From contig NZ_JAIPUT010000025.1 of the NCBI RefSeq assembly GCF_020055635.1, forward strand, positions 1 through 59,282: a stretch of 59,282 bases of DNA. Reading direction: 5' to 3'. Positions 1 through 59,282 of the stretch are shown piece by piece. The position numbers and the translations under genes were made by a program. The stretch comes from Marivita sp. (GTDB lineage: Bacteria; Pseudomonadota; Alphaproteobacteria; Rhodobacterales; Rhodobacteraceae). The stretch's first letter is position 1; every line of letters starts with the position of its first letter. The notes under the pieces are model-generated. The model was not told the origin of the DNA, did not search any database, and worked only from the letters and a program-made list of their open reading frames with translations.

Positions 1-267
1 ATTAAGGCGCGTAATGAAGTTTATGTAATTTAGTTTTGCGATCCGCCGGAAATCCGAGAGTCCGTCTTATGTATTTTGCCCGATTTTGTGTTGGAATAGT
101 CTGCCTCGGTGGCAGTGACCAATGCTCCTGGTAAGATGAATCTGCCCGTAGAGTTAAAAACGGACTGATCCCCGTGGGTCGTCATCACGTCGATCCGTCC
201 GCCGCGATGAGAAGTTTCAGATACCGCTTGCTTGCTGCGGGTGAGCGTGACCCTTATAATCAGCGCC
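1..267. other. Left-edge intergenic stretch, nothing recognised
   Basis: I see no supported gene, RNA or operator here. Short open frames on both strands overlap each other and look like chance frames. The GTTCG/CGAAC half-site motif found before most operons of the window is absent. Confidence 0.5.
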
Positions 268-753
268 ATGGATAATGACGGCACCGAACCAGACCACGCA
301 CGAAGCCTTGAGGGGTTGATCGACAAGGCCGACATCTCGGGTGTCATCCACTCCTATTGCTATCATTTCGATCGGGCAGAGGACGACTCCGTATTGGCCC
401 TCTTCACCGACGATGCCGTTGTCGATTACGGACCGGATGTTCCTACGTTGACGGGCCGAGCCGAAATCCATGAAATGGTGTCGCGCGGCTTGGCCGATTT
501 TTTTGCGGCAACCAGTCATCATGTATCCAACATAATGGTTCATTTCGAGGCACCGGATCAGGCGACAAGCATCTGCTATCTATATGCGTGGCACAGGTAT
601 CAGGATGGCCGGCCGAATAGCGAATTATGGGGACAGTACCATCACGCGTTCCGTCGCGTCGGTGACGGATGGAAGATTTCCAGTCTCATTCTGCGTGCAG
701 CAGGCTCAGATCTCTTTCACCGGGACAAGATGCACCCTATCGGACGTCGTTAA
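268..753 (+). CDS. SnoaL-like (NTF2-fold) domain protein
   Basis: The 161-residue protein has the look of the SnoaL_4 branch of the NTF2 fold. An N-terminal helix with DKADISGVIHSYCYHFDRAE is followed by LFTDDAVVDYGP, a region around TSHHVSNIMVHF, and a C-terminal strand pair around WGQYHHAFRRVGDGWKI. Members are small cone-shaped hydrolases, isomerases or dioxygenase beta-like subunits, so no reaction can be assigned. I chose the ATG at 268; a TTG 36 bases earlier is in frame but would add an unlikely N-terminus. The gene stands alone, converges on the TRAP operon and has no copy of the shared operator, so it may not belong to the regulon that fills the rest of the window. Confidence 0.75.
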   Translation: MDNDGTEPDHARSLEGLIDKADISGVIHSYCYHFDRAEDDSVLALFTDDAVVDYGPDVPTLTGRAEIHEMVSRGLADFFAATSHHVSNIMVHFEAPDQATSICYLYAWHRYQDGRPNSELWGQYHHAFRRVGDGWKISSLILRAAGSDLFHRDKMHPIGRR

Positions 754-834
754 GGGCAAACGTAAGCCAGGCCTGCGTCACATCGGAAAAACGAAACTTA
801 CTAATTTCGCGACCGTGCGCAGGACAATAGAGAA

Positions 835-855
835 GGGCGGCCGTTCGGGCCGCCC
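835..855. terminator. GC-rich hairpin downstream of dctP
   Basis: GGGCGGCC at 835-842 pairs with GGCCGCCC at 848-855 around a 5-base loop. It lies between the convergent SnoaL-like gene and dctP and could end either transcript. There is no clear T-run on either side, so rho-independent action is uncertain. Confidence 0.4.
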
Positions 856-881
856 GTCCAGTTCTCGGGTATGGACACCGA

Positions 882-1874
882 TTAATTACCGGCAATGAAC
901 GCTTCGAACCGGTCCTTGAATTCCGCCGCTTCGGGTTGGTCTGTCAGGATGATGTCCCAGCTTTTCTTGGCCGACTCCATGAACGGGGCAAGATCAGGCT
1001 CGAGTATTTCGACCCCGGCTTCCGCAGCGGTCTTCAGACCCTCATCGGCAAGACTGTCATGCGCGTCGATGCCGACTGCTATGGCGTCGGTTGCGGCGGT
1101 CTGAATCAACTCCTGGATATCTGCAGGTAGACCGTCCCACCATGTCTTGGACAGCACCATGACGGTGGTCGATTGGTGCGCTTTGGTCATTGTGTAAGTA
1201 TTGACCGTTTCGTAGAACCCGTCAGCGACGATGGCATCCGGCGAGATCTCGAGAGCATCCACGACATTGTTCTGGATTGCCATGAACAACTCGCCGTAAG
1301 ACATCGGTGTCGGCTGGGTGCCCATGGCTTTGTAGGCCTCGACGAACCCCGGCGTGGGAAGAACGCGGATCTTCAGACCCTGCATGTCCTCGATGGATTC
1401 CACCCGTGCAGGAGCCTTACTGGCTACCGACCTTTCATAGATCGACCCGAAGCCCAGACCGTACATTCCGTACTCGCCCAGGAGATCAAGCATTTCGCGA
1501 CCCATGTCGCTTTGCAGAACTTCGTAGGCCTGCTGCTTGTCTTCGAAAAGATAAGGCAGGGACAGCACGCGATATGCCGGCACCACGGTTTCAAGTGTGG
1601 AACCACCAACAAAGCCGCCGGTGAGAATTCCGGTCCGCATCGACTGGATGGCGCGGGTTTCGTTGCCGGCCTGAGCGCAGCACTGGACCTCAACAGCGAT
1701 CTGGCCCGCGGAGCGTTCCTCGACAAGCGATTTGAATTCGTTAAGCGTCACTTGGTATGGACTTTGATCGCTCAACACATGGGCCATGGTCATTGTGTAG
1801 TCCTGAGCCTGAGCGGCACCGGCCCCCACGAGCATCGCTGCGGCGAGGCCAAACGCGGTATGTCTGATAGTCAT
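882..1874 (-). CDS. dctP: TRAP transporter substrate-binding protein (DctP family)
   Basis: This periplasmic receptor of 330 residues begins with a Sec signal peptide (hydrophobic core about 8-20, likely cut after AQA near residue 23). The body carries DctP-family features: an N-terminal AHVLSDQSPYQ segment, the LKIRVLPTP segment with Arg170 at the position that in the family salt-bridges the ligand carboxylate, and GELFMAIQNNVVDALE. DctP proteins mostly bind organic acids, including amino acids and ectoine; the ligand here is unknown. It is the last gene of the dctQ-dctM-dctP operon, 25 bases after dctM. The order, with the receptor last, is a common variant. Confidence 0.93.
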   Translation of the reverse strand: MTIRHTAFGLAAAMLVGAGAAQAQDYTMTMAHVLSDQSPYQVTLNEFKSLVEERSAGQIAVEVQCCAQAGNETRAIQSMRTGILTGGFVGGSTLETVVPAYRVLSLPYLFEDKQQAYEVLQSDMGREMLDLLGEYGMYGLGFGSIYERSVASKAPARVESIEDMQGLKIRVLPTPGFVEAYKAMGTQPTPMSYGELFMAIQNNVVDALEISPDAIVADGFYETVNTYTMTKAHQSTTVMVLSKTWWDGLPADIQELIQTAATDAIAVGIDAHDSLADEGLKTAAEAGVEILEPDLAPFMESAKKSWDIILTDQPEAAEFKDRFEAFIAGN

Positions 1875-1899
1875 GTCAGTAATCTCCCTGTCGTTCTGA

Positions 1900-3171
1900 T
1901 TAACGGAGCAAGGCGAGCGAAATGCCCGGGACGTAGGTGATGATCATCAGGTTGCCGAAGAGGACCATCAGGAACACCGCAAGCGGACGCATCAGTTGCT
2001 CCATACTGATGCGAGCGATCCCACAAGCGATGAAAAGATTGACTCCGACCGGAGGCGTTACCATGCCGACAGCGAGGTTCACGATCATAATCATTCCGAA
2101 ATGAATCGGGTCGATCCCATAGCTCACGGCAATGGGAGACAGGATCGGACCGAGAATGACGATAGCAGCGAAGGTTTCCATGAACATCCCCACGACAAGC
2201 AGGAACACGTTCACCAGAAGCAGGAAATACAGTGGGTTTTCCGTCACGGTCGTCAACAGCATTCCAAGCTGCTGCGGCGCGCGCAAAAGATGCAGCGCAA
2301 AAGCGAACATCGCGGCGAAAGCGACAATGATCATCACCACCGACGAGGTGATGGCCGCACTTGCGAAAATGCGCGGGAGGTCCTTGAGCGATATCTCGCG
2401 GTAGACCCCGACGCTCAGGAACAGCGCATAAAAGACCGCCACAACCGCCGCCTCGGTCGCAGTGAAGATACCCCCGAAAATACCACCCAAGATGATGATG
2501 GGCATGAAGAGTGACAAGGACGCCTGCCAGAACGCGGCGGACACCTCGCGCAGCCATGGACCTGCTTGAAACGGCTGCCGCTCGCCATAGCCCATGATCC
2601 AAGAGACCAGGATGGCCGTTGTCATCAACGAGGTCCCTATCATCAGCCCCGGCAGAAAACCTGCAATGAACAGGTCAGTGATCGAAATCCCCGTGATGAC
2701 CCCGTAGATTACCATCGCCACGGAAGGTGGGATGATGACACCCAACTCTCCCGACGCGGCCGTCGTCGCGGCACTGAATGGGCGCGGGTATTTCTGCTTT
2801 TCCATCTCGGGTATCAGCATCGACCCGATGGCAGCTGCCGTAGCTGCGGATGATCCGGAGATGGTGGCGAACAACATGGAGGTCATCACGACTGCGGCTG
2901 CCAATCCGCCGCGAACCCAACTGACCAACGCCTTGGCCAGATTGACAAGCCGCTTGGCGATGCCGCCGTGCTGCATCAGGCGACCCGCCAGTACGTATAG
3001 CGGCAAGGCCATGAGCGCAAAGCTGTCCAAGGCTTCGAAGATGACCTGAGGAATGGCAATGAACGGAATATTCTTGTCGATCAGCGTGGGAACAGCGGCC
3101 AGACCAAGCGACATGGCGATGGGCACGCTTGCGACAAACAGGACCAGAAGTGAAGCAACAAGAAGGATCAC
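1900..3171 (-). CDS. dctM: TRAP transporter large permease (DctM)
   Basis: This is the large membrane subunit of the sodium-driven TRAP carrier: 423 residues that are almost entirely hydrophobic helices, with family segments such as SGSSAATAAAIGSMLIPEM and ELGVIIPPSVAMVIYG and the C-terminal GMVTPPVGVNLF. A longer in-frame start at 3201 exists inside dctQ. The GTG at 3171 is preferred because GGAGGA lies 6 bases before it, within the last codons of dctQ, and the dctQ stop codon ends one base before it. This implies translational coupling. Length fits the family (about 420-430). Confidence 0.93.
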   Translation of the reverse strand: MILLVASLLVLFVASVPIAMSLGLAAVPTLIDKNIPFIAIPQVIFEALDSFALMALPLYVLAGRLMQHGGIAKRLVNLAKALVSWVRGGLAAAVVMTSMLFATISGSSAATAAAIGSMLIPEMEKQKYPRPFSAATTAASGELGVIIPPSVAMVIYGVITGISITDLFIAGFLPGLMIGTSLMTTAILVSWIMGYGERQPFQAGPWLREVSAAFWQASLSLFMPIIILGGIFGGIFTATEAAVVAVFYALFLSVGVYREISLKDLPRIFASAAITSSVVMIIVAFAAMFAFALHLLRAPQQLGMLLTTVTENPLYFLLLVNVFLLVVGMFMETFAAIVILGPILSPIAVSYGIDPIHFGMIMIVNLAVGMVTPPVGVNLFIACGIARISMEQLMRPLAVFLMVLFGNLMIITYVPGISLALLR

Positions 3172-3172
3172 G

Positions 3173-3679
3173 TCAATCCTCCGGCGCGAAATCCGAGGCA
3201 AATCGGATATCGCGGCCTTCGATCAATGTTTCTGCGATCAGCGCCAATGAATTGAGAATCATCAGAACCATGCTGACCGGCATGGCCCAGTAGACCTTGT
3301 CTTTCGTGATGCCGAGAACCGGGCTGGTCTCTGATTTGCCGAGTTCAATGAAATCAACACCCGTTAAGAACAAAAGTCCGAAAAATGAGATGCACAGGAT
3401 CATTACGGCAAAGCGTATCGGCACGCCCGTATGCGCGGGCAATTTGCGGACACCGAATTCAAGCGCGATCATTCGCGCGTGCCGCACACCCACGGCAGCC
3501 CCTAGGAATACCATCCAGATCAAGGTGTAGCGCGCCAGCTCCTCGGTCCAGGGTGCGGAAATGTTCACATTCAAGGCTGTAAGGACAAAGCGGACCAACA
3601 CTTGAATCAAGACGGCCAAGGAAACAATGCAAAGCAATGCGGCGACAAGAGCCGTCACCACTACATTGATCTTGTCCAT
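3173..3679 (-). CDS. dctQ: TRAP transporter small permease (DctQ)
   Basis: The four-helix small subunit of the TRAP transporter pairs with DctM. The 168-residue protein shows four hydrophobic segments and the family motif around WTEELARYTLIWMVFLGAA, followed by GVRHARMIALEF. The start is uncertain: ATG at 3679 is used here, while a GTG at 3700 would add 7 residues, and neither has a strong ribosome-binding site. It is the first gene of the TRAP operon. A GTTCG-N5-CGCAC operator lies about 125 bases upstream at 3803-3817. Confidence 0.9.
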   Translation of the reverse strand: MDKINVVVTALVAALLCIVSLAVLIQVLVRFVLTALNVNISAPWTEELARYTLIWMVFLGAAVGVRHARMIALEFGVRKLPAHTGVPIRFAVMILCISFFGLLFLTGVDFIELGKSETSPVLGITKDKVYWAMPVSMVLMILNSLALIAETLIEGRDIRFASDFAPED

Positions 3680-3802
3680 AATGGTCACGTAAATCCGCAC
3701 CGGCTCTATCCCAACCGCAAGTTTTTCTGTGTCAGCGGCGAGGCGCCTTCGTGTACATCGACAAGCTTACGCATGTCGAAAATGTTCGCAAGACAAATTT
3801 TT

Positions 3803-3817
3803 GTTCGCTATGCGCAC
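3803..3817. promoter_or_regulatory. Putative IclR-type operator before the TRAP operon
   Basis: GTTCG-N5-CGCAC matches the shared element of the window in its 15-base form. It lies in the 262-base gap between dctQ (leftward) and the end of the peptide-ABC operon, where the TRAP promoter must be. The preceding sequence lacks a good CGAAC arm, so only two half-sites are visible. Confidence 0.6.
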
Positions 3818-3941
3818 AATGCGAATTTTTTGAATTTCCGGCTCGGCCAAATCCAATTTCGTCAAGAGAATTCTCCGGTATTCCTGCTCAGATCCGCCGT
3901 TCAGGCGCCGATGCAGGCCAGTCGTCAGAGGGCGTTGCGCT

Positions 3942-4931
3942 TCAGTCTGCGACCAGCTTTTCCGCGAAATGACAAGCGGAGCGGGACTCGCCGACGGACC
4001 GCAGGACCGGGCGCTCGGACCTGCAGCGGTCTTGCGCGAGCGGGCAACGTGGGTGATAGGCACAGCCCTTGGGAGGGTTGATCGGATCGGGGATCTCACC
4101 GGTGGGCGGTTCGGTCTCCCGCCCGAACCCATCCAGCTTTGGTGCAGCTTCCAGAAGCATCTTTGTGTAGGGATGGCGCGGAGTGGTGAAAAGCGCATCC
4201 GGTGCCGCCTCTTCGACCAGACGACCAAGGTAAAGCACACCGATCCGATCCGCCATGTGACGCACGACGGTCAGATCGTGGCTGATGAACAGGAACGTCA
4301 GTCCAAGGTCTGTCTTGAGGTCGGACATCAGGTTCAGAACCTGCGCCTGAACGCTCACATCAAGGGCCGATGTCGGCTCGTCGCATACGATGAAGCGCGG
4401 GTTAGACGACAGGGCGCGTGCAATGCAAAGGCGTTGCCGTTGCCCACCCGAGAATTCGTGCGGATACTTGTCGGCATCTTCTGCGGACAACCCGACCTGT
4501 TCCAGCAAGCGTTCTGCAAGACCGGTCGTGTCACCACCCCGGGCGGCCACAGGTTCGGTGATGATGTTTCGCACGCGCCAACGGGGGTTGAGACTTGCAT
4601 AAGGATCCTGAAACACCATCTGGATTCGCTCACGCGCCGCATCCATGGCCTTGGCGGATGTCTCGCGGGACAGGTCGACGCCCCCGATGGTGACTGACCC
4701 GTCGGTTGGGGTCAGCAATCCCACCATCATCTTGCCGATCGTGGATTTGCCCGATCCGCTTTCACCGACCAGTGCATAGGTCTCTTTAGCGGGAATATCG
4801 AAAGACACGTCCGACACGGCGGTGAGAATGCTCTTGGGCAAACGCTCCACCACGCGGTTCAGCCACGGTTTGGACACGTCGAACCTGCGCGTAAGATTGC
4901 GCACGGACACCATGGCAGGTTTGGTCGACAT
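3942..4931 (-). CDS. Peptide ABC transporter ATPase, DppF/OppF type (system 1)
   Basis: This 329-residue cytoplasmic ATPase has Walker A GESGSGKS (56-63), the signature SGGQRQR, Walker B FIVCDEPTSALD and the C-terminal oligopeptide-transporter tail with a cysteine cluster (CAYHPRCPLAQDRC) typical of OppF/DppF. The start is the ATG at 4931, which overlaps the stop of the preceding ATPase gene by one base (TGATG). It is the last gene of a long leftward operon. It should pair with the neighbouring DppD-like ATPase and the two permeases; the substrate class is peptides or peptide-like compounds by family. Confidence 0.92.
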   Translation of the reverse strand: MSTKPAMVSVRNLTRRFDVSKPWLNRVVERLPKSILTAVSDVSFDIPAKETYALVGESGSGKSTIGKMMVGLLTPTDGSVTIGGVDLSRETSAKAMDAARERIQMVFQDPYASLNPRWRVRNIITEPVAARGGDTTGLAERLLEQVGLSAEDADKYPHEFSGGQRQRLCIARALSSNPRFIVCDEPTSALDVSVQAQVLNLMSDLKTDLGLTFLFISHDLTVVRHMADRIGVLYLGRLVEEAAPDALFTTPRHPYTKMLLEAAPKLDGFGRETEPPTGEIPDPINPPKGCAYHPRCPLAQDRCRSERPVLRSVGESRSACHFAEKLVAD

Positions 4932-5926
4932 CAGGCGATATCCTTGGCTGTTTCTGTGGCACCGACCGGAAACCAGCATGCAGCCCGACCCTCGTCTGCT
5001 GCCAGTGTCGGGCCAAGGTCGCGACGGCAGGCCGTCTGCGCCCGATTGCAGCGCGGGTGAAAGGCGCATCCTTGGGGCAGCGCCCCTAGACGGGGCATGT
5101 TGCCAGGAATTTGACGCAAGCGGGTCTGGCCGAGTGACGCCAACGGGGCCGACCCCATCAGCCCCTCGGTATAGGGATGGCGCGGACGGGTCAGCACCTC
5201 GCGCACCGGACCCAGCTCGGCGGTGCGGCCGGCATACATGACGGCAACCTTGTCAGCGGTTTCGGCGATTACGCCCATATCATGGGTGACCAGCATCACC
5301 GCAGTGCCGCGGTCCCGGCACAGTCGCCGCAGGAGCGTGATGATCTGGGCTTGCACGCTGACATCAAGGGCGGTTGTCGGTTCGTCCGCAATCACCAGCG
5401 ATGGCTCGGCACAGAGCGCCAGCGCGATGACAACCCGCTGGCGCATCCCGCCGGAAAACGCGTGCGGGTAACTGTCGATGCGTTCACGCGCACCGGGAAT
5501 ACCTACTTCCTCAAGCGCTTTCACAGCGCGCTCGCGCGCCTCGGATTGCGAGATCGGAAGGTGTTCGCGCATGGTTTCGATTAACTGTTCGCCCACGGTC
5601 AACAGCGGATTGAGGCTGGTCAACGGATCCTGAAACACCATGCCGATGCCGGTGCCTCGAATCTTGCGCATGTCTGATGGCGACAGGGTGTCGATGCGTC
5701 GCCCGTTCAGATACACCTCACCCGATACGATCTGAGCGGGACGGTCCAGAAGCCCGATCACCGCGTTGCCGGTCATGGATTTGCCCGCACCGGATTCCCC
5801 GACAACGCCAAGGATCTCTCCCCGTGCGATGTCAAAGCTGACATTGTCGACAGGGCGCAGAACAGCGTGACGGGTCTGGATCTCGACCACCAAGTTGCGG
5901 ACGGACAGAACGGGTGTGTCGGTCAT
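4931..5926 (-). CDS. Peptide ABC transporter ATPase, DppD/OppD type (system 1)
   Basis: The 331-residue ATPase has Walker A GESGAGKS (43-50), a Q-loop in VFQDPLTSLNP, signature SGGMRQR, Walker B LVIADEPTTALD and a C-terminal cysteine tail CAFHPRCNRAQTAC. The MRQR signature and IPGNMPRLGALPQGCAF tail are typical of the DppD/OppD branch. Its ATG overlaps the stop of the upstream permease by 4 bases, so the two are translationally coupled. Confidence 0.92.
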   Translation of the reverse strand: MTDTPVLSVRNLVVEIQTRHAVLRPVDNVSFDIARGEILGVVGESGAGKSMTGNAVIGLLDRPAQIVSGEVYLNGRRIDTLSPSDMRKIRGTGIGMVFQDPLTSLNPLLTVGEQLIETMREHLPISQSEARERAVKALEEVGIPGARERIDSYPHAFSGGMRQRVVIALALCAEPSLVIADEPTTALDVSVQAQIITLLRRLCRDRGTAVMLVTHDMGVIAETADKVAVMYAGRTAELGPVREVLTRPRHPYTEGLMGSAPLASLGQTRLRQIPGNMPRLGALPQGCAFHPRCNRAQTACRRDLGPTLAADEGRAACWFPVGATETAKDIA

Positions 5927-6879
5927 TTCAGCCTCGGGTTCAACGCATCACGCAGCCAGTCGCCCAGCAGGTTCACGCTGAGCGCCAACATCAGAAGGGT
6001 GACAGCGGGAAAGAACAGGATCCACCACTCCCCGGAGAACAGGAATCCCTGCCCAATGCGGATCAGCGTGCCAAGGCTGGGCTGTGTCGGGGGCGCACCG
6101 ACGCCCAGAAAGGACAGTGTCGCTTCAGCGATGATGGCCAGTGCAAGCGATATTGTGGCGATTACAAGAACCGGCGACATTACGTTGGGCAGGATATGCC
6201 TCAGCATGATCGCACCCTTGCTACGGCCGATCAGGCGCGCGGCCTGCACATATTCCTTGTTCTTCTCGACCAGAGTGGCCCCACGCACGACGCGGGCGAA
6301 CTGAACCCAGTCCGACAGGCCGATCGCGATGATCAGCACCCAGATTGCCATCTGGTCACGGTATTCCACCGGCGTGATGCCCTTGGCGATGCCAAAGATC
6401 AACATGGCGACCAGGATGGCGGGAAAGGTCAGCTGAACATCGGCGGCACGCATGATGATGGTTTCGGTCCAGCCACCAAGGTAGCCCGCCAGCAAGCCCA
6501 GAGTGACCCCCAACAGCATGGCGAACAGGACGGCAGCAAAGCCCACGAACAGCGAGATGCGCATGCCGAAAAGGATAGTCGAGAACACATCGCGGCCCTG
6601 ATCGTCGGTGCCCAGCCAGAACACCTCGCCACTGAACATGTTGGGTTCCATCGGCGGGGTGAACCCGTTCATCAGATTGAGAGAGCCCGGATCGAACGGA
6701 TCGTACGGCGCCACCAGCGGCGCAAAGACCGCGCCCAGAACCAGTGTCATCAGGACGAGGAAAGACACGATCGCAACCGGAGAGCGGCGGAATTTCCAAG
6801 CGAAATCCGACTGCCATGCCGATGTGAACCGTGACATGCGCGCTCGGGTAGCGGCAGGGGGTGGCGTGGTTTCGACCAT
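5923..6879 (-). CDS. Peptide ABC transporter permease, DppC/OppC type (system 1)
   Basis: This inner-membrane permease of 318 residues has the OppC N-terminal extension and first helix (SPVAIVSFLVLMTLVLGAVF), the WLGTDDQGRDVFSTILFGMRIS motif specific to the DppC/OppC branch, and the EAA loop around VQAARLIGRSKGAIMLRHILPN that contacts the ATPases. An in-frame start at 6921 would overlap the upstream gene; the ATG at 6879 with AAGGGA upstream is preferred. It follows the DppB-like gene by one base. Confidence 0.92.
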   Translation of the reverse strand: MVETTPPPAATRARMSRFTSAWQSDFAWKFRRSPVAIVSFLVLMTLVLGAVFAPLVAPYDPFDPGSLNLMNGFTPPMEPNMFSGEVFWLGTDDQGRDVFSTILFGMRISLFVGFAAVLFAMLLGVTLGLLAGYLGGWTETIIMRAADVQLTFPAILVAMLIFGIAKGITPVEYRDQMAIWVLIIAIGLSDWVQFARVVRGATLVEKNKEYVQAARLIGRSKGAIMLRHILPNVMSPVLVIATISLALAIIAEATLSFLGVGAPPTQPSLGTLIRIGQGFLFSGEWWILFFPAVTLLMLALSVNLLGDWLRDALNPRLK

Positions 6880-6880
6880 G

Positions 6881-7861
6881 CTAGTGTCCCTTCGTGCCAT
6901 CGACGCGCAGACGCGGGTCAATGGCGAAATAAAGCAGATCGACGATCAGATTGATGCCGACGAACATGACCGAAATCAGCATCAGATAAGCCGCCATTAC
7001 CGGGATATCGACGAACTGGATCGCGTTGATGAACAAAAGGCCGACACCCGGCCACTGAAACACGGTTTCGGTGATGATCGCAAAAGCGATGATCGAGCCT
7101 AGTTGCAGGCCGGTAACAGTGATCACCGGCACCAGCGTATTCTTTAGTGCATGGCGGAAGTTGACCGACTTTTCACGCAATCCCCGCGCCCGGGCAAAGC
7201 GGATGTAATCCTGCCGCAGCACCTCGAGCATCTCGGATCGTACCAGACGCATGATCAACGTCATCTGGTATAGCCCCAATGTGATCGAGGGCAGGATAAG
7301 CGCCTTGAGCCCGCTTTGCGTCAGAAACCCGGTGGTCCACCACCCAAGGTCCACGGTGTCGCCGCGCCCGAAACTGGGCAGCATGTCCAACTCGACCGAA
7401 AACACCCAGATCAGCAGAATGCCGATCAGGAAGGTGGGTAACGAAACACCGACAAGTGAAAGTGTCATGATGACGTTCGACCCAATGCCATTGCGTCGGA
7501 TCGCGGTGAAAACGCCGAACCCGATACCGAACAGCATCGCAAAGACACCCGACACAAAGGCCAGTTCCAGCGTCGCAGGAAGGCGTTCTGCGATGATCTG
7601 CGACACCTCGCGGCCCTGGCGGTAGGACAGACCGAAATTGCCTTGGAAAGCGTTGCCAAGGAACGTCCAGTACTGAACCACAATGGGCTGATCGAGACCC
7701 ATTTGTTCGCGCAGCCGGTCGACATCTGCTTGCGTGCGTTCCTGTCCCAGCATGTTCTCGACCGGATCGCCGACAAAGCTGAACATCGCGAAGGCCACCA
7801 GCCCCACGATCAGCAATACCAGAACGGATTGGAAAACGCGCCTGAGAATGAAGGCAATCAT
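6881..7861 (-). CDS. Peptide ABC transporter permease, DppB/OppB type (system 1)
   Basis: The 326-residue permease starts with the typical OppB/DppB sequence MIAFILRRVFQSVLVLLIVGLVAF, then the family segment LGLDQPIVVQYWTFLGNAFQGNFG, and ends with VDLLYFAIDPRLR. Six transmembrane segments and the EAA motif (ARGLREKSVNFRHALKNTLVPVITV) are visible. It forms the translocation pore with the DppC-like partner. A hairpin-containing gap of 110 bases separates it from the binding-protein gene. Confidence 0.92.
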   Translation of the reverse strand: MIAFILRRVFQSVLVLLIVGLVAFAMFSFVGDPVENMLGQERTQADVDRLREQMGLDQPIVVQYWTFLGNAFQGNFGLSYRQGREVSQIIAERLPATLELAFVSGVFAMLFGIGFGVFTAIRRNGIGSNVIMTLSLVGVSLPTFLIGILLIWVFSVELDMLPSFGRGDTVDLGWWTTGFLTQSGLKALILPSITLGLYQMTLIMRLVRSEMLEVLRQDYIRFARARGLREKSVNFRHALKNTLVPVITVTGLQLGSIIAFAIITETVFQWPGVGLLFINAIQFVDIPVMAAYLMLISVMFVGINLIVDLLYFAIDPRLRVDGTKGH

Positions 7862-7934
7862 GCGGCTCAGCTTTCAAAGAAGTCGTCAGAGTGCGCAGAC
7901 AGGTGCCTGTCTGTACTTCGCCCGTCAAGGGGTG

Positions 7935-7962
7935 GGGGACGGCACGTCACCGTGCCCTCCCC
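7935..7962. promoter_or_regulatory. Intercistronic hairpin between binding protein and permease genes
   Basis: GGGGACGGCACG (7935-7946) pairs with CGTGCCCTCCCC (7951-7962) around a 4-base loop, with one mismatch. It sits just after the stop of the binding-protein gene. In other peptide-ABC operons such hairpins protect the 3' end of the binding-protein mRNA or reduce read-through, which sets the excess of receptor over permease. That role here is inferred from position. Confidence 0.5.
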
Positions 7963-7971
7963 GGGATCGCA

Positions 7972-9546
7972 TCAGTCGACGGTGAAGTACTTCACCTTTA
8001 CCTGATCGTCGGAATCCATTGCCGCACCGACTTTTCCATCCATCGCCCAGTTCAGAACCTGGTGGTGGATCGGCAGGTAAACCACGTCATCCTTCACGAT
8101 CTGCCACATCTCCGCGACCATCGCGTCGCGCTTTTCAAGATCGACTTCCTGCGCGATCGCCTGGGTCATCTCGTCGATCTTGGCGTTGGAATAGCGCGTG
8201 CCGTTCCAAGTGCCGAAGAGTTCGCCCTTGGTGTGGTACAAGAAGTTAAAGATGTATTCGGAATCGTAGGACGGGATTCCCCAGCCCAGCATGTAGAAAT
8301 CCGACTCAAGCCCGTTGACCAGCGGGAAATGCTGCGCCTTGGGAAGCGCCTCGAGATTCACCGTGACACCGATCTGCGCCAGCATCCCGACAGTGGCCTG
8401 GCAGATCGCCTCATCGTTGATGTAGCGGTCGTTCGGGCAGTTCAGCGTGATTGAGAAGCCGTCACCGTAACCTGCCTCTTCCATCAGCGCCTTGGCTGCG
8501 GCGACATCCCATTCCGGGTAGGAATCCAGTTCTTCCGTCCAACCCTGAACGAAGGGCGGGGCAATCATCCCAGCCGGCTGCGACTGGCCACGCATCACGA
8601 CCTGCTGAATCGCTTCGCGATTGATCGCCATGTTCATCGCCTGCCGAACCTTGACGTCGGTCAGGGGGTTCTTGCCATCGACATTTCCGCCCAGCAGTTC
8701 GTCGCTGAGGTTCAGACCGAAAAAGATCACGCGGTTCTGCGGTGCGGTCAGCACCTTCTTCCCGTCAGTGGTCTTGATCCGTTCCAGATCCTGCACCGGC
8801 ACGTCCTGAATGAAATCCACCTCACCCGAAAGAAGAGCCGCCATGCGGGTTGCCTGGTTCTGAATCGGGGTGAATTTGATATCGGTGAACTCCATCGGGA
8901 ATTCATCCTTGCCCCAATAGTCCTCGTTGATCGTCATCACCGTCTTGACGTCGTTTTCGCGGCTGACGAGCTTGTAGGGTCCGGTGCCGTTCACGTTTTG
9001 CGAGGCAAAGGTTTCCTCGCCACCCTCGACATCTTGGACGTCGACGACATTGTTCACCTCGGCCCAGCCCTTGTCGATGACGAAGATGTTGGGCAGCGTC
9101 GCGGGAAGAATAGGGTTCGGACCGTTCGTGATGATGTTCACTTCGTAGTCGTTCACCGCTTCGACGGAGGCGACGGACGAGATGATGCCCTTCATGTCGC
9201 TTTCTTCAGAGAGCGCCCGCTCGAAGGAAAATACGACGTCCTCGGCGGTGAAATCCGCACCATCGTGGAATGTCACACCTTCGCGCAGCTTGAAATTCCA
9301 GACTTCCGGATTGTCGGGGCTGACCGACCATTCGGTTGCGAGCGCGGCTTGCAGATTACCGTCCGGTGCGCGCAGGATCAGCGGTTCCATCATCTGGTGC
9401 ATCACCGCGATCGTCACACCTTCGTTCTGGGCATGCGGGTCCAGGGTCAGCGCATCCCCCGCGCGTGCCCATTTCAGCGTTTCGGCGCTGGCCGACGCGC
9501 CAAGAACCAGCGACATGGCCGTCGCCATCAACATCGTCTTTTTCAT
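7972..9546 (-). CDS. Peptide ABC transporter substrate-binding protein (SBP_bac_5, system 1)
   Basis: This periplasmic receptor has 524 residues from the ATG at 9546, which has GGGAG upstream. A longer in-frame start at 9672 would bury the signal peptide. The Sec signal is MKKTMLMATAMSLVLGASASA, with cleavage likely after ASA. Family-5 features include LKWARAGDALTLDPHAQNEG, WNFKLREGVTFHDGADFTAEDVVFSFER and NGTGPYKLVSRE. It heads the transporter part of the operon that begins with the M20 and M24 genes. Ligands of the family are di- and oligopeptides, opines, nickel and glycosides; the ligand here is unknown. Confidence 0.92.
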   Translation of the reverse strand: MKKTMLMATAMSLVLGASASAETLKWARAGDALTLDPHAQNEGVTIAVMHQMMEPLILRAPDGNLQAALATEWSVSPDNPEVWNFKLREGVTFHDGADFTAEDVVFSFERALSEESDMKGIISSVASVEAVNDYEVNIITNGPNPILPATLPNIFVIDKGWAEVNNVVDVQDVEGGEETFASQNVNGTGPYKLVSRENDVKTVMTINEDYWGKDEFPMEFTDIKFTPIQNQATRMAALLSGEVDFIQDVPVQDLERIKTTDGKKVLTAPQNRVIFFGLNLSDELLGGNVDGKNPLTDVKVRQAMNMAINREAIQQVVMRGQSQPAGMIAPPFVQGWTEELDSYPEWDVAAAKALMEEAGYGDGFSITLNCPNDRYINDEAICQATVGMLAQIGVTVNLEALPKAQHFPLVNGLESDFYMLGWGIPSYDSEYIFNFLYHTKGELFGTWNGTRYSNAKIDEMTQAIAQEVDLEKRDAMVAEMWQIVKDDVVYLPIHHQVLNWAMDGKVGAAMDSDDQVKVKYFTVD

Positions 9547-9598
9547 TGCGGAATACTCCCGGTTGGTTTGATTTTTTTGCCTACGGCTGCCGCAGGGT

Positions 9599-9610
9599 GA
9601 ACTTTTGTGC
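9599..9610. promoter_or_regulatory. Weak copy of the shared operator before binding protein 1
   Basis: GAAC-N4-GTGC differs from GAAC-N4-GTTC at one base and has no third half-site. It lies about 50 bases before the binding-protein start in a 122-base gap inside a probable operon. It may be chance. Confidence 0.25.
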
Positions 9611-9668
9611 GGCTGATAAAACGAAAAGCCGCCAGCCCATGCAAGTGTTACCCGCTTGACACGTGGCG

Positions 9669-10757
9669 TCAACGCGCGACGTGCAGCGTTCTTTCAAGCG
9701 ATGACAGGATCTCCGGCCCGTCCCGCCGAAGGATCACGATCTCTTCGAGCCGGATGCCGAACCTGCCCGGAATGTAGATCCCGGGTTCGATCGAAAAGAC
9801 CATGTTTTCGCGCAACTCCGTCTGGGAGGATGAGGTCAGATAGGGTGGTTCGTGTACCTCGAGACCCAAACCATGCCCGGTGCGATGAACAAAGTAGTCG
9901 CCATATCCGGCATCGGTGATCACTTCTCTAGCGGCATCATCGACAACATGTGCTGCCACCCCCGGACGCGCCGCCTCCATTGCCGCCAAAAGCGCGGCTT
10001 CGACAATGGCATGTACCTCTTCGTAGCCGTCCGGAGCATGACCGACTGCGGCCATCCTCGTCATGTCGCTCGGGTAGCCACCATATCCCGCGCCGATGTC
10101 GAAAACGATGCTGTCGCCTTCCTGGATCACGCGGTCACCGGTGGAATGGTGCGGGAATGCGCCATTGGGACCGCTGGCGCACAGTGCAAAGGCCACATCC
10201 GCACCCTGCTCGGCAAAGCTGTCGCGGATGGCAGAGGCCACCTGTTTCTCGGTCAGCCCCGGCTTCAATGCGGCAAACCCCGCTTGCATCGCTTTATCGT
10301 TGACCAGCGCAGACGCTTTGAGCGCTTCGTACTCGTCCGCATCCTTGATCATGCGCAATTTGCCAACGAGTTCCGATGCCAAGACGCGCTTTGCATCCGG
10401 CAGGACGTTGAGAAGCTCCAGCGAGAAATCGGTCCGCATGGTTTCGTCCAGGCAGATCGTCGTGACATCGCCGAATTTCCTGACAACCGCGGCCAGAACG
10501 GCCGACGGCCCATCTTCGTCACGCCAGGTTCGAAGAGGCAAACCGGCATTGGTCCCCGCCTGTTCGGCATTGACGGAGGGCACCACGAAAACGGCCTCTT
10601 GCTGACCGATCAGAGCCAAAGTCAGCCGCTCGTCCGGGTGAGGATGCCAATCGAGTGCCCATTGCATATGCGCCGCCGGGCCAAGCGCCACGAGGTCGAT
10701 GCCCTGCGCAGACATTTCAGAGCGGATCGCGTCAAGTTTCCGGTTCAGTTCTGTCAT
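9669..10757 (-). CDS. M24-family metallopeptidase (Xaa-Pro peptidase-like)
   Basis: The 362-residue cytoplasmic protein has the creatinase N-terminal domain (about 1-125) and a pita-bread M24 domain. All five dinuclear-metal ligands can be seen: the two Asp of FDIGAGYGGYPSDMTRM, the His in HRTGHGLGLEVHEPPY, and the Glu residues of SIEPGIYIP and IRLEEIVIL. This argues for a metal-dependent hydrolase cutting Xaa-Pro or a related amide, not for metal-free creatinase. It lies between the M20 hydrolase (25 bases upstream) and the peptide transporter, so it probably processes what the transporter imports. Confidence 0.9.
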   Translation of the reverse strand: MTELNRKLDAIRSEMSAQGIDLVALGPAAHMQWALDWHPHPDERLTLALIGQQEAVFVVPSVNAEQAGTNAGLPLRTWRDEDGPSAVLAAVVRKFGDVTTICLDETMRTDFSLELLNVLPDAKRVLASELVGKLRMIKDADEYEALKASALVNDKAMQAGFAALKPGLTEKQVASAIRDSFAEQGADVAFALCASGPNGAFPHHSTGDRVIQEGDSIVFDIGAGYGGYPSDMTRMAAVGHAPDGYEEVHAIVEAALLAAMEAARPGVAAHVVDDAAREVITDAGYGDYFVHRTGHGLGLEVHEPPYLTSSSQTELRENMVFSIEPGIYIPGRFGIRLEEIVILRRDGPEILSSLERTLHVAR

Positions 10758-10782
10758 TCGTCACATCCTTTGTTGCGTAGGC

Positions 10783-12189
10783 TCAGGGCACGCGCGGTTC
10801 GGCATCAGGTCTCAGCGGGCTTTCATAAGGTTCTTTGGCAAGCCGTGCCTTGAAATCCGCCTTGGCCTCGGCAAGGTGGCGGGGATCCGTCAAAAGATCC
10901 ACAGCCGTCCCGGCGATAGCTTTCGACACCTGCACCATTGCCTTGTGCGCAGCGTCGCTTTTTCCCTGCGCCACAACCTGCCATGTGTGCAAAGGCGTCC
11001 CGATGGCCATGGTGCCACCACTTACCTGAGCGAACGGCACGGTCCAGCTGATGTCACCAAGATCCGTGGAGCCCAGCATGGGCACGCCTCGTGTCTCGTA
11101 GGGCACGACGAAATCGCAAAGCGGGGCATCTATCCGCTCCAGCCCTGCCGCTTGGTAGGTGGCGTCGATGTCCGCATCAGACAACGTGCCCTGGATTTGA
11201 CGCGCAAAGGCGCGGTCCTCGTCGGAAAACTGCGCCGAGCCCACGCGCTCGAAGTGCTTTTGCATCAGCTTGTAAAGCGGCGGGTTGTCCAACATCTCAG
11301 ACATGGCTGAAATGAAGTGCGATCGCATCGTCGTTCCGGACATCAGCGCTGCACCTTCTGCGACCTTTGTCACGCGTTCCAGCACCGACTGCATGTCTTT
11401 GCGCTTCAGCGACCGAACGGAATACCGCACAGTTGCGCGTTCCTGCACCACATTGGGCGCCTGGCCACCGGAATCGAGAACGGCATAGTGAATCCGGGCA
11501 TCCTGCGGAACGTGTTCGCGCAGATAGTTCACGCCGACACTCATCAATTCGACGGCATCGAGTGCGCTGCGGCCCAGATGCGGCGACACGGCGGCATGGG
11601 ATGTCCGTCCCTGGAAGTGAAAGTCGATCATCGCGACTGCCAGGGTCAGGGGCGGAATGATGCCGTTAAAGCTCATCGGGTGCCAAGACAGCGCGGCATC
11701 GACATCGTCGAACACCCCTTCGCGCACCATGAAGGTTTTGGCCGCCCCACCCTCTTCTGCCGGACAACCGTAATACCGCACGGTTCCAGGCAGATTGTTG
11801 GCCGCCAGGAAATCCTTGACCGCAGTTGCGGCCATCATTGCGCCCGCCCCCAGAAGGTTGTGCCCGCAGCCATGCCCGCTGCCACCCTCTTCGACCGGAT
11901 CAAATTCCACAGATCCGGCAATCTGGCTCAGGCCCGGCAAGGCGTCGTACTCACCAAGAATCGCGATCACGGGACCACCCTGACCCGCCTCTCCCATGAC
12001 TGCTGTGTCTATTCCGGCCAGCCCCGTTTCGACACGGAAGCCCTCGGCTTCCAAGAGCGCGCGATGCGCCTCGGCCGAGCGGTGTTCCTTGTAGAGAAGC
12101 TCGGGCGTTTCCCAAACGCTGTCAGCCAATTCGATGAACCGCGTCTTCTTGGTTTCGATCATGTCCCAAAGGGGGTCGTCATTCCGCAT
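10783..12189 (-). CDS. M20-family amidohydrolase (AbgB-like)
   Basis: The 468-residue M20 family protein resembles subunit B of p-aminobenzoyl-glutamate hydrolase and related amidohydrolases. Visible features are the metal-site segment GHGCGHN with Cys108 and His110, the preceding LGEYDALPGL, and the CPAEEGG motif with catalytic/ligand Glu145-Glu146. A lid domain follows (about 190-310). The ATG at 12189 is preferred over an in-frame start at 12231 because AGGAAGG precedes it and the operator at 12236-12259 then stays outside the gene. It is the first gene of the operon that runs through the M24 peptidase into Opp system 1. The substrate is probably an N-acyl or aminoacyl amide. Confidence 0.9.
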   Translation of the reverse strand: MRNDDPLWDMIETKKTRFIELADSVWETPELLYKEHRSAEAHRALLEAEGFRVETGLAGIDTAVMGEAGQGGPVIAILGEYDALPGLSQIAGSVEFDPVEEGGSGHGCGHNLLGAGAMMAATAVKDFLAANNLPGTVRYYGCPAEEGGAAKTFMVREGVFDDVDAALSWHPMSFNGIIPPLTLAVAMIDFHFQGRTSHAAVSPHLGRSALDAVELMSVGVNYLREHVPQDARIHYAVLDSGGQAPNVVQERATVRYSVRSLKRKDMQSVLERVTKVAEGAALMSGTTMRSHFISAMSEMLDNPPLYKLMQKHFERVGSAQFSDEDRAFARQIQGTLSDADIDATYQAAGLERIDAPLCDFVVPYETRGVPMLGSTDLGDISWTVPFAQVSGGTMAIGTPLHTWQVVAQGKSDAAHKAMVQVSKAIAGTAVDLLTDPRHLAEAKADFKARLAKEPYESPLRPDAEPRVP

Positions 12190-12235
12190 GGAAGCCTTCC
12201 TAAATCGCCGGCCAGGCGAAAGCAGTTTCACTGAG

Positions 12236-12259
12236 CGAACAGTTGTTCACAAAACGCAC
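12236..12259. promoter_or_regulatory. Putative tripartite IclR-type operator before the M20 operon
   Basis: CGAAC-N4-GTTCA-N5-CGCAC. The GAAC-N4-GTTC palindrome (12237-12248) is exact and a third half-site CGCAC follows (12255-12259). It lies in the 75-base gap between the M20 gene and the isochorismatase-like gene, both leftward, which suggests a promoter for the M20-M24-Opp operon here. Confidence 0.65.
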
Positions 12260-12264
12260 TGTTG

Positions 12265-12924
12265 TCAACCGATTGCCAGTTCCGCGACCAGCTCTGCTGT
12301 GGTGACCTGGCGACAATAGCCACGGATCGCCTGCAACGAGGCCACCTGACGCTCTGGCGTATAGGTGGCACAGGCGTCGGCGACCAATGTCACGAGATAC
12401 CCCAAGTCACAGGCATCGCGCACCGCGCTTTCGACGCATTGATCGGTCAGGACGCCCGAGATCACAAGCTGGGCAACACCAAGATTGCGCAACACGTAGT
12501 CGATATGCGTCGACACGAACACAGATGAGGATGACTTGGGCAGAACGATCTCGTCACCCTGCGGCGCAATGCCGTCGATCAACTTGGCGTCGAACGACCC
12601 TTTCGGCACGTTGAAGCCGGTAATCTTGTAATCCAGGCTGCGGTCGCGCCCATCCAGCGTCAGGCTTTCAATGGTCGTATACATCACTTCCATCCCTGCC
12701 TGCCGCCCGGCGCGTTGCAAGGCCTGCATGTTGGGCAGAATCTCGCGGTTGAAGCGCGCGATGAAGGGCAGATATGTGTCCCTGCGGTCGTTTTCGCTGG
12801 CTTGACGAACCTCGCTCCCCTCGGGATGCAGGCAAAAGTTCTGAACGTCGATGAACAGCAGCGCGGCGCGATCCGGTTGCACGGCGATGTCACGGCTGGT
12901 GGTCGACAGAAAGGGCGCAGTCAT
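12265..12924 (-). CDS. Isochorismatase-family cysteine hydrolase
   Basis: This 219-residue cysteine hydrolase has the complete catalytic triad: Asp26 in LLFIDVQNF, Lys130 in IVLPKSSSSVF and Cys163 in SGVLTDQCVESAVRDA. The last segment with the cis-peptide VLTDQC is the family hallmark. Relatives hydrolyse N-carbamoyl compounds, ureidoacrylate, biuret or nicotinamide. The adjacent N-formylglutamate-amidohydrolase-like gene overlaps it by 4 bases, so an amide or carbamoyl substrate is likely. The precise substrate cannot be read. Confidence 0.9.
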   Translation of the reverse strand: MTAPFLSTTSRDIAVQPDRAALLFIDVQNFCLHPEGSEVRQASENDRRDTYLPFIARFNREILPNMQALQRAGRQAGMEVMYTTIESLTLDGRDRSLDYKITGFNVPKGSFDAKLIDGIAPQGDEIVLPKSSSSVFVSTHIDYVLRNLGVAQLVISGVLTDQCVESAVRDACDLGYLVTLVADACATYTPERQVASLQAIRGYCRQVTTAELVAELAIG

Positions 12925-13658
12925 CGGGTAAACTCCTTCAATGCAGTGGCGAGTGCAGTGCAGATCCGCGCGACGCCAGATGCATCGGCAATCAGGTCAT
13001 TGCGGATCTCGACCAACGCGTGTGGAACGCCGTTGGCTTCGGCATGAACCGGGATGGTATAATCCGACGCGTCGTCGATATCATAGGGCGTATTCGCGTC
13101 GACCGGCCCATCCACAAGTTCGGGCAGGCGCTGCATCAGGTGTCGGAAGAGTGGGTTGTCATCGCGCGCCAGGATCCCTATCTCGACGCGCCGTGGCGCC
13201 GCGTCACCCCGACGATGCGGGGTAAAGCTGTGCACACTGACCAGCGCCGACCGCCCCGGAACCATCGCGGCCAGTGTAGCGTGAAACGGTTGGTGGATCT
13301 CGTCCCAGCGCGCGGTCACATCCGGATCCGTCAGCCCCGCGTTGCCGGGAACAGTCCGCGTATCCGAGCGGTCCGGCACCAGGTCCGGGGCGTTTCGCGG
13401 ACGATTGCAATCAATGACCAGCCGAGAGTACCGCTGTGCCACATAGGTCGCCCCGAGCTTTTCTGAAAGCGCCCTGGTCACCTCCAACGCACCGGGATCC
13501 CATCCGATATGGTCCAACAGGTCTTCCCGCGCCAATCCAAGATTTCCCAGCTGCCGAGGGATCGTGGTTCCGGCGTGTTCGCAACTCAACAACATGCCTG
13601 CACCGTCTGGACCACCTCCACGAAGAATCGGATCCGGGTCGGTTGAGTGCAGAAGCAT
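12921..13658 (-). CDS. N-formylglutamate amidohydrolase (FGase) family protein
   Basis: The 245-residue protein belongs to the FGase family, zinc-dependent hydrolases related to HutG. Family features are LLSCEHAGTTIP with Glu27-His28, HIGWDPGAL (50-58) and YSRLVIDCNRPRN (77-89). HutG releases formate and glutamate from N-formylglutamate, but no hut gene is visible, and many family members hydrolyse other N-acyl amino acids. The ATG at 13658 is preceded by GAGAGGGA, so it is preferred over the in-frame start at 13676. It is divergent from the glutamine-synthetase-like gene across an 81-base gap with an operator. Confidence 0.85.
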   Translation of the reverse strand: MLLHSTDPDPILRGGGPDGAGMLLSCEHAGTTIPRQLGNLGLAREDLLDHIGWDPGALEVTRALSEKLGATYVAQRYSRLVIDCNRPRNAPDLVPDRSDTRTVPGNAGLTDPDVTARWDEIHQPFHATLAAMVPGRSALVSVHSFTPHRRGDAAPRRVEIGILARDDNPLFRHLMQRLPELVDGPVDANTPYDIDDASDYTIPVHAEANGVPHALVEIRNDLIADASGVARICTALATALKEFTR

Positions 13659-13681
13659 GATGTCCCTCTCTTGCAATGCGA

Positions 13682-13693
13682 GAACAGATGTTC
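13682..13693. promoter_or_regulatory. Putative IclR-type operator in a divergent promoter region
   Basis: Exact GAAC-N4-GTTC palindrome, with GAACA/TGTTC arms. It sits between the leftward FGase-like gene and the rightward ligase gene, so it could control both. The third half-site is not recognisable. Confidence 0.6.
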
Positions 13694-13739
13694 ACAATCA
13701 GGGCAGATCGACAAGACGCCATTTTCATTGGAGAACTCA

Positions 13740-15041
13740 ATGTCCGAACCCCTTGTGATGGCCTGCTTGAGCGATGTTGCAGGACTGGTGCGCGGCAAAG
13801 GCTTCGCCTTGGCAGATCTGGACAAACGATGCCGGTCAGGCATCGGCTGGACACCAACCAATGTGCAGATCACCTGCTTTGATGGGATTGCACCGTCACC
13901 TTTCGGATCCGAAGGCGACGTGATCCTCTGGCCGGACGCGGACGCCTTGTTCGAAGCCGACATCCCCGGCGCGCCAACATTGCGGATGGTCCTTGGGGAT
14001 GTGACCGACCGAACTGGCGCTGCTTGGACGTGCTGCCTGCGCTCTCACCTGCGCGCGGCCATCGAGCGCCTGGAAGCGGCAAGCGGGCTCGAAGCGCGGA
14101 TCGCGTTCGAGCATGAGTTCATGTTGATCGGGCAGGGCGCCGGACCGGCCTTTTCGCTCTCGGGGTTTTACGGCGTCCAGGACTTCTCTCAGGCACTGAT
14201 CGCCGCCTTGAAAAACGCCGGAATGGAGCCGGATAGTCTCCTGCGGGAATACGGGCCATCGCAGTTCGAAGTCACGCTTGCCCCCAAACCTGCGCTTCGG
14301 GCCGCGGATGAGGCCATAGCGCTGCGGGAAATCACCCGGGCCGTCGCAAGTTCCTTTGGATACCGGGCAAGCTTTGCACCAATTCTGGATGCCGACAGCG
14401 TGGGCAACGGGGTGCATGTTCACCTGAGCCTTTGGGATCGGCAGGGACAACCCCGAATGTTTGATCCCGACGGTATCGCCGGTTTGTCGCAGGAAGCTGG
14501 CGCGGCGGCCGCGGGAATTCTGCGGCACATGCCGGATTTCGCGGCACTGTCCGCACCCTCTGCGGTCAGCTTCATCAGGTTGCAACCGCATCGCTGGAGC
14601 GCGGCATTCGCCAATCTGGCGATCCAGGACCGTGAAGCGGGATTGCGGATTTGCCCGGTCAACACAACTGATCCGGACCGCGTGGCACAGCAATATCACT
14701 ACGAATATCGGGCTGCGGATGCCGCTGCCTCCCCCTGGCTTTTACTCGCAAGCTTGCTCCATGCAGCGGCCTCGGGCGTCGAAGAAAGCCTGACATGTCC
14801 AAGCCCAAGTTCCGGCGATCTTTCCCTGCTCTCCGAGGACGAGCTTGCAGCGACAGGAATATCCCCCCTGCCCCGCACCCCCGAAGCCGCGCTGGAGCGC
14901 CTCGAGTCGTCCCAGGTGCTGTCAGGCTGGTTTCCCGATGGGTTCATCCAGATCTATATCGACCACAAGCGGCATGAGTTTGCGGCATCGCAGGTTCAGA
15001 GCCCGGAAGAAGCGATGCAAAGCTACGCATCGATTTACTGA
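13740..15041 (+). CDS. Glutamine synthetase family protein (GlnA-like, type III/PuuA-like)
   Basis: The 433-residue member of the glutamine synthetase family likely ligates glutamate to an amine other than ammonia. The first ligand motif is FEHEF (123-127), followed by GNGVHVHLSL matching the catalytic-domain NGxGxHxHxSL segment, and SFIRLQPHRWSAAFANLAIQDREAGLRI matching the glutamate and ATP-site arginine region. The length and the context with a polyamine-type ABC operon resemble gamma-glutamylputrescine synthetase PuuA, but sequence divergence (for example RWSAAFANLA) leaves the substrate open. The start is the ATG with GGAG upstream; an earlier frame extension to 13647 overlaps the FGase gene. 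Confidence 0.85.
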   Translation: MSEPLVMACLSDVAGLVRGKGFALADLDKRCRSGIGWTPTNVQITCFDGIAPSPFGSEGDVILWPDADALFEADIPGAPTLRMVLGDVTDRTGAAWTCCLRSHLRAAIERLEAASGLEARIAFEHEFMLIGQGAGPAFSLSGFYGVQDFSQALIAALKNAGMEPDSLLREYGPSQFEVTLAPKPALRAADEAIALREITRAVASSFGYRASFAPILDADSVGNGVHVHLSLWDRQGQPRMFDPDGIAGLSQEAGAAAAGILRHMPDFAALSAPSAVSFIRLQPHRWSAAFANLAIQDREAGLRICPVNTTDPDRVAQQYHYEYRAADAAASPWLLLASLLHAAASGVEESLTCPSPSSGDLSLLSEDELAATGISPLPRTPEAALERLESSQVLSGWFPDGFIQIYIDHKRHEFAASQVQSPEEAMQSYASIY

Positions 15042-15092
15042 TGCGCGGCGTGTCGGGTGAATCACTTGATCTTGCACGCTCTGCGGTCAATA

Positions 15093-15107
15093 GTTCGGCA
15101 TACGAAC
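15093..15107. promoter_or_regulatory. Putative IclR-type operator before the polyamine-type ABC operon
   Basis: GTTCG-N5-CGAAC, with perfectly symmetric arms, 13 bases before the binding-protein start. Its last bases adjoin the ribosome-binding site AAGGAGG. A regulator bound here would cover the promoter or leader of the operon. Confidence 0.6.
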
Positions 15108-15120
15108 AAGGAGGACGAAA

Positions 15121-16305
15121 ATGACTGCTTCCAGATTGCTTCACCAGATGGCCGCCTCGAACCCGTTGCGATCCGGCCCCAATCGACGCCATGTGCTGGG
15201 CGGGTTGGCCGCCAGCGTTGCCGCTTCTGCCGGCCTTCCGAAAATGGCACGTGCGCAGGACGATGCGCTGGCCTTGCTGACATGGGACGCCTATGCCGAC
15301 CCGCGCCTGCTCGACATGTGGCGCGAACAGACAGGCACACCAATCCGCTACGAGATCCACATCTCGGACCCGACATCGGTCAATCGTCTGCGCGCGGGCG
15401 AAACCAATGTCTGGGATTTCGTCAACCTCAACAATCCCTGGGCGCGGGAAATCCTGTGGCCTGAAAACCTGATCTACGACCTGCCTCGCGACCGGTTCGA
15501 GCCGCTCTACGCGCAGATGTTCGAAAAATTCGCGATGCCTTATGACTGGGCGCTTTCGAAGGACGGAAACAACCTGCTGGGTGTGGTTCAGCGGTTTGAA
15601 ACTTTCGATTTCGTGGTCAATTCCGACGTAATCTCGCCGGAAATGGCCAAGGACGAAGGCTGGGATCTGTTCAACAACCCCGATTTCGCCAACCGTTACG
15701 GCATTCTGGCTTATGAGGATTGGAACGTCATGGACATCTGCATGGGCGCAGGTATCCATCCCTTCAAACCCAAGACCGAGGCCGATTTCGCCAAATTCGA
15801 GGAAACCGCGCGGCGCTGGATCAACAATGCTCGTCTGATCACTACGGATTTCGTACAGCTCAACCTCGCCATGCTGAACGGCGAGATCGACCTTTATTTC
15901 ACCGGCGGCACGTACACGGCCTCTTCCGCGCGGGCCGAGGGCGCAACCAACATCTACGCGATCACGCCGAATTCCGGCCCGGCCGACGGCAAGGGCGGGA
16001 TAAACTGGATCGAGCTCAACTCAGCCGTTGCCAATCCGAACCGCAAGGAAGCCGCCTTCGATTTCCTCGAATGGATAGCCACCCCTGACGCAGCCGAAAT
16101 CATCGCCCGTGGCAACGGCAATCTTCAGCCGGTCAGCCAGATGGCCCAAGACGAAGTGCTTTCGCGCTTCAGTGCCGACGAATTGGACGCCATCCAGTGG
16201 GATGAATTCGACCAACGCATCGCCAACGCAGTCGAGTTTGACATCGTCCCCGACTACGATCGGCTCTACGACATCTACTCGGCTGCCATTCGTGATCGCG
16301 GCTGA
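15121..16305 (+). CDS. Spermidine/putrescine-type ABC substrate-binding protein (Tat-exported)
   Basis: The periplasmic receptor of 394 residues starts with a twin-arginine signal: NRRHVLGGLAASVAASAG with Arg22-Arg23, likely cut after ARA at residue 45. The mature part resembles PotD/PotF-like family-1/6 proteins (LALLTWDAYADPRLLDMW, then NINWIELNSAVANPNRKEAAFDFLEWIA near the C-terminus). Ligands of the group include polyamines, but also other cations and small organic compounds. It leads an operon with ATPase, two permeases, a deacetylase and a GAF protein. AAGGAGG precedes the start. Confidence 0.9.
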   Translation: MTASRLLHQMAASNPLRSGPNRRHVLGGLAASVAASAGLPKMARAQDDALALLTWDAYADPRLLDMWREQTGTPIRYEIHISDPTSVNRLRAGETNVWDFVNLNNPWAREILWPENLIYDLPRDRFEPLYAQMFEKFAMPYDWALSKDGNNLLGVVQRFETFDFVVNSDVISPEMAKDEGWDLFNNPDFANRYGILAYEDWNVMDICMGAGIHPFKPKTEADFAKFEETARRWINNARLITTDFVQLNLAMLNGEIDLYFTGGTYTASSARAEGATNIYAITPNSGPADGKGGINWIELNSAVANPNRKEAAFDFLEWIATPDAAEIIARGNGNLQPVSQMAQDEVLSRFSADELDAIQWDEFDQRIANAVEFDIVPDYDRLYDIYSAAIRDRG

Positions 16306-16312
16306 TCCACGG

Positions 16313-17356
16313 ATGACAAGGACCGCCGAACCGGCGCAGAGACAAACCGCGCTCAGCCTGATCGGGCTGAGCCGCCACTTCGGGACGTTCAAGGCTCTGG
16401 ACTCGATCTCTCTGGAGATCGAGGAAGGAGAGTTCTTCACCATTGTCGGCCCGTCCGGGTCCGGCAAAACCACGATGTTGCGCATCCTCGCCGGCCTGGA
16501 TCAGCCAACCCAAGGCAGCCTGCTGCTGCGCGGCACCGACATCACCCGCATGCCTGCGAACCAGCGTCCAACAGCGATGGTGTTTCAGTCTCTGGCCCTC
16601 TTCGATCATCGCAGCGTCGGCGAAAACGTGGAATTCGCGCTCAAGATGCGCGGGATGCCCAAGCCGGAGCGTCGCGAGCAGGCGTTCGAACTGCTGGATC
16701 TCGTCCATCTGGGTCGCGACTATTACAACCGTGCCGTTACGCAATGTTCCGGCGGCGAACGACAGCGGGTCGCGCTGGCCCGGGCGCTGGCCTCGGACCC
16801 TGAAATCCTCTTTTTCGACGAACCGCTTTCAGCGCTCGACTATCGCCTGCGCAAGACACTCGAGGTGGAACTGCGCGAATTGCAGCGACGCACCGGTCGG
16901 ACCTTTGTCTACATCACCCATAGCCTGGAAGAGGCGATGGTCATGTCGGACCGCATCGGCATCATGCGCGAAGGCAAATTGGTGCAGATCGGGACGCCGG
17001 CAGAGATCTACGGCCAGCCCAAGGACCGCTTTGTCGCCCGCTTCATGGGCGAGGTGAACATCTTCGAAGTCTCGGACCATCGGCTTGTCGATTTCGAAGC
17101 TTCTGTTTCAACCGTGAAAGACGGCTTCCTGATCGTGCGGCCCGAAATGCTGCACCCCGTCGATGCCGAGGATCCGGGACTACATTTCGAAGCCACCATT
17201 GCCGAGGTTTTCCGTCTTGGTTCTCGCGTTCAGCTTCACCTGGAGACCGTTGCTGGTCTGCTGGTGTCCGAACAGCCAGCCTCCTGTCAACTCAAGCCGA
17301 ACGATGCTGTTCGCTTCGGGTTCGACCCCGATCAGACACATAGCGTGCCCGAATGA
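16313..17356 (+). CDS. Spermidine/putrescine-type ABC ATPase (PotA-like)
   Basis: The 347-residue ATPase has Walker A GPSGSGKTT (46-54), signature CSGGERQRVALARAL, Walker B ILFFDEPLSALD and a C-terminal TOBE regulatory domain (about 275-347), as in PotA/UgpC. The ATG at 16313 lies 7 bases after the receptor stop; the frame is open much further upstream, but that part overlaps the receptor gene. The stop overlaps the next permease by 4 bases. Confidence 0.9.
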   Translation: MTRTAEPAQRQTALSLIGLSRHFGTFKALDSISLEIEEGEFFTIVGPSGSGKTTMLRILAGLDQPTQGSLLLRGTDITRMPANQRPTAMVFQSLALFDHRSVGENVEFALKMRGMPKPERREQAFELLDLVHLGRDYYNRAVTQCSGGERQRVALARALASDPEILFFDEPLSALDYRLRKTLEVELRELQRRTGRTFVYITHSLEEAMVMSDRIGIMREGKLVQIGTPAEIYGQPKDRFVARFMGEVNIFEVSDHRLVDFEASVSTVKDGFLIVRPEMLHPVDAEDPGLHFEATIAEVFRLGSRVQLHLETVAGLLVSEQPASCQLKPNDAVRFGFDPDQTHSVPE

Positions 17357-18198
17357 CCCAACAGAAGCTTGGCCTCCTTTTCATGGCTCCGGTTGCCGCC
17401 TTTTTGTTGATCGGGTTCGTGTCTCCGATCCTGATTGTCGGCTGGTACAGCCTGATGGAGCCACGCAGTTTCGATCTGAACACGGTATTCACGATTGCCA
17501 ATTACCGATCCGCCTTTTCCGATGGTTACGGTCCGCCGTTCTTCTGGTCGCTGAGCTTCGCAGCGGTGACAACACTCACCTGCCTTGTTCTGGCTTGGCC
17601 GACGGCAAAACTCTTGCACCGGTTTGCCGGGCGTGGAGCGGCTGTCATCACCGCGTTGATCGCGGTTCCGATCTTCATTTCCGAAAGCGTGCGCTTGTTT
17701 GGGATGTCGCTCTTTCTCATGCCGGGCGGTGGTATCCTTGCCGGTTCCATGCGCGCGTTGTTCGACCTCTCCATCGGCAGCGTGCTCAACACCAAGCTGG
17801 CCGTCTACCTGGGTCTCGTCTACGTGCATTTTCCCTTTGTCCTCTTCCCGGCGCTTCTGGGTGTGGCTCTGATCCCGCAGGACCGGATCGACGCCGCCCG
17901 AGATCTGGGTGCGTCCCGCTGGCAGGTGCTGCGAGAGGTGGAACTGCCACTGGCGTTGCCCGGCCTCGTCATCGGCGCGCTCCTCACATTCGTTCTCTGC
18001 ATCGGGGCTAATGCCGAGGCGGCCATTCTGGGGGGCCAGACCGTTACCGTGCTCACGCGCGCCGTCGAACAACGGTTCTCCTATGCGCAGGATTGGCCCA
18101 TGGGCGCCGCGCTGACAATGCTGGTGATCGCGATGACGGCGGTGTTCGTGTTCCCGGCCCTGTCGCGGCTCGATCTAAACCGGCTGATCCGCAGATGA
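17353..18198 (+). CDS. Spermidine/putrescine-type ABC permease (PotB-like)
   Basis: The 281-residue inner-membrane permease has six hydrophobic segments and an EAA loop (DRIDAARDLGASRWQVLREVELPLALPGL). The N-terminal segment LGLLFMAPVAAFLLIGFVSPILIVGWYSL is typical of PotB-like first helices. Start and stop overlap both neighbours by 4 bases, indicating coupled translation in the ABC operon. Confidence 0.9.
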   Translation: MTQQKLGLLFMAPVAAFLLIGFVSPILIVGWYSLMEPRSFDLNTVFTIANYRSAFSDGYGPPFFWSLSFAAVTTLTCLVLAWPTAKLLHRFAGRGAAVITALIAVPIFISESVRLFGMSLFLMPGGGILAGSMRALFDLSIGSVLNTKLAVYLGLVYVHFPFVLFPALLGVALIPQDRIDAARDLGASRWQVLREVELPLALPGLVIGALLTFVLCIGANAEAAILGGQTVTVLTRAVEQRFSYAQDWPMGAALTMLVIAMTAVFVFPALSRLDLNRLIRR

Positions 18199-19004
18199 CC
18201 CGAGCATGGAAATATGTCGGAGCGATCTGGCTGGCGCTTGTGGTTGTACTTCTTTACCTGCCGATCCTCTCGGTCGGCCTCGCAAGTTTGGCCAACACCC
18301 GATACATGCGCTTTCCGCATCGCAACTGGTCCATCGGCGCTTATACCGACGCGCTCTCGCAGCATGAAACTCTGGTTCTGCACCTGACATCTCTCAAGGT
18401 GGCTTTGCTGGTGACCGTGCTTTCCGTCATTCTGGCAACTCTTGGGGCGATGGCCTTTGCCCGCTATGACTGGCGGGGCCGGTCGGCCTTTCAGAAAGTC
18501 GTCGTGCTGCCGATTTTTTTTCCGCAGCCGGTCTTGGGCTTAGCGCTCTTGTTGTTTTTCTCGGCACTCGGATTCACACCCACATGGAAGACGGCCGTCT
18601 TTGCTCATATGGTCTGGGTTCTTCCCATCGTGACTCTTGTGATTTCGATCCGGCTCTTCGGTTATGATCCGGCCCAAGAGGACGCTGCACGCGATTTGGG
18701 AGCGTCGCGCTGGCAGGTGCTGCGCGAAGTCACCCTGCCCTACCTGTCACCAGGCCTGATTTCGGGGGGGCTGTTCGCGTTCCTGTTGTCGTGGTCGAAC
18801 TTGCCTTTGTCGATCTTTACCACCGGCGCGGACACAACGCTTCCCGAATGGCTGTTCAGCCGCGTCGCCACGAACTATGCGCCTGTCGTTTCCGCCATCG
18901 CGGTGATTGCAACGCTAGCGTCGGTGCTGTTGGGATGTGTCGTCATCCTGATCCTGCGCCTGATCGATACCCACGGAATCAAGGGGGACGGGGATCATGG
19001 CTGA
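18195..19004 (+). CDS. Spermidine/putrescine-type ABC permease (PotC-like)
   Basis: The second membrane subunit has 269 residues with a PotC-like start (WLALVVVLLYLPILSVGLASL) and an EAA loop EDAARDLGASRWQVLREVTLPYLSPGL, nearly identical to that of its partner. The ATG at 18195 overlaps the preceding stop by 4 bases; the frame continues upstream inside the previous gene but a start there is not expected. It overlaps the deacetylase gene by 8 bases. Confidence 0.9.
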   Translation: MTRAWKYVGAIWLALVVVLLYLPILSVGLASLANTRYMRFPHRNWSIGAYTDALSQHETLVLHLTSLKVALLVTVLSVILATLGAMAFARYDWRGRSAFQKVVVLPIFFPQPVLGLALLLFFSALGFTPTWKTAVFAHMVWVLPIVTLVISIRLFGYDPAQEDAARDLGASRWQVLREVTLPYLSPGLISGGLFAFLLSWSNLPLSIFTTGADTTLPEWLFSRVATNYAPVVSAIAVIATLASVLLGCVVILILRLIDTHGIKGDGDHG

Positions 19005-19884
19005 CGTTCCTCCGCAGGATTGGCCAGAAGAGTTCTGGCGCGACAAGGTCAACCGGGTGCGCGCGGGGCGCCGACTTGCCCCGGTTTTTTGGCCCGAAGG
19101 CGGAAAAGCCGCGCTCGCGCTGTCATTCGATTGTGACCACGAAACCTTTGAAATGGGTGGCGGTCGCCATGCCGTCGGTCGCTTGGGTTGGGGAGAATTC
19201 GGCCGCCGTGTCGGGGTGCCGCGCATCCTCGACACATTGCGCCAGCATGATGCCCAAGCGTCCTTTTTCATTCCTGCCGTTTCTGCCCTGATCGATCCGG
19301 ACGAACCACGCCGAATTGTGGATGCCGGCCACGAGATCGGTGTACACGGCTGGATTCACGAGGCGAACGCAACCCTGACCAACACGCAGGAGCGCGATCT
19401 GCTTCACCGGTCGCGCGACACGCTGGAGAAATTGAGTGGACAACGCCCCGTGGGTCATCGCGCCGCCCATTGGGATCTGAGCGATCACACCATCCCGCTG
19501 GTGGCCGAAGCCGGGTTCGACTACGACAGTTCGATGATGGCCGACGACAGTTGTTACGAACTGATCAGCGAGGGCACTCCGACCGGCCTTGTCGAAGTGC
19601 CTGTGGACTGGGTCCGCGACGACGCGGTCTATCTCTTGTTTAATCGGGTGCCACCGACCCGCCCTTCCCTGAGCGCCGATGATGTTCTGAAGGTCTTCCT
19701 GCGCGAATTCGACGCCGCGTTCGACGAAGGTGGATTGTGCCAACTCGTCATGCATCCTTTCGTGATCGGATATCGTTCGCGCATCTGGATACTTGATGAA
19801 CTCTTGCGCCATGCGCGTTCCCGTGGCGACGTGTTCATCGGTACCCATGCCGCCGTGGCGGCCCACGCCAAGCTGAATGGATAG
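18997..19884 (+). CDS. Polysaccharide deacetylase (NodB-homology) family protein
   Basis: The 295-residue protein has the NodB fold with metal ligands Asp45-Asp47 in LSFDCDHE and His117/His121 in HEIGVHGWIHEA, followed by GHRAAHWDLSDHTIPLVAEAGFDYDSSM. This branch contains cytoplasmic enzymes such as PuuE-type allantoinase-like hydrolases and N-deacylases, not only chitin deacetylases. There is no signal peptide. Its place at the end of a polyamine-type ABC operon suggests that it removes an acyl or amide group from the imported compound; this is inferred. Confidence 0.88.
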   Translation: MADVPPQDWPEEFWRDKVNRVRAGRRLAPVFWPEGGKAALALSFDCDHETFEMGGGRHAVGRLGWGEFGRRVGVPRILDTLRQHDAQASFFIPAVSALIDPDEPRRIVDAGHEIGVHGWIHEANATLTNTQERDLLHRSRDTLEKLSGQRPVGHRAAHWDLSDHTIPLVAEAGFDYDSSMMADDSCYELISEGTPTGLVEVPVDWVRDDAVYLLFNRVPPTRPSLSADDVLKVFLREFDAAFDEGGLCQLVMHPFVIGYRSRIWILDELLRHARSRGDVFIGTHAAVAAHAKLNG

Positions 19885-19887
19885 GCC

Positions 19888-20382
19888 ATGTCGAACACCG
19901 CACTTGCCCGTTTTGATCTTGCTTTGGCTCAGGCCGAGACGCCCGATCATGCCTACAAGGCTCTGAACGATCTGGTCGATGACACCGTCGGCGCAAAGCT
20001 GTTCACGATCATGTCCGTCAATATGGACGCCATGCTTGCGCGCCGCGCCTACAGCTCCGATGCCGCGAATTACCCGACCTCGGGCACGAAAGAGATCACG
20101 ATAAACCGCTGGTTCGATCACGTGCACGGAAAGGGCCAAACCTTTGTTGCCAATACCTTGAACGAAATCGACACTGTGTTTCCCGATGCCGAACTGATCG
20201 GACGGCTGGGCTGCGGGTCGGTGATCAACCTACCGGTGACGCAGGACGGGCACCTTGTCGCCACGATGAACATACTGCACGAAGAGCAGTATTATACCGC
20301 CGCGCGGGTATCCTATTGCAACGAACATCTTTCAGACCCAGCGCATCGGGCTGTCCAGGCAGCACGACGGCTAGGCAGCTAG
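19888..20382 (+). CDS. GAF-domain protein
   Basis: The 164-residue protein consists of one GAF domain: an N-terminal helix (about 5-35), then LFTIMSVNMDAMLARRAYSS, the central VFPDAELIGRLGCGSVINLPVTQDGHLVATMNILH and a final helix. GAF domains bind small ligands. Stand-alone GAF proteins of this form accompany amine and purine-related transport operons, where their job is unknown. It follows the deacetylase by 3 bases and its end overlaps the convergent XRE-cupin gene by 4 bases. Confidence 0.85.
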   Translation: MSNTALARFDLALAQAETPDHAYKALNDLVDDTVGAKLFTIMSVNMDAMLARRAYSSDAANYPTSGTKEITINRWFDHVHGKGQTFVANTLNEIDTVFPDAELIGRLGCGSVINLPVTQDGHLVATMNILHEEQYYTAARVSYCNEHLSDPAHRAVQAARRLGS

Positions 20383-20966
20383 GTTGCGGTCCGGTCCTCG
20401 AAAAGGTCGATGGTTCCGGTCCAGAGCGCGCGCACGGGTGCTTTAGTCCGATTGGCCCATCCATGGGGGCGGCTCGCATCATAATGCGCGCTGTCACATT
20501 CTGCCAAGGTCAGGATTTCGTCTTCCAGCGTAATATCCAACACGCCGGTTAGAACAAAGATCGTTTCTTCGCCGGCATGGGTGACGATGTCGGATTGATA
20601 CCCCGGCTCGAGCGTCATGATGAAAGACGACAATTCGCTCCCCGGGAAGGTAGCCCCCAGCCGCTCGTACCGCAGTTGCGAAGAGCCGACGACGAATTGA
20701 GGCCGGTTTCTGGCCCGACTGACGCAGTCTGTGGGTTGTGGCCTTGTAATCAGGAATTCCATGCCGACACCCAGCGCCTTCGAAATGGCCGCGAGCGTGG
20801 TGAGTGTCGGCACCGCCTTGTCGCGTTCTATGAGACTGAGATAGCCAATCGAAATGCCTGCGACCTCGGCCACATCCTGCAAAGTCAGTTCCAGCTTTTG
20901 CCGCCGGACACGGATGGTCTTTCCGATCAACAACCCATTCGCTCCGGTGATATCGTCCAAACTCAC
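20379..20966 (-). CDS. XRE-family transcriptional regulator with cupin domain
   Basis: The 195-residue regulator has an N-terminal HTH (about 12-70, RRQKLELTLQDVAEVAGISIGYLSLIERDKAVP) and a C-terminal cupin (about 100-185, LEPGYQSDIVTHAGEETIFVLTG) that probably senses a small effector. Its start overlaps the end of the system-2 OppF-like gene by 4 bases, so it is the last gene of that operon. Homologues such as PuuR repress amine-utilisation genes. It is a second regulator in the window besides the IclR protein. Confidence 0.9.
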   Translation of the reverse strand: MSLDDITGANGLLIGKTIRVRRQKLELTLQDVAEVAGISIGYLSLIERDKAVPTLTTLAAISKALGVGMEFLITRPQPTDCVSRARNRPQFVVGSSQLRYERLGATFPGSELSSFIMTLEPGYQSDIVTHAGEETIFVLTGVLDITLEDEILTLAECDSAHYDASRPHGWANRTKAPVRALWTGTIDLFEDRTAT

Positions 20967-21751
20967 ATGCCCATCCCTCTGGTTGCCTCCTGCAAAGCAG
21001 CAAGATCACGATCACCTGCACCAAGGCTGGCATCATATAGCTCCTGCGAATAGGGTTCGGCAAATGTTCCAGTGCGCAAGGCCGAAACCCCGGCCTCTTC
21101 GACAAGGCGCCCGTGGCGCAGGACACCCAGTCGGTCACACAGGAAACTGACAACCGGAAGCGAATGTGTGACCAGAACATAGGTCAGATTGCGTTCCTCT
21201 CGTATGCGAACCAGAAGGTTCAGGATCTCGGCCTGAACGCTCACATCAAGGGCAGATGTCGGTTCGTCCAGCAAAAGAAGCCTTGGTTCCAGCATCAAGG
21301 CCCGCGCAATGGCGACGCGCTGACGCTGACCACCAGAAAGTTGGTGCGGGAACCGGAAGCGGAAGCGCGGGTCAAGGCCCACATCCTGCATCATCTGTAC
21401 AACGCGTTCGGCTCGATCCCGGATGCCGTGCACCTTGAGCGGCTCCAAGAGGGTGGCGTCCACCGTCCGGCGCGGGTGCAGCGACGCGTAGGGGTCCTGA
21501 AAGATCATCTGGCAATGACGCGCAAAGGCAAGGTCGATGCGCCCCTGCCGCGGCATGCCGTCCACCTCGATCTTTCCGCGCCAGTCGCGGACCATGCCGA
21601 CGACGGACCGCAGGATCGTGGATTTCCCGGATCCGCTTTCCCCGACGAGCGCATAGCTTTCGCCGGGCTTTGCCGAAAAAGACACGTCCTTGACCACGTC
21701 GGTGCGCCCATAGCGCACAAAAAGATGGTCGATGCTCAGGGCCGGGGTCAT
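20963..21751 (-). CDS. Peptide/nickel-type ABC ATPase, OppF/NikE-like (system 2)
   Basis: The 262-residue ATPase has Walker A GESGSGKS, signature SGGQRQRVAIARAL and Walker B LLLLDEPTSALD. It is shorter than the OppF proteins of systems 1 and 3 and lacks their C-terminal cysteine tail, as do NikD/NikE-type ATPases. System 2 may therefore handle a different ligand class. The ATG at 21751 overlaps the preceding gene by 4 bases; the open frame extends to 21922 but only within that gene. Confidence 0.9.
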   Translation of the reverse strand: MTPALSIDHLFVRYGRTDVVKDVSFSAKPGESYALVGESGSGKSTILRSVVGMVRDWRGKIEVDGMPRQGRIDLAFARHCQMIFQDPYASLHPRRTVDATLLEPLKVHGIRDRAERVVQMMQDVGLDPRFRFRFPHQLSGGQRQRVAIARALMLEPRLLLLDEPTSALDVSVQAEILNLLVRIREERNLTYVLVTHSLPVVSFLCDRLGVLRHGRLVEEAGVSALRTGTFAEPYSQELYDASLGAGDRDLAALQEATRGMGM

Positions 21752-22584
21752 TGGTCGTATTCCATGTCGCGGTCCATCACCGGAAGCACCTTGCGGGTTT
21801 CGTCCATCCGGGGCACGGCCGCCAGAAGTCCCTTCGTATAGGGGTGCGTCGCCGCGTGGAGTTGGCCGGCCTCGAGCTCTTCGACGACGCGTCCGCGATG
21901 CATGACCAGCACCCGGTCGCAATAGCGGGCCACCAGCTCCAGGTCATGACTGATCAGGATCAGCGCCATCCCATTGCCGACAATCATCGTGTCGATCAGG
22001 TCAAGCACCTGTGCCTGCACGCTGACATCCAGCGCCGAGGTCGGCTCGTCCGCGATCAGGACATCGGGCTGCGGAATAAGCATCATCGCGATCATCACCC
22101 GCTGACCCATGCCGCCAGACACTTCGTGCGGATAAAGCTTCATCACCCGGTCGGGGTCGTCAATGCGCACCTGATCCAACATGGCGCGTACCCGGGTCTT
22201 CACCTCGGTGCGGGGCAGGTTTTCATGCACCCGCAGCGCCTCGGCGATCTGGGTGCCAATGGTCATGACCGGGTTCAGCGAAAACTTGGGATCTTGCATC
22301 ACCATCGAAATCCGCGCACCACGAATGTTGCGCATCTGCTTCTCGCTAAGCGCGTTCAGGTCGATCCCGTCGAAGATAAGCCTGTCCGTTTCAACCTTCG
22401 CAGGATGCTTGAGCAGGCGCAGCAGCGACCGCCCGGTCAGCGACTTGCCAGATCCGCTTTCGCCCACAATCCCCAACCGTTCGCGGCCAAGGTCGAACGA
22501 CACGCCATGCACCACCTGTACCGGTCCGCGCGGTCCGGGAAAGGTCACGCGCAGGTTGCGCAGCTGCAAAAGAGGCTCAGTCAT
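21748..22584 (-). CDS. Peptide/nickel-type ABC ATPase, OppD/NikD-like (system 2)
   Basis: The 278-residue ATPase has GESGSGKS (Walker A), SGGMGQRVMIAM (signature, with Gly in place of the usual Arg after SGGM) and VLIADEPTSALD (Walker B). It lacks the C-terminal cysteine cluster of longer OppD proteins and ends shortly after the HPYTKGLLAAVP segment. Start overlaps the permease stop by 4 bases. Confidence 0.9.
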   Translation of the reverse strand: MTEPLLQLRNLRVTFPGPRGPVQVVHGVSFDLGRERLGIVGESGSGKSLTGRSLLRLLKHPAKVETDRLIFDGIDLNALSEKQMRNIRGARISMVMQDPKFSLNPVMTIGTQIAEALRVHENLPRTEVKTRVRAMLDQVRIDDPDRVMKLYPHEVSGGMGQRVMIAMMLIPQPDVLIADEPTSALDVSVQAQVLDLIDTMIVGNGMALILISHDLELVARYCDRVLVMHRGRVVEELEAGQLHAATHPYTKGLLAAVPRMDETRKVLPVMDRDMEYDQ

Positions 22585-23486
22585 CGCCCGTCCCTCTGCC
22601 GCGGGTCGAGCACGTCGCGCAGCCCGTCCCCCAGAAAGCAGAAGCCCAAACTGACGATGATGATGGCAAAGCCGGGCATCGTGGCGACCCACCACTGATC
22701 AAGGATGAACGACCGCCCGCGCGAGATCATCGCGCCCCATTCCGGCAAGGGGGGCTGTGCGCCAAGCCCCAGGAACCCGAGCCCCGCGGCCGTCAGAATG
22801 ATACCTGCCATGTCGAGCGTGACCCGAATGATGGTCGAGGACATGCAAAGCGGCAGCACATGAACCCCGATCACCCGCAGATGCGACGCGCCCTGCAACT
22901 GTACCGCCGCGATGAATTCCGAATTGCGAAATGTCAGCGTTTCCGCCCGCGCGATCCTTGCATAGGCGGGCCAGGCGGTGATGGCGATCGCGATGATGGC
23001 GTTTTGCAGGCCTGCGCCCAATGCCGCAACAAAGGCCAGAGCCATGATGAGTTTCGGCAGCGACAGGAAAACATCGGTGATCGCCATCAGGACACGGTCG
23101 GTCCAGCCGCCGAAATACCCCGCCACCGCGCCGATGATCAGCCCGATCGGCGCCGAGATCACCGCGACCATGACAACGATCAGCAACGTGATCCGCGCAC
23201 CGTACAGGATACGGCTCAGAATATCGCGACCCAACTCATCGGTGCCCAGCCAGTGTTCCGCGCTTGGCGGCATCAACCGCATAGACAGGTTTTGTCCGAC
23301 AGGGGTGTAGGGTGCCAGCACCGGCGCGAAAATTGCCACCACGATCAGCGTCCCAACGATCAACGCGCCAAGCACCGCCAGTGGGTTGCGGGCAAAGCTG
23401 CGCCAGATGGCATAGGCTTGTGCCGCTTGCGCTTGCCAGCGCGACGTCGGTGCATCCGCAGTCAGCCACAGTTTCAGCGGGGTCAT
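22581..23486 (-). CDS. Peptide/nickel-type ABC permease, OppC-like (system 2)
   Basis: This 301-residue permease has the OppC motif WLGTDELGRDILSRILYGARITL, EAA loop around FIAAVQLQGASHLRVIGVHVLPLC and six hydrophobic segments. It ends with the typical GDGLRDVLDPRQRD. It lies 3 bases after its OppB-like partner with GGAG upstream of the ATG. Confidence 0.92.
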   Translation of the reverse strand: MTPLKLWLTADAPTSRWQAQAAQAYAIWRSFARNPLAVLGALIVGTLIVVAIFAPVLAPYTPVGQNLSMRLMPPSAEHWLGTDELGRDILSRILYGARITLLIVVMVAVISAPIGLIIGAVAGYFGGWTDRVLMAITDVFLSLPKLIMALAFVAALGAGLQNAIIAIAITAWPAYARIARAETLTFRNSEFIAAVQLQGASHLRVIGVHVLPLCMSSTIIRVTLDMAGIILTAAGLGFLGLGAQPPLPEWGAMISRGRSFILDQWWVATMPGFAIIIVSLGFCFLGDGLRDVLDPRQRDGR

Positions 23487-23489
23487 GGC

Positions 23490-24548
23490 TCAGCGGCTCC
23501 TTGGATCGAGGATGCGATAGAGCACATCCGAGGTGCGGTTGATAACGATGAAGACCGTCCCGATCAGGATGGTCGCCCCCAGCACCGCGTTCATGTCGGC
23601 GGTCAGCAGCGCGGTGGTCAGATAATTGCCGATGCCCGGCCACGAGAACACGATCTCGATCATCACCGACCCTTCCAGCAACACGGCATAAGACAGGCCG
23701 ATCACCGTTACCAGTTGCACTCGGATCGGGTAGAAGGCGTGTTTCCAGATCACCGCCCGTTCGCTCACTCCCTTGACACGTGCGGTCGTCACGAATTCTT
23801 GGTCCAACTGGTCCAGCATGAAAGATCGCGTCATCCGCGCGATATAGGCAAGACTGAAGAACCCCAGGATCGAGGACGGCAGGATCAGGTGCGACAGCGC
23901 ATTTAGAAAGATCTGCATGTCCCCTGCCAACAGTGCGTCAAGCGTCAAAATCCCCGTGACCGTCGGAACAAGACCATCATAGAAGATGTCGAGTCGCCCT
24001 GGCCCCGCCACCCAACCGAGGCCTGCATAGAAGACGGCCAACCCGACCAGCCCCATCCAGAACGCGGGAACGGCGTATCCCAAGAGGCCCAGAACGCGGA
24101 TCAGCTGATCGATCCAGCTTCCTGCCTTGGCGGCGGCAATGACGCCCATCGGCACACCCAGCACGACGCCGATCACTATCCCGAACGTCGCCATCTCGAA
24201 AGTCGCAGGGAAGAACCGGACAAGATCTTCGACAACAGGCCGCCCCGTCGATAGCGACATTCCGAAATTGCCGGTCAGCACATCGCGGACATACAGCGCA
24301 AATTGTGTAATCAGGGGTTTGTCCAAGCCCATTTGCCGGAAGGTCGCATCATAGACCTCTTGTGATGCCCTGTCGCCGACCACTGCCACAACCGGGTCGA
24401 TGGGCACGATTCGTCCGATAAAAAACGTGATGGTCAGAAGACCCAGGAAGGTCATCGCCGTGACCAGAACGAACCGTCCGACCGTGCCCAAACCAGAGAC
24501 AAGGCGTGGGGCACGTTCGGAATCGGGGAAAGGCGACAAAGCTGACAC
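23490..24548 (-). CDS. Peptide/nickel-type ABC permease, OppB-like (system 2)
   Basis: The 352-residue permease has an OppB core (FVLVTAMTFLGLLTITFFIGRIVPIDP, then LGLDKPLI-like MGLDKPLITQFALYVRDVLTGNFGMS) and ends with DVLYRILDPRSR. The start is uncertain: the GTG at 24548 has GAGG about 9 bases upstream, while a TTG at 24563 is also in frame. It is the first gene of the five-gene leftward operon with the XRE-cupin gene last. A strong operator copy lies at 24576-24598. Confidence 0.9.
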   Translation of the reverse strand: MSALSPFPDSERAPRLVSGLGTVGRFVLVTAMTFLGLLTITFFIGRIVPIDPVVAVVGDRASQEVYDATFRQMGLDKPLITQFALYVRDVLTGNFGMSLSTGRPVVEDLVRFFPATFEMATFGIVIGVVLGVPMGVIAAAKAGSWIDQLIRVLGLLGYAVPAFWMGLVGLAVFYAGLGWVAGPGRLDIFYDGLVPTVTGILTLDALLAGDMQIFLNALSHLILPSSILGFFSLAYIARMTRSFMLDQLDQEFVTTARVKGVSERAVIWKHAFYPIRVQLVTVIGLSYAVLLEGSVMIEIVFSWPGIGNYLTTALLTADMNAVLGATILIGTVFIVINRTSDVLYRILDPRSR

Positions 24549-24575
24549 GTTGATCGGCCTCAATATCTGGCGTTT

Positions 24576-24598
24576 GTACGTATTACGAACAAAAGTTC
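24576..24598. promoter_or_regulatory. Putative tripartite IclR-type operator between Opp system 2 and its receptor
   Basis: GTACG-N5-CGAAC-N4-GTTC: the mirror-image arrangement, with the third half-site on the left and the exact GAAC-N4-GTTC palindrome at 24587-24598. It lies close to the OppB-like start (leftward) and 129 bases before the receptor gene (rightward), so one site could serve both divergent transcripts. Confidence 0.65.
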
Positions 24599-24726
24599 TT
24601 TAAATGTAAAGGCGCCTTTGCTTATACTAAAATTGTTTTACTGCTGGATTTGACGAGTCTGGCAGAAACCCCGGGCCGGAACAACAGAGTCCCGCCGGGC
24701 CATCAGGTTCACAGGAGGTTCACCCG

Positions 24727-26316
24727 ATGAACATACTCACCCGATCCATTGCGGCGGCATGCCTTGCCCTGCCGTTTGCAGGGGGCGCAGCTGTCGCTGA
24801 GACACCCCCCAACGTCCTGGTCGTGGCACAGAACATCGACGATATCGTCGCCATCGACCCGGCCCAGGCTTATGAATTCACATCCAGCGAGATCGCAACC
24901 AACGTCTATGACCGGTTGGTGCAGTATGACGCAGACGATACAACCAAACTGGTGGGCGGGCTGGCCGAAAGCTGGGACATGGACGCCGATGCCAAGACGT
25001 TGACCTTCACGCTGCGCGACGGTGTTACCTTCCATTCGGGCAATCCCGTTCGCCCCGAAGATGTGATTTTTTCGTTCAAGCGTGTGATCGAGTTGAACAA
25101 GAACCCCGCCTTCATTCTTGCGCAGCTTGGCTGGACCCCCGAAAACTTCGACGACATGGTCACGGGCGACGGCAATACCGTCACGGTAAGATACTCCGGC
25201 GATTTTTCTCCGGCTTTCGTGATGAACGTGCTTGCTGCCCGCCCCGCCTCGATCGTGGACCGCGAACTTGTCATGCAGAACGAAGTCGACGGCGATTGGG
25301 GCAATGCGTGGCTCAATCAGAACACCGCCGGATCCGGTCCATTCATGCTCGACACATACAGGTCTTCTGAACTGCTGCGCCTGTCCGCAAACAAGGACTA
25401 CCACAAGGGTGCGCCCAAACTTGACTCCATCATCATCCGTCATGTCGCCGAAGCCGCGACCCAGCAGCTTTTGTTGCAACAGGGCGACGTGGACATCGCG
25501 CGCAACATGACACCCGAACAGGTGGCCAGCCTGCCTGAGGACGGATTCAAGATCGGCACCTATCCGCAGGCGACGGTTCATTTCATCTCGTACAACCTCA
25601 AGACGCCAGAGTTGAACAATCCGGCCCTGTGGGAAGCGTCGCGGTATCTGATCGACTACGGTGGTCTGACCAGCACCTTGCTGAAAGGTCAGATGGAAAA
25701 GCACCAGGCCTTCTGGCCGAAGGGCTTTCCGGGAGCGCTGGAAGACACGCCCTACAGCTACGACCCCGAAAAGGCCAAGCAGATCCTTGCCGATGGCGGT
25801 GTAGAGCTTCCGATCACGGTCGAAATGGACGTGTTCAACTTTGCCCCCTTCACCGATGTCGCGCAGTCCATTCAGGCGAGCTTTGCCGAAGCGGGGATCA
25901 ACTTTGAGCTCCAGCCCGGCACCACGGCGGGCATCATCACCAAGTACCGCGCCCGCGAGCACGAGGCGATCATGTTGTACTGGGGTCCGGACTTCAACGA
26001 TCCGCACTCCAACGCCAAAGCGTTCGCCTACAACGCCGACAACTCGGACGAGGCCTATATCTCGACCACCACATGGCGCAACGCGTGGGCCGTGCCGGAA
26101 GAGATGAACAAGGCGACAATGGCCGCACTGACCGAAGCCGATCCGGAAAAGCGCAACGAGATGTATCTGGAGCTGCAACGCGAGGTACAAAAGACCGCAC
26201 CGTTCTTCATCATGTTCCAGGGTACGCTTCAGGTCGGCATGGCGGACAATGTCGAAAATTACGTCCACGGCGCAAGTTCGGACCTGGTTTTTTACCGTCT
26301 GGTCGAAAAAAGCTAA
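24727..26316 (+). CDS. Peptide ABC transporter substrate-binding protein (SBP_bac_5, system 2)
   Basis: This periplasmic receptor has 529 residues, with a Sec signal (about 1-25, cut after AVA) and family-5 segments: AQNIDDIVAIDPAQAYEF, FTLRDGVTFHSGNPVRPEDVIFSFKR, NTAGSGPFMLDTYRSSE and a C-terminal NVENYVHGASSDLVFY. AGGAGG precedes the ATG. The gene is divergent from its permeases, an arrangement that allows separate control of the receptor level. A hairpin terminator follows. Confidence 0.92.
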   Translation: MNILTRSIAAACLALPFAGGAAVAETPPNVLVVAQNIDDIVAIDPAQAYEFTSSEIATNVYDRLVQYDADDTTKLVGGLAESWDMDADAKTLTFTLRDGVTFHSGNPVRPEDVIFSFKRVIELNKNPAFILAQLGWTPENFDDMVTGDGNTVTVRYSGDFSPAFVMNVLAARPASIVDRELVMQNEVDGDWGNAWLNQNTAGSGPFMLDTYRSSELLRLSANKDYHKGAPKLDSIIIRHVAEAATQQLLLQQGDVDIARNMTPEQVASLPEDGFKIGTYPQATVHFISYNLKTPELNNPALWEASRYLIDYGGLTSTLLKGQMEKHQAFWPKGFPGALEDTPYSYDPEKAKQILADGGVELPITVEMDVFNFAPFTDVAQSIQASFAEAGINFELQPGTTAGIITKYRAREHEAIMLYWGPDFNDPHSNAKAFAYNADNSDEAYISTTTWRNAWAVPEEMNKATMAALTEADPEKRNEMYLELQREVQKTAPFFIMFQGTLQVGMADNVENYVHGASSDLVFYRLVEKS

Positions 26317-26333
26317 GCTTTTGAAACAACAAG

Positions 26334-26359
26334 AAAGGCCGCACAACTGGGCGGCCTTT
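26334..26359. terminator. Bidirectional rho-independent terminator
   Basis: AAAGGCCGC (26334-26342) pairs perfectly with GCGGCCTTT (26351-26359) around an 8-base loop. It lies between the convergent receptor 2 gene and the GST-like gene, and the A-rich and T-rich stem ends serve both strands. Confidence 0.75.
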
Positions 26360-26381
26360 GCCGTTTGATCTGATGGCTGTG

Positions 26382-27062
26382 CTACCGCTCGTCTGCAAAG
26401 ATCTGCGGGTACATGTGCCGGATCGCAGCGTCGTCCATTTCCGTCTTGAACGGATGCTGTGACGGAAGCGCCAACCCCCGCTTGGCGGCGGGACGGTCGT
26501 TCAACTCGGCCATCAGGCGCGAGATATTGGTGAAACCGGCCATCGTTTCATCGTCCAGCATGAACGGAATACGCGGCGCCCAGCCCCAGATCGCCATGTC
26601 GAGGATGGTGTAGGCATCGCCCAGCATGTAGCGGCCTTTACCCAACTGGTCGTCGATGATCTTCCAATGGCGATGCGCCTCAAAGCGGTATCGCTTGATG
26701 GCGTAGGGGTCTTTGGCGAGGGCGAAATGCTGAAAATGCACCGCCTGCCCGGAATAGGGGCCGACACCCGAGGCGATGAAGAAGAGCCAGGACAAGAGCG
26801 CGCCGCGTTGATCGGGGCCGGGCATGAACTGGCCCGTCTTTTCGGCAAGGTAGAGCAAGATCGCATTGCTGTCGAAAAGCGCCACGTCACCGTCGAGGAT
26901 CGCGGGAACCTTGGCGTTGGGATTGATGGCAAGGAATGCGGGCGTGTGCTGTTGGCCCAATTTGGTATCGACAGGAACGGCGCGGTAATCGAGCCCGCTT
27001 TCCTCCAGAAACAGCGCCACTTTCATCGGGTTCGGCGCAGCGTTGAAATAGAAGTCGATCAT
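26382..27062 (-). CDS. Glutathione S-transferase family protein
   Basis: The 226-residue GST has an N-terminal thioredoxin-like domain (1-78, with NPNAKVPAILD and LFDSNAILLYLAEKTG forming the glutathione site) and a helical C-terminal domain. It resembles the YfcG/YghU-like bacterial group, whose members reduce disulfides or act as glutathione-dependent lyases. It is the last gene of the leftward operon with Opp system 3, 18 bases after the SDR. Its role there may be detoxification or a glutathione-dependent catabolic step. Confidence 0.88.
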   Translation of the reverse strand: MIDFYFNAAPNPMKVALFLEESGLDYRAVPVDTKLGQQHTPAFLAINPNAKVPAILDGDVALFDSNAILLYLAEKTGQFMPGPDQRGALLSWLFFIASGVGPYSGQAVHFQHFALAKDPYAIKRYRFEAHRHWKIIDDQLGKGRYMLGDAYTILDMAIWGWAPRIPFMLDDETMAGFTNISRLMAELNDRPAAKRGLALPSQHPFKTEMDDAAIRHMYPQIFADER

Positions 27063-27080
27063 CAGTTGTCCTTTCGGGGA

Positions 27081-27836
27081 TCAGGGCAATCCGGCCTCGA
27101 CCGGCAGGCAGACGCCCGTGATTCCGGAAGCAAGGTCGGAGGCAAGAAAACAGGCAGCGCGGGCGACATCCCTTTCCGTGGCGATGCGACCAAGCGCCGT
27201 TTCGGCATTTAAGGCGGCAATGGCAACATGTACGGGAGTCCCTCCCGCCTGCCCGCGGGCCTCAATCCGACCGAATAAGGCGTCGGTCAGGATTGGGCCG
27301 GGAGCAAGTGCGTTCACCCGCGTTCCATCGCGCCCCATGTCCAAAGCCGCCGCGCGCATCAGGCCAAGAACGGCGTGTTTGGTGCTGGTATAAAGCGCCT
27401 GATCGGGATGCGCGCGGTAGCCGTTGATCGACGCCATCAACACGGCAGCGCCAAAGGGCGACTTCGCCAGTTTCGGTGCTGCGGCTTTCAGGCTGAGTGC
27501 AACGCCGCGCACGTTCAGCGCAAAGGCGCGGTCCCATTCGTCAAGGTCGAGCGAAGCAATCCGCCGCCAAGGGGGTACCAGCCCGGCATTGGCAATCAGG
27601 ATGTCGAGACCGGGTAAATCAGCGACGTACGCGGTCAGCGTTGCTTCGGCTTCCGCCGCCGTCAGATCGAGTGCAAGGTGCTGCCAGTTGCCCGGCAGCG
27701 CCCCTGCTTCAAGACTGTCTGCAAGATCGACGATCGCCACGGACGCCCCTGCCCCGGCCAACATATCGGCAATCGCGCGGCCCAGACCACGCGCGCCACC
27801 GGTGACAAGGGCGGTGCGTCCGGTCAGGTCGATCAT
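27081..27836 (-). CDS. Short-chain dehydrogenase/reductase (SDR)
   Basis: A classical SDR of 251 residues: cofactor motif TGGARGLG, NAG motif in ILIANAGLV, catalytic Ser in MASINGY, Tyr and Lys in YTSTK, and a C-terminal DLASGITGVCLPVEAG. Asp after the second strand (VDLAD) favours NAD(H). The ATG overlaps the stop of the M24 gene by 4 bases; a frame extension to 28118 is not coding. The substrate is probably a hydroxy or keto product of the system 3 compound. Confidence 0.9.
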   Translation of the reverse strand: MIDLTGRTALVTGGARGLGRAIADMLAGAGASVAIVDLADSLEAGALPGNWQHLALDLTAAEAEATLTAYVADLPGLDILIANAGLVPPWRRIASLDLDEWDRAFALNVRGVALSLKAAAPKLAKSPFGAAVLMASINGYRAHPDQALYTSTKHAVLGLMRAAALDMGRDGTRVNALAPGPILTDALFGRIEARGQAGGTPVHVAIAALNAETALGRIATERDVARAACFLASDLASGITGVCLPVEAGLP

Positions 27837-28981
27837 TCGATCACGATCAGGTCTTGGAAACCCGAGGTCAGTGCCTCGGCGCCACCCGGACGCGCGACGA
27901 CACAATCCTCGACGCGGGCAGAGAAATCCATGTCGCGGAAGATCGACGGCTCGATGGTAAAGACCATGCCTTCCTGCACCTCGGTCGTGTCGCCCTTGGT
28001 CAGGAACGGCGGTTCGTGTACGTCCCAGCCAATGGCGTGACCCAGGCGGTGACGGAAATCCTTGCCGTAACCCGCATTCTCGATCACGTCGCGTGCGGCT
28101 TTGTCGACCTGCTCGCACGTCACTTCACCCGCTTTTAGCGCGGCGATCCCGGCGGCCTGGCTTTCCATGACCAGCTTGTGCACCAGACGCTGTTCCTCGG
28201 TCGGCGCGCCAAAGGCGATGGTACGTCCAAAGTCATAGCACATGCCATCAAGCACCGCGCCGAAATCGAAATTCACCGACACCGGCTTGTCGAGCTTGCG
28301 CGGCCAGGTGCCCAGCTTGTCGCCAAAGCGCAGCGCGTGATCGGGGCCGGAGTTGTAAAGCGACGTCGTGAACGACGGGCCAAGTGAGCCGTGGGCGCGC
28401 ATCTGGTAGTCGATTTCCGAACTGATCTCCAACTCGGTCATGCCCATCTTCAGGTTTTTCACCGTCGCGGCAAAGGCTTTTTCCGTGATCTCGCCCGCGC
28501 GGCGCAGCAGGTCAATCTCGTCCTGATCCTTGATCACGCGGATCGGGCGCAGAAGTTTGGTTCCGTTGGCAAAGCGCACGCCCGGCAGCAACGCTTGCAA
28601 TTCCATCAGCGCCTCGGCCTCGCCATCTTCGGACACGGCAACGGTGGCCCCTTCGCCGACACCCAGATCTTTGAGGATCCCACGGACCATCTCGACCGGA
28701 TCATCCCAGTCGCCCAGCACCCGCAGATCAACGCCGGTTATCTTGCCCGCGCTGCCAAATTCGGCGGTCATGCGGGGCAAAGTCAGGATCGGTTCGCGGT
28801 CGGGCGCGATCCACATGCCTTCCAGCCAGTGACCGGGATGCAGGTTGCGGCCATAATTCGGAATGTCGCGGTGGATGCCGGTCAGGTAATCCAGATCGGT
28901 GCCAATGGGAAAGAACACCAGATCGGCTTTGCCGCCGATCATGCCCTGGAATTTCGTCATCCGGTCTTTGTAGCTGGCCAC
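27833..28981 (-). CDS. M24-family metallopeptidase (second copy)
   Basis: The 382-residue protein is a second pita-bread hydrolase, diverged from the copy at 9669-10757. Ligands visible are the Asp pair in FDFGAVLDGMCYDFGR, His in HRLGHAIGWDVHEPPF, and Glu in TIEPSIF and ARVEDCVV. An N-terminal creatinase-like domain (about 1-150) precedes it. M24 relatives with this organisation include ectoine hydrolase (DoeA/EutD) as well as Xaa-Pro peptidases. The start is the GTG at 28981 with AGAAGGAGAG upstream, overlapping the OppF-like gene by 25 bases. Confidence 0.9.
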   Translation of the reverse strand: MASYKDRMTKFQGMIGGKADLVFFPIGTDLDYLTGIHRDIPNYGRNLHPGHWLEGMWIAPDREPILTLPRMTAEFGSAGKITGVDLRVLGDWDDPVEMVRGILKDLGVGEGATVAVSEDGEAEALMELQALLPGVRFANGTKLLRPIRVIKDQDEIDLLRRAGEITEKAFAATVKNLKMGMTELEISSEIDYQMRAHGSLGPSFTTSLYNSGPDHALRFGDKLGTWPRKLDKPVSVNFDFGAVLDGMCYDFGRTIAFGAPTEEQRLVHKLVMESQAAGIAALKAGEVTCEQVDKAARDVIENAGYGKDFRHRLGHAIGWDVHEPPFLTKGDTTEVQEGMVFTIEPSIFRDMDFSARVEDCVVARPGGAEALTSGFQDLIVIE

Positions 28982-29976
28982 TTTGGCTCTCCTTCTATGG
29001 CGGTTGTTTCGATAAGGTGGCAGGCCGCCTGGCGTCCCGGCGCAATATCGCGCAAAACGGGACGTTCGGTGCGGCAGCGCGCTTCGGCCAAGGGGCAGCG
29101 CGGGTGGAAATGGCAGCCCTTGGGCGGGTCGATGGGTGACGGAATGTCCCCCTTGATCGGCTCATAAACCGTGCGGCGACGATCAAGGCGCGGCACGCCG
29201 TCGATCAATGCACGGGTATAGGGGTGCTGCGGATCGTTGAAGATCTGCTCGGCCGGGCCGCTTTCGACGATGCGGCCCAGATACATGACCAGGATACGGT
29301 CCGCGATATGTTCGACCACGCCAAGGTCATGGCTGATGAAGAGATAGGTCAGGCCGAACTCGTCGCGCAAATCCATGAAAAGGTTGATGATCTGTGCCTG
29401 GATCGAGACATCCAACGCCGAGACCGCCTCATCGCAGACAAGGATTTCAGGCTTCACCGCCAGCGCTCGCGCGATCCCGATGCGTTGTCTTTGACCACCC
29501 GAGAACTGGTGCGAGAACCGGTCGCGATAACTCGCGTCGATGCCGCAGCGATCCATGAGATCGGCGACATAGGCGTTCACCTCGGACGGCGACACGATGC
29601 GATGCACGCGCGGCGCTTCTCCGATCAGGTCGGATACCCGCTTGCGCGGGTTGAGGGACGAGAACGGGTCTTGGAAGATCATCTGCATCGGCAGCGGGCC
29701 GGTATTCGCATCCGGTGCCCGCCCGTTGATCTGGCCTTCGCTGGGGTCAAGCAAACCGGCAACCATCCGGCCCAAGGTGGACTTACCGCAACCCGACTCG
29801 CCCACGACGCCCAGAACCTCGCCCTTGTAGAGATCGAAGCTCACATCCTCGACCGCACGCACGACGGGACGGGGACGGGCCAGACCCAGCCGCGCCAATC
29901 CGCGAGCGACAAGATCACCGCGACCGCCGAACTGTTTGCTGACATTTTGGGCGGACAGGATCACGTTATCGGTCAT
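28957..29976 (-). CDS. Peptide ABC transporter ATPase, DppF/OppF type (system 3)
   Basis: The 339-residue ATPase has Walker A GESGCGKS, signature SGGQRQRIGIARAL, Walker B ILVCDEAVSALD (Ala-Val in place of Pro-Thr) and the C-terminal cysteine tail CHFHPRCPLAEARC. It ends inside the M24 gene and starts with a 4-base overlap to the OppD-like gene. Confidence 0.92.
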   Translation of the reverse strand: MTDNVILSAQNVSKQFGGRGDLVARGLARLGLARPRPVVRAVEDVSFDLYKGEVLGVVGESGCGKSTLGRMVAGLLDPSEGQINGRAPDANTGPLPMQMIFQDPFSSLNPRKRVSDLIGEAPRVHRIVSPSEVNAYVADLMDRCGIDASYRDRFSHQFSGGQRQRIGIARALAVKPEILVCDEAVSALDVSIQAQIINLFMDLRDEFGLTYLFISHDLGVVEHIADRILVMYLGRIVESGPAEQIFNDPQHPYTRALIDGVPRLDRRRTVYEPIKGDIPSPIDPPKGCHFHPRCPLAEARCRTERPVLRDIAPGRQAACHLIETTAIEGEPKWPATKTG

Positions 29977-30947
29977 GACGCCTCCCCGGTCAGGGGATGG
30001 AAACAGCGCACTGCGCGGGTGTCGCTGATTGGCTCAATGGCAGGCATCGCCTCGCAGGCGGCCGTGGCACGCGGGCAGCGGGGTGCATAGGCACATCCTT
30101 TCGGCAGATCGGTCAGCGCGGGCATGCGTCCGGGAATCTGATTGAGCCGTTTTCCCCGCGTGCCCCGTGCAGGCACGGAGTCGATCAGGCCGCGGGTGTA
30201 GGGATGGGCCGGGTTGTCGAGCACGTCGTCCACTCCTCCGATCTCCACGATGCGCCCGGCATACATGACCGCCAATCGGTCCGCGATCCCGGCAACGACG
30301 GCAAGGTCATGGGTGATCCAGATCAGCGCCGTTCCCCGGTCGCGGCACAGCCGTTGCACAAGCGCAAGGATTTGCCCCTGGATGGTCACGTCCAACGCGG
30401 TCGTCGGCTCATCCGCGATGATCAGGTCGGGGCGGTGCAAGAGGGCAATCGCGATTGCAACCCGTTGCCGCATTCCGCCAGAAAGCTGATGCGGGTAGGA
30501 CCGCAGCCGGTCTTCGGGCGCGGGAATGCCCACTTCGTCCAAGGCGGCGATGGCGCGACTGCGTGCCTTGGTCTTGGTGATGGACTCGTGCGCGGAAAGA
30601 GCATCGTACATCTGCGTTTCGATGCGCAGCACCGGGTTGAGCGTCATCATCGGGTCCTGGAAGATCATCGCGATACGGCGCCCGCGCAACTGGCGCATGT
30701 CTTCTTCGCCAAGGGTCAGCACGTCCTGGCCGTGCAGCAGAACCTGACCGCCCACCACCTTGCCCGGCGGGCTGATCAAGCGATTGATCGAAAACCCGGT
30801 CAGCGATTTGCCCGATCCACTTTCGCCCACAAGGCCCAGGATCTCGCCAGTGTTCACAGTCAGGGACACGCCCTGCAGGGCGGCGATCGTGCCAGAAGGT
30901 GAAACAAACGACGTATCCAGGTCGCGCACGTCAAGTACTGCTGTCAT
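29973..30947 (-). CDS. Peptide ABC transporter ATPase, DppD/OppD type (system 3)
   Basis: The 324-residue ATPase has GESGSGKS, SGGMRQRVAIAIAL and LIIADEPTTALD, and a tail CAYAPRCPRATAAC. The frame is open to 31343, but the extra sequence lies antisense-like within the permease gene; the ATG at 30947 starts directly at the first ABC strand (TAVLDVRDLDTSF). It is 11 bases after the OppC-like gene. Confidence 0.92.
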   Translation of the reverse strand: MTAVLDVRDLDTSFVSPSGTIAALQGVSLTVNTGEILGLVGESGSGKSLTGFSINRLISPPGKVVGGQVLLHGQDVLTLGEEDMRQLRGRRIAMIFQDPMMTLNPVLRIETQMYDALSAHESITKTKARSRAIAALDEVGIPAPEDRLRSYPHQLSGGMRQRVAIAIALLHRPDLIIADEPTTALDVTIQGQILALVQRLCRDRGTALIWITHDLAVVAGIADRLAVMYAGRIVEIGGVDDVLDNPAHPYTRGLIDSVPARGTRGKRLNQIPGRMPALTDLPKGCAYAPRCPRATAACEAMPAIEPISDTRAVRCFHPLTGEAS

Positions 30948-30958
30948 GCTCTGCCCCT

Positions 30959-31852
30959 TCACAGTCGCGGATTGAGAACATCGCGCAGGCGGTCGCCCAA
31001 CACGTTGGCGCTGATGATGATGGCCAGCAGAACCAGCCCCGGCAGGACGCTGATCCAGTAGCGCCCGGATTGCAGGTAGTCGAACCCGTTCGCGATCAGC
31101 AGGCCAAGAGAGGGCCGCGTCGGCGGCAGGCCAAGACCGAGGAAGGACAGCGTTGCCTCCAGCGAAATGGCCATCGCCATCTGCATGGTCGCGACGACCA
31201 GCATCGTGGGCAGGCAGTTGGGCAGGATATGACCCAGCAGGATGCGCAGGCCTCCCAGCCGCAGCCCACGCGCCGCATCGACATACTCGCGTGCGCCTTC
31301 CACCAAAGCTACACCGCGAACCGTACGGGCGAAGTAGGCCCACTGTACGACAACCAGAGCAAAGATGATCTTGTCGACCCCGCGCCCGAGGATCACCAGA
31401 AGGATCAGCGCGACGAGGATGGTTGGGAAGCTGAGTTGCAGATCAACGATCCGCATCAGCAGCGTGTCTACCCAACCGCGCCGGTAAGCGGCGACGAGAC
31501 CCACCATCGTGCCGAATATCAACGCCAGAAACCCCGACAGCAGACCAACGATCAACGAAATGCGGATGCCGTACAGCATCGCGCTCAGCATGTCGCGGCC
31601 CTGCCCGTCCGTGCCGAGCCAATAGGTCATGCCGGTAAAGCTCTGGCTGCCGGGAGGCAGGAGGCTGTCAAGGATGTCGACCTGACGCAAATCATAGGGG
31701 TTTTGCGGCGCGATCAGCGGCGCGCCGAAGCCCAGAAGGCAGAAGCCAAGGAAAACCGCCAAAGCGATGACCGCGCTGGGGACGGACATGAACCGCTTGG
31801 CGAGATCGCGCGGCGATCCGGCGACGATGGGGACAGAAGATGTCAGGCTCAT
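30959..31852 (-). CDS. Peptide ABC transporter permease, DppC/OppC type (system 3)
   Basis: The 297-residue permease has the OppC motif WLGTDGQGRDMLSAMLYGIRISL, EAA loop YVDAARGLRLGGLRILLGHILPN and a C-terminal GDRLRDVLNPRL. ATG overlaps the stop of the OppB-like gene by 4 bases. Confidence 0.92.
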   Translation of the reverse strand: MSLTSSVPIVAGSPRDLAKRFMSVPSAVIALAVFLGFCLLGFGAPLIAPQNPYDLRQVDILDSLLPPGSQSFTGMTYWLGTDGQGRDMLSAMLYGIRISLIVGLLSGFLALIFGTMVGLVAAYRRGWVDTLLMRIVDLQLSFPTILVALILLVILGRGVDKIIFALVVVQWAYFARTVRGVALVEGAREYVDAARGLRLGGLRILLGHILPNCLPTMLVVATMQMAMAISLEATLSFLGLGLPPTRPSLGLLIANGFDYLQSGRYWISVLPGLVLLAIIISANVLGDRLRDVLNPRL

Positions 31853-32826
31853 GTTGGGCTGTCCCCCAGCCGCACGCGCGGGTCGAGGATGGAATAGAGG
31901 ATGTCGACCAGCAGGTTCAGGATCACGAACATGAAGACGACGAAGATCAGGTATGCCACGATCAGGGGTCGGTCCAGCACGCCAATGGCGTCGATCAGCA
32001 TCTTGCCGACGCCTGGCCAGCTGAAGATCGACTCGACCACCACGGCAAAGGCGATGACACCGCCAAACTCCATGCCAAGGACGGTGACAATGGGGATGAG
32101 GATGTTCTTCATCACATGGGCCGAGAGGATGCGCCGTTCGCGAATGCCGTTTGCGCGGGCAAACTTGATGTAGTCGGCAAAGAGCACTTCGCGCATGCCC
32201 GCACGGGTCAGGCGAATGACCATCGCCATCATGATGAGCGACAGCGTGAAGGCAGGCATGGCGAGGTGATGCAGACCGTTCAGCGTCAGAAAGCTGAACT
32301 CGGTGCCGAACACCTCGACCGTGTCGCCCCGCCCGATGGAGGGCATCCAGCCAAGCTGGACGGAGAAAACGAGGATCATGATGAGACCGATCCAGAAGAC
32401 CGGAAGCGAAAAGCCGATCATGGAAAATGCCATGATGCAGCGGCTTGAAAACGCCTCGGGCTTCAACCCTGCCCGCATCCCCAAAGGCAGGCCGATCACC
32501 AGCGCCAGAACCAAAGCGGCAAAAGCCAGTTCCAGCGTTGCGGGCAACCGTTCAAAGATCAGCGAGAGGGCGGGGATTCCGTGAGTGAATGAGTTGCCCA
32601 GATCGCCTTGGAGCAGGTTTCCCAGAAACACGAGGTACTGTTCCCAGACAGGTCGGTCGAGGCCAAGATCGGCGATGATCTTGGTCAGGCAGGCTTGATC
32701 GCATTCGGACGAGGCGAAGATGTAGACCGGGTTGCCGATCACATTGACGCCGAAGAACACCAGCACGGTCATCACAAGCAGCACAAGCAGCGCCTGCAAG
32801 ACACGTTTGATGATGAATTCAGCCAT
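31849..32826 (-). CDS. Peptide ABC transporter permease, DppB/OppB type (system 3)
   Basis: The 325-residue permease has an OppB start (FIIKRVLQALLVLLVMTVLVFF), LGLDRPVWEQYLVFLGNLLQGDLGNS, and a C-terminal VDILYSILDPRVR. It carries a cysteine pair in SSECDQACLTKI within the first periplasmic loop, which many DppB-like permeases of this branch share. It follows the receptor gene by 30 bases. Confidence 0.92.
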   Translation of the reverse strand: MAEFIIKRVLQALLVLLVMTVLVFFGVNVIGNPVYIFASSECDQACLTKIIADLGLDRPVWEQYLVFLGNLLQGDLGNSFTHGIPALSLIFERLPATLELAFAALVLALVIGLPLGMRAGLKPEAFSSRCIMAFSMIGFSLPVFWIGLIMILVFSVQLGWMPSIGRGDTVEVFGTEFSFLTLNGLHHLAMPAFTLSLIMMAMVIRLTRAGMREVLFADYIKFARANGIRERRILSAHVMKNILIPIVTVLGMEFGGVIAFAVVVESIFSWPGVGKMLIDAIGVLDRPLIVAYLIFVVFMFVILNLLVDILYSILDPRVRLGDSPT

Positions 32827-32856
32827 CGGTTCTTCGCCTCGTCCGCTGTTCTACGC

Positions 32857-34464
32857 TTAGTCGACCCGCGACACTTCGGTCGCGAGCGTGCGCTCGTTTG
32901 TGCGCGGCTGGTGTTCAAGACCGGCTTTCATCGCCCAGTTGTTCACCTGGAAGTGGATCGGGATGTAGGCATAGTCTTCCATGCCAATGGTGATCGCCTC
33001 TTGCAGGATCGCCAACCGGGTTTCCGGGTCGATGGTGCGCTTGGCCAGAACCGACCGCGCGTCGATCTCGGGGTTGGAGTAGCGTCCGAAATTGCCGTTC
33101 CCGCCACCCGTTGCCGCGTTGTAGGTTTCCAGCGTTCCCGAGACTGTATAGGTCGCCTCACCTGCTACGGTACCCCAGCCTGTCATTGACATCGAAAACT
33201 CGGGCACATCGAATCCAGGCATGGACAGCTCATCGCCCCGGATCAGCCGCGAAAAGAAGATGTTGCGCGGCATGGCGTCGACTTCGGTGGTGATGCCGAC
33301 ACGGCTCCACATCTGGGCGACCGCTTCGAGGATGCGGGCGTCGTTTATGTAGCGGTCGTTCGGGCCGTGAAGGGTGATGCGGAAGCCGTCACCATAGCCT
33401 GCCTCGTTCAGCAGCGCCTGCGCCTGTTCCGGATCGTAGGGGTCGGCCTCGAGACCCTCTACATAGCCGAAAAAGCCCGGCGGCACGATGTTCTTGGCAG
33501 GCAGCGATGCGCCACCCATCACGCGATCCCGGATCGCTTCGCGGTTGACGGCAAGGCTCAGCGCCTTGCGCACACGCCAGTCGCGCATCGGGTTCGGAAC
33601 CATGACGTTGCCGTCATTGTCGGTGATGAACCGCTCGACGTGCTTGTAGCCGGGCATGAGATAGATCAGCCGGTCCGACGAGATGGTCGACACGGTGAAA
33701 TCCGGGTCTTCCTGCAATTGCGGAAGGTCGATGGTGGGCGGATAGTCGATCATGTCGACATCGCCATTCAAAAGCGCGGCAAGGCGGGACGCATCCTGTG
33801 TAATCGGGCGGAACACCACCTGATCCCATTCAACTTCACCACCCCACCAGTTGGGGTTCTTCTTTACCGTCACGCGGTTGCCGGGGCTATATTCCTCGAA
33901 CAGGAATGGGCCGGTGCCGATTGCGGCCTGACCGCTGTTGAAATCGACCGACTCGGTCACACCGCGGGCGGCGTGTTCGGCGACAATGGGCAACATGGCA
34001 AGGTCTTCGGCCACGGTCGGATAGGGGCCATCAGTGGTGATGTGGATGGTATAGTCATCCACCTTGGTCCACTGTTTCGATCCCTTTTCAAGTTGGAAGG
34101 CGGGCGAAGCTGGAGCGCCCGAAATCCCCCCACGCAGGCGGTCAAAGGTGAAAATCACGTCATCGGCGTTGAACGCCTCGCCATCGTGCCACTGGACACC
34201 TTCGCGCAGTTTGAATTCCCACGTCGTGTCATCCAGCGGTTGCCAGCTTGCGGCAAGACCGGGGATCGGCTGGGACGCGGAGTCAAGCGCGACGAGTTTT
34301 TCGAAGATGTGTTCCTGCACCTGCACGTCAGCAGAAAGCTGGGTCCAGTGTGGGTCCAATGAGCTCGCTTCGGACCGGACACCGATGGTGAGCACTTCTT
34401 GCGCGGCGACGGGCATGGCCAGCATGACCGCGGCACACAGAAGGCCGGGCTTCCAGAATTTCAT
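32857..34464 (-). CDS. Peptide ABC transporter substrate-binding protein (SBP_bac_5, system 3)
   Basis: This 535-residue receptor has a Sec signal (about 1-22, cut after VAA or AQ), then LTIGVRSEASSLDPHWTQLSADVQ, FKLREGVQWHDGEAFNADDVIFTFDR and GTGPFLFEEYSPGN. The ATG at 34464 has AAGGAGGA upstream, which makes the in-frame start at 34497 unlikely. It is the first gene of a nine-gene leftward operon (receptor, permeases, ATPases, M24, SDR, GST). An operator copy lies 129 bases upstream. Confidence 0.92.
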   Translation of the reverse strand: MKFWKPGLLCAAVMLAMPVAAQEVLTIGVRSEASSLDPHWTQLSADVQVQEHIFEKLVALDSASQPIPGLAASWQPLDDTTWEFKLREGVQWHDGEAFNADDVIFTFDRLRGGISGAPASPAFQLEKGSKQWTKVDDYTIHITTDGPYPTVAEDLAMLPIVAEHAARGVTESVDFNSGQAAIGTGPFLFEEYSPGNRVTVKKNPNWWGGEVEWDQVVFRPITQDASRLAALLNGDVDMIDYPPTIDLPQLQEDPDFTVSTISSDRLIYLMPGYKHVERFITDNDGNVMVPNPMRDWRVRKALSLAVNREAIRDRVMGGASLPAKNIVPPGFFGYVEGLEADPYDPEQAQALLNEAGYGDGFRITLHGPNDRYINDARILEAVAQMWSRVGITTEVDAMPRNIFFSRLIRGDELSMPGFDVPEFSMSMTGWGTVAGEATYTVSGTLETYNAATGGGNGNFGRYSNPEIDARSVLAKRTIDPETRLAILQEAITIGMEDYAYIPIHFQVNNWAMKAGLEHQPRTNERTLATEVSRVD

Positions 34465-34592
34465 GAGAATGTCCTCCTTGTTGGATAGAACAGACATCGA
34501 GACGGTCCTGACGCGATGCCAGTCAGCTTGTTTTTATGACAGTAAAAACTTTTTACTTTCGATTCGAGACTCTGTCTAACAAATTTTACTAT

Positions 34593-34608
34593 GCGAACGG
34601 ATGTTCGC
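34593..34608. promoter_or_regulatory. Putative IclR-type operator before Opp system 3
   Basis: GCGAAC-N4-GTTCGC, a perfect 6-base-arm palindrome, in the 155-base gap between the ALDH stop and the receptor 3 start. No clear third half-site is visible. Confidence 0.6.
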
Positions 34609-34619
34609 CAAATAAAACA

Positions 34620-36065
34620 TCAAAGACCACCAATGCAGGTGTATTTTGTCTCGAGATAGTCATCGAGGCCCTGCCAGCTGCCTTCTTTGCCAAGGCCGGA
34701 TTCCTTCAACCCGCCAAACGGAACCTCTGGGGTCACGATCAGCACCTCGTTGATTCCGATCAGCCCGTACTCCAGTTGGTCCTGAAGCCGGAACGCCCGT
34801 CCAAGATCGCGGGTATAAGCGTAGGCCGCGAGGCCGTATTCCGTATCATTGGCCATGCGGATCGCATCGTCTTCCGAGTCGAACCGATAGACCGGGGCGA
34901 CAGGACCAAAGATCTCTTCCCGTGTGACCCGCATGGTCTCGTTTGCCTCGGCGATGACAGTCGGCTCGAAGAACAGACCGCCGCGCGGATGGCGGTTTCC
35001 GCCCGTGCGCACGATACCGCCATTGGCGACCGCATCGGCAATCAGCTCCTCGGTCTTTTCGATCGCCGTCATGTCGATCATCGGACCCTGCTCTGCCCCG
35101 TCATCAGACCCGGGCGCTACCTTGAGAGCGGCGGCGCGCTTTGAGAGCCGCTCGACGAAGTCATCATAGATGCCAGCCTGCACGAACACCCGGTTGGAAC
35201 AGATGCAGGTCTGGCCGGCATTGCGGAACTTGGCAATCATTGCGCCGTCGACCGCACGGTCGAGATCGGCGTCGTCAAAGACGATGAAGGGCGCGTTGCC
35301 ACCCAACTCCATCGACACCTTCTTGACCGTTTCCGCCGCCCCCCTGATCAGTTGCTTTCCAATCTCGGTGGACCCGGTGAAGGTCAGCTTTCGCACCGCC
35401 GGGTTTTTCAGAATCTCGTTGCCAATTTCGCGGGCGGATCCCGTCAAGATGTTCACGACGCCCGGCGCGAAGCCTGCACGTTCTGCCAACAGCCCCCAGA
35501 CCAAACCGCTATAAGGCGTGGCCGTTGCGGGCTTGACCACCGCCGTACACCCAGCCGCCAGGGCCGGGCCAAGTTTGCGGGCCAGCATGGAAGACGGGAA
35601 ATTCCACGGCGTGATGGCGGCAACAACACCGATGGGATGTCGTGTCGTCAAGAGTTTGCGGTTTGGCCAAGGCGACGGGATGACCGCTCCCCCGGCCCGG
35701 CGCGCCTCTTCTGCGAACCACAGAACATAGGCCGCCGACGACATGACCTCGCCCCGCGCCTCGGCCAGGGGTTTGCCCTGTTCCGCGGTCAGCAGCGCAG
35801 CAAGCGCATCAACATTGTCCACGATCTGCCGGTGCAGATTGCGCAGCAGCTGCGTGCGCTCGGTCACACTCGTTGCGGAATAGGCCGGGAACGCCTTTTC
35901 CGCCGCGGCAATGGCGCGGGCCGTTTCCGCCGCGCCGGAATTGGGGACGTGACCTATGACCTTGCCGCTGGCCGGATCGGTCACGTTGATTTGCCCGCCA
36001 GTGTCGGACGAAACCCACTCCCCGTCGATCAAATTGGCTTCTTTCAGGAACTCGGAATAGATCAT
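34620..36065 (-). CDS. Aldehyde dehydrogenase (succinate-semialdehyde / 2-oxoglutarate-semialdehyde dehydrogenase type)
   Basis: The 481-residue NAD(P)-dependent ALDH has Asn155 in ITPWNFP, Glu253 in SMELGGNAPF and nucleophile Cys287 in GQTCICSNR, so the active site is complete. The closest family is the GabD-like semialdehyde dehydrogenases, which oxidise succinate semialdehyde, glutarate semialdehyde or 2-oxoglutarate semialdehyde. With a DapA-family enzyme nearby, a route through a semialdehyde is plausible. The ATG at 36065 has GGAG at good spacing. An operator lies 16-39 bases upstream, although the DAO gene lies on the same strand just before it. Confidence 0.92.
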   Translation of the reverse strand: MIYSEFLKEANLIDGEWVSSDTGGQINVTDPASGKVIGHVPNSGAAETARAIAAAEKAFPAYSATSVTERTQLLRNLHRQIVDNVDALAALLTAEQGKPLAEARGEVMSSAAYVLWFAEEARRAGGAVIPSPWPNRKLLTTRHPIGVVAAITPWNFPSSMLARKLGPALAAGCTAVVKPATATPYSGLVWGLLAERAGFAPGVVNILTGSAREIGNEILKNPAVRKLTFTGSTEIGKQLIRGAAETVKKVSMELGGNAPFIVFDDADLDRAVDGAMIAKFRNAGQTCICSNRVFVQAGIYDDFVERLSKRAAALKVAPGSDDGAEQGPMIDMTAIEKTEELIADAVANGGIVRTGGNRHPRGGLFFEPTVIAEANETMRVTREEIFGPVAPVYRFDSEDDAIRMANDTEYGLAAYAYTRDLGRAFRLQDQLEYGLIGINEVLIVTPEVPFGGLKESGLGKEGSWQGLDDYLETKYTCIGGL

Positions 36066-36080
36066 CGTACACTCCATTTT

Positions 36081-36104
36081 CGAACTATTGTTCGTATAGC
36101 GCAC
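36081..36104. promoter_or_regulatory. Putative tripartite IclR-type operator before the ALDH gene
   Basis: CGAAC-N4-GTTCG-N5-CGCAC, with all three half-sites intact. It fills most of the 67-base gap between the DAO stop and the ALDH start, so ALDH probably has its own promoter. Confidence 0.7.
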
Positions 36105-36132
36105 ACATGAACGACCAGCAATTGGCAAAATT

Positions 36133-37254
36133 TCAAAGCGCGAATGCGTGAAGGTCGATCTCGGGCGTCTGCCCAAGCGCCAGCGCCGCGATCGCCTCGG
36201 ATACAGCAGGGGCCGCGGTAAAGCCCATCCAGGGAAAGAGGTTCAGGAAGAACCCGGGCACATCCGGGACTTCGCCAAGGATGGGACGCCAATCGGGCGT
36301 GCCATTGACCATCGCCGCCCAGCTACGGACAATGTCGACCCCGTGCAGGGCCGGCACAACATCTTGCGCAATCGAAAGGTTGCGAATCATCGACCGGTGA
36401 TCGACGACCGGATGCCCCTTGAGCCGGGCAGGCCATCCGCCGCCGATCAGAAAACCGCCTTCTAAAGCCTGCTTCAGGGTCAGCTTTTCTCCGGTAAAAT
36501 ACAGCAGGTAGGGCAAGGTGGGAGGTCGTTTCTCCGTGACGGCGACCTGGATCGCATGCGCCTCGATTTCGACCTGGATACCAAGCATGGCCGACACCCG
36601 CGACGCGTCCGAGCCCGCGGCGTTGACCACGCGGTGAGCCGCGATATCGCCCTGGCTGGTCCGCAGCAAAAAGTCTCTATTGTCGCGTTTGATGGCTGTT
36701 ACCTCAGCGTTTCGGCGCAGATCCAGCCCCATCTCGACTGCGCGCCGTGCATATAAAGGTGCCACGGTGAACGGATCGGCTTTCCCTTCGATCGGGCAAA
36801 ACGCACCAAGGGACATGCCGTCTGCAAGAAACGGCGCATTCCGGGCAAGCGTATCCTTGTCCCAAAGGTCGACCTCGAGCCCAGCCTGTCGTTCTATTGC
36901 CACCTTGTCTCGAAGAGCCGCGCAATCCGTATCGGAGGCGGCCACCATCAAGCCGCCTTTGACCGACAGGCCGATGCGCCCTTGCAACTCATCTTCAAGC
37001 GCACCCCATTTTCGGATTGAGGCCTGAAATAGGGGTAAGGTGGCCGCATAGCGACGCGCCCAATCAGCGCCAAGGTTGCGAAAAGGATCAAAGGGGATCT
37101 GTGCATGGATCGAACCCGCGTTCGACCCCGATGCCCCAAGGTTCAGATCGCGGCGCTCAAGCAGAAGAACGGATGCGCCCTGCTTGCAGGCGTAATATGC
37201 TGTCGAGGCCCCGGCAAGCCCGCCGCCGATAATGGCAAGGTCATAGTGCGGCAT
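36133..37254 (-). CDS. FAD-dependent oxidoreductase (DAO family)
   Basis: The 373-residue D-amino-acid-oxidase-family flavoprotein has the Rossmann motif GGGLAG (10-15), an Arg-rich segment RRDLNLGASGSNAGSIHAQ, and a C-terminal FAD segment (MVNGTPDWRPILGEVPDVPGFFLNLFPWMGFTAAPAVSEAIA). The family oxidises secondary or primary amines such as sarcosine, glycine, hydroxyproline or opines. It shares the NAGSxHxQ element with the second DAO protein at 43707-44831. It is divergent from the isomerase-DapA-OYE operon across a 101-base gap with an operator. Confidence 0.9.
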   Translation of the reverse strand: MPHYDLAIIGGGLAGASTAYYACKQGASVLLLERRDLNLGASGSNAGSIHAQIPFDPFRNLGADWARRYAATLPLFQASIRKWGALEDELQGRIGLSVKGGLMVAASDTDCAALRDKVAIERQAGLEVDLWDKDTLARNAPFLADGMSLGAFCPIEGKADPFTVAPLYARRAVEMGLDLRRNAEVTAIKRDNRDFLLRTSQGDIAAHRVVNAAGSDASRVSAMLGIQVEIEAHAIQVAVTEKRPPTLPYLLYFTGEKLTLKQALEGGFLIGGGWPARLKGHPVVDHRSMIRNLSIAQDVVPALHGVDIVRSWAAMVNGTPDWRPILGEVPDVPGFFLNLFPWMGFTAAPAVSEAIAALALGQTPEIDLHAFAL

Positions 37255-37285
37255 CGCTTGAAAACCCCGTTGAGTCGCGTCATAT

Positions 37286-37319
37286 GTTCGTTATACTAAC
37301 TTTTGTACGCATGATGAAC
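37286..37319. promoter_or_regulatory. Putative IclR-type operator in a divergent promoter region, four half-sites
   Basis: The series GTTCG-N5-CTAAC-N4-GTACG-N5-TGAAC keeps the spacing of the other sites with single-base changes in three half-sites. It lies between the DAO gene (leftward) and the isomerase gene (rightward) and could serve both. Confidence 0.5.
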
Positions 37320-37355
37320 AGTCTGTGAAACTGATCTAACAGGAGTTTTCTGCCG

Positions 37356-38189
37356 ATGTCGCACCTGCCCGTGGCCGCCAGCACCTTTCCCTTTCTCTAT
37401 TCCTCAAGCGGTCTTGACTCGCTCAAGCACCTCAACGGGATGGGATACAAAGACTTTGAACTGATGATCTTTCCGCCGCATTGCTGGCCTTCGCAATTGT
37501 CTGGCGATCAGCGCAAGGAATACAAGGCGTGGCTCGAGGGTGAAGGCACCCGGATCACCTCCTTCTGCTATCCTCTGATCGACAACAACCCCAACTCGCC
37601 CGACCCGCATATGCGGCAATATACATTGGACCGCTATTTTGAAGCGATTGATTTCGCGGCTGAGTTGAAATGCCCTTACGTGGTGATGATCCCCGGCGTC
37701 TATGGCGGGCTGATCGATCCGCCCAAGGAATGGCTGGACGAATGGTTCGTCGAGTCCGCCAAAAAGGTCGTCGCCCATGCCAAGGGAACGGGTGTGCGCA
37801 TCCTTCTGGAAAACGTCCCCTTCACCCATCGCCCGTCGGTTCAGGACATGGTGGACCTGTGCGGCATGATCGGGGACATTGGCGTCAACTACGATGTGTG
37901 CAATGGCGTCTATATCAAGGAAGATGCGGGCGACGCGATCCGGTTGCTGGGCGATCTGTGCGAGAACGTGCATATTTCCGACAGCCCTGCGGATGTGTTC
38001 AAGCACGAACGGCTTGGCACCGGCATCGTGAATGTCGCCCCGGTGGCGCAGGCACTGAAGGATATCGGCTACGACAAGCTGACAGTACTTGAAATGATCT
38101 CGGACGCGAACCTGCCCGGGACCGACCCGGATGGCGATATCCGCGCCAGCCATGATATTCTGGCCCAGCACGGCTGGGCGGCCCTCTGA
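37356..38189 (+). CDS. Sugar phosphate isomerase/epimerase family protein (TIM barrel)
   Basis: The 277-residue protein belongs to the AP-endonuclease-2-like TIM-barrel superfamily. Metal-ligand positions can be recognised: Glu in RILLENVPF, Asp in GVNYDVCNG, His in NVHISDS and Glu in LTVLEMISD. This superfamily includes xylose isomerase-like epimerases, inosose dehydratase and hydroxypyruvate isomerase. The substrate is not readable. It leads a three-gene operon (18 bases to the DapA-like gene) and has AGGAG upstream. Confidence 0.85.
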   Translation: MSHLPVAASTFPFLYSSSGLDSLKHLNGMGYKDFELMIFPPHCWPSQLSGDQRKEYKAWLEGEGTRITSFCYPLIDNNPNSPDPHMRQYTLDRYFEAIDFAAELKCPYVVMIPGVYGGLIDPPKEWLDEWFVESAKKVVAHAKGTGVRILLENVPFTHRPSVQDMVDLCGMIGDIGVNYDVCNGVYIKEDAGDAIRLLGDLCENVHISDSPADVFKHERLGTGIVNVAPVAQALKDIGYDKLTVLEMISDANLPGTDPDGDIRASHDILAQHGWAAL

Positions 38190-38207
38190 GTCAATAAAGG
38201 ACACGAT

Positions 38208-39146
38208 ATGAAACAGTTTCGCGGGAGTCACTCTGTCAACGTGACCCCCTTCACCGCCGATGGCAGCGCCATCGATCTCGAAGCCAACCGCCGGCTGATC
38301 GACTGGCAGATCTCGCAGGGCGTTCCAGGGGTCATCATCCTTGGCACCACCGGGGAATTCCTGACCGTGTCGGACGCCGAGCGCGCCGCTTTTGTCGAAG
38401 ACACCGTGGCGCATGTGAACGGGCGCATCGCCGTCTGGGTCGGCGCGTCGAACGCCTACAGCGTCAACGCCGCCCGCTATGCACGCGAGGCGGAAGCGGC
38501 CGGCGCGGACGGGTTGATGATCATCCCGCCCTATTACTACACGCCCACCGAGGACGAGATCGTCGGCTACTACGACATGATCACCCGGACCTGCGATCTG
38601 CCGATCATGCTCTACAACAACCCGGTCACGTCGAATGTCGACATGTCCGCCAAGCTGGTTGGCCGACTGACCCGTGAGTTCGACACAGTGCGCTATATCA
38701 AGGAAGCGTCGATGGACGTCGCCCGCGTCTATGACATTGTCGAGGAAACCGAAGGCGTGATGAACGTCTTTGCCGGTGAGCGGATCGTCGAGTCTTTCCT
38801 TCTGGGCGCCGTCGGGTACGTGAACCCGTTCGGCAATTACATCCCGCGCGCGTCGACCCGGATCTGGGACTTGCTCGAGGCCGGCCGTATCGAGGATGCG
38901 AAGGCGATTCAGCGCCACATCACCATCATCGAGCACACCATCGCCGAAGGACATCCGACCTATGGGCACCAGTGTTATTCCAAGGCCCTGGCTGCCGAGG
39001 CAGGGTGCCCGGTCGGCGACGTCCGTCCGCCACTGACGCAGTTCGCGTCCTTGGGTGAAGAAGGCCGCGAGCGCGCGGCAAAGCTCAAAGCGATCATGAC
39101 CGAACTTGATCAATTGATGGACGACTTGGAAAGCAAGGCCGCATGA
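38208..39146 (+). CDS. DapA-family lyase/aldolase (dihydrodipicolinate synthase-like)
   Basis: The 312-residue class I aldolase-fold protein has the pyruvate-binding TTGE (47-50), Tyr136 in IMLYNNP and Schiff-base Lys165 in VRYIKEAS. Besides dihydrodipicolinate synthase, the family includes N-acetylneuraminate lyase, 2-keto-3-deoxy-sugar-acid dehydratases/aldolases and the deaminase of hydroxyproline breakdown. A second paralog lies at 51532-52449. In this catabolic setting a lyase or dehydratase of a keto-acid is more likely than lysine biosynthesis. The stop overlaps the OYE gene by 4 bases. Confidence 0.9.
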   Translation: MKQFRGSHSVNVTPFTADGSAIDLEANRRLIDWQISQGVPGVIILGTTGEFLTVSDAERAAFVEDTVAHVNGRIAVWVGASNAYSVNAARYAREAEAAGADGLMIIPPYYYTPTEDEIVGYYDMITRTCDLPIMLYNNPVTSNVDMSAKLVGRLTREFDTVRYIKEASMDVARVYDIVEETEGVMNVFAGERIVESFLLGAVGYVNPFGNYIPRASTRIWDLLEAGRIEDAKAIQRHITIIEHTIAEGHPTYGHQCYSKALAAEAGCPVGDVRPPLTQFASLGEEGRERAAKLKAIMTELDQLMDDLESKAA

Positions 39147-40249
39147 GCGACATCCCCCCCCTCTTCACTCCGTTCACGGTTCGCGGCACGACCTTTCCCA
39201 ATCGCATCACACTGGCACCGATGTGCCAGTACCAGGCCGATGACGGGCATCCGAACGATTGGCACATCGCACATCACGGGCGCTACGCGACCTCGGGGAT
39301 CGGCTGCGCCATTGTCGAGGCGACGGGTATCAGCGCCGAAGGGCGGATCAGCCCCGGTTGCACTGGCATCTATTCAGACAGCCATGTCGAGGCGTGGAAG
39401 CCGATTACGGCGCTTTACCGCAAGCAGGGCATCCCGATCTTCATGCAGATCAACCATGCCGGGCCAAAGGCATCGACGATGCGGCCATGGGATGGCGGTG
39501 GGCCGCTTGATCCCGCCAGCGACGAAAAGCCTTGGCAGACCGTTGCGCCTTCAGCGATTCCGGCGCGCGACGGGTGGCACACGCCCCGTGCGCTCGAGAT
39601 GTCGGAAATGGCGGGGATCGCCGAGGATTTCGCGCAAGCTGCCAAGCAGGCGCTCGCCGCCGGGTTCGATGGCGTGCAGATTCACGGCGCTCACGGCTAT
39701 CTACTGCACAGCTTCATGTCGCCCTGGTCGAACCGACGCGACGACGCCTATGGTGGACCCGCCGAGAACCGGATGCGGTTGCCTGTCGAAGTGGCGCGCG
39801 CGGTCCGTGCCGCTGTACCGGACGATGTGCCGGTGATGTACCGCGCGTCCTGCGTCGATGGCGAAGGCGGAGGTCTCACCCTGGAGGATACGGTCGCCTT
39901 GGCGAAAGAGCTGAAGACGGCCGGGATCGACCTATTCGATGCGTCAGGCGGCGGGATTCCTGCCGGGATGCGATTGGCGCAGATGAAGACGGGACCGGGC
40001 TTTCAAGTGCCCTATGCCGAACGCGTCAAGACCGAAACAGGCTTGCCGACAATGGCCGTAGGCATGATTACAGAACCCGAGCTAGCCAACAGCATCATTG
40101 CCGAAGGCAAGGCCGACATGGTGGCGATGGCCCGTCAGATGCTGCGCGAACCCGCGTGGCCTTATCGCGCGGCGCAGGAACTCGGGCATCCAAACCCGCC
40201 GTCGATCCTGCCGAAACTCTATGCATTCTACTTGCGGATCGCGGCATGA
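39143..40249 (+). CDS. Old yellow enzyme family NADH:flavin oxidoreductase (YqjM-like)
   Basis: The 368-residue FMN enzyme has the YqjM-class signature: Cys28 in APMCQYQADDG, NHAGPKAS near 104-111, and the substrate-binding His181/His184 in QIHGAHGYLLHSFMSPWSNRR. It reduces activated double bonds of enals, enones or similar compounds with NAD(P)H. The last residues AYGGPAENRMR match the family. It ends a three-gene operon and converges on the SDR at 40262. A ring or conjugated carbonyl in the catabolised compound would explain its presence; this is inferred. Confidence 0.9.
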   Translation: MSDIPPLFTPFTVRGTTFPNRITLAPMCQYQADDGHPNDWHIAHHGRYATSGIGCAIVEATGISAEGRISPGCTGIYSDSHVEAWKPITALYRKQGIPIFMQINHAGPKASTMRPWDGGGPLDPASDEKPWQTVAPSAIPARDGWHTPRALEMSEMAGIAEDFAQAAKQALAAGFDGVQIHGAHGYLLHSFMSPWSNRRDDAYGGPAENRMRLPVEVARAVRAAVPDDVPVMYRASCVDGEGGGLTLEDTVALAKELKTAGIDLFDASGGGIPAGMRLAQMKTGPGFQVPYAERVKTETGLPTMAVGMITEPELANSIIAEGKADMVAMARQMLREPAWPYRAAQELGHPNPPSILPKLYAFYLRIAA

Positions 40250-40261
40250 CGCAAACCGGGG

Positions 40262-41023
40262 TCAGCGGATATAGCTGGCCCCGTTCACATCCAGCGTCGC
40301 GCCGGACAGGTGACGGCACTTACCACTGAGACAGAAAGCCGTGAGCTTTGCGATATCCGAGGGTGGTACGAATTCACCCATCACAAGGCGGTCTTCGACG
40401 ACGTGCCGCCCACCCTGCGACTCGGCAAAATCGCGTGACATCTGCGTGTCCACCACGCCGGGAGCAATGATATAGGTGCGAATTCCGTCGCGGGCGTAGC
40501 CTGTGGCAACCGTCTGTAATGCGGCCTTGAACGCAGCCTTCGACGCCGCATAAGCGATGGTTCGAGGATTGGTGACACCCTTCTGCGCAGCCCAACTCGA
40601 AATCCCGACGATGTCGCCACCTCCGACCTCCCGGAAATAACGCACGGCGGCGCGCAAGAGTCGGGACGCGGAATGCACATTGACCTGAAAGGTCTCGTCC
40701 CAGACTGTATCCCAGGCCTCGTCCGGATCATCGATTCCCCCGTCGAACCGCATCACCGCGGCATTGTTGACGACACCGTCGATGTGACCAACCTCGGCCA
40801 GGGCTTCGGCAAACAAACGGTCTGCCCCGTCATGTGTTGCAAGATCGGCTTGAAGCAGGATGACGCGGTCCGATGGCACACCGTCGAGCGCCGCTTGGGC
40901 TCCCACGCGATCGCTGCCGTAATGCGCGATCACCCGGGCTCCGCACCGGGCGACTTCCTGTGCGATGGACCGCCCGATCCCTTTCGACGCACCGGTGACC
41001 AAGACCGTCTTTCCATCCAGCAT
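40262..41023 (-). CDS. Short-chain dehydrogenase/reductase (SDR)
   Basis: The 253-residue classical SDR has TGASKGIG, VNNAAVMRF, Ser in SSWAAQ, Tyr and Lys in YAASK, and a C-terminal CLSGKCRHLSGATLDVNGG-like segment ending in ASYIR. The ATG at 41023 with AAGGA upstream is preferred over a GTG at 41041. It is divergent from the gulonate-dehydrogenase-like gene with an operator between. The substrate is unknown. Confidence 0.9.
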   Translation of the reverse strand: MLDGKTVLVTGASKGIGRSIAQEVARCGARVIAHYGSDRVGAQAALDGVPSDRVILLQADLATHDGADRLFAEALAEVGHIDGVVNNAAVMRFDGGIDDPDEAWDTVWDETFQVNVHSASRLLRAAVRYFREVGGGDIVGISSWAAQKGVTNPRTIAYAASKAAFKAALQTVATGYARDGIRTYIIAPGVVDTQMSRDFAESQGGRHVVEDRLVMGEFVPPSDIAKLTAFCLSGKCRHLSGATLDVNGASYIR

Positions 41024-41069
41024 AATTTCTGTCCTTTTCACTTACATGCGTTGACGCACCCACGTTTTT

Positions 41070-41093
41070 CGCACATTTGTTCACATATCGAAC
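41070..41093. promoter_or_regulatory. Putative tripartite IclR-type operator in a divergent promoter region
   Basis: CGCAC-N4-GTTCA-N5-CGAAC, the same geometry as the other tripartite sites. It lies in the 88-base gap between the SDR (leftward) and the 3-hydroxyacid dehydrogenase (rightward). Confidence 0.65.
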
Positions 41094-41111
41094 AAGACAA
41101 GGTCAGGCAAT

Positions 41112-42059
41112 ATGACTCTTCCTCCGAGTGTCTTCATCCTCGGCGCCGGGGCAATCGGAACGGCTTTCGCTGCAACTTTCCGCGCTGCGGGCTGGTCGGT
41201 CACGCTCTGCGATGCCTCTACGGAAGCCCGCGCGTCTGCCACCGAGAGCGTGTCACGTCATTCAAGCGGCCTGCACCGTGCGGGGCATTCGACCAAGAGC
41301 ACCCCCGGGCAGGTCACCGTGGTTGACGCAATACCGAACGAGTCGCGTTTCGCGCTCGCCATCGAGGCAGGCCCAGAACGGCGCGAGGTCAAGACCGCGC
41401 TGTTTCACGAAATGCTGACCCACCTTGGAACGGACACGATCCTGACGACAGCGTCTTCGGCCATTCCCATGTCGGAGATACTGCCGGATGCCAGCGATCA
41501 GGCACGCTGCCTGGTGGCACATCCCGGTAATCCGCCCAGTCTGATCCGGGTGCTCGAACTTGTTCCGGCGCCGGGCACATTGCCCGACACCGTGACCAAG
41601 GCTGACACCCTGTTTCGCGCGGCCGGGTTTGATCCTGTTGCGCTGAACAAGGAAATCCCGGCCTTTGTCTTCAACCGATTGCAATCGGCACTTCTTCGCG
41701 AGGCATACCGTCTGGTAAAGGAAGGTGTAATCGACGTTGACGGGATCGACAGGCTGGTGCGCGACGGGCTCGGTCCGCGATGGGCGCTCTCGGGACCGTT
41801 TGAAACAGCTGATCTCAATACCGTCGGCGGGGTTCGCGGACATGCAGAACGGATGGGGCCAGCCTATGCCGCCATCGGCGAAGCGCGCGGCGAAACCGAC
41901 GCGCGATGGTCGCCGGAACTGGTGTCACTGGTCGAGCGCCAGCGCCGCGCCATCTTACCAGAAAACGGCTTGCCGCGCCGCCGCGCCTGGCGTGAAACAG
42001 CGCTTGCTGAATTGCTGGCCGCCCGACATCGCATCCTGTCCAGGGACACATCCAGATGA
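41112..42059 (+). CDS. 3-hydroxyacyl-CoA dehydrogenase family protein (L-gulonate 3-dehydrogenase / lambda-crystallin-like)
   Basis: The 315-residue NAD-dependent dehydrogenase has GAGAIG (11-16), the family HPxNPP motif with catalytic His137 (AHPGNPPSLIRVLELVP), and FNRLQSALLREAYRLVKEGV followed by LVRDGLGPRWALSGPFETADLN. The last part is the hallmark of the lambda-crystallin branch (L-gulonate 3-dehydrogenase, carnitine dehydrogenase), which acts on free 3-hydroxy acids rather than CoA esters. It leads a three-gene operon with the fused flavoprotein subunit (4-base overlap) and a DAO protein. Confidence 0.85.
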   Translation: MTLPPSVFILGAGAIGTAFAATFRAAGWSVTLCDASTEARASATESVSRHSSGLHRAGHSTKSTPGQVTVVDAIPNESRFALAIEAGPERREVKTALFHEMLTHLGTDTILTTASSAIPMSEILPDASDQARCLVAHPGNPPSLIRVLELVPAPGTLPDTVTKADTLFRAAGFDPVALNKEIPAFVFNRLQSALLREAYRLVKEGVIDVDGIDRLVRDGLGPRWALSGPFETADLNTVGGVRGHAERMGPAYAAIGEARGETDARWSPELVSLVERQRRAILPENGLPRRRAWRETALAELLAARHRILSRDTSR

Positions 42060-43714
42060 GCAAATTGCGCTTTACGTTCGACGGACACGACCGAACCGCC
42101 GCACCGGATCTGTCTGTTGCTGCGGCCTTGACCGAATGTGGCACCCAAGCGTTTCGTCGCACCGATAGCGATGCTCAACGCGGTATTTTCTGCGGTATGG
42201 GCGTTTGCCAGGATTGCCTTGTCGCGATTGACGGGGTTCCGAACCAACGCGCCTGCATGACGCCCTTGCGCGATGGCATGCAGATCGAAACCCAGATCGC
42301 GCGCCCGAAATTGACCGCGCCGCCCGCCCAGAAAAAGGCTGCAAAGCGGCTTACCCCGGCGGTGCTTGTCATTGGTGGTGGGGCTGGCGGATTGAATGCC
42401 GCCATTGCGGCGCGCGAAGAGGGCGCGGATGTTCTGTTGCTGGACGAACGCAAAGTTCCCGGCGGACAGTATTTCAAACAAAGTGCGTCACCTGACGCCA
42501 CGCCGCTCGATCCGCAGCAGGCCGACGGCAAGGCGTTGCTTCGGGCAGCGCTGGACGCCGGAGTGCAGATCCAGTCGCAAACCGAAGTGTGGGGGGCGTT
42601 CGATGGCCCCGAAATCATGGCGTCAGACCCGGAATGTGTCTACGCGATCCGACCTCGCGCCCTTATCGTAGCAACCGGCGCCTACGAACGCCCTGCGATG
42701 ATACCCGGCTGGACCCTCCCGGGCGTCATGACCGTTGGTGCAGCGCAAACGCTCTGGCGCAGTTACAGAACGTTGTCCGGCCGCAGGATCGCTTTGTTCG
42801 GCAACGGTCCCTTGACGGCGCAGGTTGCGTTGGAGTTGGCGAACGGTGGAGCCGAAATTGTGCTCTTGGGCGAGGCCGCCTCTTCGCCATGGAAACGAAC
42901 GCAGGCGGCGACACGTATGCTGCGATCCGATCCACGACTCACAATAAAAGGGATAAGGATGCTTGCTGAATTGCGGCGCCAGGGCGTGTCCCTCCGGCAC
43001 ATGACCAAGCCGACTAAAATTGAACAAACGGATAGCGGACTTTGGGTGAGTTACGAAGTTCATGGCAGGACAAAGCAGGTCGAGGCTGACGCAGTCTGCC
43101 TGAATTTCGGGTTCCAGCCGCAAAACGAAATTCTGCGGCTTCTGGGCACAAAGATGCGTTTCGATTCGCGATATGACCAATTGCGTCCCGAACGCTCGGA
43201 AATGATGGAAACCTCGGTCCACGGTGTTTTTGCTGTCGGCGATTGTTGCGGTCTGGGCGGCGCTCCTGCCGCCGCGGTCGAGGGGCGCATTGCCGGGCGA
43301 GCTGCTGCCGGCAGCAAGGTCACCCACACGAAAGAACAGTCCGAACTGTCGAGTCATCGCGCGTTTCAGGACGCGCTCTGGCAGGTCTATGCCGCCACCC
43401 CCGTGCAGCTCGAAACCGTGACACCGGACACCATCGTCTGTCGCTGCGAAGAGATCACCAAGCGCGTGCTGGACGACGCGATGGGCAATGGACACACCGA
43501 CATTGGTGCGGTCAAACGCGCGACGCGGGTTGGCATGGGCCGCTGCCAAGGCCGCTATTGCGGTCCCGCGCTGGCCGGTTACATGGCGCGCCGACTGGAC
43601 CTGGACGTGCAAGATCTGTCCTTCTTTGCTCCGCGGATCCCGATCAAGCCCGTTGATATCGGGACATTGGTCGCGGCGGAAAACCTTCTGGATCAAGATG
43701 GTTCCGATGACTGA
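42056..43714 (+). CDS. Fused 2Fe-2S / FAD oxidoreductase subunit (HcnA-HcnB / opine oxidase A-like)
   Basis: The 552-residue protein joins three modules. First a ferredoxin-like 2Fe-2S domain (1-85) with Cys46, Cys51, Cys54 and Cys67. Then an FAD/NAD(P)-binding oxidoreductase (about 100-430) with GGGAGG (107-112) and GAYERPAMIPGW. Last a BFD-like 2Fe-2S segment with Cys462, Cys464, Cys497 and Cys502. In hydrogen cyanide synthase, opine oxidases and D-hydroxyproline dehydrogenase the first module is often a separate small subunit; here it is fused. Its partner is the DAO protein overlapping by 8 bases. The likely reaction is two-electron oxidation of an amine or amino acid. Confidence 0.9.
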   Translation: MSKLRFTFDGHDRTAAPDLSVAAALTECGTQAFRRTDSDAQRGIFCGMGVCQDCLVAIDGVPNQRACMTPLRDGMQIETQIARPKLTAPPAQKKAAKRLTPAVLVIGGGAGGLNAAIAAREEGADVLLLDERKVPGGQYFKQSASPDATPLDPQQADGKALLRAALDAGVQIQSQTEVWGAFDGPEIMASDPECVYAIRPRALIVATGAYERPAMIPGWTLPGVMTVGAAQTLWRSYRTLSGRRIALFGNGPLTAQVALELANGGAEIVLLGEAASSPWKRTQAATRMLRSDPRLTIKGIRMLAELRRQGVSLRHMTKPTKIEQTDSGLWVSYEVHGRTKQVEADAVCLNFGFQPQNEILRLLGTKMRFDSRYDQLRPERSEMMETSVHGVFAVGDCCGLGGAPAAAVEGRIAGRAAAGSKVTHTKEQSELSSHRAFQDALWQVYAATPVQLETVTPDTIVCRCEEITKRVLDDAMGNGHTDIGAVKRATRVGMGRCQGRYCGPALAGYMARRLDLDVQDLSFFAPRIPIKPVDIGTLVAAENLLDQDGSDD

Positions 43715-44831
43715 CCAAATCGACTTGCTGGTGATTGGGGGAGGAATCACGGGACAGTGCGCAGCGCTTGCTGCCGCAGAGCACGGAGCTTGCGTGCGCA
43801 TCGTGGATTTCAAGCGCAATGCGGGATCACACGCCAACGCAGGCAGCCTGCATGTGCAGATGCAAAGCCGGTTCCTGCGCCTGAACCCGCATCTTGCGGA
43901 TAATCTGGAAAGCTCGTTACCCCTTTATCTTGAGGCAGTCGCCGCTTGGGAAGCCTTGGACCGCAAGCTGGGTGGGGTCGAACTGACCCGCGAAGGCGGC
44001 CTTATGCTGGCCGACTCTCCGGAGCAGATGACATTCCTGAGACAAAAGGCGGAACGCGAAGCCAAAAAGGGTCTGTCGGTCGATATCCTTGATCGCGATG
44101 CCTTGCCAAAGATCGCCCCTTATCTCGGTTCGACAATCATGGGGGCGGAAATCTGCCACGACGAGGGCAAGCTCAACCCACTCATAGCGAACCGGAAGCT
44201 CGAAGCGCGGTTGACCGAGTTGGGTGTCGAACATGTTTACGACCGCATTATCGGCTTCGACATGACCACATCAAATCCGATTGCGAAGGGGACGATCGAT
44301 CACAGCGCGGATCAGATCGTCATAGCTGCCGCCTGGGGGTCTGGCGCTCTGGCGAACGAGCTGGGCTTGGCGATCAAAACACCGCCTGAGCCGCTTCATA
44401 TGAACATCACGGAAGCGGGCGATTACCGCATTCATCACCTTATCCAACATGCAGAGCGGCCCATCACGCTCAAACAGTTCCGATCAGGTCAGGTCGTGAT
44501 CGGGGGCGGTTGGTCGGCGCAGGCCGGAGAAGGCGATGGCATTCCGACCATCCTGTCGCAAAGCCTGTTGGGCAATGTTGCGCTGGCGGCCACGATTGCG
44601 CCGGGCATAGGCGGTTTGCGCCTCCTGCGCACATGGGCTGGGTATAATACACCAGTCGACGGCAAGGCCACAATCGGCCCGACGCTCCTGCATCCCCGCC
44701 TTCATCTCGCCCTTCCGGGCGATGCCGGCTACACGCTTGGCCCAGTTGTCGGTCAATGTGCAGCCGCGTTGGCAATGGGCTTTGACCCATTGACGGATCC
44801 CACCCCCTATGCCGTTTCGCGCTGGACTTAA
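43707..44831 (+). CDS. FAD-dependent oxidoreductase (DAO family; HcnC / opine oxidase B-like)
   Basis: The 374-residue flavoprotein has the Rossmann motif GGGITG (11-16), NAGSLHVQ (44-51) and a C-terminal FAD segment (WAGYNTPVDGKATIGP then LPGDAGYTLGPVVGQ). By its position directly behind the fused subunit it is the catalytic half of a heteromeric amine or amino-acid dehydrogenase. I chose the ATG at 43707, overlapping the previous stop by 8 bases; an ATG at 43698 is also possible. The stop converges on the IclR gene with a 4-base overlap. Confidence 0.9.
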   Translation: MTDQIDLLVIGGGITGQCAALAAAEHGACVRIVDFKRNAGSHANAGSLHVQMQSRFLRLNPHLADNLESSLPLYLEAVAAWEALDRKLGGVELTREGGLMLADSPEQMTFLRQKAEREAKKGLSVDILDRDALPKIAPYLGSTIMGAEICHDEGKLNPLIANRKLEARLTELGVEHVYDRIIGFDMTTSNPIAKGTIDHSADQIVIAAAWGSGALANELGLAIKTPPEPLHMNITEAGDYRIHHLIQHAERPITLKQFRSGQVVIGGGWSAQAGEGDGIPTILSQSLLGNVALAATIAPGIGGLRLLRTWAGYNTPVDGKATIGPTLLHPRLHLALPGDAGYTLGPVVGQCAAALAMGFDPLTDPTPYAVSRWT

Positions 44832-45682
44832 CGTGCGAGCGACAGCTGGATCTGCTCTGCGGTTTCGCGCAATTTCGGCAGGTAGGTGTCGATCATCATC
44901 TCGGGAGTAGCCCGGATCGAAGGCACGGCGATGTTGATTGCGCCTGCGGTCACACCGGACCGATAACGCAGCGGAATCGCCAGTGAGAGCAACCCGAGTT
45001 CCAATTCCTGATCAACCATAGACCAACCATCCTCTTTCACTTTTTCAAGAATTTGGCGAAACTCTGATTTGTTCGTCACGCTGAATTGAGTCCGAGGCAC
45101 AAGCCTCGCATTCGCGATGATCGCATCCCAGTACTCTTCGGGTTGAGCGGCGAGCAATACCCGCCCATTGGCAGTATAGAACGCCGATTGGCGACTACCG
45201 ACGGTGATCCCAACGCTGATGATGTTATGCGCCTGCACACCCGCGACGTAGACAACTTCCAAACCATCCAAGATCGCCGCCGTGCAGCTTTCTCCAGTCT
45301 GTTCGGACAACCGTTCCATGAAAGGTCGTGCGCGGTCCCAGATGCCGATCTTGGACAAGACCGAGAATCCGAGCTCCAAGACCTTTGGCGTCAGATCGAA
45401 CAATTTACCGTCTGTGACGACGTAACCTTCCTTGACCAGCGTCAGGAGAAACCTGCGTGCAGTGGCCCGGCTCATGTCAGTTTCGGCGGCAACCTCGCTC
45501 AGCGTCATCTTGCGGGACGTTCGGCTGAAACTGCTCAGAATCGACAGACCACGCGACAAGGATGAAACAAAATCCCGGCTGGACAGCTTGTCCTGATCGT
45601 CGAAGGCCGATTCGGGGTCCACGGTCCCTAAACGGTTCTCGCTCGCGATCGACGTCCGCGACTTAGATACTGACTTAGCCAT
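44828..45682 (-). CDS. IclR-family transcriptional regulator, PcaR/PcaU/PobR type
   Basis: The 284-residue regulator has a winged HTH (about 38-105: SRGLSILSSFSRTSRKMTLS, SRATARRFLLTLVKEGY, LFDLTPKVLELG) and an effector domain (about 110-284: GLEVVYVAGVQ, ISVGITVGSRQSAFYTANGRVLLA). The HTH sequence RRFLLTLV.EGYV.TDG..F.LTPKVLELG is that of the beta-ketoadipate regulators PcaR/PcaU/PobR. No aromatic-pathway gene is visible. The ATG at 45682 is chosen over an earlier one at 45706. The tripartite operator at 45804-45827 lies 122 bases upstream, between this gene and the sugar-ABC operon, so autoregulation is likely. It is the best candidate regulator of all copies of that motif in the window. 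Confidence 0.92.
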   Translation of the reverse strand: MAKSVSKSRTSIASENRLGTVDPESAFDDQDKLSSRDFVSSLSRGLSILSSFSRTSRKMTLSEVAAETDMSRATARRFLLTLVKEGYVVTDGKLFDLTPKVLELGFSVLSKIGIWDRARPFMERLSEQTGESCTAAILDGLEVVYVAGVQAHNIISVGITVGSRQSAFYTANGRVLLAAQPEEYWDAIIANARLVPRTQFSVTNKSEFRQILEKVKEDGWSMVDQELELGLLSLAIPLRYRSGVTAGAINIAVPSIRATPEMMIDTYLPKLRETAEQIQLSLAR

Positions 45683-45803
45683 TCTATACACTTTCCATGG
45701 GCCCATAGGGCATTAGCACTTTCTTTTCCGACCCGAAAGACATCGGTTTTTACCAAATTTAACAAAAAATGCTTGCCAAAATCCAGTTACTTAAACCATA
45801 TTA

Positions 45804-45827
45804 CGAACATATGTTCGATATGCGAAC
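45804..45827. promoter_or_regulatory. Best-preserved tripartite IclR-type operator, between iclR-type gene and sugar-ABC operon
   Basis: CGAAC-N4-GTTCG-N5-CGAAC with three perfect half-sites: an exact palindrome followed by a direct repeat of its left arm. The outer bases (CGAACATA and its complement TATGTTCG) are also conserved. This is the arrangement I recall for PcaU. It lies 21 bases before the receptor start. Confidence 0.75.
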
Positions 45828-45848
45828 ATAGCCAACGGGAGAAGTTTT

Positions 45849-47186
45849 ATGCACTCAAAGCCATTCAAGACACCGGCGCTTCCTCGCAGAACGGTGCTGG
45901 CGGGACTTGCCGCAGCTGGCGCAACCGCAGCCATGCCGATGCGCCTGCGCGCCCAGGAACAGATCACACTGCGCTGGTGGTCGCCTCAGTCATCGCCGGA
46001 ACAGCTTGCCGCGTACCAGACGCAGATTGCCAATTTCGAAGCCCAGCACGAAAATATCAAAGTCGTCTTCGAAAAGACGTCGGATGAAGGATACGCCCCG
46101 CAACTTGCCGCGGCCTTTGCCAGCGGCGACGTGCCGAACGTCGTCACGCACCTGCCATCCTTCGCCGTTGCTACATATTGGACCAACGGACTTCTTGAGC
46201 CTTTCAACGGCGTGATCGACATGATTGGCCCCGACAAGTTCTACCAAGGTGCAAATGACATTTACGAGATCGATCCGGGCCAATACGCGGGCACCGGCAT
46301 CGGCAACTCGGCCGCGAACATGATCTGGCTGCGAACCGACCTGATGGAACAGGCCGGAATCGACCAGAACCCGCGCACCTGGGACGAATTGCTCAGCGCC
46401 GTTCAGAAAATGCAGGGCGGCGGCATTTACGGAGCACCCCTGCCTTACGGCCGAAACTCCATGACATCGCTGGTCTTCATCGGTGTGATCCATCAGGCCG
46501 GCGGGCAAGTCTGTGCCCCCGATCTGAGCGTCAACATCGACACGGACGCCACGCGCGATGCGCTTGAGTTCTACAGGGCGATGCGCGAGTTCTGCCCGCC
46601 CGGCGCCACCAATTACAGCTGGGGCGAAAGCCTAACAGCCTTTGTCTCGGGCGCCTGCGCCACCGGGCTCTATACCGGTCGCGTGCTGACCAACGTCGCC
46701 AACCAGAATCCGTCCATCGCGGATCATATCACCTGCGACCTATATCCGACGAAATCCACCGATGTCGCGCCTTGGACATTCAACGACTTCCCGTCGGTGT
46801 TCATCCCGAAACAGGCTCCGAACATGGAAGCGTCCAAGCAGTTCGCCGCGTTCCTCTTCGATCCCGAAGGCTATATCCAGCAGCTTCACGCCGCTCCAGG
46901 TCACGTTCTTCCGGTGCTCAAGACCATCAGTAACGACCCGGACTATCAGGATAATGAGATCATCCAGAAATACTCGGCCGAAGTTGAACTGATGTCCGAA
47001 GCGGCTGCAAACGGCTTCAACCTCGGCTGGGAAAGCCGGGACCACATGCCAAACGCCAAGGCAGGCGAGATCGTCAACTCTGGCGTCATCGCAGAGCTGG
47101 TGCAGCGCGTTGTCCTCAACGATGAAAACGTCGATCAGGTTCTTGGCGAAACGACCGCCAGAATCGAAGAAATCATGGCCAGCTAA
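45849..47186 (+). CDS. Sugar-type ABC substrate-binding protein (family 1)
   Basis: The 445-residue receptor starts with a Tat-like signal (PRRTVLAGLAAAGATAA with Arg13-Arg14, cut near residue 35). Family-1 features include ITLRWWSPQSSPEQLAAYQTQIANFE, the hinge region around YGAPLPYGRNSMTSLVFIGV, and WTFNDFPSVFIPKQAPNMEASKQFAAFLFDPEG. Such receptors bind mono- or oligosaccharides, glycerol phosphates or glycosylated compounds. It leads a nine-gene rightward operon and has GGGAGAAG upstream. Confidence 0.92.
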   Translation: MHSKPFKTPALPRRTVLAGLAAAGATAAMPMRLRAQEQITLRWWSPQSSPEQLAAYQTQIANFEAQHENIKVVFEKTSDEGYAPQLAAAFASGDVPNVVTHLPSFAVATYWTNGLLEPFNGVIDMIGPDKFYQGANDIYEIDPGQYAGTGIGNSAANMIWLRTDLMEQAGIDQNPRTWDELLSAVQKMQGGGIYGAPLPYGRNSMTSLVFIGVIHQAGGQVCAPDLSVNIDTDATRDALEFYRAMREFCPPGATNYSWGESLTAFVSGACATGLYTGRVLTNVANQNPSIADHITCDLYPTKSTDVAPWTFNDFPSVFIPKQAPNMEASKQFAAFLFDPEGYIQQLHAAPGHVLPVLKTISNDPDYQDNEIIQKYSAEVELMSEAAANGFNLGWESRDHMPNAKAGEIVNSGVIAELVQRVVLNDENVDQVLGETTARIEEIMAS

Positions 47187-47259
47187 CGGCTCTTTTCATC
47201 CGTGGGTGGCGTTATCCTCCTTGTCGCCGCCCACAACCTCCCGCCTGAAGAAAGTCACC

Positions 47260-48159
47260 ATGATCGCCACCCAAACCATCACCCCCCGCCTTGAGCGGAG
47301 CTATGCGCGTCTGGGCGTGCTGCTTATTGCGCCGACGATCCTCGTGTTTTCGCTGGTGATCGTCTACCCGCTGCTGGCGGCAATCTATCTCAGCGTATTC
47401 TCGATCTACACACCGACGCTCGAAGGCAATTTCGTCGGCGCGGCGAATTACGTGAAACTGCTAACCGGCAAGGCGTTCTGGAATTCCCTTGGCGTCACGC
47501 TGATCTGGACCGTCGGCACACTGACACTTCAGATCGTGTTCGGCGTCGGCATGGCGCTGCTTTTGCACCAGAACATCTGGTTTCGCAGCCTTGCGCGCAG
47601 CCTTGTTCTCTTTCCCTATTTCCTCTCCACGGTTGTGGCCGTTCTGGTCTGGCGTTGGCTTTTCAACGATCTTTATGGCGCAATGAATCACGGGTTGATG
47701 CAGCTTGGCATCCTCGACTTGCCATTGGATTGGCTCGGGTCCATGCCCAACGCGATGATCGGGGTAATCCTCGTGGGTGCGTGGAAGTACTTTCCCTTCG
47801 TCGTGATCGCCGTTCTGGCGCGGCTTCAAACGATACCTGAACATCTTTACGAGGCCGCCAAGATCGACGGGGCTGGCCCGATTGCGCGGTTCTGGGATGT
47901 GACGCTACCGCAACTGCGCAACGTGCTGGTTGTTATCGTGCTCCTGCGCGCAATCTGGGATTTCAAGGAATTCGACCTGATCTATCTGCTCACCGGCGGG
48001 GGTCCCGTCACGTCGACGCAGACGCTTTCGCTGCTGGTCTACCAAGAGGCATTCGGTTTGAACCAAATGGGACAGGCAGCGGCCTATTCCGTGGGCATGA
48101 TGCTGGTGATGCTGGTTTTCATGGTGGTCTATATCCGCAAGACCGGGAAGGAGGGCTGA
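47260..48159 (+). CDS. Sugar-type ABC permease (MalF/UgpA-like)
   Basis: The 299-residue permease has the family's first helix (ARLGVLLIAPTILVFSLVIVYPLLAAIYLSVF) and an EAA loop EHLYEAAKIDGAGPIARFWDVTLPQLRNV. The ATG at 47260 gives a normal N-terminus; the frame extends to 47110 only inside the receptor gene. It is 73 bases after the receptor. Confidence 0.9.
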   Translation: MIATQTITPRLERSYARLGVLLIAPTILVFSLVIVYPLLAAIYLSVFSIYTPTLEGNFVGAANYVKLLTGKAFWNSLGVTLIWTVGTLTLQIVFGVGMALLLHQNIWFRSLARSLVLFPYFLSTVVAVLVWRWLFNDLYGAMNHGLMQLGILDLPLDWLGSMPNAMIGVILVGAWKYFPFVVIAVLARLQTIPEHLYEAAKIDGAGPIARFWDVTLPQLRNVLVVIVLLRAIWDFKEFDLIYLLTGGGPVTSTQTLSLLVYQEAFGLNQMGQAAAYSVGMMLVMLVFMVVYIRKTGKEG

Positions 48160-48160
48160 G

Positions 48161-48994
48161 ATGCAAAGATCAATGTTGCAGGGCGTGATCGTCAATCTGG
48201 TGACATGGACGCTGGTTCTGCTGATCGCCTTTCCGCTTCTTTGGATGATCATCACCTCGGTGAAACCGCAGACCGAACTGTTCCGCATCCCGCCGACATG
48301 GTTTCCTGAAACCATCACCTTTGAACATTACTGGCGGCTGCTAACCGAAACGCCGTTCCTGACCTACTTCAGAAACTCCGTCGTTCTGGCAACGACCACC
48401 ACGATATTTGTCGTAGCCCTGGGCACTCTCGGAGCCTACAGCCTTGTGCGCTTCAAGTATCGAGGACGAGAAACGCTGGCGATGCTGGTGCTCTTCACCT
48501 ACCTGCTGCCATCTGTCGTGCTCATCATTCCGCTCTACCTGATGATGGTGGCAATTGGTTTGTCCAATACGCTGGTCAGCCTGATCCTTGCGCACACGAC
48601 CTTTGCCCTTCCCTACGCACTTTGGCTCCTTCGGTCGTTCATGGAGGGCGTGCCCGAGGATCTGGAATCCGCCGCACTTGTGGACGGGGCCTCGCGCATG
48701 GGGGCGTTCCGCGACATCATCCTGCCGCAACTTCTGCCCGGCATCATCTCGACCGCCCTCTTCACCTTCATCCTGTCGTGGAACGAATACCTCTACGCGC
48801 TGGTACTGGTGAACTCCGACAGCGTCGCGCCGCTTACAACGGGTGTGATGTCAATGCTCATTTCGGCCTTCAACATCGAATGGTCCCTTCTCATGGCGGC
48901 GTCCGTGATGATGAGCCTGCCGCTCATCGTCGTCTTCGCCTTCCTGCAAAGCTATCTGACCAGCGGCTTCGGGGCCGGTGGCGTGAAAGGATAA
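48161..48994 (+). CDS. Sugar-type ABC permease (MalG/UgpE-like)
   Basis: The 277-residue permease has the MalG-like start (LVTWTLVLLIAFPLLWMIITSVKPQTELF) and EAA loop EDLESAALVDGASRMGAFRDIILPQLLPG. It follows its partner by one base. Confidence 0.92.
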   Translation: MQRSMLQGVIVNLVTWTLVLLIAFPLLWMIITSVKPQTELFRIPPTWFPETITFEHYWRLLTETPFLTYFRNSVVLATTTTIFVVALGTLGAYSLVRFKYRGRETLAMLVLFTYLLPSVVLIIPLYLMMVAIGLSNTLVSLILAHTTFALPYALWLLRSFMEGVPEDLESAALVDGASRMGAFRDIILPQLLPGIISTALFTFILSWNEYLYALVLVNSDSVAPLTTGVMSMLISAFNIEWSLLMAASVMMSLPLIVVFAFLQSYLTSGFGAGGVKG

Positions 48995-49000
48995 ACTCTC

Positions 49001-50104
49001 TTGGCTGATGTCACCCTTACTAATGTCCGCAAGCAATTCGGCACCTTCGTGGCGCTGGAAAACCTGGACATCGAAATCAAGTCAGGCGAATTCGTCGCCC
49101 TTCTGGGGCCGTCCGGTTGCGGCAAGTCCACGACATTGCGCATGCTGGCCGGTCTGGAGTTTCCGACCTCAGGCGACATTTCGATCGACGGGCGCGTCGT
49201 GAATGACGTCGCCCCCGGCAAACGCGACATCGCAATGGTCTTCCAGTCTTACGCGCTCTACCCGCATATGAGCGTGGCCGAGAACATCGCGTATCCGCTC
49301 AAGAAACGGGGAGTGTCTGCGGCAGATCGCAAGGTCGCGGTGCAGAAGGCTGCCGAATTGCTGCAACTCGAACCCCTGCTCGATCGCAAGCCCAAGCAAT
49401 TGTCAGGCGGCCAGCAACAGCGCGTTGCCCTTGGCCGGGCGCTGGTGCGGGAACCCAAAGTCTTCCTGCTCGACGAACCTCTGTCCAATCTCGATGCCAA
49501 GCTGCGCAGCTACATGCGCGCCGAGCTGATCGAATTGCACCGCAGGCTCGGCAAGACGATGATCTACGTCACCCATGACCAGCTTGAAGCGATGACGATG
49601 GCCAACCGCATCGCGGTCATGCACGGCGGCAAGCTGCAACAGTTCGATACGCCTGATGCCGTTTACAACCGACCCGCCAACCGGTTCGTCGCCAGTTTCA
49701 TCGGCACCCCGTCGATGAACCAGCTGGAAGGTCAACTTGATGGTGCGTTGTTTCATGTCGCAGGCCACAGCATACCGCTCGACCGCACCCGATTTGCAGA
49801 TGATTTGGGAACGGGCGACTATGCACTTGGCGTCCGGCCCGAATTCGTTGCTATCGGCGATGGCGAGCTGCCCGCGAAAATCCGACTTGTGGAGAACACA
49901 GGTCACGAACAGATCGTTACGTTGGAACTGACGGATGGCACGCGTCTTCTGGCACGCACGGACGCTGCGAGACGCCTGGATGTCGGACAAAATGTGCAGA
50001 TCGGATTTCACCCAGACGCCATTCACCTCTTCGCTCCCGGTGAAGAAGGCCCAAGACTGAATAAAAACGACGCGGCTTCGGTGATCCCGATGCGGTCGCG
50101 ATAG
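49001..50104 (+). CDS. Sugar-type ABC ATPase (UgpC/MalK-like)
   Basis: The 367-residue ATPase has GPSGCGKST (Walker A), LSGGQQQRVALGRAL (signature), FLLDEPLSNLDAKLR (Walker B) and a C-terminal TOBE/MalK regulatory domain (about 240-367). The only sensible start is TTG at 49001 (LADVTLTNVRKQFG); AAAGGA lies about 11 bases upstream. It follows the permease by 6 bases. Confidence 0.92.
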   Translation: MADVTLTNVRKQFGTFVALENLDIEIKSGEFVALLGPSGCGKSTTLRMLAGLEFPTSGDISIDGRVVNDVAPGKRDIAMVFQSYALYPHMSVAENIAYPLKKRGVSAADRKVAVQKAAELLQLEPLLDRKPKQLSGGQQQRVALGRALVREPKVFLLDEPLSNLDAKLRSYMRAELIELHRRLGKTMIYVTHDQLEAMTMANRIAVMHGGKLQQFDTPDAVYNRPANRFVASFIGTPSMNQLEGQLDGALFHVAGHSIPLDRTRFADDLGTGDYALGVRPEFVAIGDGELPAKIRLVENTGHEQIVTLELTDGTRLLARTDAARRLDVGQNVQIGFHPDAIHLFAPGEEGPRLNKNDAASVIPMRSR

Positions 50105-50117
50105 GAAAGGACCAAAA

Positions 50118-51521
50118 ATGGCGCATATCAGGGATCTTGACCGGGCCTACGTCTTCCACCCGTTCAGCATGGCCAACGCACATGAGCAAAGCGGAGCCGC
50201 CATGATGGCGCAAACCGCGCAAGGTTGTTGGATCACCGATGACACGGGCAAGCGGTATTTCGATGCGATGGCGGGCCTTTGGTGTGTGAATGTCGGTTAT
50301 GGTCGTGACCGTATTGCCGATGCAATGGCCGACCAGGCGCGCAAGCTGTCATATTTTCACGGCTTTTCATCGATGGCGACAGAGCCCGCTGCCCTTTTGG
50401 CCGAACGGGTGATCGTGAAAGCGCCCGAAGGGTTCAGCAAAGTGTTCTTCGGAGCATCGGGCTCTGACGCGAATGACACGCAGGCGAAGTTGGCCTGGTT
50501 TTACAACAATGCCCGCGACATGCCGCAGAAGAAAAAGATTATCTCGCGGGATCGCGGTTATCACGGCGTGACTGTCATGACGGGTGGGCTGACCGGGCTT
50601 CCCGGACTGCACGCGGGTTTCGATCTGCCGCTGCCGATGATCCGCCATGTCTCGGCCCCGCACAACTTGTGGACACGGCTGCCCGGAGAGGACGATGCCG
50701 CTTTCAGCGACCGCCTGGCACAGGAACTCGATGATCTGATTATCGCCGAAGGGCCCGATACTGTCGCGGCCTTTATCGCCGAGCCAGTCATGGGCGCAGG
50801 TGGCGTGATTGTTCCACCAGAAGGCTACTTCCCCAAGATACAAGCCGTGCTCGACCGCTACGATGTCCTTTTGATCGCCGACGAGGTGATCTGCGGCTTC
50901 GGTCGGCTTGGCACTTGGTTCGGGTCTGACAAGATGAACATGAAGCCGGACCTCATGTCAGTCGCCAAGGGCATCACTTCTGGATATGCACCTTTGTCAG
51001 GCGTTCTGGTTAGCGACAAGGTCTGGTCGGTGATCGCAGGTCAGGGTGCCGCCAAATTCGGCGCGTTTGGACATGGATACACCTACACCGCACATCCGGT
51101 GATGGCCGCAGCCGCGCTGGCAAATCTCGACATTTTGGAAGAGGACGATCTTGTCAGACGCGCGGGCGAGATGGGAACGTATCTGAACGACACCCTGCAA
51201 AAAGCGTTTGTCGATCTGCCCATCGCAGCCGAAGTTCGCGGATGCGGTCTTGTCGCCGCGGTCGAGTTTGCGCAACCCACTTCGGAGGGCTGGCGCAAGT
51301 TCGACCCCAAGCTTACCGTCGCCGCCCGCATCGTGCGCGCCGCGCTGGAAGACGGCGTGATTGCGCGCGCTTTGCCCAACGGGGATGCGGTGTCGTTTTC
51401 CCCGCCTTTCACCGCCACGCATGAAGAAATCGATCTTGCCATCTCGACCATTCGACGCGCCGCCGAGCGGACATACAGCGCATTGAAGGCAGACGGAAAA
51501 CTCATCACCACACCAGCCTGA
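50118..51521 (+). CDS. Class III (omega) aminotransferase
   Basis: The 467-residue PLP enzyme has Asp255 in LLIADEVICGFGR and the Schiff-base Lys284 in SVAKGITSGYAPLSG. The N-terminal half with YFHGFSSMATEPAALLAE and VFFGASGSDANDTQ resembles beta-alanine/pyruvate- and taurine-pyruvate-type omega-aminotransferases. The amino donor is probably a terminal or secondary-carbon amine formed from the imported compound. AGGA precedes the ATG 13 bases after the ATPase stop. Confidence 0.92.
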   Translation: MAHIRDLDRAYVFHPFSMANAHEQSGAAMMAQTAQGCWITDDTGKRYFDAMAGLWCVNVGYGRDRIADAMADQARKLSYFHGFSSMATEPAALLAERVIVKAPEGFSKVFFGASGSDANDTQAKLAWFYNNARDMPQKKKIISRDRGYHGVTVMTGGLTGLPGLHAGFDLPLPMIRHVSAPHNLWTRLPGEDDAAFSDRLAQELDDLIIAEGPDTVAAFIAEPVMGAGGVIVPPEGYFPKIQAVLDRYDVLLIADEVICGFGRLGTWFGSDKMNMKPDLMSVAKGITSGYAPLSGVLVSDKVWSVIAGQGAAKFGAFGHGYTYTAHPVMAAAALANLDILEEDDLVRRAGEMGTYLNDTLQKAFVDLPIAAEVRGCGLVAAVEFAQPTSEGWRKFDPKLTVAARIVRAALEDGVIARALPNGDAVSFSPPFTATHEEIDLAISTIRRAAERTYSALKADGKLITTPA

Positions 51522-51531
51522 GGTCAGACCA

Positions 51532-52449
51532 GTGAACAGAACCAGCATAGACTGGACGGGCGCCATGCCCGCGATAACCACCCCCTTCGCCCAATCAGGC
51601 GAGGTGGATCACGATGGCCTTGCCAAGAACATCCGCCGCCTGCTGTCAGCAGGATCAACCGGCGTCATCGCGGCCGGGTGCACCGGCGAATTCTGGAGCC
51701 TGACCGAAACCGAACGATCCGCGGTCTACAAGACGGCGGTCAACACGGTGGGACACAAAGGCACCACCATCGTCGGTGCCGCTGCGATCACGCCGTCGGG
51801 TGTGATCGAGGCGCTTCATGCCGCGAAAGAGGCAGGATGTAACGGCGCTCTCGTGCTTCCCCCGTACTTCGCACACCTCACGGAACGCGAGGTGATCCGT
51901 CACTTTGAAACGGTTGCGGCCAATGCACCGCTGCCGATCATGCTCTACAACATTCCCGGAAATGCCGGAAATGCGCTGACGCCGCAGATCGTCGATGTCC
52001 TTGCCGATCTTGATCCGGTCGTAGCGATCAAGGAAAGCTCTGGCGACTGGATCAATTTCCAGAAAACGCTGAACGTCTGCCGGGACCGGATCAAGGTATT
52101 CTGCGGCCCGTCGTCAACCATCGGCGTTCCCGCGATGCTGGCTGGGTGTGACGGGTTGATCGACTGCTTCCCGAACGTTTGGACAGGATGTATTGACATG
52201 TGGTCCCTCTTCCAGTCGGGCAAGATCGAAACCGCTTGGGAATACCAGGCCCGCGCACAGGCGCTGACCGATCTTTTTGTCAGCGGCGGGCGCACGTTGT
52301 ATCCGGCGACAAAGGCTGCGATGGATCACCTGGGCTATCCCGGCGGGGGTGCACCGCGTGCGCCGCTGCAACCGCTCGAAGAACCGGCCTTGCAGGAATT
52401 GCTCCAGGGGTTGGACCGGATTCTGGACCGCAATGATTCCGCAGCTTGA
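51532..52449 (+). CDS. DapA-family lyase (second copy)
   Basis: The 305-residue DapA-fold protein has CTGEF (50-54, Cys in place of the usual first Thr), Tyr139 in IMLYNIPG and Schiff-base Lys167 in VVAIKESSGD. It is not a recent duplicate of the copy at 38208. Likely roles are keto-acid aldolase, dehydratase or deaminase. The start is a GTG with GAGG upstream, 10 bases after the aminotransferase stop. Confidence 0.9.
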   Translation: MNRTSIDWTGAMPAITTPFAQSGEVDHDGLAKNIRRLLSAGSTGVIAAGCTGEFWSLTETERSAVYKTAVNTVGHKGTTIVGAAAITPSGVIEALHAAKEAGCNGALVLPPYFAHLTEREVIRHFETVAANAPLPIMLYNIPGNAGNALTPQIVDVLADLDPVVAIKESSGDWINFQKTLNVCRDRIKVFCGPSSTIGVPAMLAGCDGLIDCFPNVWTGCIDMWSLFQSGKIETAWEYQARAQALTDLFVSGGRTLYPATKAAMDHLGYPGGGAPRAPLQPLEEPALQELLQGLDRILDRNDSAA

Positions 52450-52485
52450 AAGCTGTGTCACTGAAAACGAAAGGAAGCTATTCGC

Positions 52486-53268
52486 ATGGATTTGGGGCTC
52501 AAGGGACGCAGGGCAATCGTCAGCGCGGCAAGCAAGGGGCTGGGCCGGGCCTGCGCCATGTCACTGGCCGGAGAAGGGGTTGATCTTGTTCTGAACGCGC
52601 GCTCCGAGGATGCTCTGGAAGCAACCGCCGAGGACATTCGCAAAGCGCATGGCGTCAAGGTCACGACCGTCGCCGCCGATTACAACACCGATGACGGGCG
52701 CGAGGCGGTATTTGCCGCAGCCGGTGAGCCGGACATTCTCGTGACCAATCCCGGAGTGCGGCAGATCCCCGGCGATTTCAACGAATGGGACAAGTCGGAC
52801 TGGCAGTACTGGCTCGACGTGCATTTCTTCTCGTCGCTTCAGATGATCCAGAAGGTGTTGCCGGGAATGCGCGAACGCAAATTTGGCCGGATCGTCAACA
52901 TCTCGGTCAGCTTCATCAAGTTCCCGCAGCAGAACTTTGCGCATTCCCATTCGGCACGGCTGGCCCTGTCCGGCGCGATTGCGTCGATGGTGCGGGATGT
53001 GGCGCCCGACAATGTGACGATGAACACCGTCTGCCCCGGTTTCTTCGATACCGACGCACTGCACACCAACCTGCACAACCACGCGCGGCGCGGCAACACC
53101 ACCTACGAGGCGATTGTCGAGAACCGCCTGCAAAGCGTGCCAGCCGGCCGGTTTGCCGATCCGTCGGAATGCGGCGATCTGGTCGCCTTCCTGTGCTCGG
53201 CGCAGGCCGGGTTCATTCTGGGTCAGAACATCATCAACGATGGCGGCGTCTACCAGGGTCTCTTCTGA
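52486..53268 (+). CDS. Atypical SDR-family protein without the YxxxK motif
   Basis: The 260-residue protein has the SDR cofactor site (SAASKGLG) and the segment VTMNTVCPGFFDTDAL, but the catalytic Tyr-x3-Lys is replaced: the aligned stretch reads AHSHSARLALSG. This matches the 3-oxoacyl reductase-like subgroup in which LSNxxRA stands in place of YxxSK. The protein may bind a nucleotide without classic hydride-transfer chemistry or may use other residues. AAAGGAAG precedes the ATG. The stop overlaps the next SDR by one base (TGATG). Confidence 0.85.
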   Translation: MDLGLKGRRAIVSAASKGLGRACAMSLAGEGVDLVLNARSEDALEATAEDIRKAHGVKVTTVAADYNTDDGREAVFAAAGEPDILVTNPGVRQIPGDFNEWDKSDWQYWLDVHFFSSLQMIQKVLPGMRERKFGRIVNISVSFIKFPQQNFAHSHSARLALSGAIASMVRDVAPDNVTMNTVCPGFFDTDALHTNLHNHARRGNTTYEAIVENRLQSVPAGRFADPSECGDLVAFLCSAQAGFILGQNIINDGGVYQGLF

Positions 53269-53969
53269 TGGACCCACGACTTGTCATGGTCTCCGGAGGC
53301 GCACGTGGTCTTGGCGCGGCGCTGGTCCAGCGGTGCCTCGATGATGGCTACCGCGTGTCCGTCGGCGCGCGCAGCCCCGATGCAGTAAGAGAAGCTTTCG
53401 GTCACAACGTGACCGCGCACAGGTTCGACGCAGACGATCCCAGTACAGCGCAATCTTGGGTCGATGCCACGGTTGCCCAGATGGGTGCGCCCGATGCGCT
53501 CATCAACAATGCCGGTATCCTGCGGATGGTGACGTTCGACAACGGTGACGAAGACGATCTCGATACCATGTGGGGCGTTAACGTCAAGGCCCCGTTTCGC
53601 CTGATCCGCGCCGCCCTGCCCCATCTCAAGGCCTCGGGTCGCGGGCGTGTGGTCAACATTGCCTCGACCGATGGCAAACGTTATCGCGATGCCAACGCCT
53701 CCATCGGTTACGTGATGACCAAGCAGGCGCTGATCGCCATGACTCACGCGGTGCGCTTCGCCGGGTGGGACGAGGGGTTGCGCGGCACCGCCATTTGTCC
53801 GGGTGCCATCGACACCGAGATGATCGCGGATTTACCCGGCGTCACGCCAAAGGCGCAACGCCTGCAACCGCAGGACGTCGGCGAGATCGTGTCACTGGTG
53901 CTCAAACTGCCCAATCAGGCCAGCATCCCCGAGATCGTCGCCAATACGCGGCTCGAAAGCACGATCTGA
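53268..53969 (+). CDS. Short-chain dehydrogenase/reductase (SDR)
   Basis: The 233-residue classical SDR has SGGARGLG, INNAGILRM, Ser in NIASTDG, and Tyr and Lys in YVMTK. The frame extends upstream to 52785, but the ATG at 53268 directly starts the Rossmann fold. It is coupled by a one-base overlap to the atypical SDR; the two may form a heteromer, as a catalytically intact partner next to an altered one would suggest. Confidence 0.88.
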   Translation: MDPRLVMVSGGARGLGAALVQRCLDDGYRVSVGARSPDAVREAFGHNVTAHRFDADDPSTAQSWVDATVAQMGAPDALINNAGILRMVTFDNGDEDDLDTMWGVNVKAPFRLIRAALPHLKASGRGRVVNIASTDGKRYRDANASIGYVMTKQALIAMTHAVRFAGWDEGLRGTAICPGAIDTEMIADLPGVTPKAQRLQPQDVGEIVSLVLKLPNQASIPEIVANTRLESTI

Positions 53970-54014
53970 GATGATTTCACTGGCAGCACAAAGCAAATGC
54001 GGTCAGGGTCGGGC

Positions 54015-54263
54015 ATGTTGCAGAAACAAAGCCTCGCCCTGACCGATATCCGCGTTCCGGCAAAACGCGCAAAGACGCTCGATCTTGCAAAAGTGCAAAG
54101 CCTTGGCGAAGACATTTTGCAAAATGGCATGACCATACCCATTCAGGTCCGCAAGGACGGAACAGGCTTTATACTGGTCGAAGGTCTGCACAGGCTCGAA
54201 GCGATGCGCACCCTAGGGGAAACGCAGATCGAGGCGTATCTGGTGCGGGCCCGCCTGCACTGA
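54015..54263 (+). CDS. Small stand-alone ParB/Srx-fold protein
   Basis: The 82-residue protein consists almost entirely of a ParB N-terminal-like domain: VPAKRAKTLDLAKVQSLGEDILQNGMTIPIQVRKDG, then FILVEGLHRLEAMRTLG, which carries the EGxHRxxA nucleotide-binding motif of the ParB/sulfiredoxin fold. No HTH follows. In ParB the fold binds CTP; in other families it acts as a kinase or nuclease. Here it ends a catabolic operon, 45 bases after the SDR. I chose the ATG at 54015 with AGGG upstream; an ATG at 53997 is also in frame. Confidence 0.75.
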   Translation: MLQKQSLALTDIRVPAKRAKTLDLAKVQSLGEDILQNGMTIPIQVRKDGTGFILVEGLHRLEAMRTLGETQIEAYLVRARLH

Positions 54264-54278
54264 CGGGCCCGTCCTGTC

Positions 54279-55829
54279 TTACTCAGCCGCCAAACGCTTG
54301 GCATGTTTGCGCGTATAGGCCCGCCACGTGGTCGCCCATTGCGCCGGGTCGGCCATGTCCGCTCCCTTGATCTGGTGAATCGGCGCGTTGTGCGGCGCGG
54401 TCTTGACCACTTCGGGGGTCTCGTAGGCCTCGTGGATCACATGCTCCATGACGTCGATCCAGTAGTCGATATCCTCGCGCGACCAAAGCTCTCCGGCCTC
54501 GGGCGTGAACGGTTCTGCCACCAGCCACGGCTCATGGCTCAACCACAGCGCGTCGATCCCGAAATCGGTCATGCGGTTCGAGATATCGACGATGGTGCAG
54601 CCGGTATCCTTGGTCACCTGCTCGACCGAATGGCGCGTCATCTCCATGCGCGGCGCAGTGACGTCGGGGTTGGAGCGGCTAACGCCCTTCACCTCGGACA
54701 GCCGCTTGTCCATGTAGTTGTTGGCCAGAACCGAGATATCGGCCGCCGTGCGCAGCCCCTCGGCCCCCATCGCCCGCGCCCAGGCATAGGCCTTGAGCAC
54801 TTGCGGCGCGTTGCCCCAGAATTCGCGCACACGCCCGATGCTTTGCGGGCGGTCGTCGTCGAGCGTGTAGCGGTCTCCGTCCTTGACCACCAAGGGGGAC
54901 GGCAGGAACGGCACAAGATGCTCGGCGCAGCCATAGGCGCCGACCGCCGGACCGCCGCCGCCCTTGGGCGCACCGAAGGTCTTGTGCAGCATGTACATGC
55001 AGGCGTCGAACCCCAGTTCGCGCGCCCGCAGCCGGGTCATCACGCCGTTGAAATTGGCGTGGTCGTAGAAGCACAGCCCCCCGGCCTCGTGCACCAGCCG
55101 CACCCATTCCTTGATGTCGGGATTGTAGATGCCCATGTCGTCGGGGTTGTTCACCATCAGCGCCGCCGTGCGTGGGCCGATCACCGATTTGAGCTGTTCG
55201 ACCGACGGATAGCCGCCCTCCTCGAGGCTCAGCGTGATCACCTCGAACCCGGCGGTATTGGCGGTGGCGGGCGAACAGGGATGCGTCTGGATCGTCGTGA
55301 TGATCTGGTCGCGCTGTTCCAATTCGCCGCGCGAGGCGTGATAGGCGCGGGTCACGCAGGCATGGGTATAGGCCGCATCGGCCCCGCCGCCCGCCTGGAA
55401 CACGAACTGGTCCATGCCGCTGACTTCACAGAGGAAATCGCTGAAATTGTCGTAAAGCTCCAGCACGCCCTGAAGCGTGTCGGGGTGCTGCAACGGATGC
55501 AGGTCCGCCAGGTGCTCCAACGCCGCGCGTTCGCCGATGCGCGGGTTGTATTTCATCGTGCAGGTGCCGAAGAGCGAGACGCCCATCATGCCCAGCGTCA
55601 TCTGGCTAAGATGCAGATAATGGCGCAGCGCGTCGTGCTCCGTCAGTTCGGGCAAGGCGGGCGCGGTCTTGCGAATCGCGCCTTTGGGCAGGTCTGGCGC
55701 GGGTGCATCATCGAACACCACTCCCCGGCGGCCTGGACAGCCCATTTCCATGACCACCGGTTCGGCCCAGCGGGGAGCCTGGAAACCGGTGAATTGCGCT
55801 TTGGTTCTGTTTGCGATGGGGGCGGTCAT
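54279..55829 (-). CDS. gcvPB: Glycine dehydrogenase subunit 2-like protein (divergent P-protein beta half)
   Basis: The 516-residue PLP protein aligns with GcvPB over its length: LFGTCTMKYNPRIGE (87-100), HPLQHPDTLQG, FYDHANFNGVMTRLR and the PLP Lys283 in MLHKTFGAPKGGGGP. Two segments differ from what I recall of true P-proteins: QPAAGAHGE is here QAGGGADAA (145-153), and STPHGGGGPG is GAPKGGGGPA. The substrate may thus not be glycine. There is no gcvH or gcvT in the window. It overlaps the GcvPA-like gene by 4 bases and is last in the operon. Confidence 0.85.
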   Translation of the reverse strand: MTAPIANRTKAQFTGFQAPRWAEPVVMEMGCPGRRGVVFDDAPAPDLPKGAIRKTAPALPELTEHDALRHYLHLSQMTLGMMGVSLFGTCTMKYNPRIGERAALEHLADLHPLQHPDTLQGVLELYDNFSDFLCEVSGMDQFVFQAGGGADAAYTHACVTRAYHASRGELEQRDQIITTIQTHPCSPATANTAGFEVITLSLEEGGYPSVEQLKSVIGPRTAALMVNNPDDMGIYNPDIKEWVRLVHEAGGLCFYDHANFNGVMTRLRARELGFDACMYMLHKTFGAPKGGGGPAVGAYGCAEHLVPFLPSPLVVKDGDRYTLDDDRPQSIGRVREFWGNAPQVLKAYAWARAMGAEGLRTAADISVLANNYMDKRLSEVKGVSRSNPDVTAPRMEMTRHSVEQVTKDTGCTIVDISNRMTDFGIDALWLSHEPWLVAEPFTPEAGELWSREDIDYWIDVMEHVIHEAYETPEVVKTAPHNAPIHQIKGADMADPAQWATTWRAYTRKHAKRLAAE

Positions 55830-57214
55830 GCCAACACCTCCTTCAATGCGGATACAAGTCGGGCGATATCGCCCTCGGTATGGGCTTCAGTCACGCAGAC
55901 CAGCATGCACTGTCCGTCGGCACCCGGCTCGCCACTGATGTCCTTGCCGCCAAAAATCCCGCGCTTGCGCAAGGCGTCGTTCACATCGGCCACCTTTTCG
56001 CCTTCAAAGGTGACCACGAATTCTTTGAAGAACGGACGGCTCAGATCGACGGAACAGCCCGCCAGCCCGTCGATCGCCTTGGCAGCGTGACGCGACCGGG
56101 CCATGATCAGCCGACCGATCTCGGCAAAGCCTTCCGGCCCCATCGCCGCCATGTAGGCGGCATTTGCCAGCGCCCAAAGATAGACCGAATTGCCGGTCCA
56201 GTCCTTGCCTTCCTCGCGGCTGCCATAGGAGCTTTGGTGGAAAAGCGTGAGGCCAAAGCCGTATTCGCCTTCCTTGATCGTTTCCCCGATCGAGATGTTA
56301 AGCGTGTTGTATTCGCTGGCGTACCGCTCCTCATCCGGGCTGGCGATAAAGCCGCCAACACCACCGCCGGCGTTCATGTGAACACCCATTGGTTGTGTGG
56401 GGCCAACAGCGATGGTGGCGCCATAGGCACCCGGCGCTTCCAGTAAGCCCAGCGACAGCGGATCGACGCCGACGATCACCTCGGCCCCCGCCGTGCGAGC
56501 CAGATCGCAAAGCGTGCCGGGGGCGCCCTCGATCACGCCGTGGTAGGATGGCGTCTCGAAGTACAGCGCGGCCACGCTGTCATCCAACTTGGACTTGAGA
56601 TCATTCTGGTCGATGCAGCCATCGGCCCCGATCGCAACCTCGACAATCTCGATGTGGCGCGCCATCTCGCGCGGTTCGCAGTAATTGCGCAGAACCGACA
56701 GGCGTTCGGGGTCCATCACCTCAGTGACAAGCACCTTGCGCCGTCCCGTCATACGCGACGCCATCCGAACGGAATGACCAATCGCGCAGCCCCAAGAATA
56801 CACCGGCAGGCCGACGAAATCCATTTCCACCAGCGTGCCAATCTGGCTGCAAAACTCGAACCACGCCTGGTTGCGACCGTGATCTGATGTAGGCGAGCCA
56901 AAAACCGACGTTTGCCATTCATACCGATTGGCGACCTCGTCGCAGATCGCGGGCACGTAATGCGGCCATGCGCCGGCCCCAAGGAAGGACAGGCTGTCCT
57001 TGCAGGTGACATTCTTGCGCATCAGGTCATCCAGATGCCGCGACAGCGCCACCTCGGATGCCAGTTGCGGTGGCAGGTTGAACGGCTTGGCGTACAGGTG
57101 ATCCTCGGGAATCTGTGAAAACAGGCTGTCTACCGAATTCAGCCCCAGTGCCGACAGCATCTCCTGCTGGATCGACGGGACAGAGTTCGCCATCCACGGA
57201 TGGGCTTTGGTCAT
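55826..57214 (-). CDS. gcvPA: Glycine dehydrogenase subunit 1-like protein (divergent P-protein alpha half)
   Basis: The 462-residue protein has the GcvPA layout: SFLGAGAWPHYVPAICDEVANRYEW (76-100), then a central PLP-fold half. The loop right behind it, conserved in true P-proteins as TPYQPEISQG, reads here SVFGSPTSDHGRN (103-115), and the following segment (GLPVYSWGCAIGHSVRMASR) also lacks the usual NASxxDGATAxAEA. The fold is kept but the substrate loop is rewritten, as in the partner subunit. Start at 57214 with GAGGAG upstream; 31 bases after the AcoX-like gene. Confidence 0.85.
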   Translation of the reverse strand: MTKAHPWMANSVPSIQQEMLSALGLNSVDSLFSQIPEDHLYAKPFNLPPQLASEVALSRHLDDLMRKNVTCKDSLSFLGAGAWPHYVPAICDEVANRYEWQTSVFGSPTSDHGRNQAWFEFCSQIGTLVEMDFVGLPVYSWGCAIGHSVRMASRMTGRRKVLVTEVMDPERLSVLRNYCEPREMARHIEIVEVAIGADGCIDQNDLKSKLDDSVAALYFETPSYHGVIEGAPGTLCDLARTAGAEVIVGVDPLSLGLLEAPGAYGATIAVGPTQPMGVHMNAGGGVGGFIASPDEERYASEYNTLNISIGETIKEGEYGFGLTLFHQSSYGSREEGKDWTGNSVYLWALANAAYMAAMGPEGFAEIGRLIMARSRHAAKAIDGLAGCSVDLSRPFFKEFVVTFEGEKVADVNDALRKRGIFGGKDISGEPGADGQCMLVCVTEAHTEGDIARLVSALKEVLA

Positions 57215-57245
57215 GTCTCAGCTCCTCGTTTTGTCATGTCTCATG

Positions 57246-58340
57246 TCAGTGCACGACCCGGACGACCTGACGCCGCCCCGGCCCTGTTGTGACCTGCCAA
57301 TAGCCGGCCAGCCGCGCATCCAGCGCGACATCGCCGGTATCGACGGTCAATTCCTGCGGATTGAGTGCGTTGAGCTTGTCACTGGCGCAAATCACATCGA
57401 TCCGATCGATCCCGACGCGGTTGATCAGACGACCGGAAATCTGCTGGTTGCCACGCCCCAGAATGAAACCCTGCCCGCCGACAACCGTCAGAACGATCCG
57501 CGCCTTTGCGCCGTCGGCCAGCGCCATGAGCAATTGCTCCTCACTCAGGTCACGGTCGACAATTGCGCCATCACGGGCCAGGTCCACCCCAAGCAGCGTC
57601 CCGCCGCCAAGCCGGTCCTTGAGCGCACCCATTGTTGTGCCCGGACCCAGAATATACAGGCAGCCGTGTTCCATCCGCCGAACATACTCGGCCAGCGCCG
57701 CATCTGTTTCGGCCAGAAGATCTCCTCCCCCGGCCTTGGGGTTTTGCCGCACCCCGCGTGCGACAGGGCTCCTTGCAACGGAAAACAGTTGTGCCGACAA
57801 ACGGCCCGAACGGCGTTCCGCTTCGTCGATATCAAGGATCTCAACCAATTCCACCGGTTGGTCGGGATCTTTCAGAAACGCCGCCGCGGCCTGCCCCGCC
57901 CGTTCCGGACTGCGGGCAAAGACGCCGGAATGCATCTTGACGCCTGCCGGAATGCCAAGGATCGGGACTCCGGAAACGTTGGCGGCGGCCACATCACGGG
58001 CCGTTCCGTCTCCGCCGCAGAACAGGATCAAAGACACCTTTCCCTGCATGCCGGCCACCAATGCCGAGGTATCGGACGCCGAATGGGATAGGGCGTTGAT
58101 GGGCAGGATCGACGCGGCAGGCGCAATATCCTGGCCCAAGCCACCCGGGCCGGTTAGAATGTCGACAGACGGATACATCTGAACAAGCGCAGTCATGGCG
58201 CGCACGGCACGTAAAGGGGCCGTAAGCCGCATGCCATCGGACCTGGCCTGAGCGGCAAGAGCAGGATCGTCGCTGCCTTTCCGGGCCGTCGGACCGCCTA
58301 TTCCGGCATATGGATTCACAAGGAATCCGATCGATGTCAT
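57246..58340 (-). CDS. ATP-NAD/AcoX kinase family protein
   Basis: The 364-residue protein has an NAD-kinase-like fold with the diacylglycerol-kinase/NAD-kinase motif FCGGDGTARDV and the AcoX-family continuation GIPAGVKMHSGVFA. A C-terminal beta domain follows (VGGQGFILGRGNQQIS). AcoX was first named from acetoin-degradation clusters, where its job is unsolved; no acetoin dehydrogenase gene is visible here. It is the first gene of the operon with the GcvPA/GcvPB-like pair and has an operator copy 28-51 bases upstream. Confidence 0.88.
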   Translation of the reverse strand: MTSIGFLVNPYAGIGGPTARKGSDDPALAAQARSDGMRLTAPLRAVRAMTALVQMYPSVDILTGPGGLGQDIAPAASILPINALSHSASDTSALVAGMQGKVSLILFCGGDGTARDVAAANVSGVPILGIPAGVKMHSGVFARSPERAGQAAAAFLKDPDQPVELVEILDIDEAERRSGRLSAQLFSVARSPVARGVRQNPKAGGGDLLAETDAALAEYVRRMEHGCLYILGPGTTMGALKDRLGGGTLLGVDLARDGAIVDRDLSEEQLLMALADGAKARIVLTVVGGQGFILGRGNQQISGRLINRVGIDRIDVICASDKLNALNPQELTVDTGDVALDARLAGYWQVTTGPGRRQVVRVVH

Positions 58341-58367
58341 GGTCTGGTCAACCTCTCATCAATTTTT

Positions 58368-58391
58368 CGGACTTTTGTTCGCACTTCGAAA
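58368..58391. promoter_or_regulatory. Putative tripartite IclR-type operator before the AcoX-GcvP operon
   Basis: CGGAC-N4-GTTCG-N5-CGAAA: the same spacing as the best site, with one mismatch in each outer half-site. It is 28 bases upstream of the AcoX-like start codon. Confidence 0.55.
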
Positions 58392-58668
58392 CAATGCACA
58401 GGGAAGCGCCGAGGAGCAACAGGAAATCCGCCTGTCTCGCAATCGAATTTCTGGCGCATGCCAAGTGGTCACCTTGGCAGAAAGGCGTCCGCAACCGACG
58501 CGAACACGCCACAGCAACAGGTCATAGCTTGGTTTTCGGAACGGCGGTTCTTCGTCGCGGCCAAAGGCTCATTCAGCGCCGTCTCGAGAAGCTGCCCGAA
58601 GAAATTTTTCTCATCAACGGCGGTGATGCTTTCATCACAAACACCTGTAACCATTCAAGATGTTTGAT

Positions 58669-58875
58669 CTAGCTAACAGGGCCGGTCACATCTACCCTGC
58701 CTGGGCGCCGACCGACCTGCAGTCTACTCCCGAAATATTTCGGGCTCGTTTCGATCCACGCCTCCGCATGCCGGGCGACAGCCAAGCCATAACACCCAAG
58801 CAGCACAACCCAAATAAGCCAGTGACACCTCCATCCGAACTCCAGAGCCATTTCCAGAATAAAGGCATCCGACAT
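58669..58875 (-). CDS. Possible small single-span membrane protein
   Basis: A 68-residue open frame from ATG with one hydrophobic segment (about 18-35, WLIWVVLLGCYGLAVA), charged residues on both sides and no recognised domain. There is no Shine-Dalgarno sequence before the ATG, so this is a tentative call. Confidence 0.2.
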   Translation of the reverse strand: MSDAFILEMALEFGWRCHWLIWVVLLGCYGLAVARHAEAWIETSPKYFGSRLQVGRRPGRVDVTGPVS

Positions 58876-58956
58876 GGAGAGAGCGACAGGGATCGCGCCG
58901 GACTAGAAGCGCCCCTTTTTGCACCTCCACCAAGTTATTGAGAAGTCCCTGCCCGC

Positions 58957-59052
58957 TTACATCTCGGCCAGCTGAGCCAGCAATTTGCTGTCGAGCGCAA
59001 CATTGGGTGTCGCTCCAGTGGTGGTCGTTCTGGAAAGGACTTTGATGTTCAT
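58957..59052 (-). CDS. Possible 31-residue peptide, or C-terminal end of a gene entering from beyond the window
   Basis: From the ATG at 59052, preceded by AAGGAG at 7-base spacing, the frame reads MNIKVLSRTTTTGATPNVAL and continues to LLAQLAEM before a stop. The same frame has no stop up to the window edge at 59282, so this may be the tail of a longer protein. The upstream part contains segments such as GTPALMIAIINTG and VPYIDARRQGYMTNQ. I recognise neither version. The strong ribosome-binding site favours a separate small peptide, but an internal site cannot be excluded. Confidence 0.3.
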   Translation of the reverse strand: MNIKVLSRTTTTGATPNVALDSKLLAQLAEM

Positions 59053-59282
59053 ATCCTGGCTCCTTTGGTTTGTCATATATCCCTGCCGTCTGGCATCGAT
59101 GTAAGGAACCATTGAAATTGACGTTCTCGAGATGTTTGCGGCCTGCATGCCCGTGTTGATGATCGCGATCATCAAGGCAGGCGTACCTGTCCAGCCTCGG
59201 CTCGGGAAATGGCCACAGATGTCGGAGGCTTCGATGAATTGCGGCGTGCCGTTGATCGATGTCGACAGCCGAATGCTGAGCG

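Follow-up and report, generated by a model that had tools for sequence, protein, structure and literature searches.

An IclR-type operator element at eleven operon starts of a Marivita contig, likely the control site of one PcaR/PcaU-type regulator

Gene content of the locus

The window, i.e., the whole stretch of DNA that was analysed, is an entire contig of 59,282 bases. It encodes six transporter systems (one TRAP, three peptide-type, one polyamine-type, and one sugar-type), with a seventh in relatives, together with enzymes. PDB sequence matches (eight enzymes and transport proteins) and NCBIfam gave no more than general names: sarcosine/glycine-oxidase-like, lambda-crystallin-like, DHDPS family, prolidase-like, and DctP. 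The polyamine-type binding protein matched SBP_bac_8 with 39 bits. Coordinates of the genes and of the predicted operators are collected in Table 1.

A PcaR/PcaU-type regulator had been predicted in the middle of the window, at 44828–45682. The protein encoded there belongs to the IclR family (PF09339, 60.7 bits against a cut-off of 22; PF01614, 133.5 bits against 24) and enters the TIGR02431 subfamily by a bare pass, with 284.9 bits against a cut-off of 284.75. The closest database protein (P0001, 96%) has 284 residues and is eight residues shorter than the regulator ORF. At the thresholds applied, none of the scanned window ORFs matched a beta-ketoadipate or ring-cleavage family.

Table 1. 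Genes and predicted operators of the window. R1, model from the window sites; R2, model trained on sites of other genomes.
Feature	Position	Strand	Basis or remark
TRAP transporter (DctP, DctM, DctQ)	882..3700	-	domain/family matches
Predicted operator, TRAP operon front	3794..3818	+	window matrix, R1 and R2 scans
Peptide-type ABC transporter 1, M24 peptidase, M20 amidohydrolase	3942..12231	-	
Predicted operator, front of M20/M24/first peptide-type ABC operon	12236..12260	+	window matrix, R1 and R2 scans
Isochorismatase-type hydrolase, N-formylglutamate amidohydrolase (FGase) family protein	12265..13676	-	
Glutamine-synthetase-like (gamma-glutamylputrescine-synthetase-like, below cut-off)	13647..15041	+	ORF start drawn too far upstream
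Predicted operator, weakest, FGase-like (-)/glutamine-synthetase-like (+) gap	13681..13705	+	window matrix, R1, relatives
Predicted operator, polyamine-type ABC operon	15084..15108	+	window matrix, R1, relatives; touches Shine-Dalgarno-like AGGAGG
ABC transporter (polyamine-type by layout), polysaccharide-deacetylase-family protein, small protein	15121..20382	+	
Cupin/HTH protein, peptide-type ABC transporter 2	20379..24563	-	
Predicted operator, gap separating peptide-type ABC operon 2 (-) from its binding protein (+)	24575..24599	-	window matrix, R1, relatives
Peptide-type binding protein of transporter 2	24727..26316	+	
GST, SDR, M24 peptidase, peptide-type ABC transporter 3	26382..34497	-	
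Predicted operator, third peptide-type ABC operon	34594..34618	+	window matrix, R1, relatives; weak third box
Aldehyde dehydrogenase (ALDH), SSADH-like	34620..36176	-	ORF exceeds likely gene
Predicted operator, succinate-semialdehyde-dehydrogenase-like gene	36081..36105	+	window matrix, R1, relatives
FAD-dependent oxidoreductase, sarcosine/glycine-oxidase-like	36133..37254	-	
Predicted operator, FAD oxidase (-)/TIM/DHDPS/OYE operon (+) gap	37285..37309	-	matrix, relatives; missed by R1 and R2
TIM-barrel isomerase-like, DHDPS-family, FMN oxidoreductase	37356..40249	+	
SDR	40262..41041	-	
Predicted operator, SDR (-)/3HCDH/oxidoreductase operon (+) gap	41070..41094	+	matrix, R1, close loci
3HCDH-family dehydrogenase, Fer2_4/Pyr_redox protein, FAD oxidoreductase	41112..44831	+	
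IclR-family regulator, PcaR/PcaU/PobR subfamily	44828..45706, real start probably 45682	-	Pfam, TIGR02431
Predicted operator common to regulator and sugar-type ABC operon, in their gap	45804..45828	+	matrix, R1, close loci
Sugar-type ABC transporter, class-III aminotransferase, DHDPS-family, two SDRs	45849..53969	+	
GcvPB, GcvPA (both above NCBIfam cut-offs), NAD-kinase-domain protein	54279..58340	-	AcoX-like in the original prediction
Predicted operator, AcoX-GcvPA-GcvPB front	58368..58392	+	matrix, R1 and R2, same place in Antarctobacter

A three-box element at eleven operon starts

The original prediction placed one repeated element at eleven intergenic positions, and we found it at all eleven. 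At each it forms a single 25-bp unit of three half-sites, CGAACA-N2-TGTTCG-N5-CGAACA (operator consensus CGAACAnTTGTTCGCAATnCGAACA), which is read on the minus strand at 24575–24599 and 37285–37309. By-eye comparison shows that the consensus fits the group 1 and group 2 box pairs of IclR operators, i.e., TGTYCRYW3RYGRACA and RAACAN1-2TGTTY with a common middle box. Single sites deviate, most strongly in the third box of sites 13681 and 34594; these two have counterparts upstream of the corresponding gene in a relative. Half-sites are conserved and flanks differ.

Both shorter patterns from which the element had been recognised occur at six claimed sites each: exact GAAC-N4-GTTC at 12237, 13682, 24587, 34595, 36082, and 45805, and GTTC-R-N5-CG-M-AC at 3803, 12245, 15093, 36090, 41079, and 45813. 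The sites are real, but since the unit is the 25-bp composite some of the claimed borders shift, to 3794–3818 rather than 3803 and to 15084–15108 rather than 15093. The claim that all sites lie in gaps likewise needs qualification: the longest ORFs of the glutamine-synthetase-like gene and of the aldehyde dehydrogenase, as drawn, include 13681 and 36081, and it is the downstream start codons, in agreement with relatives, that place both upstream of the genes.

The short pattern GAAC-N4-GTTC had been expected by chance about once per 59 kb, which is about right, as shuffling expects 1.06 against 11 observed in the window. Five of the 11 do not coincide with a claimed site: 18067, 28004, 37112, and 55008 are in genes, and 58539 is not covered by the gene list. 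By itself the short pattern thus lacks specificity; with 121 matches in the genome (181 for the reversed control pattern), we dropped it as a regulon test. A 24-bp pattern with two mismatches was likewise not selective enough (148 and 131 matches versus 133 and 152 for controls). Its four exact matches all lie in the window contig, as do 5 of 16 listed matches with one mismatch, four of those five being claimed sites.

A matrix built from the eleven sites ranked these as the 11 best places in the window. When each site was left out in turn, the sites ranked 5 to 23 and nine of the eleven exceeded the best random score of 17.6; 13681 and 34594 did not. A second matrix was derived from 27 sites of other genomes, none identical to any window site. 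Its 25 best window places all belonged to claimed regions, ten of the eleven in total, followed by 3367 in TRAP_Q and, in 27th place, 13681.

The element is nearly confined to this contig

The 4.94-Mb genome was scanned with R1 and R2 at E ≤ 10, with the best 150 candidates scored in each scan. R1 returned 12 matches, 11 of them in the window contig, i.e., near-confinement rather than equal density across the genome; these 11 comprise ten of the eleven sites and one site read backwards, 37285 being missed. R2 returned 10 matches, of which eight (seven sites and one backwards) were in the window contig; it missed 13681, 15084, 34594, and 37285. Binomial tests of enrichment in the contig gave p = 9e-21 (R1) and 2e-14 (R2), values to be read with the caveat that each count includes one site read backwards and that R1 was built from these same sites. 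Off-contig matches lay on C56, C186, and C144; the last scores 24.0, adjoins genes unlike those of the regulon, and is taken as a chance match. The genome encodes four further IclR proteins with 23–33% identity to the local regulator, and at their loci (3.6–3.7 kb) the best matrix score was 14.8, with a different half-site.

Site and regulator co-occur across genomes

Similarity of the regulator protein alone retrieved 14 close loci. In every one of these a site adjoins the regulator, and in 13 a site also occupies the SDR/3HCDH gap. Among 26 genomes searched with R2, sites were found in all four with a regulator at 80–83% and all six with one at 54–59%, in neither of two at 42–43%, and in 1 of 14 without the regulator (one weak match). 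The four genomes at 80–83% supplied R2 training sites and the six at 54–59% supplied none.

Across 394 genomes of the family, at least two R2 matches (E ≤ 0.02) occurred in ten, all of which encode the regulator; six of the ten supplied no training site. Loci L026, L028, L029, and L033, whose sites R2 contains, come from the same genomes as G211, G002, G025, and G346, so that the matches in these four are partly training sites. At least one match was present in 20 of the 394 genomes. Seven of the 20 lacked a matching regulator and had one match each, where about eight are expected by chance. In three (G113, G154, and G200) of the four inspected among these seven, the match adjoins another IclR gene of 30–34% identity; such near-identical sites show that this protein does not have the motif to itself. 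Conversely, 5 of 18 genomes with the regulator had no R2 match at E ≤ 0.02, namely G118, G162, and three with a regulator at 42–43%; the G162 regulator nonetheless has a matrix site scoring 24.6. The regulator's neighbour, the oxidoreductase at 42056–43714, had matches at E ≤ 1e-120 in 12 genomes of the 394, all 12 with the regulator. Site and regulator thus co-occur, with the exceptions listed.

Operon starts keep the element when operons move

In close relatives, the window-site matrix placed a site at 47 of 50 operon heads versus 2 of 88 inner genes at a threshold of 14, and at 43 of 50 versus 1 of 88 at a threshold of 17, i.e., operon starts are enriched for sites that are otherwise scarce, in regions that were mostly fetched because they contain sites. 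Ten of 42 site clusters in these relatives were near no mapped gene start. In a more distant clade (regulator at ~55%), and with heads taken from the operon layout of the window, sites preceded 32 of 55 heads versus 14 of 83 inner genes; sites were lacking at DAO1 (0/5), SDR2 (0/5), ALDH (0/4), FGase (0/2), and GS (0/2) and present at part of the AcoX genes (3/6), while OYE (6/6) and GcvPA (5/6) carried one.

The operons have been reshuffled among relatives and lie as far as 1.78 Mb from the regulator, and their starts keep the element. At that distance in G184, the site fronts an ABC operon of the SBP_bac_3 type, which in other relatives lies next to regulon genes; no close ortholog of this operon was found in the genome studied here (best, 27%). 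The operon set is patchy and accessory across genomes and partly plasmid-borne. One Rhodobacterales carrier came from a diatom culture.

Promoter geometry and sign of control

A TTG stands at a fixed distance upstream of several operons (SBP1, 14/16; 3HCDH, 11/14; TIM, 6/6; AcoX, 4/4), with no such fixed TTG for ALDH and OppB2, and the distance from operator to conserved TTG varies by operon (-31, -27, -19, and -15). Promoter-like pairs abut or overlap operators at 45773–45802, 37270–37297, and 34611–34583. The first of these, TTGCCA-18-CATATT, ends one base before operator 45804, and operator 37285..37309 overlaps a -10-like TATACT. Such pairs did not clearly outnumber those in shuffles (6 versus 3.3, sd 2.0). 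The position of operators on or beside promoter-like elements leads us to predict repression that a ligand would lift. As the known relatives PcaU and PobR are activators, this sign of control is uncertain.

Discussion

We consider it likely that the PcaR/PcaU-type IclR protein (44828–45682) controls all eleven operon starts through the 25-bp operator, as a predicted repressor released by a ligand. Judged from sequence, the protein likely binds this element. The original prediction of one regulon under this mid-window protein is supported by the sites beside the regulator in every close locus, the co-occurrence of regulator and multiple sites, and the moved operons that keep theirs. As the geometry suggests, bound regulator would block RNA polymerase, and it would repress its own gene too through the shared site 45804–45828. 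The uptake substrate or its breakdown product would release the regulator from DNA, whereupon the TRAP, the three peptide-type, the polyamine-type, and the sugar-type transporters would be made along with the enzymes.

Activation instead of repression is the question of sign raised above: the regulator would then recruit RNA polymerase from the three-box site in a ligand-dependent manner, like PcaU and PobR, in keeping with its placement in TIGR02431 and with the three-box layout that PcaU requires for binding (PMC8222616). We judge this unlikely, given that operators start one base after (45804) or straddle (37285 and 34594) promoter-like hexamers and that varying TTG distances suit blocking better than activation from a fixed place. 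It is more doubtful still that several PcaR-subfamily IclR proteins use the sites, making the contig common ground of several regulators rather than one regulon. The multi-match genomes always encode this regulator, and the low-scoring loci of the other four IclR proteins in the same genome argue against such sharing, for which those four proteins themselves and the sites in G113, G154, and G200 speak. Since related IclR proteins elsewhere have near-identical sites beside their own genes, exclusive control is likely, not proven.

Two readings would deny that the repeats are operators of this kind. That they are some other dispersed element, e.g., a mobile repeat or processing signal, accords with their being short, multiple, and intergenic, and is very improbable for a sequence that has conserved half-sites in differing flanks, matches the published IclR consensus (by eye), and exceeds chance only in genomes with the regulator. 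Chance, with AT-rich gaps of a GC-rich genome favouring such palindromes, could be argued from the 121 GAAC-N4-GTTC matches in the genome; the near-confinement of the 25-bp composite to these gaps and the success of cross-genome prediction in both directions leave it hardly credible.

Returning to the ligand-released regulon, the enzyme set suggests that its substrates may be amino-acid- or peptide-derived nitrogen compounds, as indicated by the FAD amine/amino-acid oxidase-like proteins, GcvPAB, the M20/M24 hydrolases, and the gamma-glutamylamine-synthetase-like and SSADH-like enzymes. Ectoine use, prompted by the M24, M20, aminotransferase, and ALDH genes, was rejected, as ectoine models scored far below cut-offs. 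Among the literature matches listed, no comparable gene cluster was found for homarine or mycosporine-like amino acids (both guesses), and acoX, looked for together with GcvPA/GcvPB, did not appear. We lean towards a broader account, in which a PcaR-type regulator left aromatic metabolism for a travelling superregulon of at least eleven operons and six or seven transporters for a nitrogen compound; this would be plasmid-borne in some genomes, reshuffled up to 1.8 Mb apart, and held together by the operator over its promoters, not by gene order.

Some fifty genes under one predicted switch make a directly testable regulon, and joint switching by one regulator would let the cell use a food compound. 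The common operator links transporters and enzymes that lack assigned roles, so that finding one inducer would give a role to the whole set and the substrate of peptide-, polyamine-, sugar-, and TRAP-type uptake in Rhodobacterales becomes a testable question. The relatives also provide a natural record of a regulon surviving operon shuffling and transfer between replicons.

Comparison with known systems

The system shares with PcaU, PobR, and PcaR the NCBIfam subfamily (TIGR02431, bare pass), three alternating half-sites, and TGTTC/GAACA boxes; it differs in that the window ORFs scanned are without beta-ketoadipate families and that the geometry suggests repression. PcaU and PobR act at one or a few operator regions, whereas eleven are present here. 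KdgR and HexR govern dispersed regulons under one catabolic repressor. Likewise, one predicted repressor would here serve many operons with co-induced transport and breakdown, but the operon set is patchy and accessory, lies partly on plasmids, and comprises six transporter systems here, with one more in relatives.

A single IclR protein in charge of so large and mixed a region had been thought undescribed, which holds only in part. Suvorova and Gelfand (2021; PMC8222616) predicted IclR regulogs of 1 to 55 COGs each and three-box sites for 32 of 181 orthologous groups, with regulated COGs that include ABC and TRAP transporters; the present predicted regulon shares these traits. The Results section of that study names no such regulon, its main text does not contain the word "Rhodobacter", and its supplementary tables may include the group. 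Large size and operator layout are thus already on record, and what is new is a patchy, partly plasmid-borne IclR regulon without beta-ketoadipate genes.

A predicted three-box operator at operon starts

All eleven sites of the original prediction are present in the window sequence; with their borders redrawn, their left ends lie at 3794, 12236, 13681, 15084, 24575, 34594, 36081, 37285, 41070, 45804 and 58368. Their gap-free alignment gives a 25-bp element with the consensus CGAACAnTTGTTCGCAATnCGAACA, in which an inverted pair, CGAACA-N2-TGTTCG, is followed after 5 bases by a third box, CGAACA, that directly repeats box 1 and, together with the middle box, makes up another inverted pair. Readings in a second register on the opposite strand also score at several sites (24586+, 36089-, 3783-, 37296+, 45793-, 34583-), as expected of a fourth half-site.

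A matrix of the eleven sites ranked those same sites highest in the window (21.9 to 32.5 bits), compared with a best score of 17.6 in 30 random windows matched for dinucleotide composition. On leave-one-out, the sites scored 13.7 to 28.4 and ranked 5 to 23, many of the higher places being overlapping readings of the same sites; nine of eleven exceeded 17.6, with 34594 and 13681 below. When 27 sites from other genomes were used, excluding those identical to window sites, the 25 best places in the window all fell at ten of the eleven regions, followed by 3367 within TRAP_Q (10.7 bits) and then 13681 (10.0). The short pattern GAAC-N4-GTTC, cited in support of the original prediction, is indeed enriched in the window (11 matches, with 1.06 expected by chance), but no more than six of these 11 matches fall at predicted sites; with 121 matches in the whole genome, it is weaker evidence than the 25-bp matrix.

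We scanned the own genome (4,941,052 bases, 192 contigs) with R1, the model of the eleven sites, and R2, for which 30 sites were taken from other genomes; scores came from the best 150 candidates each, and E-values are rough. At E<=10, R1 placed 11 of 12 matches in the window contig (ten sites and one backward reading; 37285 was missed) and one on contig C56. R2 placed eight of ten there, at seven sites and once on a backward reading, missing 13681, 15084, 34594 and 37285, with two weak ones elsewhere. The R2 training sites come partly from G002, G025, G211 and G346, and two, L021:4607-4631 and L021:9338-9362, are letter-identical to window sites 45804 and 41070.

The regulator and its relatives

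The IclR regulator probably starts at 45682, as proposed earlier. It scores 284.9 bits against TIGR02431 (cut-off 284.75), and its best solved relatives are 2ia2, 5w1e and 8eju. Four other IclR proteins of the same genome share 23-33% identity with it; around their genes the best matrix score was 14.8, with half-sites of the TTTTCG type.

Coordinates of the regulator gene and of promoter-like pairs touching operators
Feature	Position	Strand	Remark
IclR regulator ORF	44828-45706	-	IclR domains
Promoter-like pair	45773-45802		one base left before operator 45804
Promoter-like pair	37270-37297		overlaps operator 37285-37309
Promoter-like pair	34611-34583	-	overlaps operator 34594-34618

Fetching by regulator similarity alone gave 15 loci, of which L035 (24% identity) was dropped, leaving 14 at 75-88%. 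An R1 site adjoins the regulator in all 14, and one lies in the SDR/3HCDH gap in 13, that of L031 being partial and L022 having none; half-sites are kept while flanks diverge. In Antarctobacter heliothermus much of the gene set, with operators in the same gaps, is located on plasmid pSMS3-1; in Paracoccus aminophilus a smaller core with three site regions is on pAMI4. The cluster on the Antarctobacter plasmid (L048) is flanked by transposases and contains a gene for a GAF histidine kinase, these features lying at 3877-6400, 20631-21875 and 42348-44650.

Co-occurrence of site and regulator

The regulator was found at E<=1e-60 in 18 of 394 family genomes, at 80-100% identity in five, 54-62% in ten and 42-43% in three. 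At the thresholds used, G371, which is another species of the window's genus, has neither the regulator nor the oxidoreductase adjacent to it, suggesting gain or loss as a unit. R2 was run at E<=0.5 on 26 genomes, leaving out the own genome and five with a regulator. Sites were found in 4/4 genomes with a close regulator (3-9 each), 6/6 with one at 54-59% (2-7 each), 0/2 at 42-43% and 1/14 without it.

Over all 394 genomes, at E<=0.02 with stricter filters, 20 had a match. The regulator is present in 13 of these; the remaining seven had one match each, about eight being expected. Two or more matches occurred in ten genomes, all with the regulator (hypergeometric p about 1e-16, taking the 15 genomes whose regulator reaches >=54% as reference, uncorrected for relatedness); four of the ten (G002, G025, G211, G346) supplied R2 training sites and six did not. 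Five regulator genomes (G118, G162, G229, G330, G347) gave no match. Four of these exceptions were inspected. The G372 match has no window gene nearby; in G113, G154 and G200 the site adjoins another IclR gene (30-34% identity; near-identical operators at L091:2183, L098:6111 and L099:6256). The operator letters are therefore shared by related IclR proteins of this subfamily, and the special feature here is that many sites occur together with this regulator.

Operons are reshuffled with their operators

Mapping window proteins onto 20 stretches of relatives, plus ten more, showed gene sets split and reordered. In G025 some 84 kb separates two groups, and in G211 the set is spread over two contigs; one G184 site, at C1:186,736, lies far from the regulator at 1,968,849 and precedes an ABC operon whose binding protein is of the SBP_bac_3 type (a family assignment made on the G211 copy). 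Such an operon sits among regulon genes in L066, L071 and L096. It bears the same operator at L066:11530, L071:5494, L096:2971 and L092:8737, and is divergent from an aldo/keto-reductase-RidA fusion in L066 and L071; the own genome has no close ortholog (best 27%).

Since most stretches were fetched for holding sites, the contrast between operon heads and inner genes, rather than site number, is the test. Using a matrix trained solely on window sites, and counting sites within 250 bp of a start, we found sites at 47/50 heads and 2/88 inner genes of five close relatives at threshold 14 (Fisher p 1e-30), and at 43/50 and 1/88 at threshold 17. All three misses at threshold 14 were ALDH, whose query ORF begins before the site; sites precede ALDH in all four cases. 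No TRAP_Q start was among these stretches, and 10 of 42 site clusters lay near no mapped gene start. In a more distant clade, at about 55% and made up of P. aminophilus and five genomes, the counts were 32/55 heads and 14/83 inner genes. There, sites precede OYE (6/6) and GcvPA (5/6) and are absent before DAO1 (0/5), SDR2 (0/5), ALDH (0/4), GS (0/2) and FGase (0/2); operon borders differ from the window's.

Gene content

Transporters in the window comprise a TRAP system, three peptide-type, one sugar-type and, by layout, one polyamine-type system; relatives add the SBP_bac_3 type. GcvPA and GcvPB score above NCBIfam equivalog cut-offs. They lie with an NAD-kinase-domain protein at 54279-58340, and the window ORFs that were scanned include neither GcvT nor GcvH. 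This trio occurs in 12 of the related genomes or plasmids examined and is absent from the stretches fetched for G002, G025 and G162. A cupin/HTH protein (20379-20966) within the predicted regulon, a possible second-level regulator, is encoded beside peptide transporter 2 in L066, L070 and L073. A SnoaL-like gene occupies the contig's left end (232-753); its homolog in L077 and L081 has the polyamine-type transporter on one side and the TRAP operon on the other. In G142 the Fer2_4/Pyr_redox gene (C203:2708-4369) contains an internal TGA, and in G184 it matches in two pieces (L085:4065-5664), so the set may be decaying in both.

Promoter geometry and predicted control

Upstream of the operator, the TTG of a -35-like element keeps a fixed distance at SBP1 (-31 in 14/16), 3HCDH (-19 in 11/14), TIM (-15 in 6/6) and AcoX (-27 in 4/4); the same count gave no fixed place for ALDH (5 sequences) or OppB2 (4). 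A simple scan of 34500-46000 returned six promoter-like pairs against 3.3 expected (sd 2.0), three of which touch operators. Operator 15084-15108 abuts a Shine-Dalgarno-like AGGAGG, and at 37285 GTTAG in place of GTTCG completes an opposite-strand -10-like TATACT (5/6 sequences). Bound regulator would sit on the promoter, and repression is therefore predicted. We consider it likely that the IclR regulator controls all eleven operon starts, as a predicted repressor released by ligand; our confidence is slightly tempered because R1 and R2 each miss sites genome-wide and because R2 training sites overlap four test genomes.

Comparison with published IclR sites

The regulator group, gene content and reshuffling described here were not found in the literature searched and may be new. 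According to PMC8222616, three-box IclR sites are predicted for 32 of 181 orthologous groups, the third box of PcaU is needed for binding, and IclR regulogs range from 1 to 55 COGs. By eye, our consensus fits the TGT-11-ACA subgroup and group 2 of that study. Since three-box sites and large regulogs are already published, the regulon is of a known kind.
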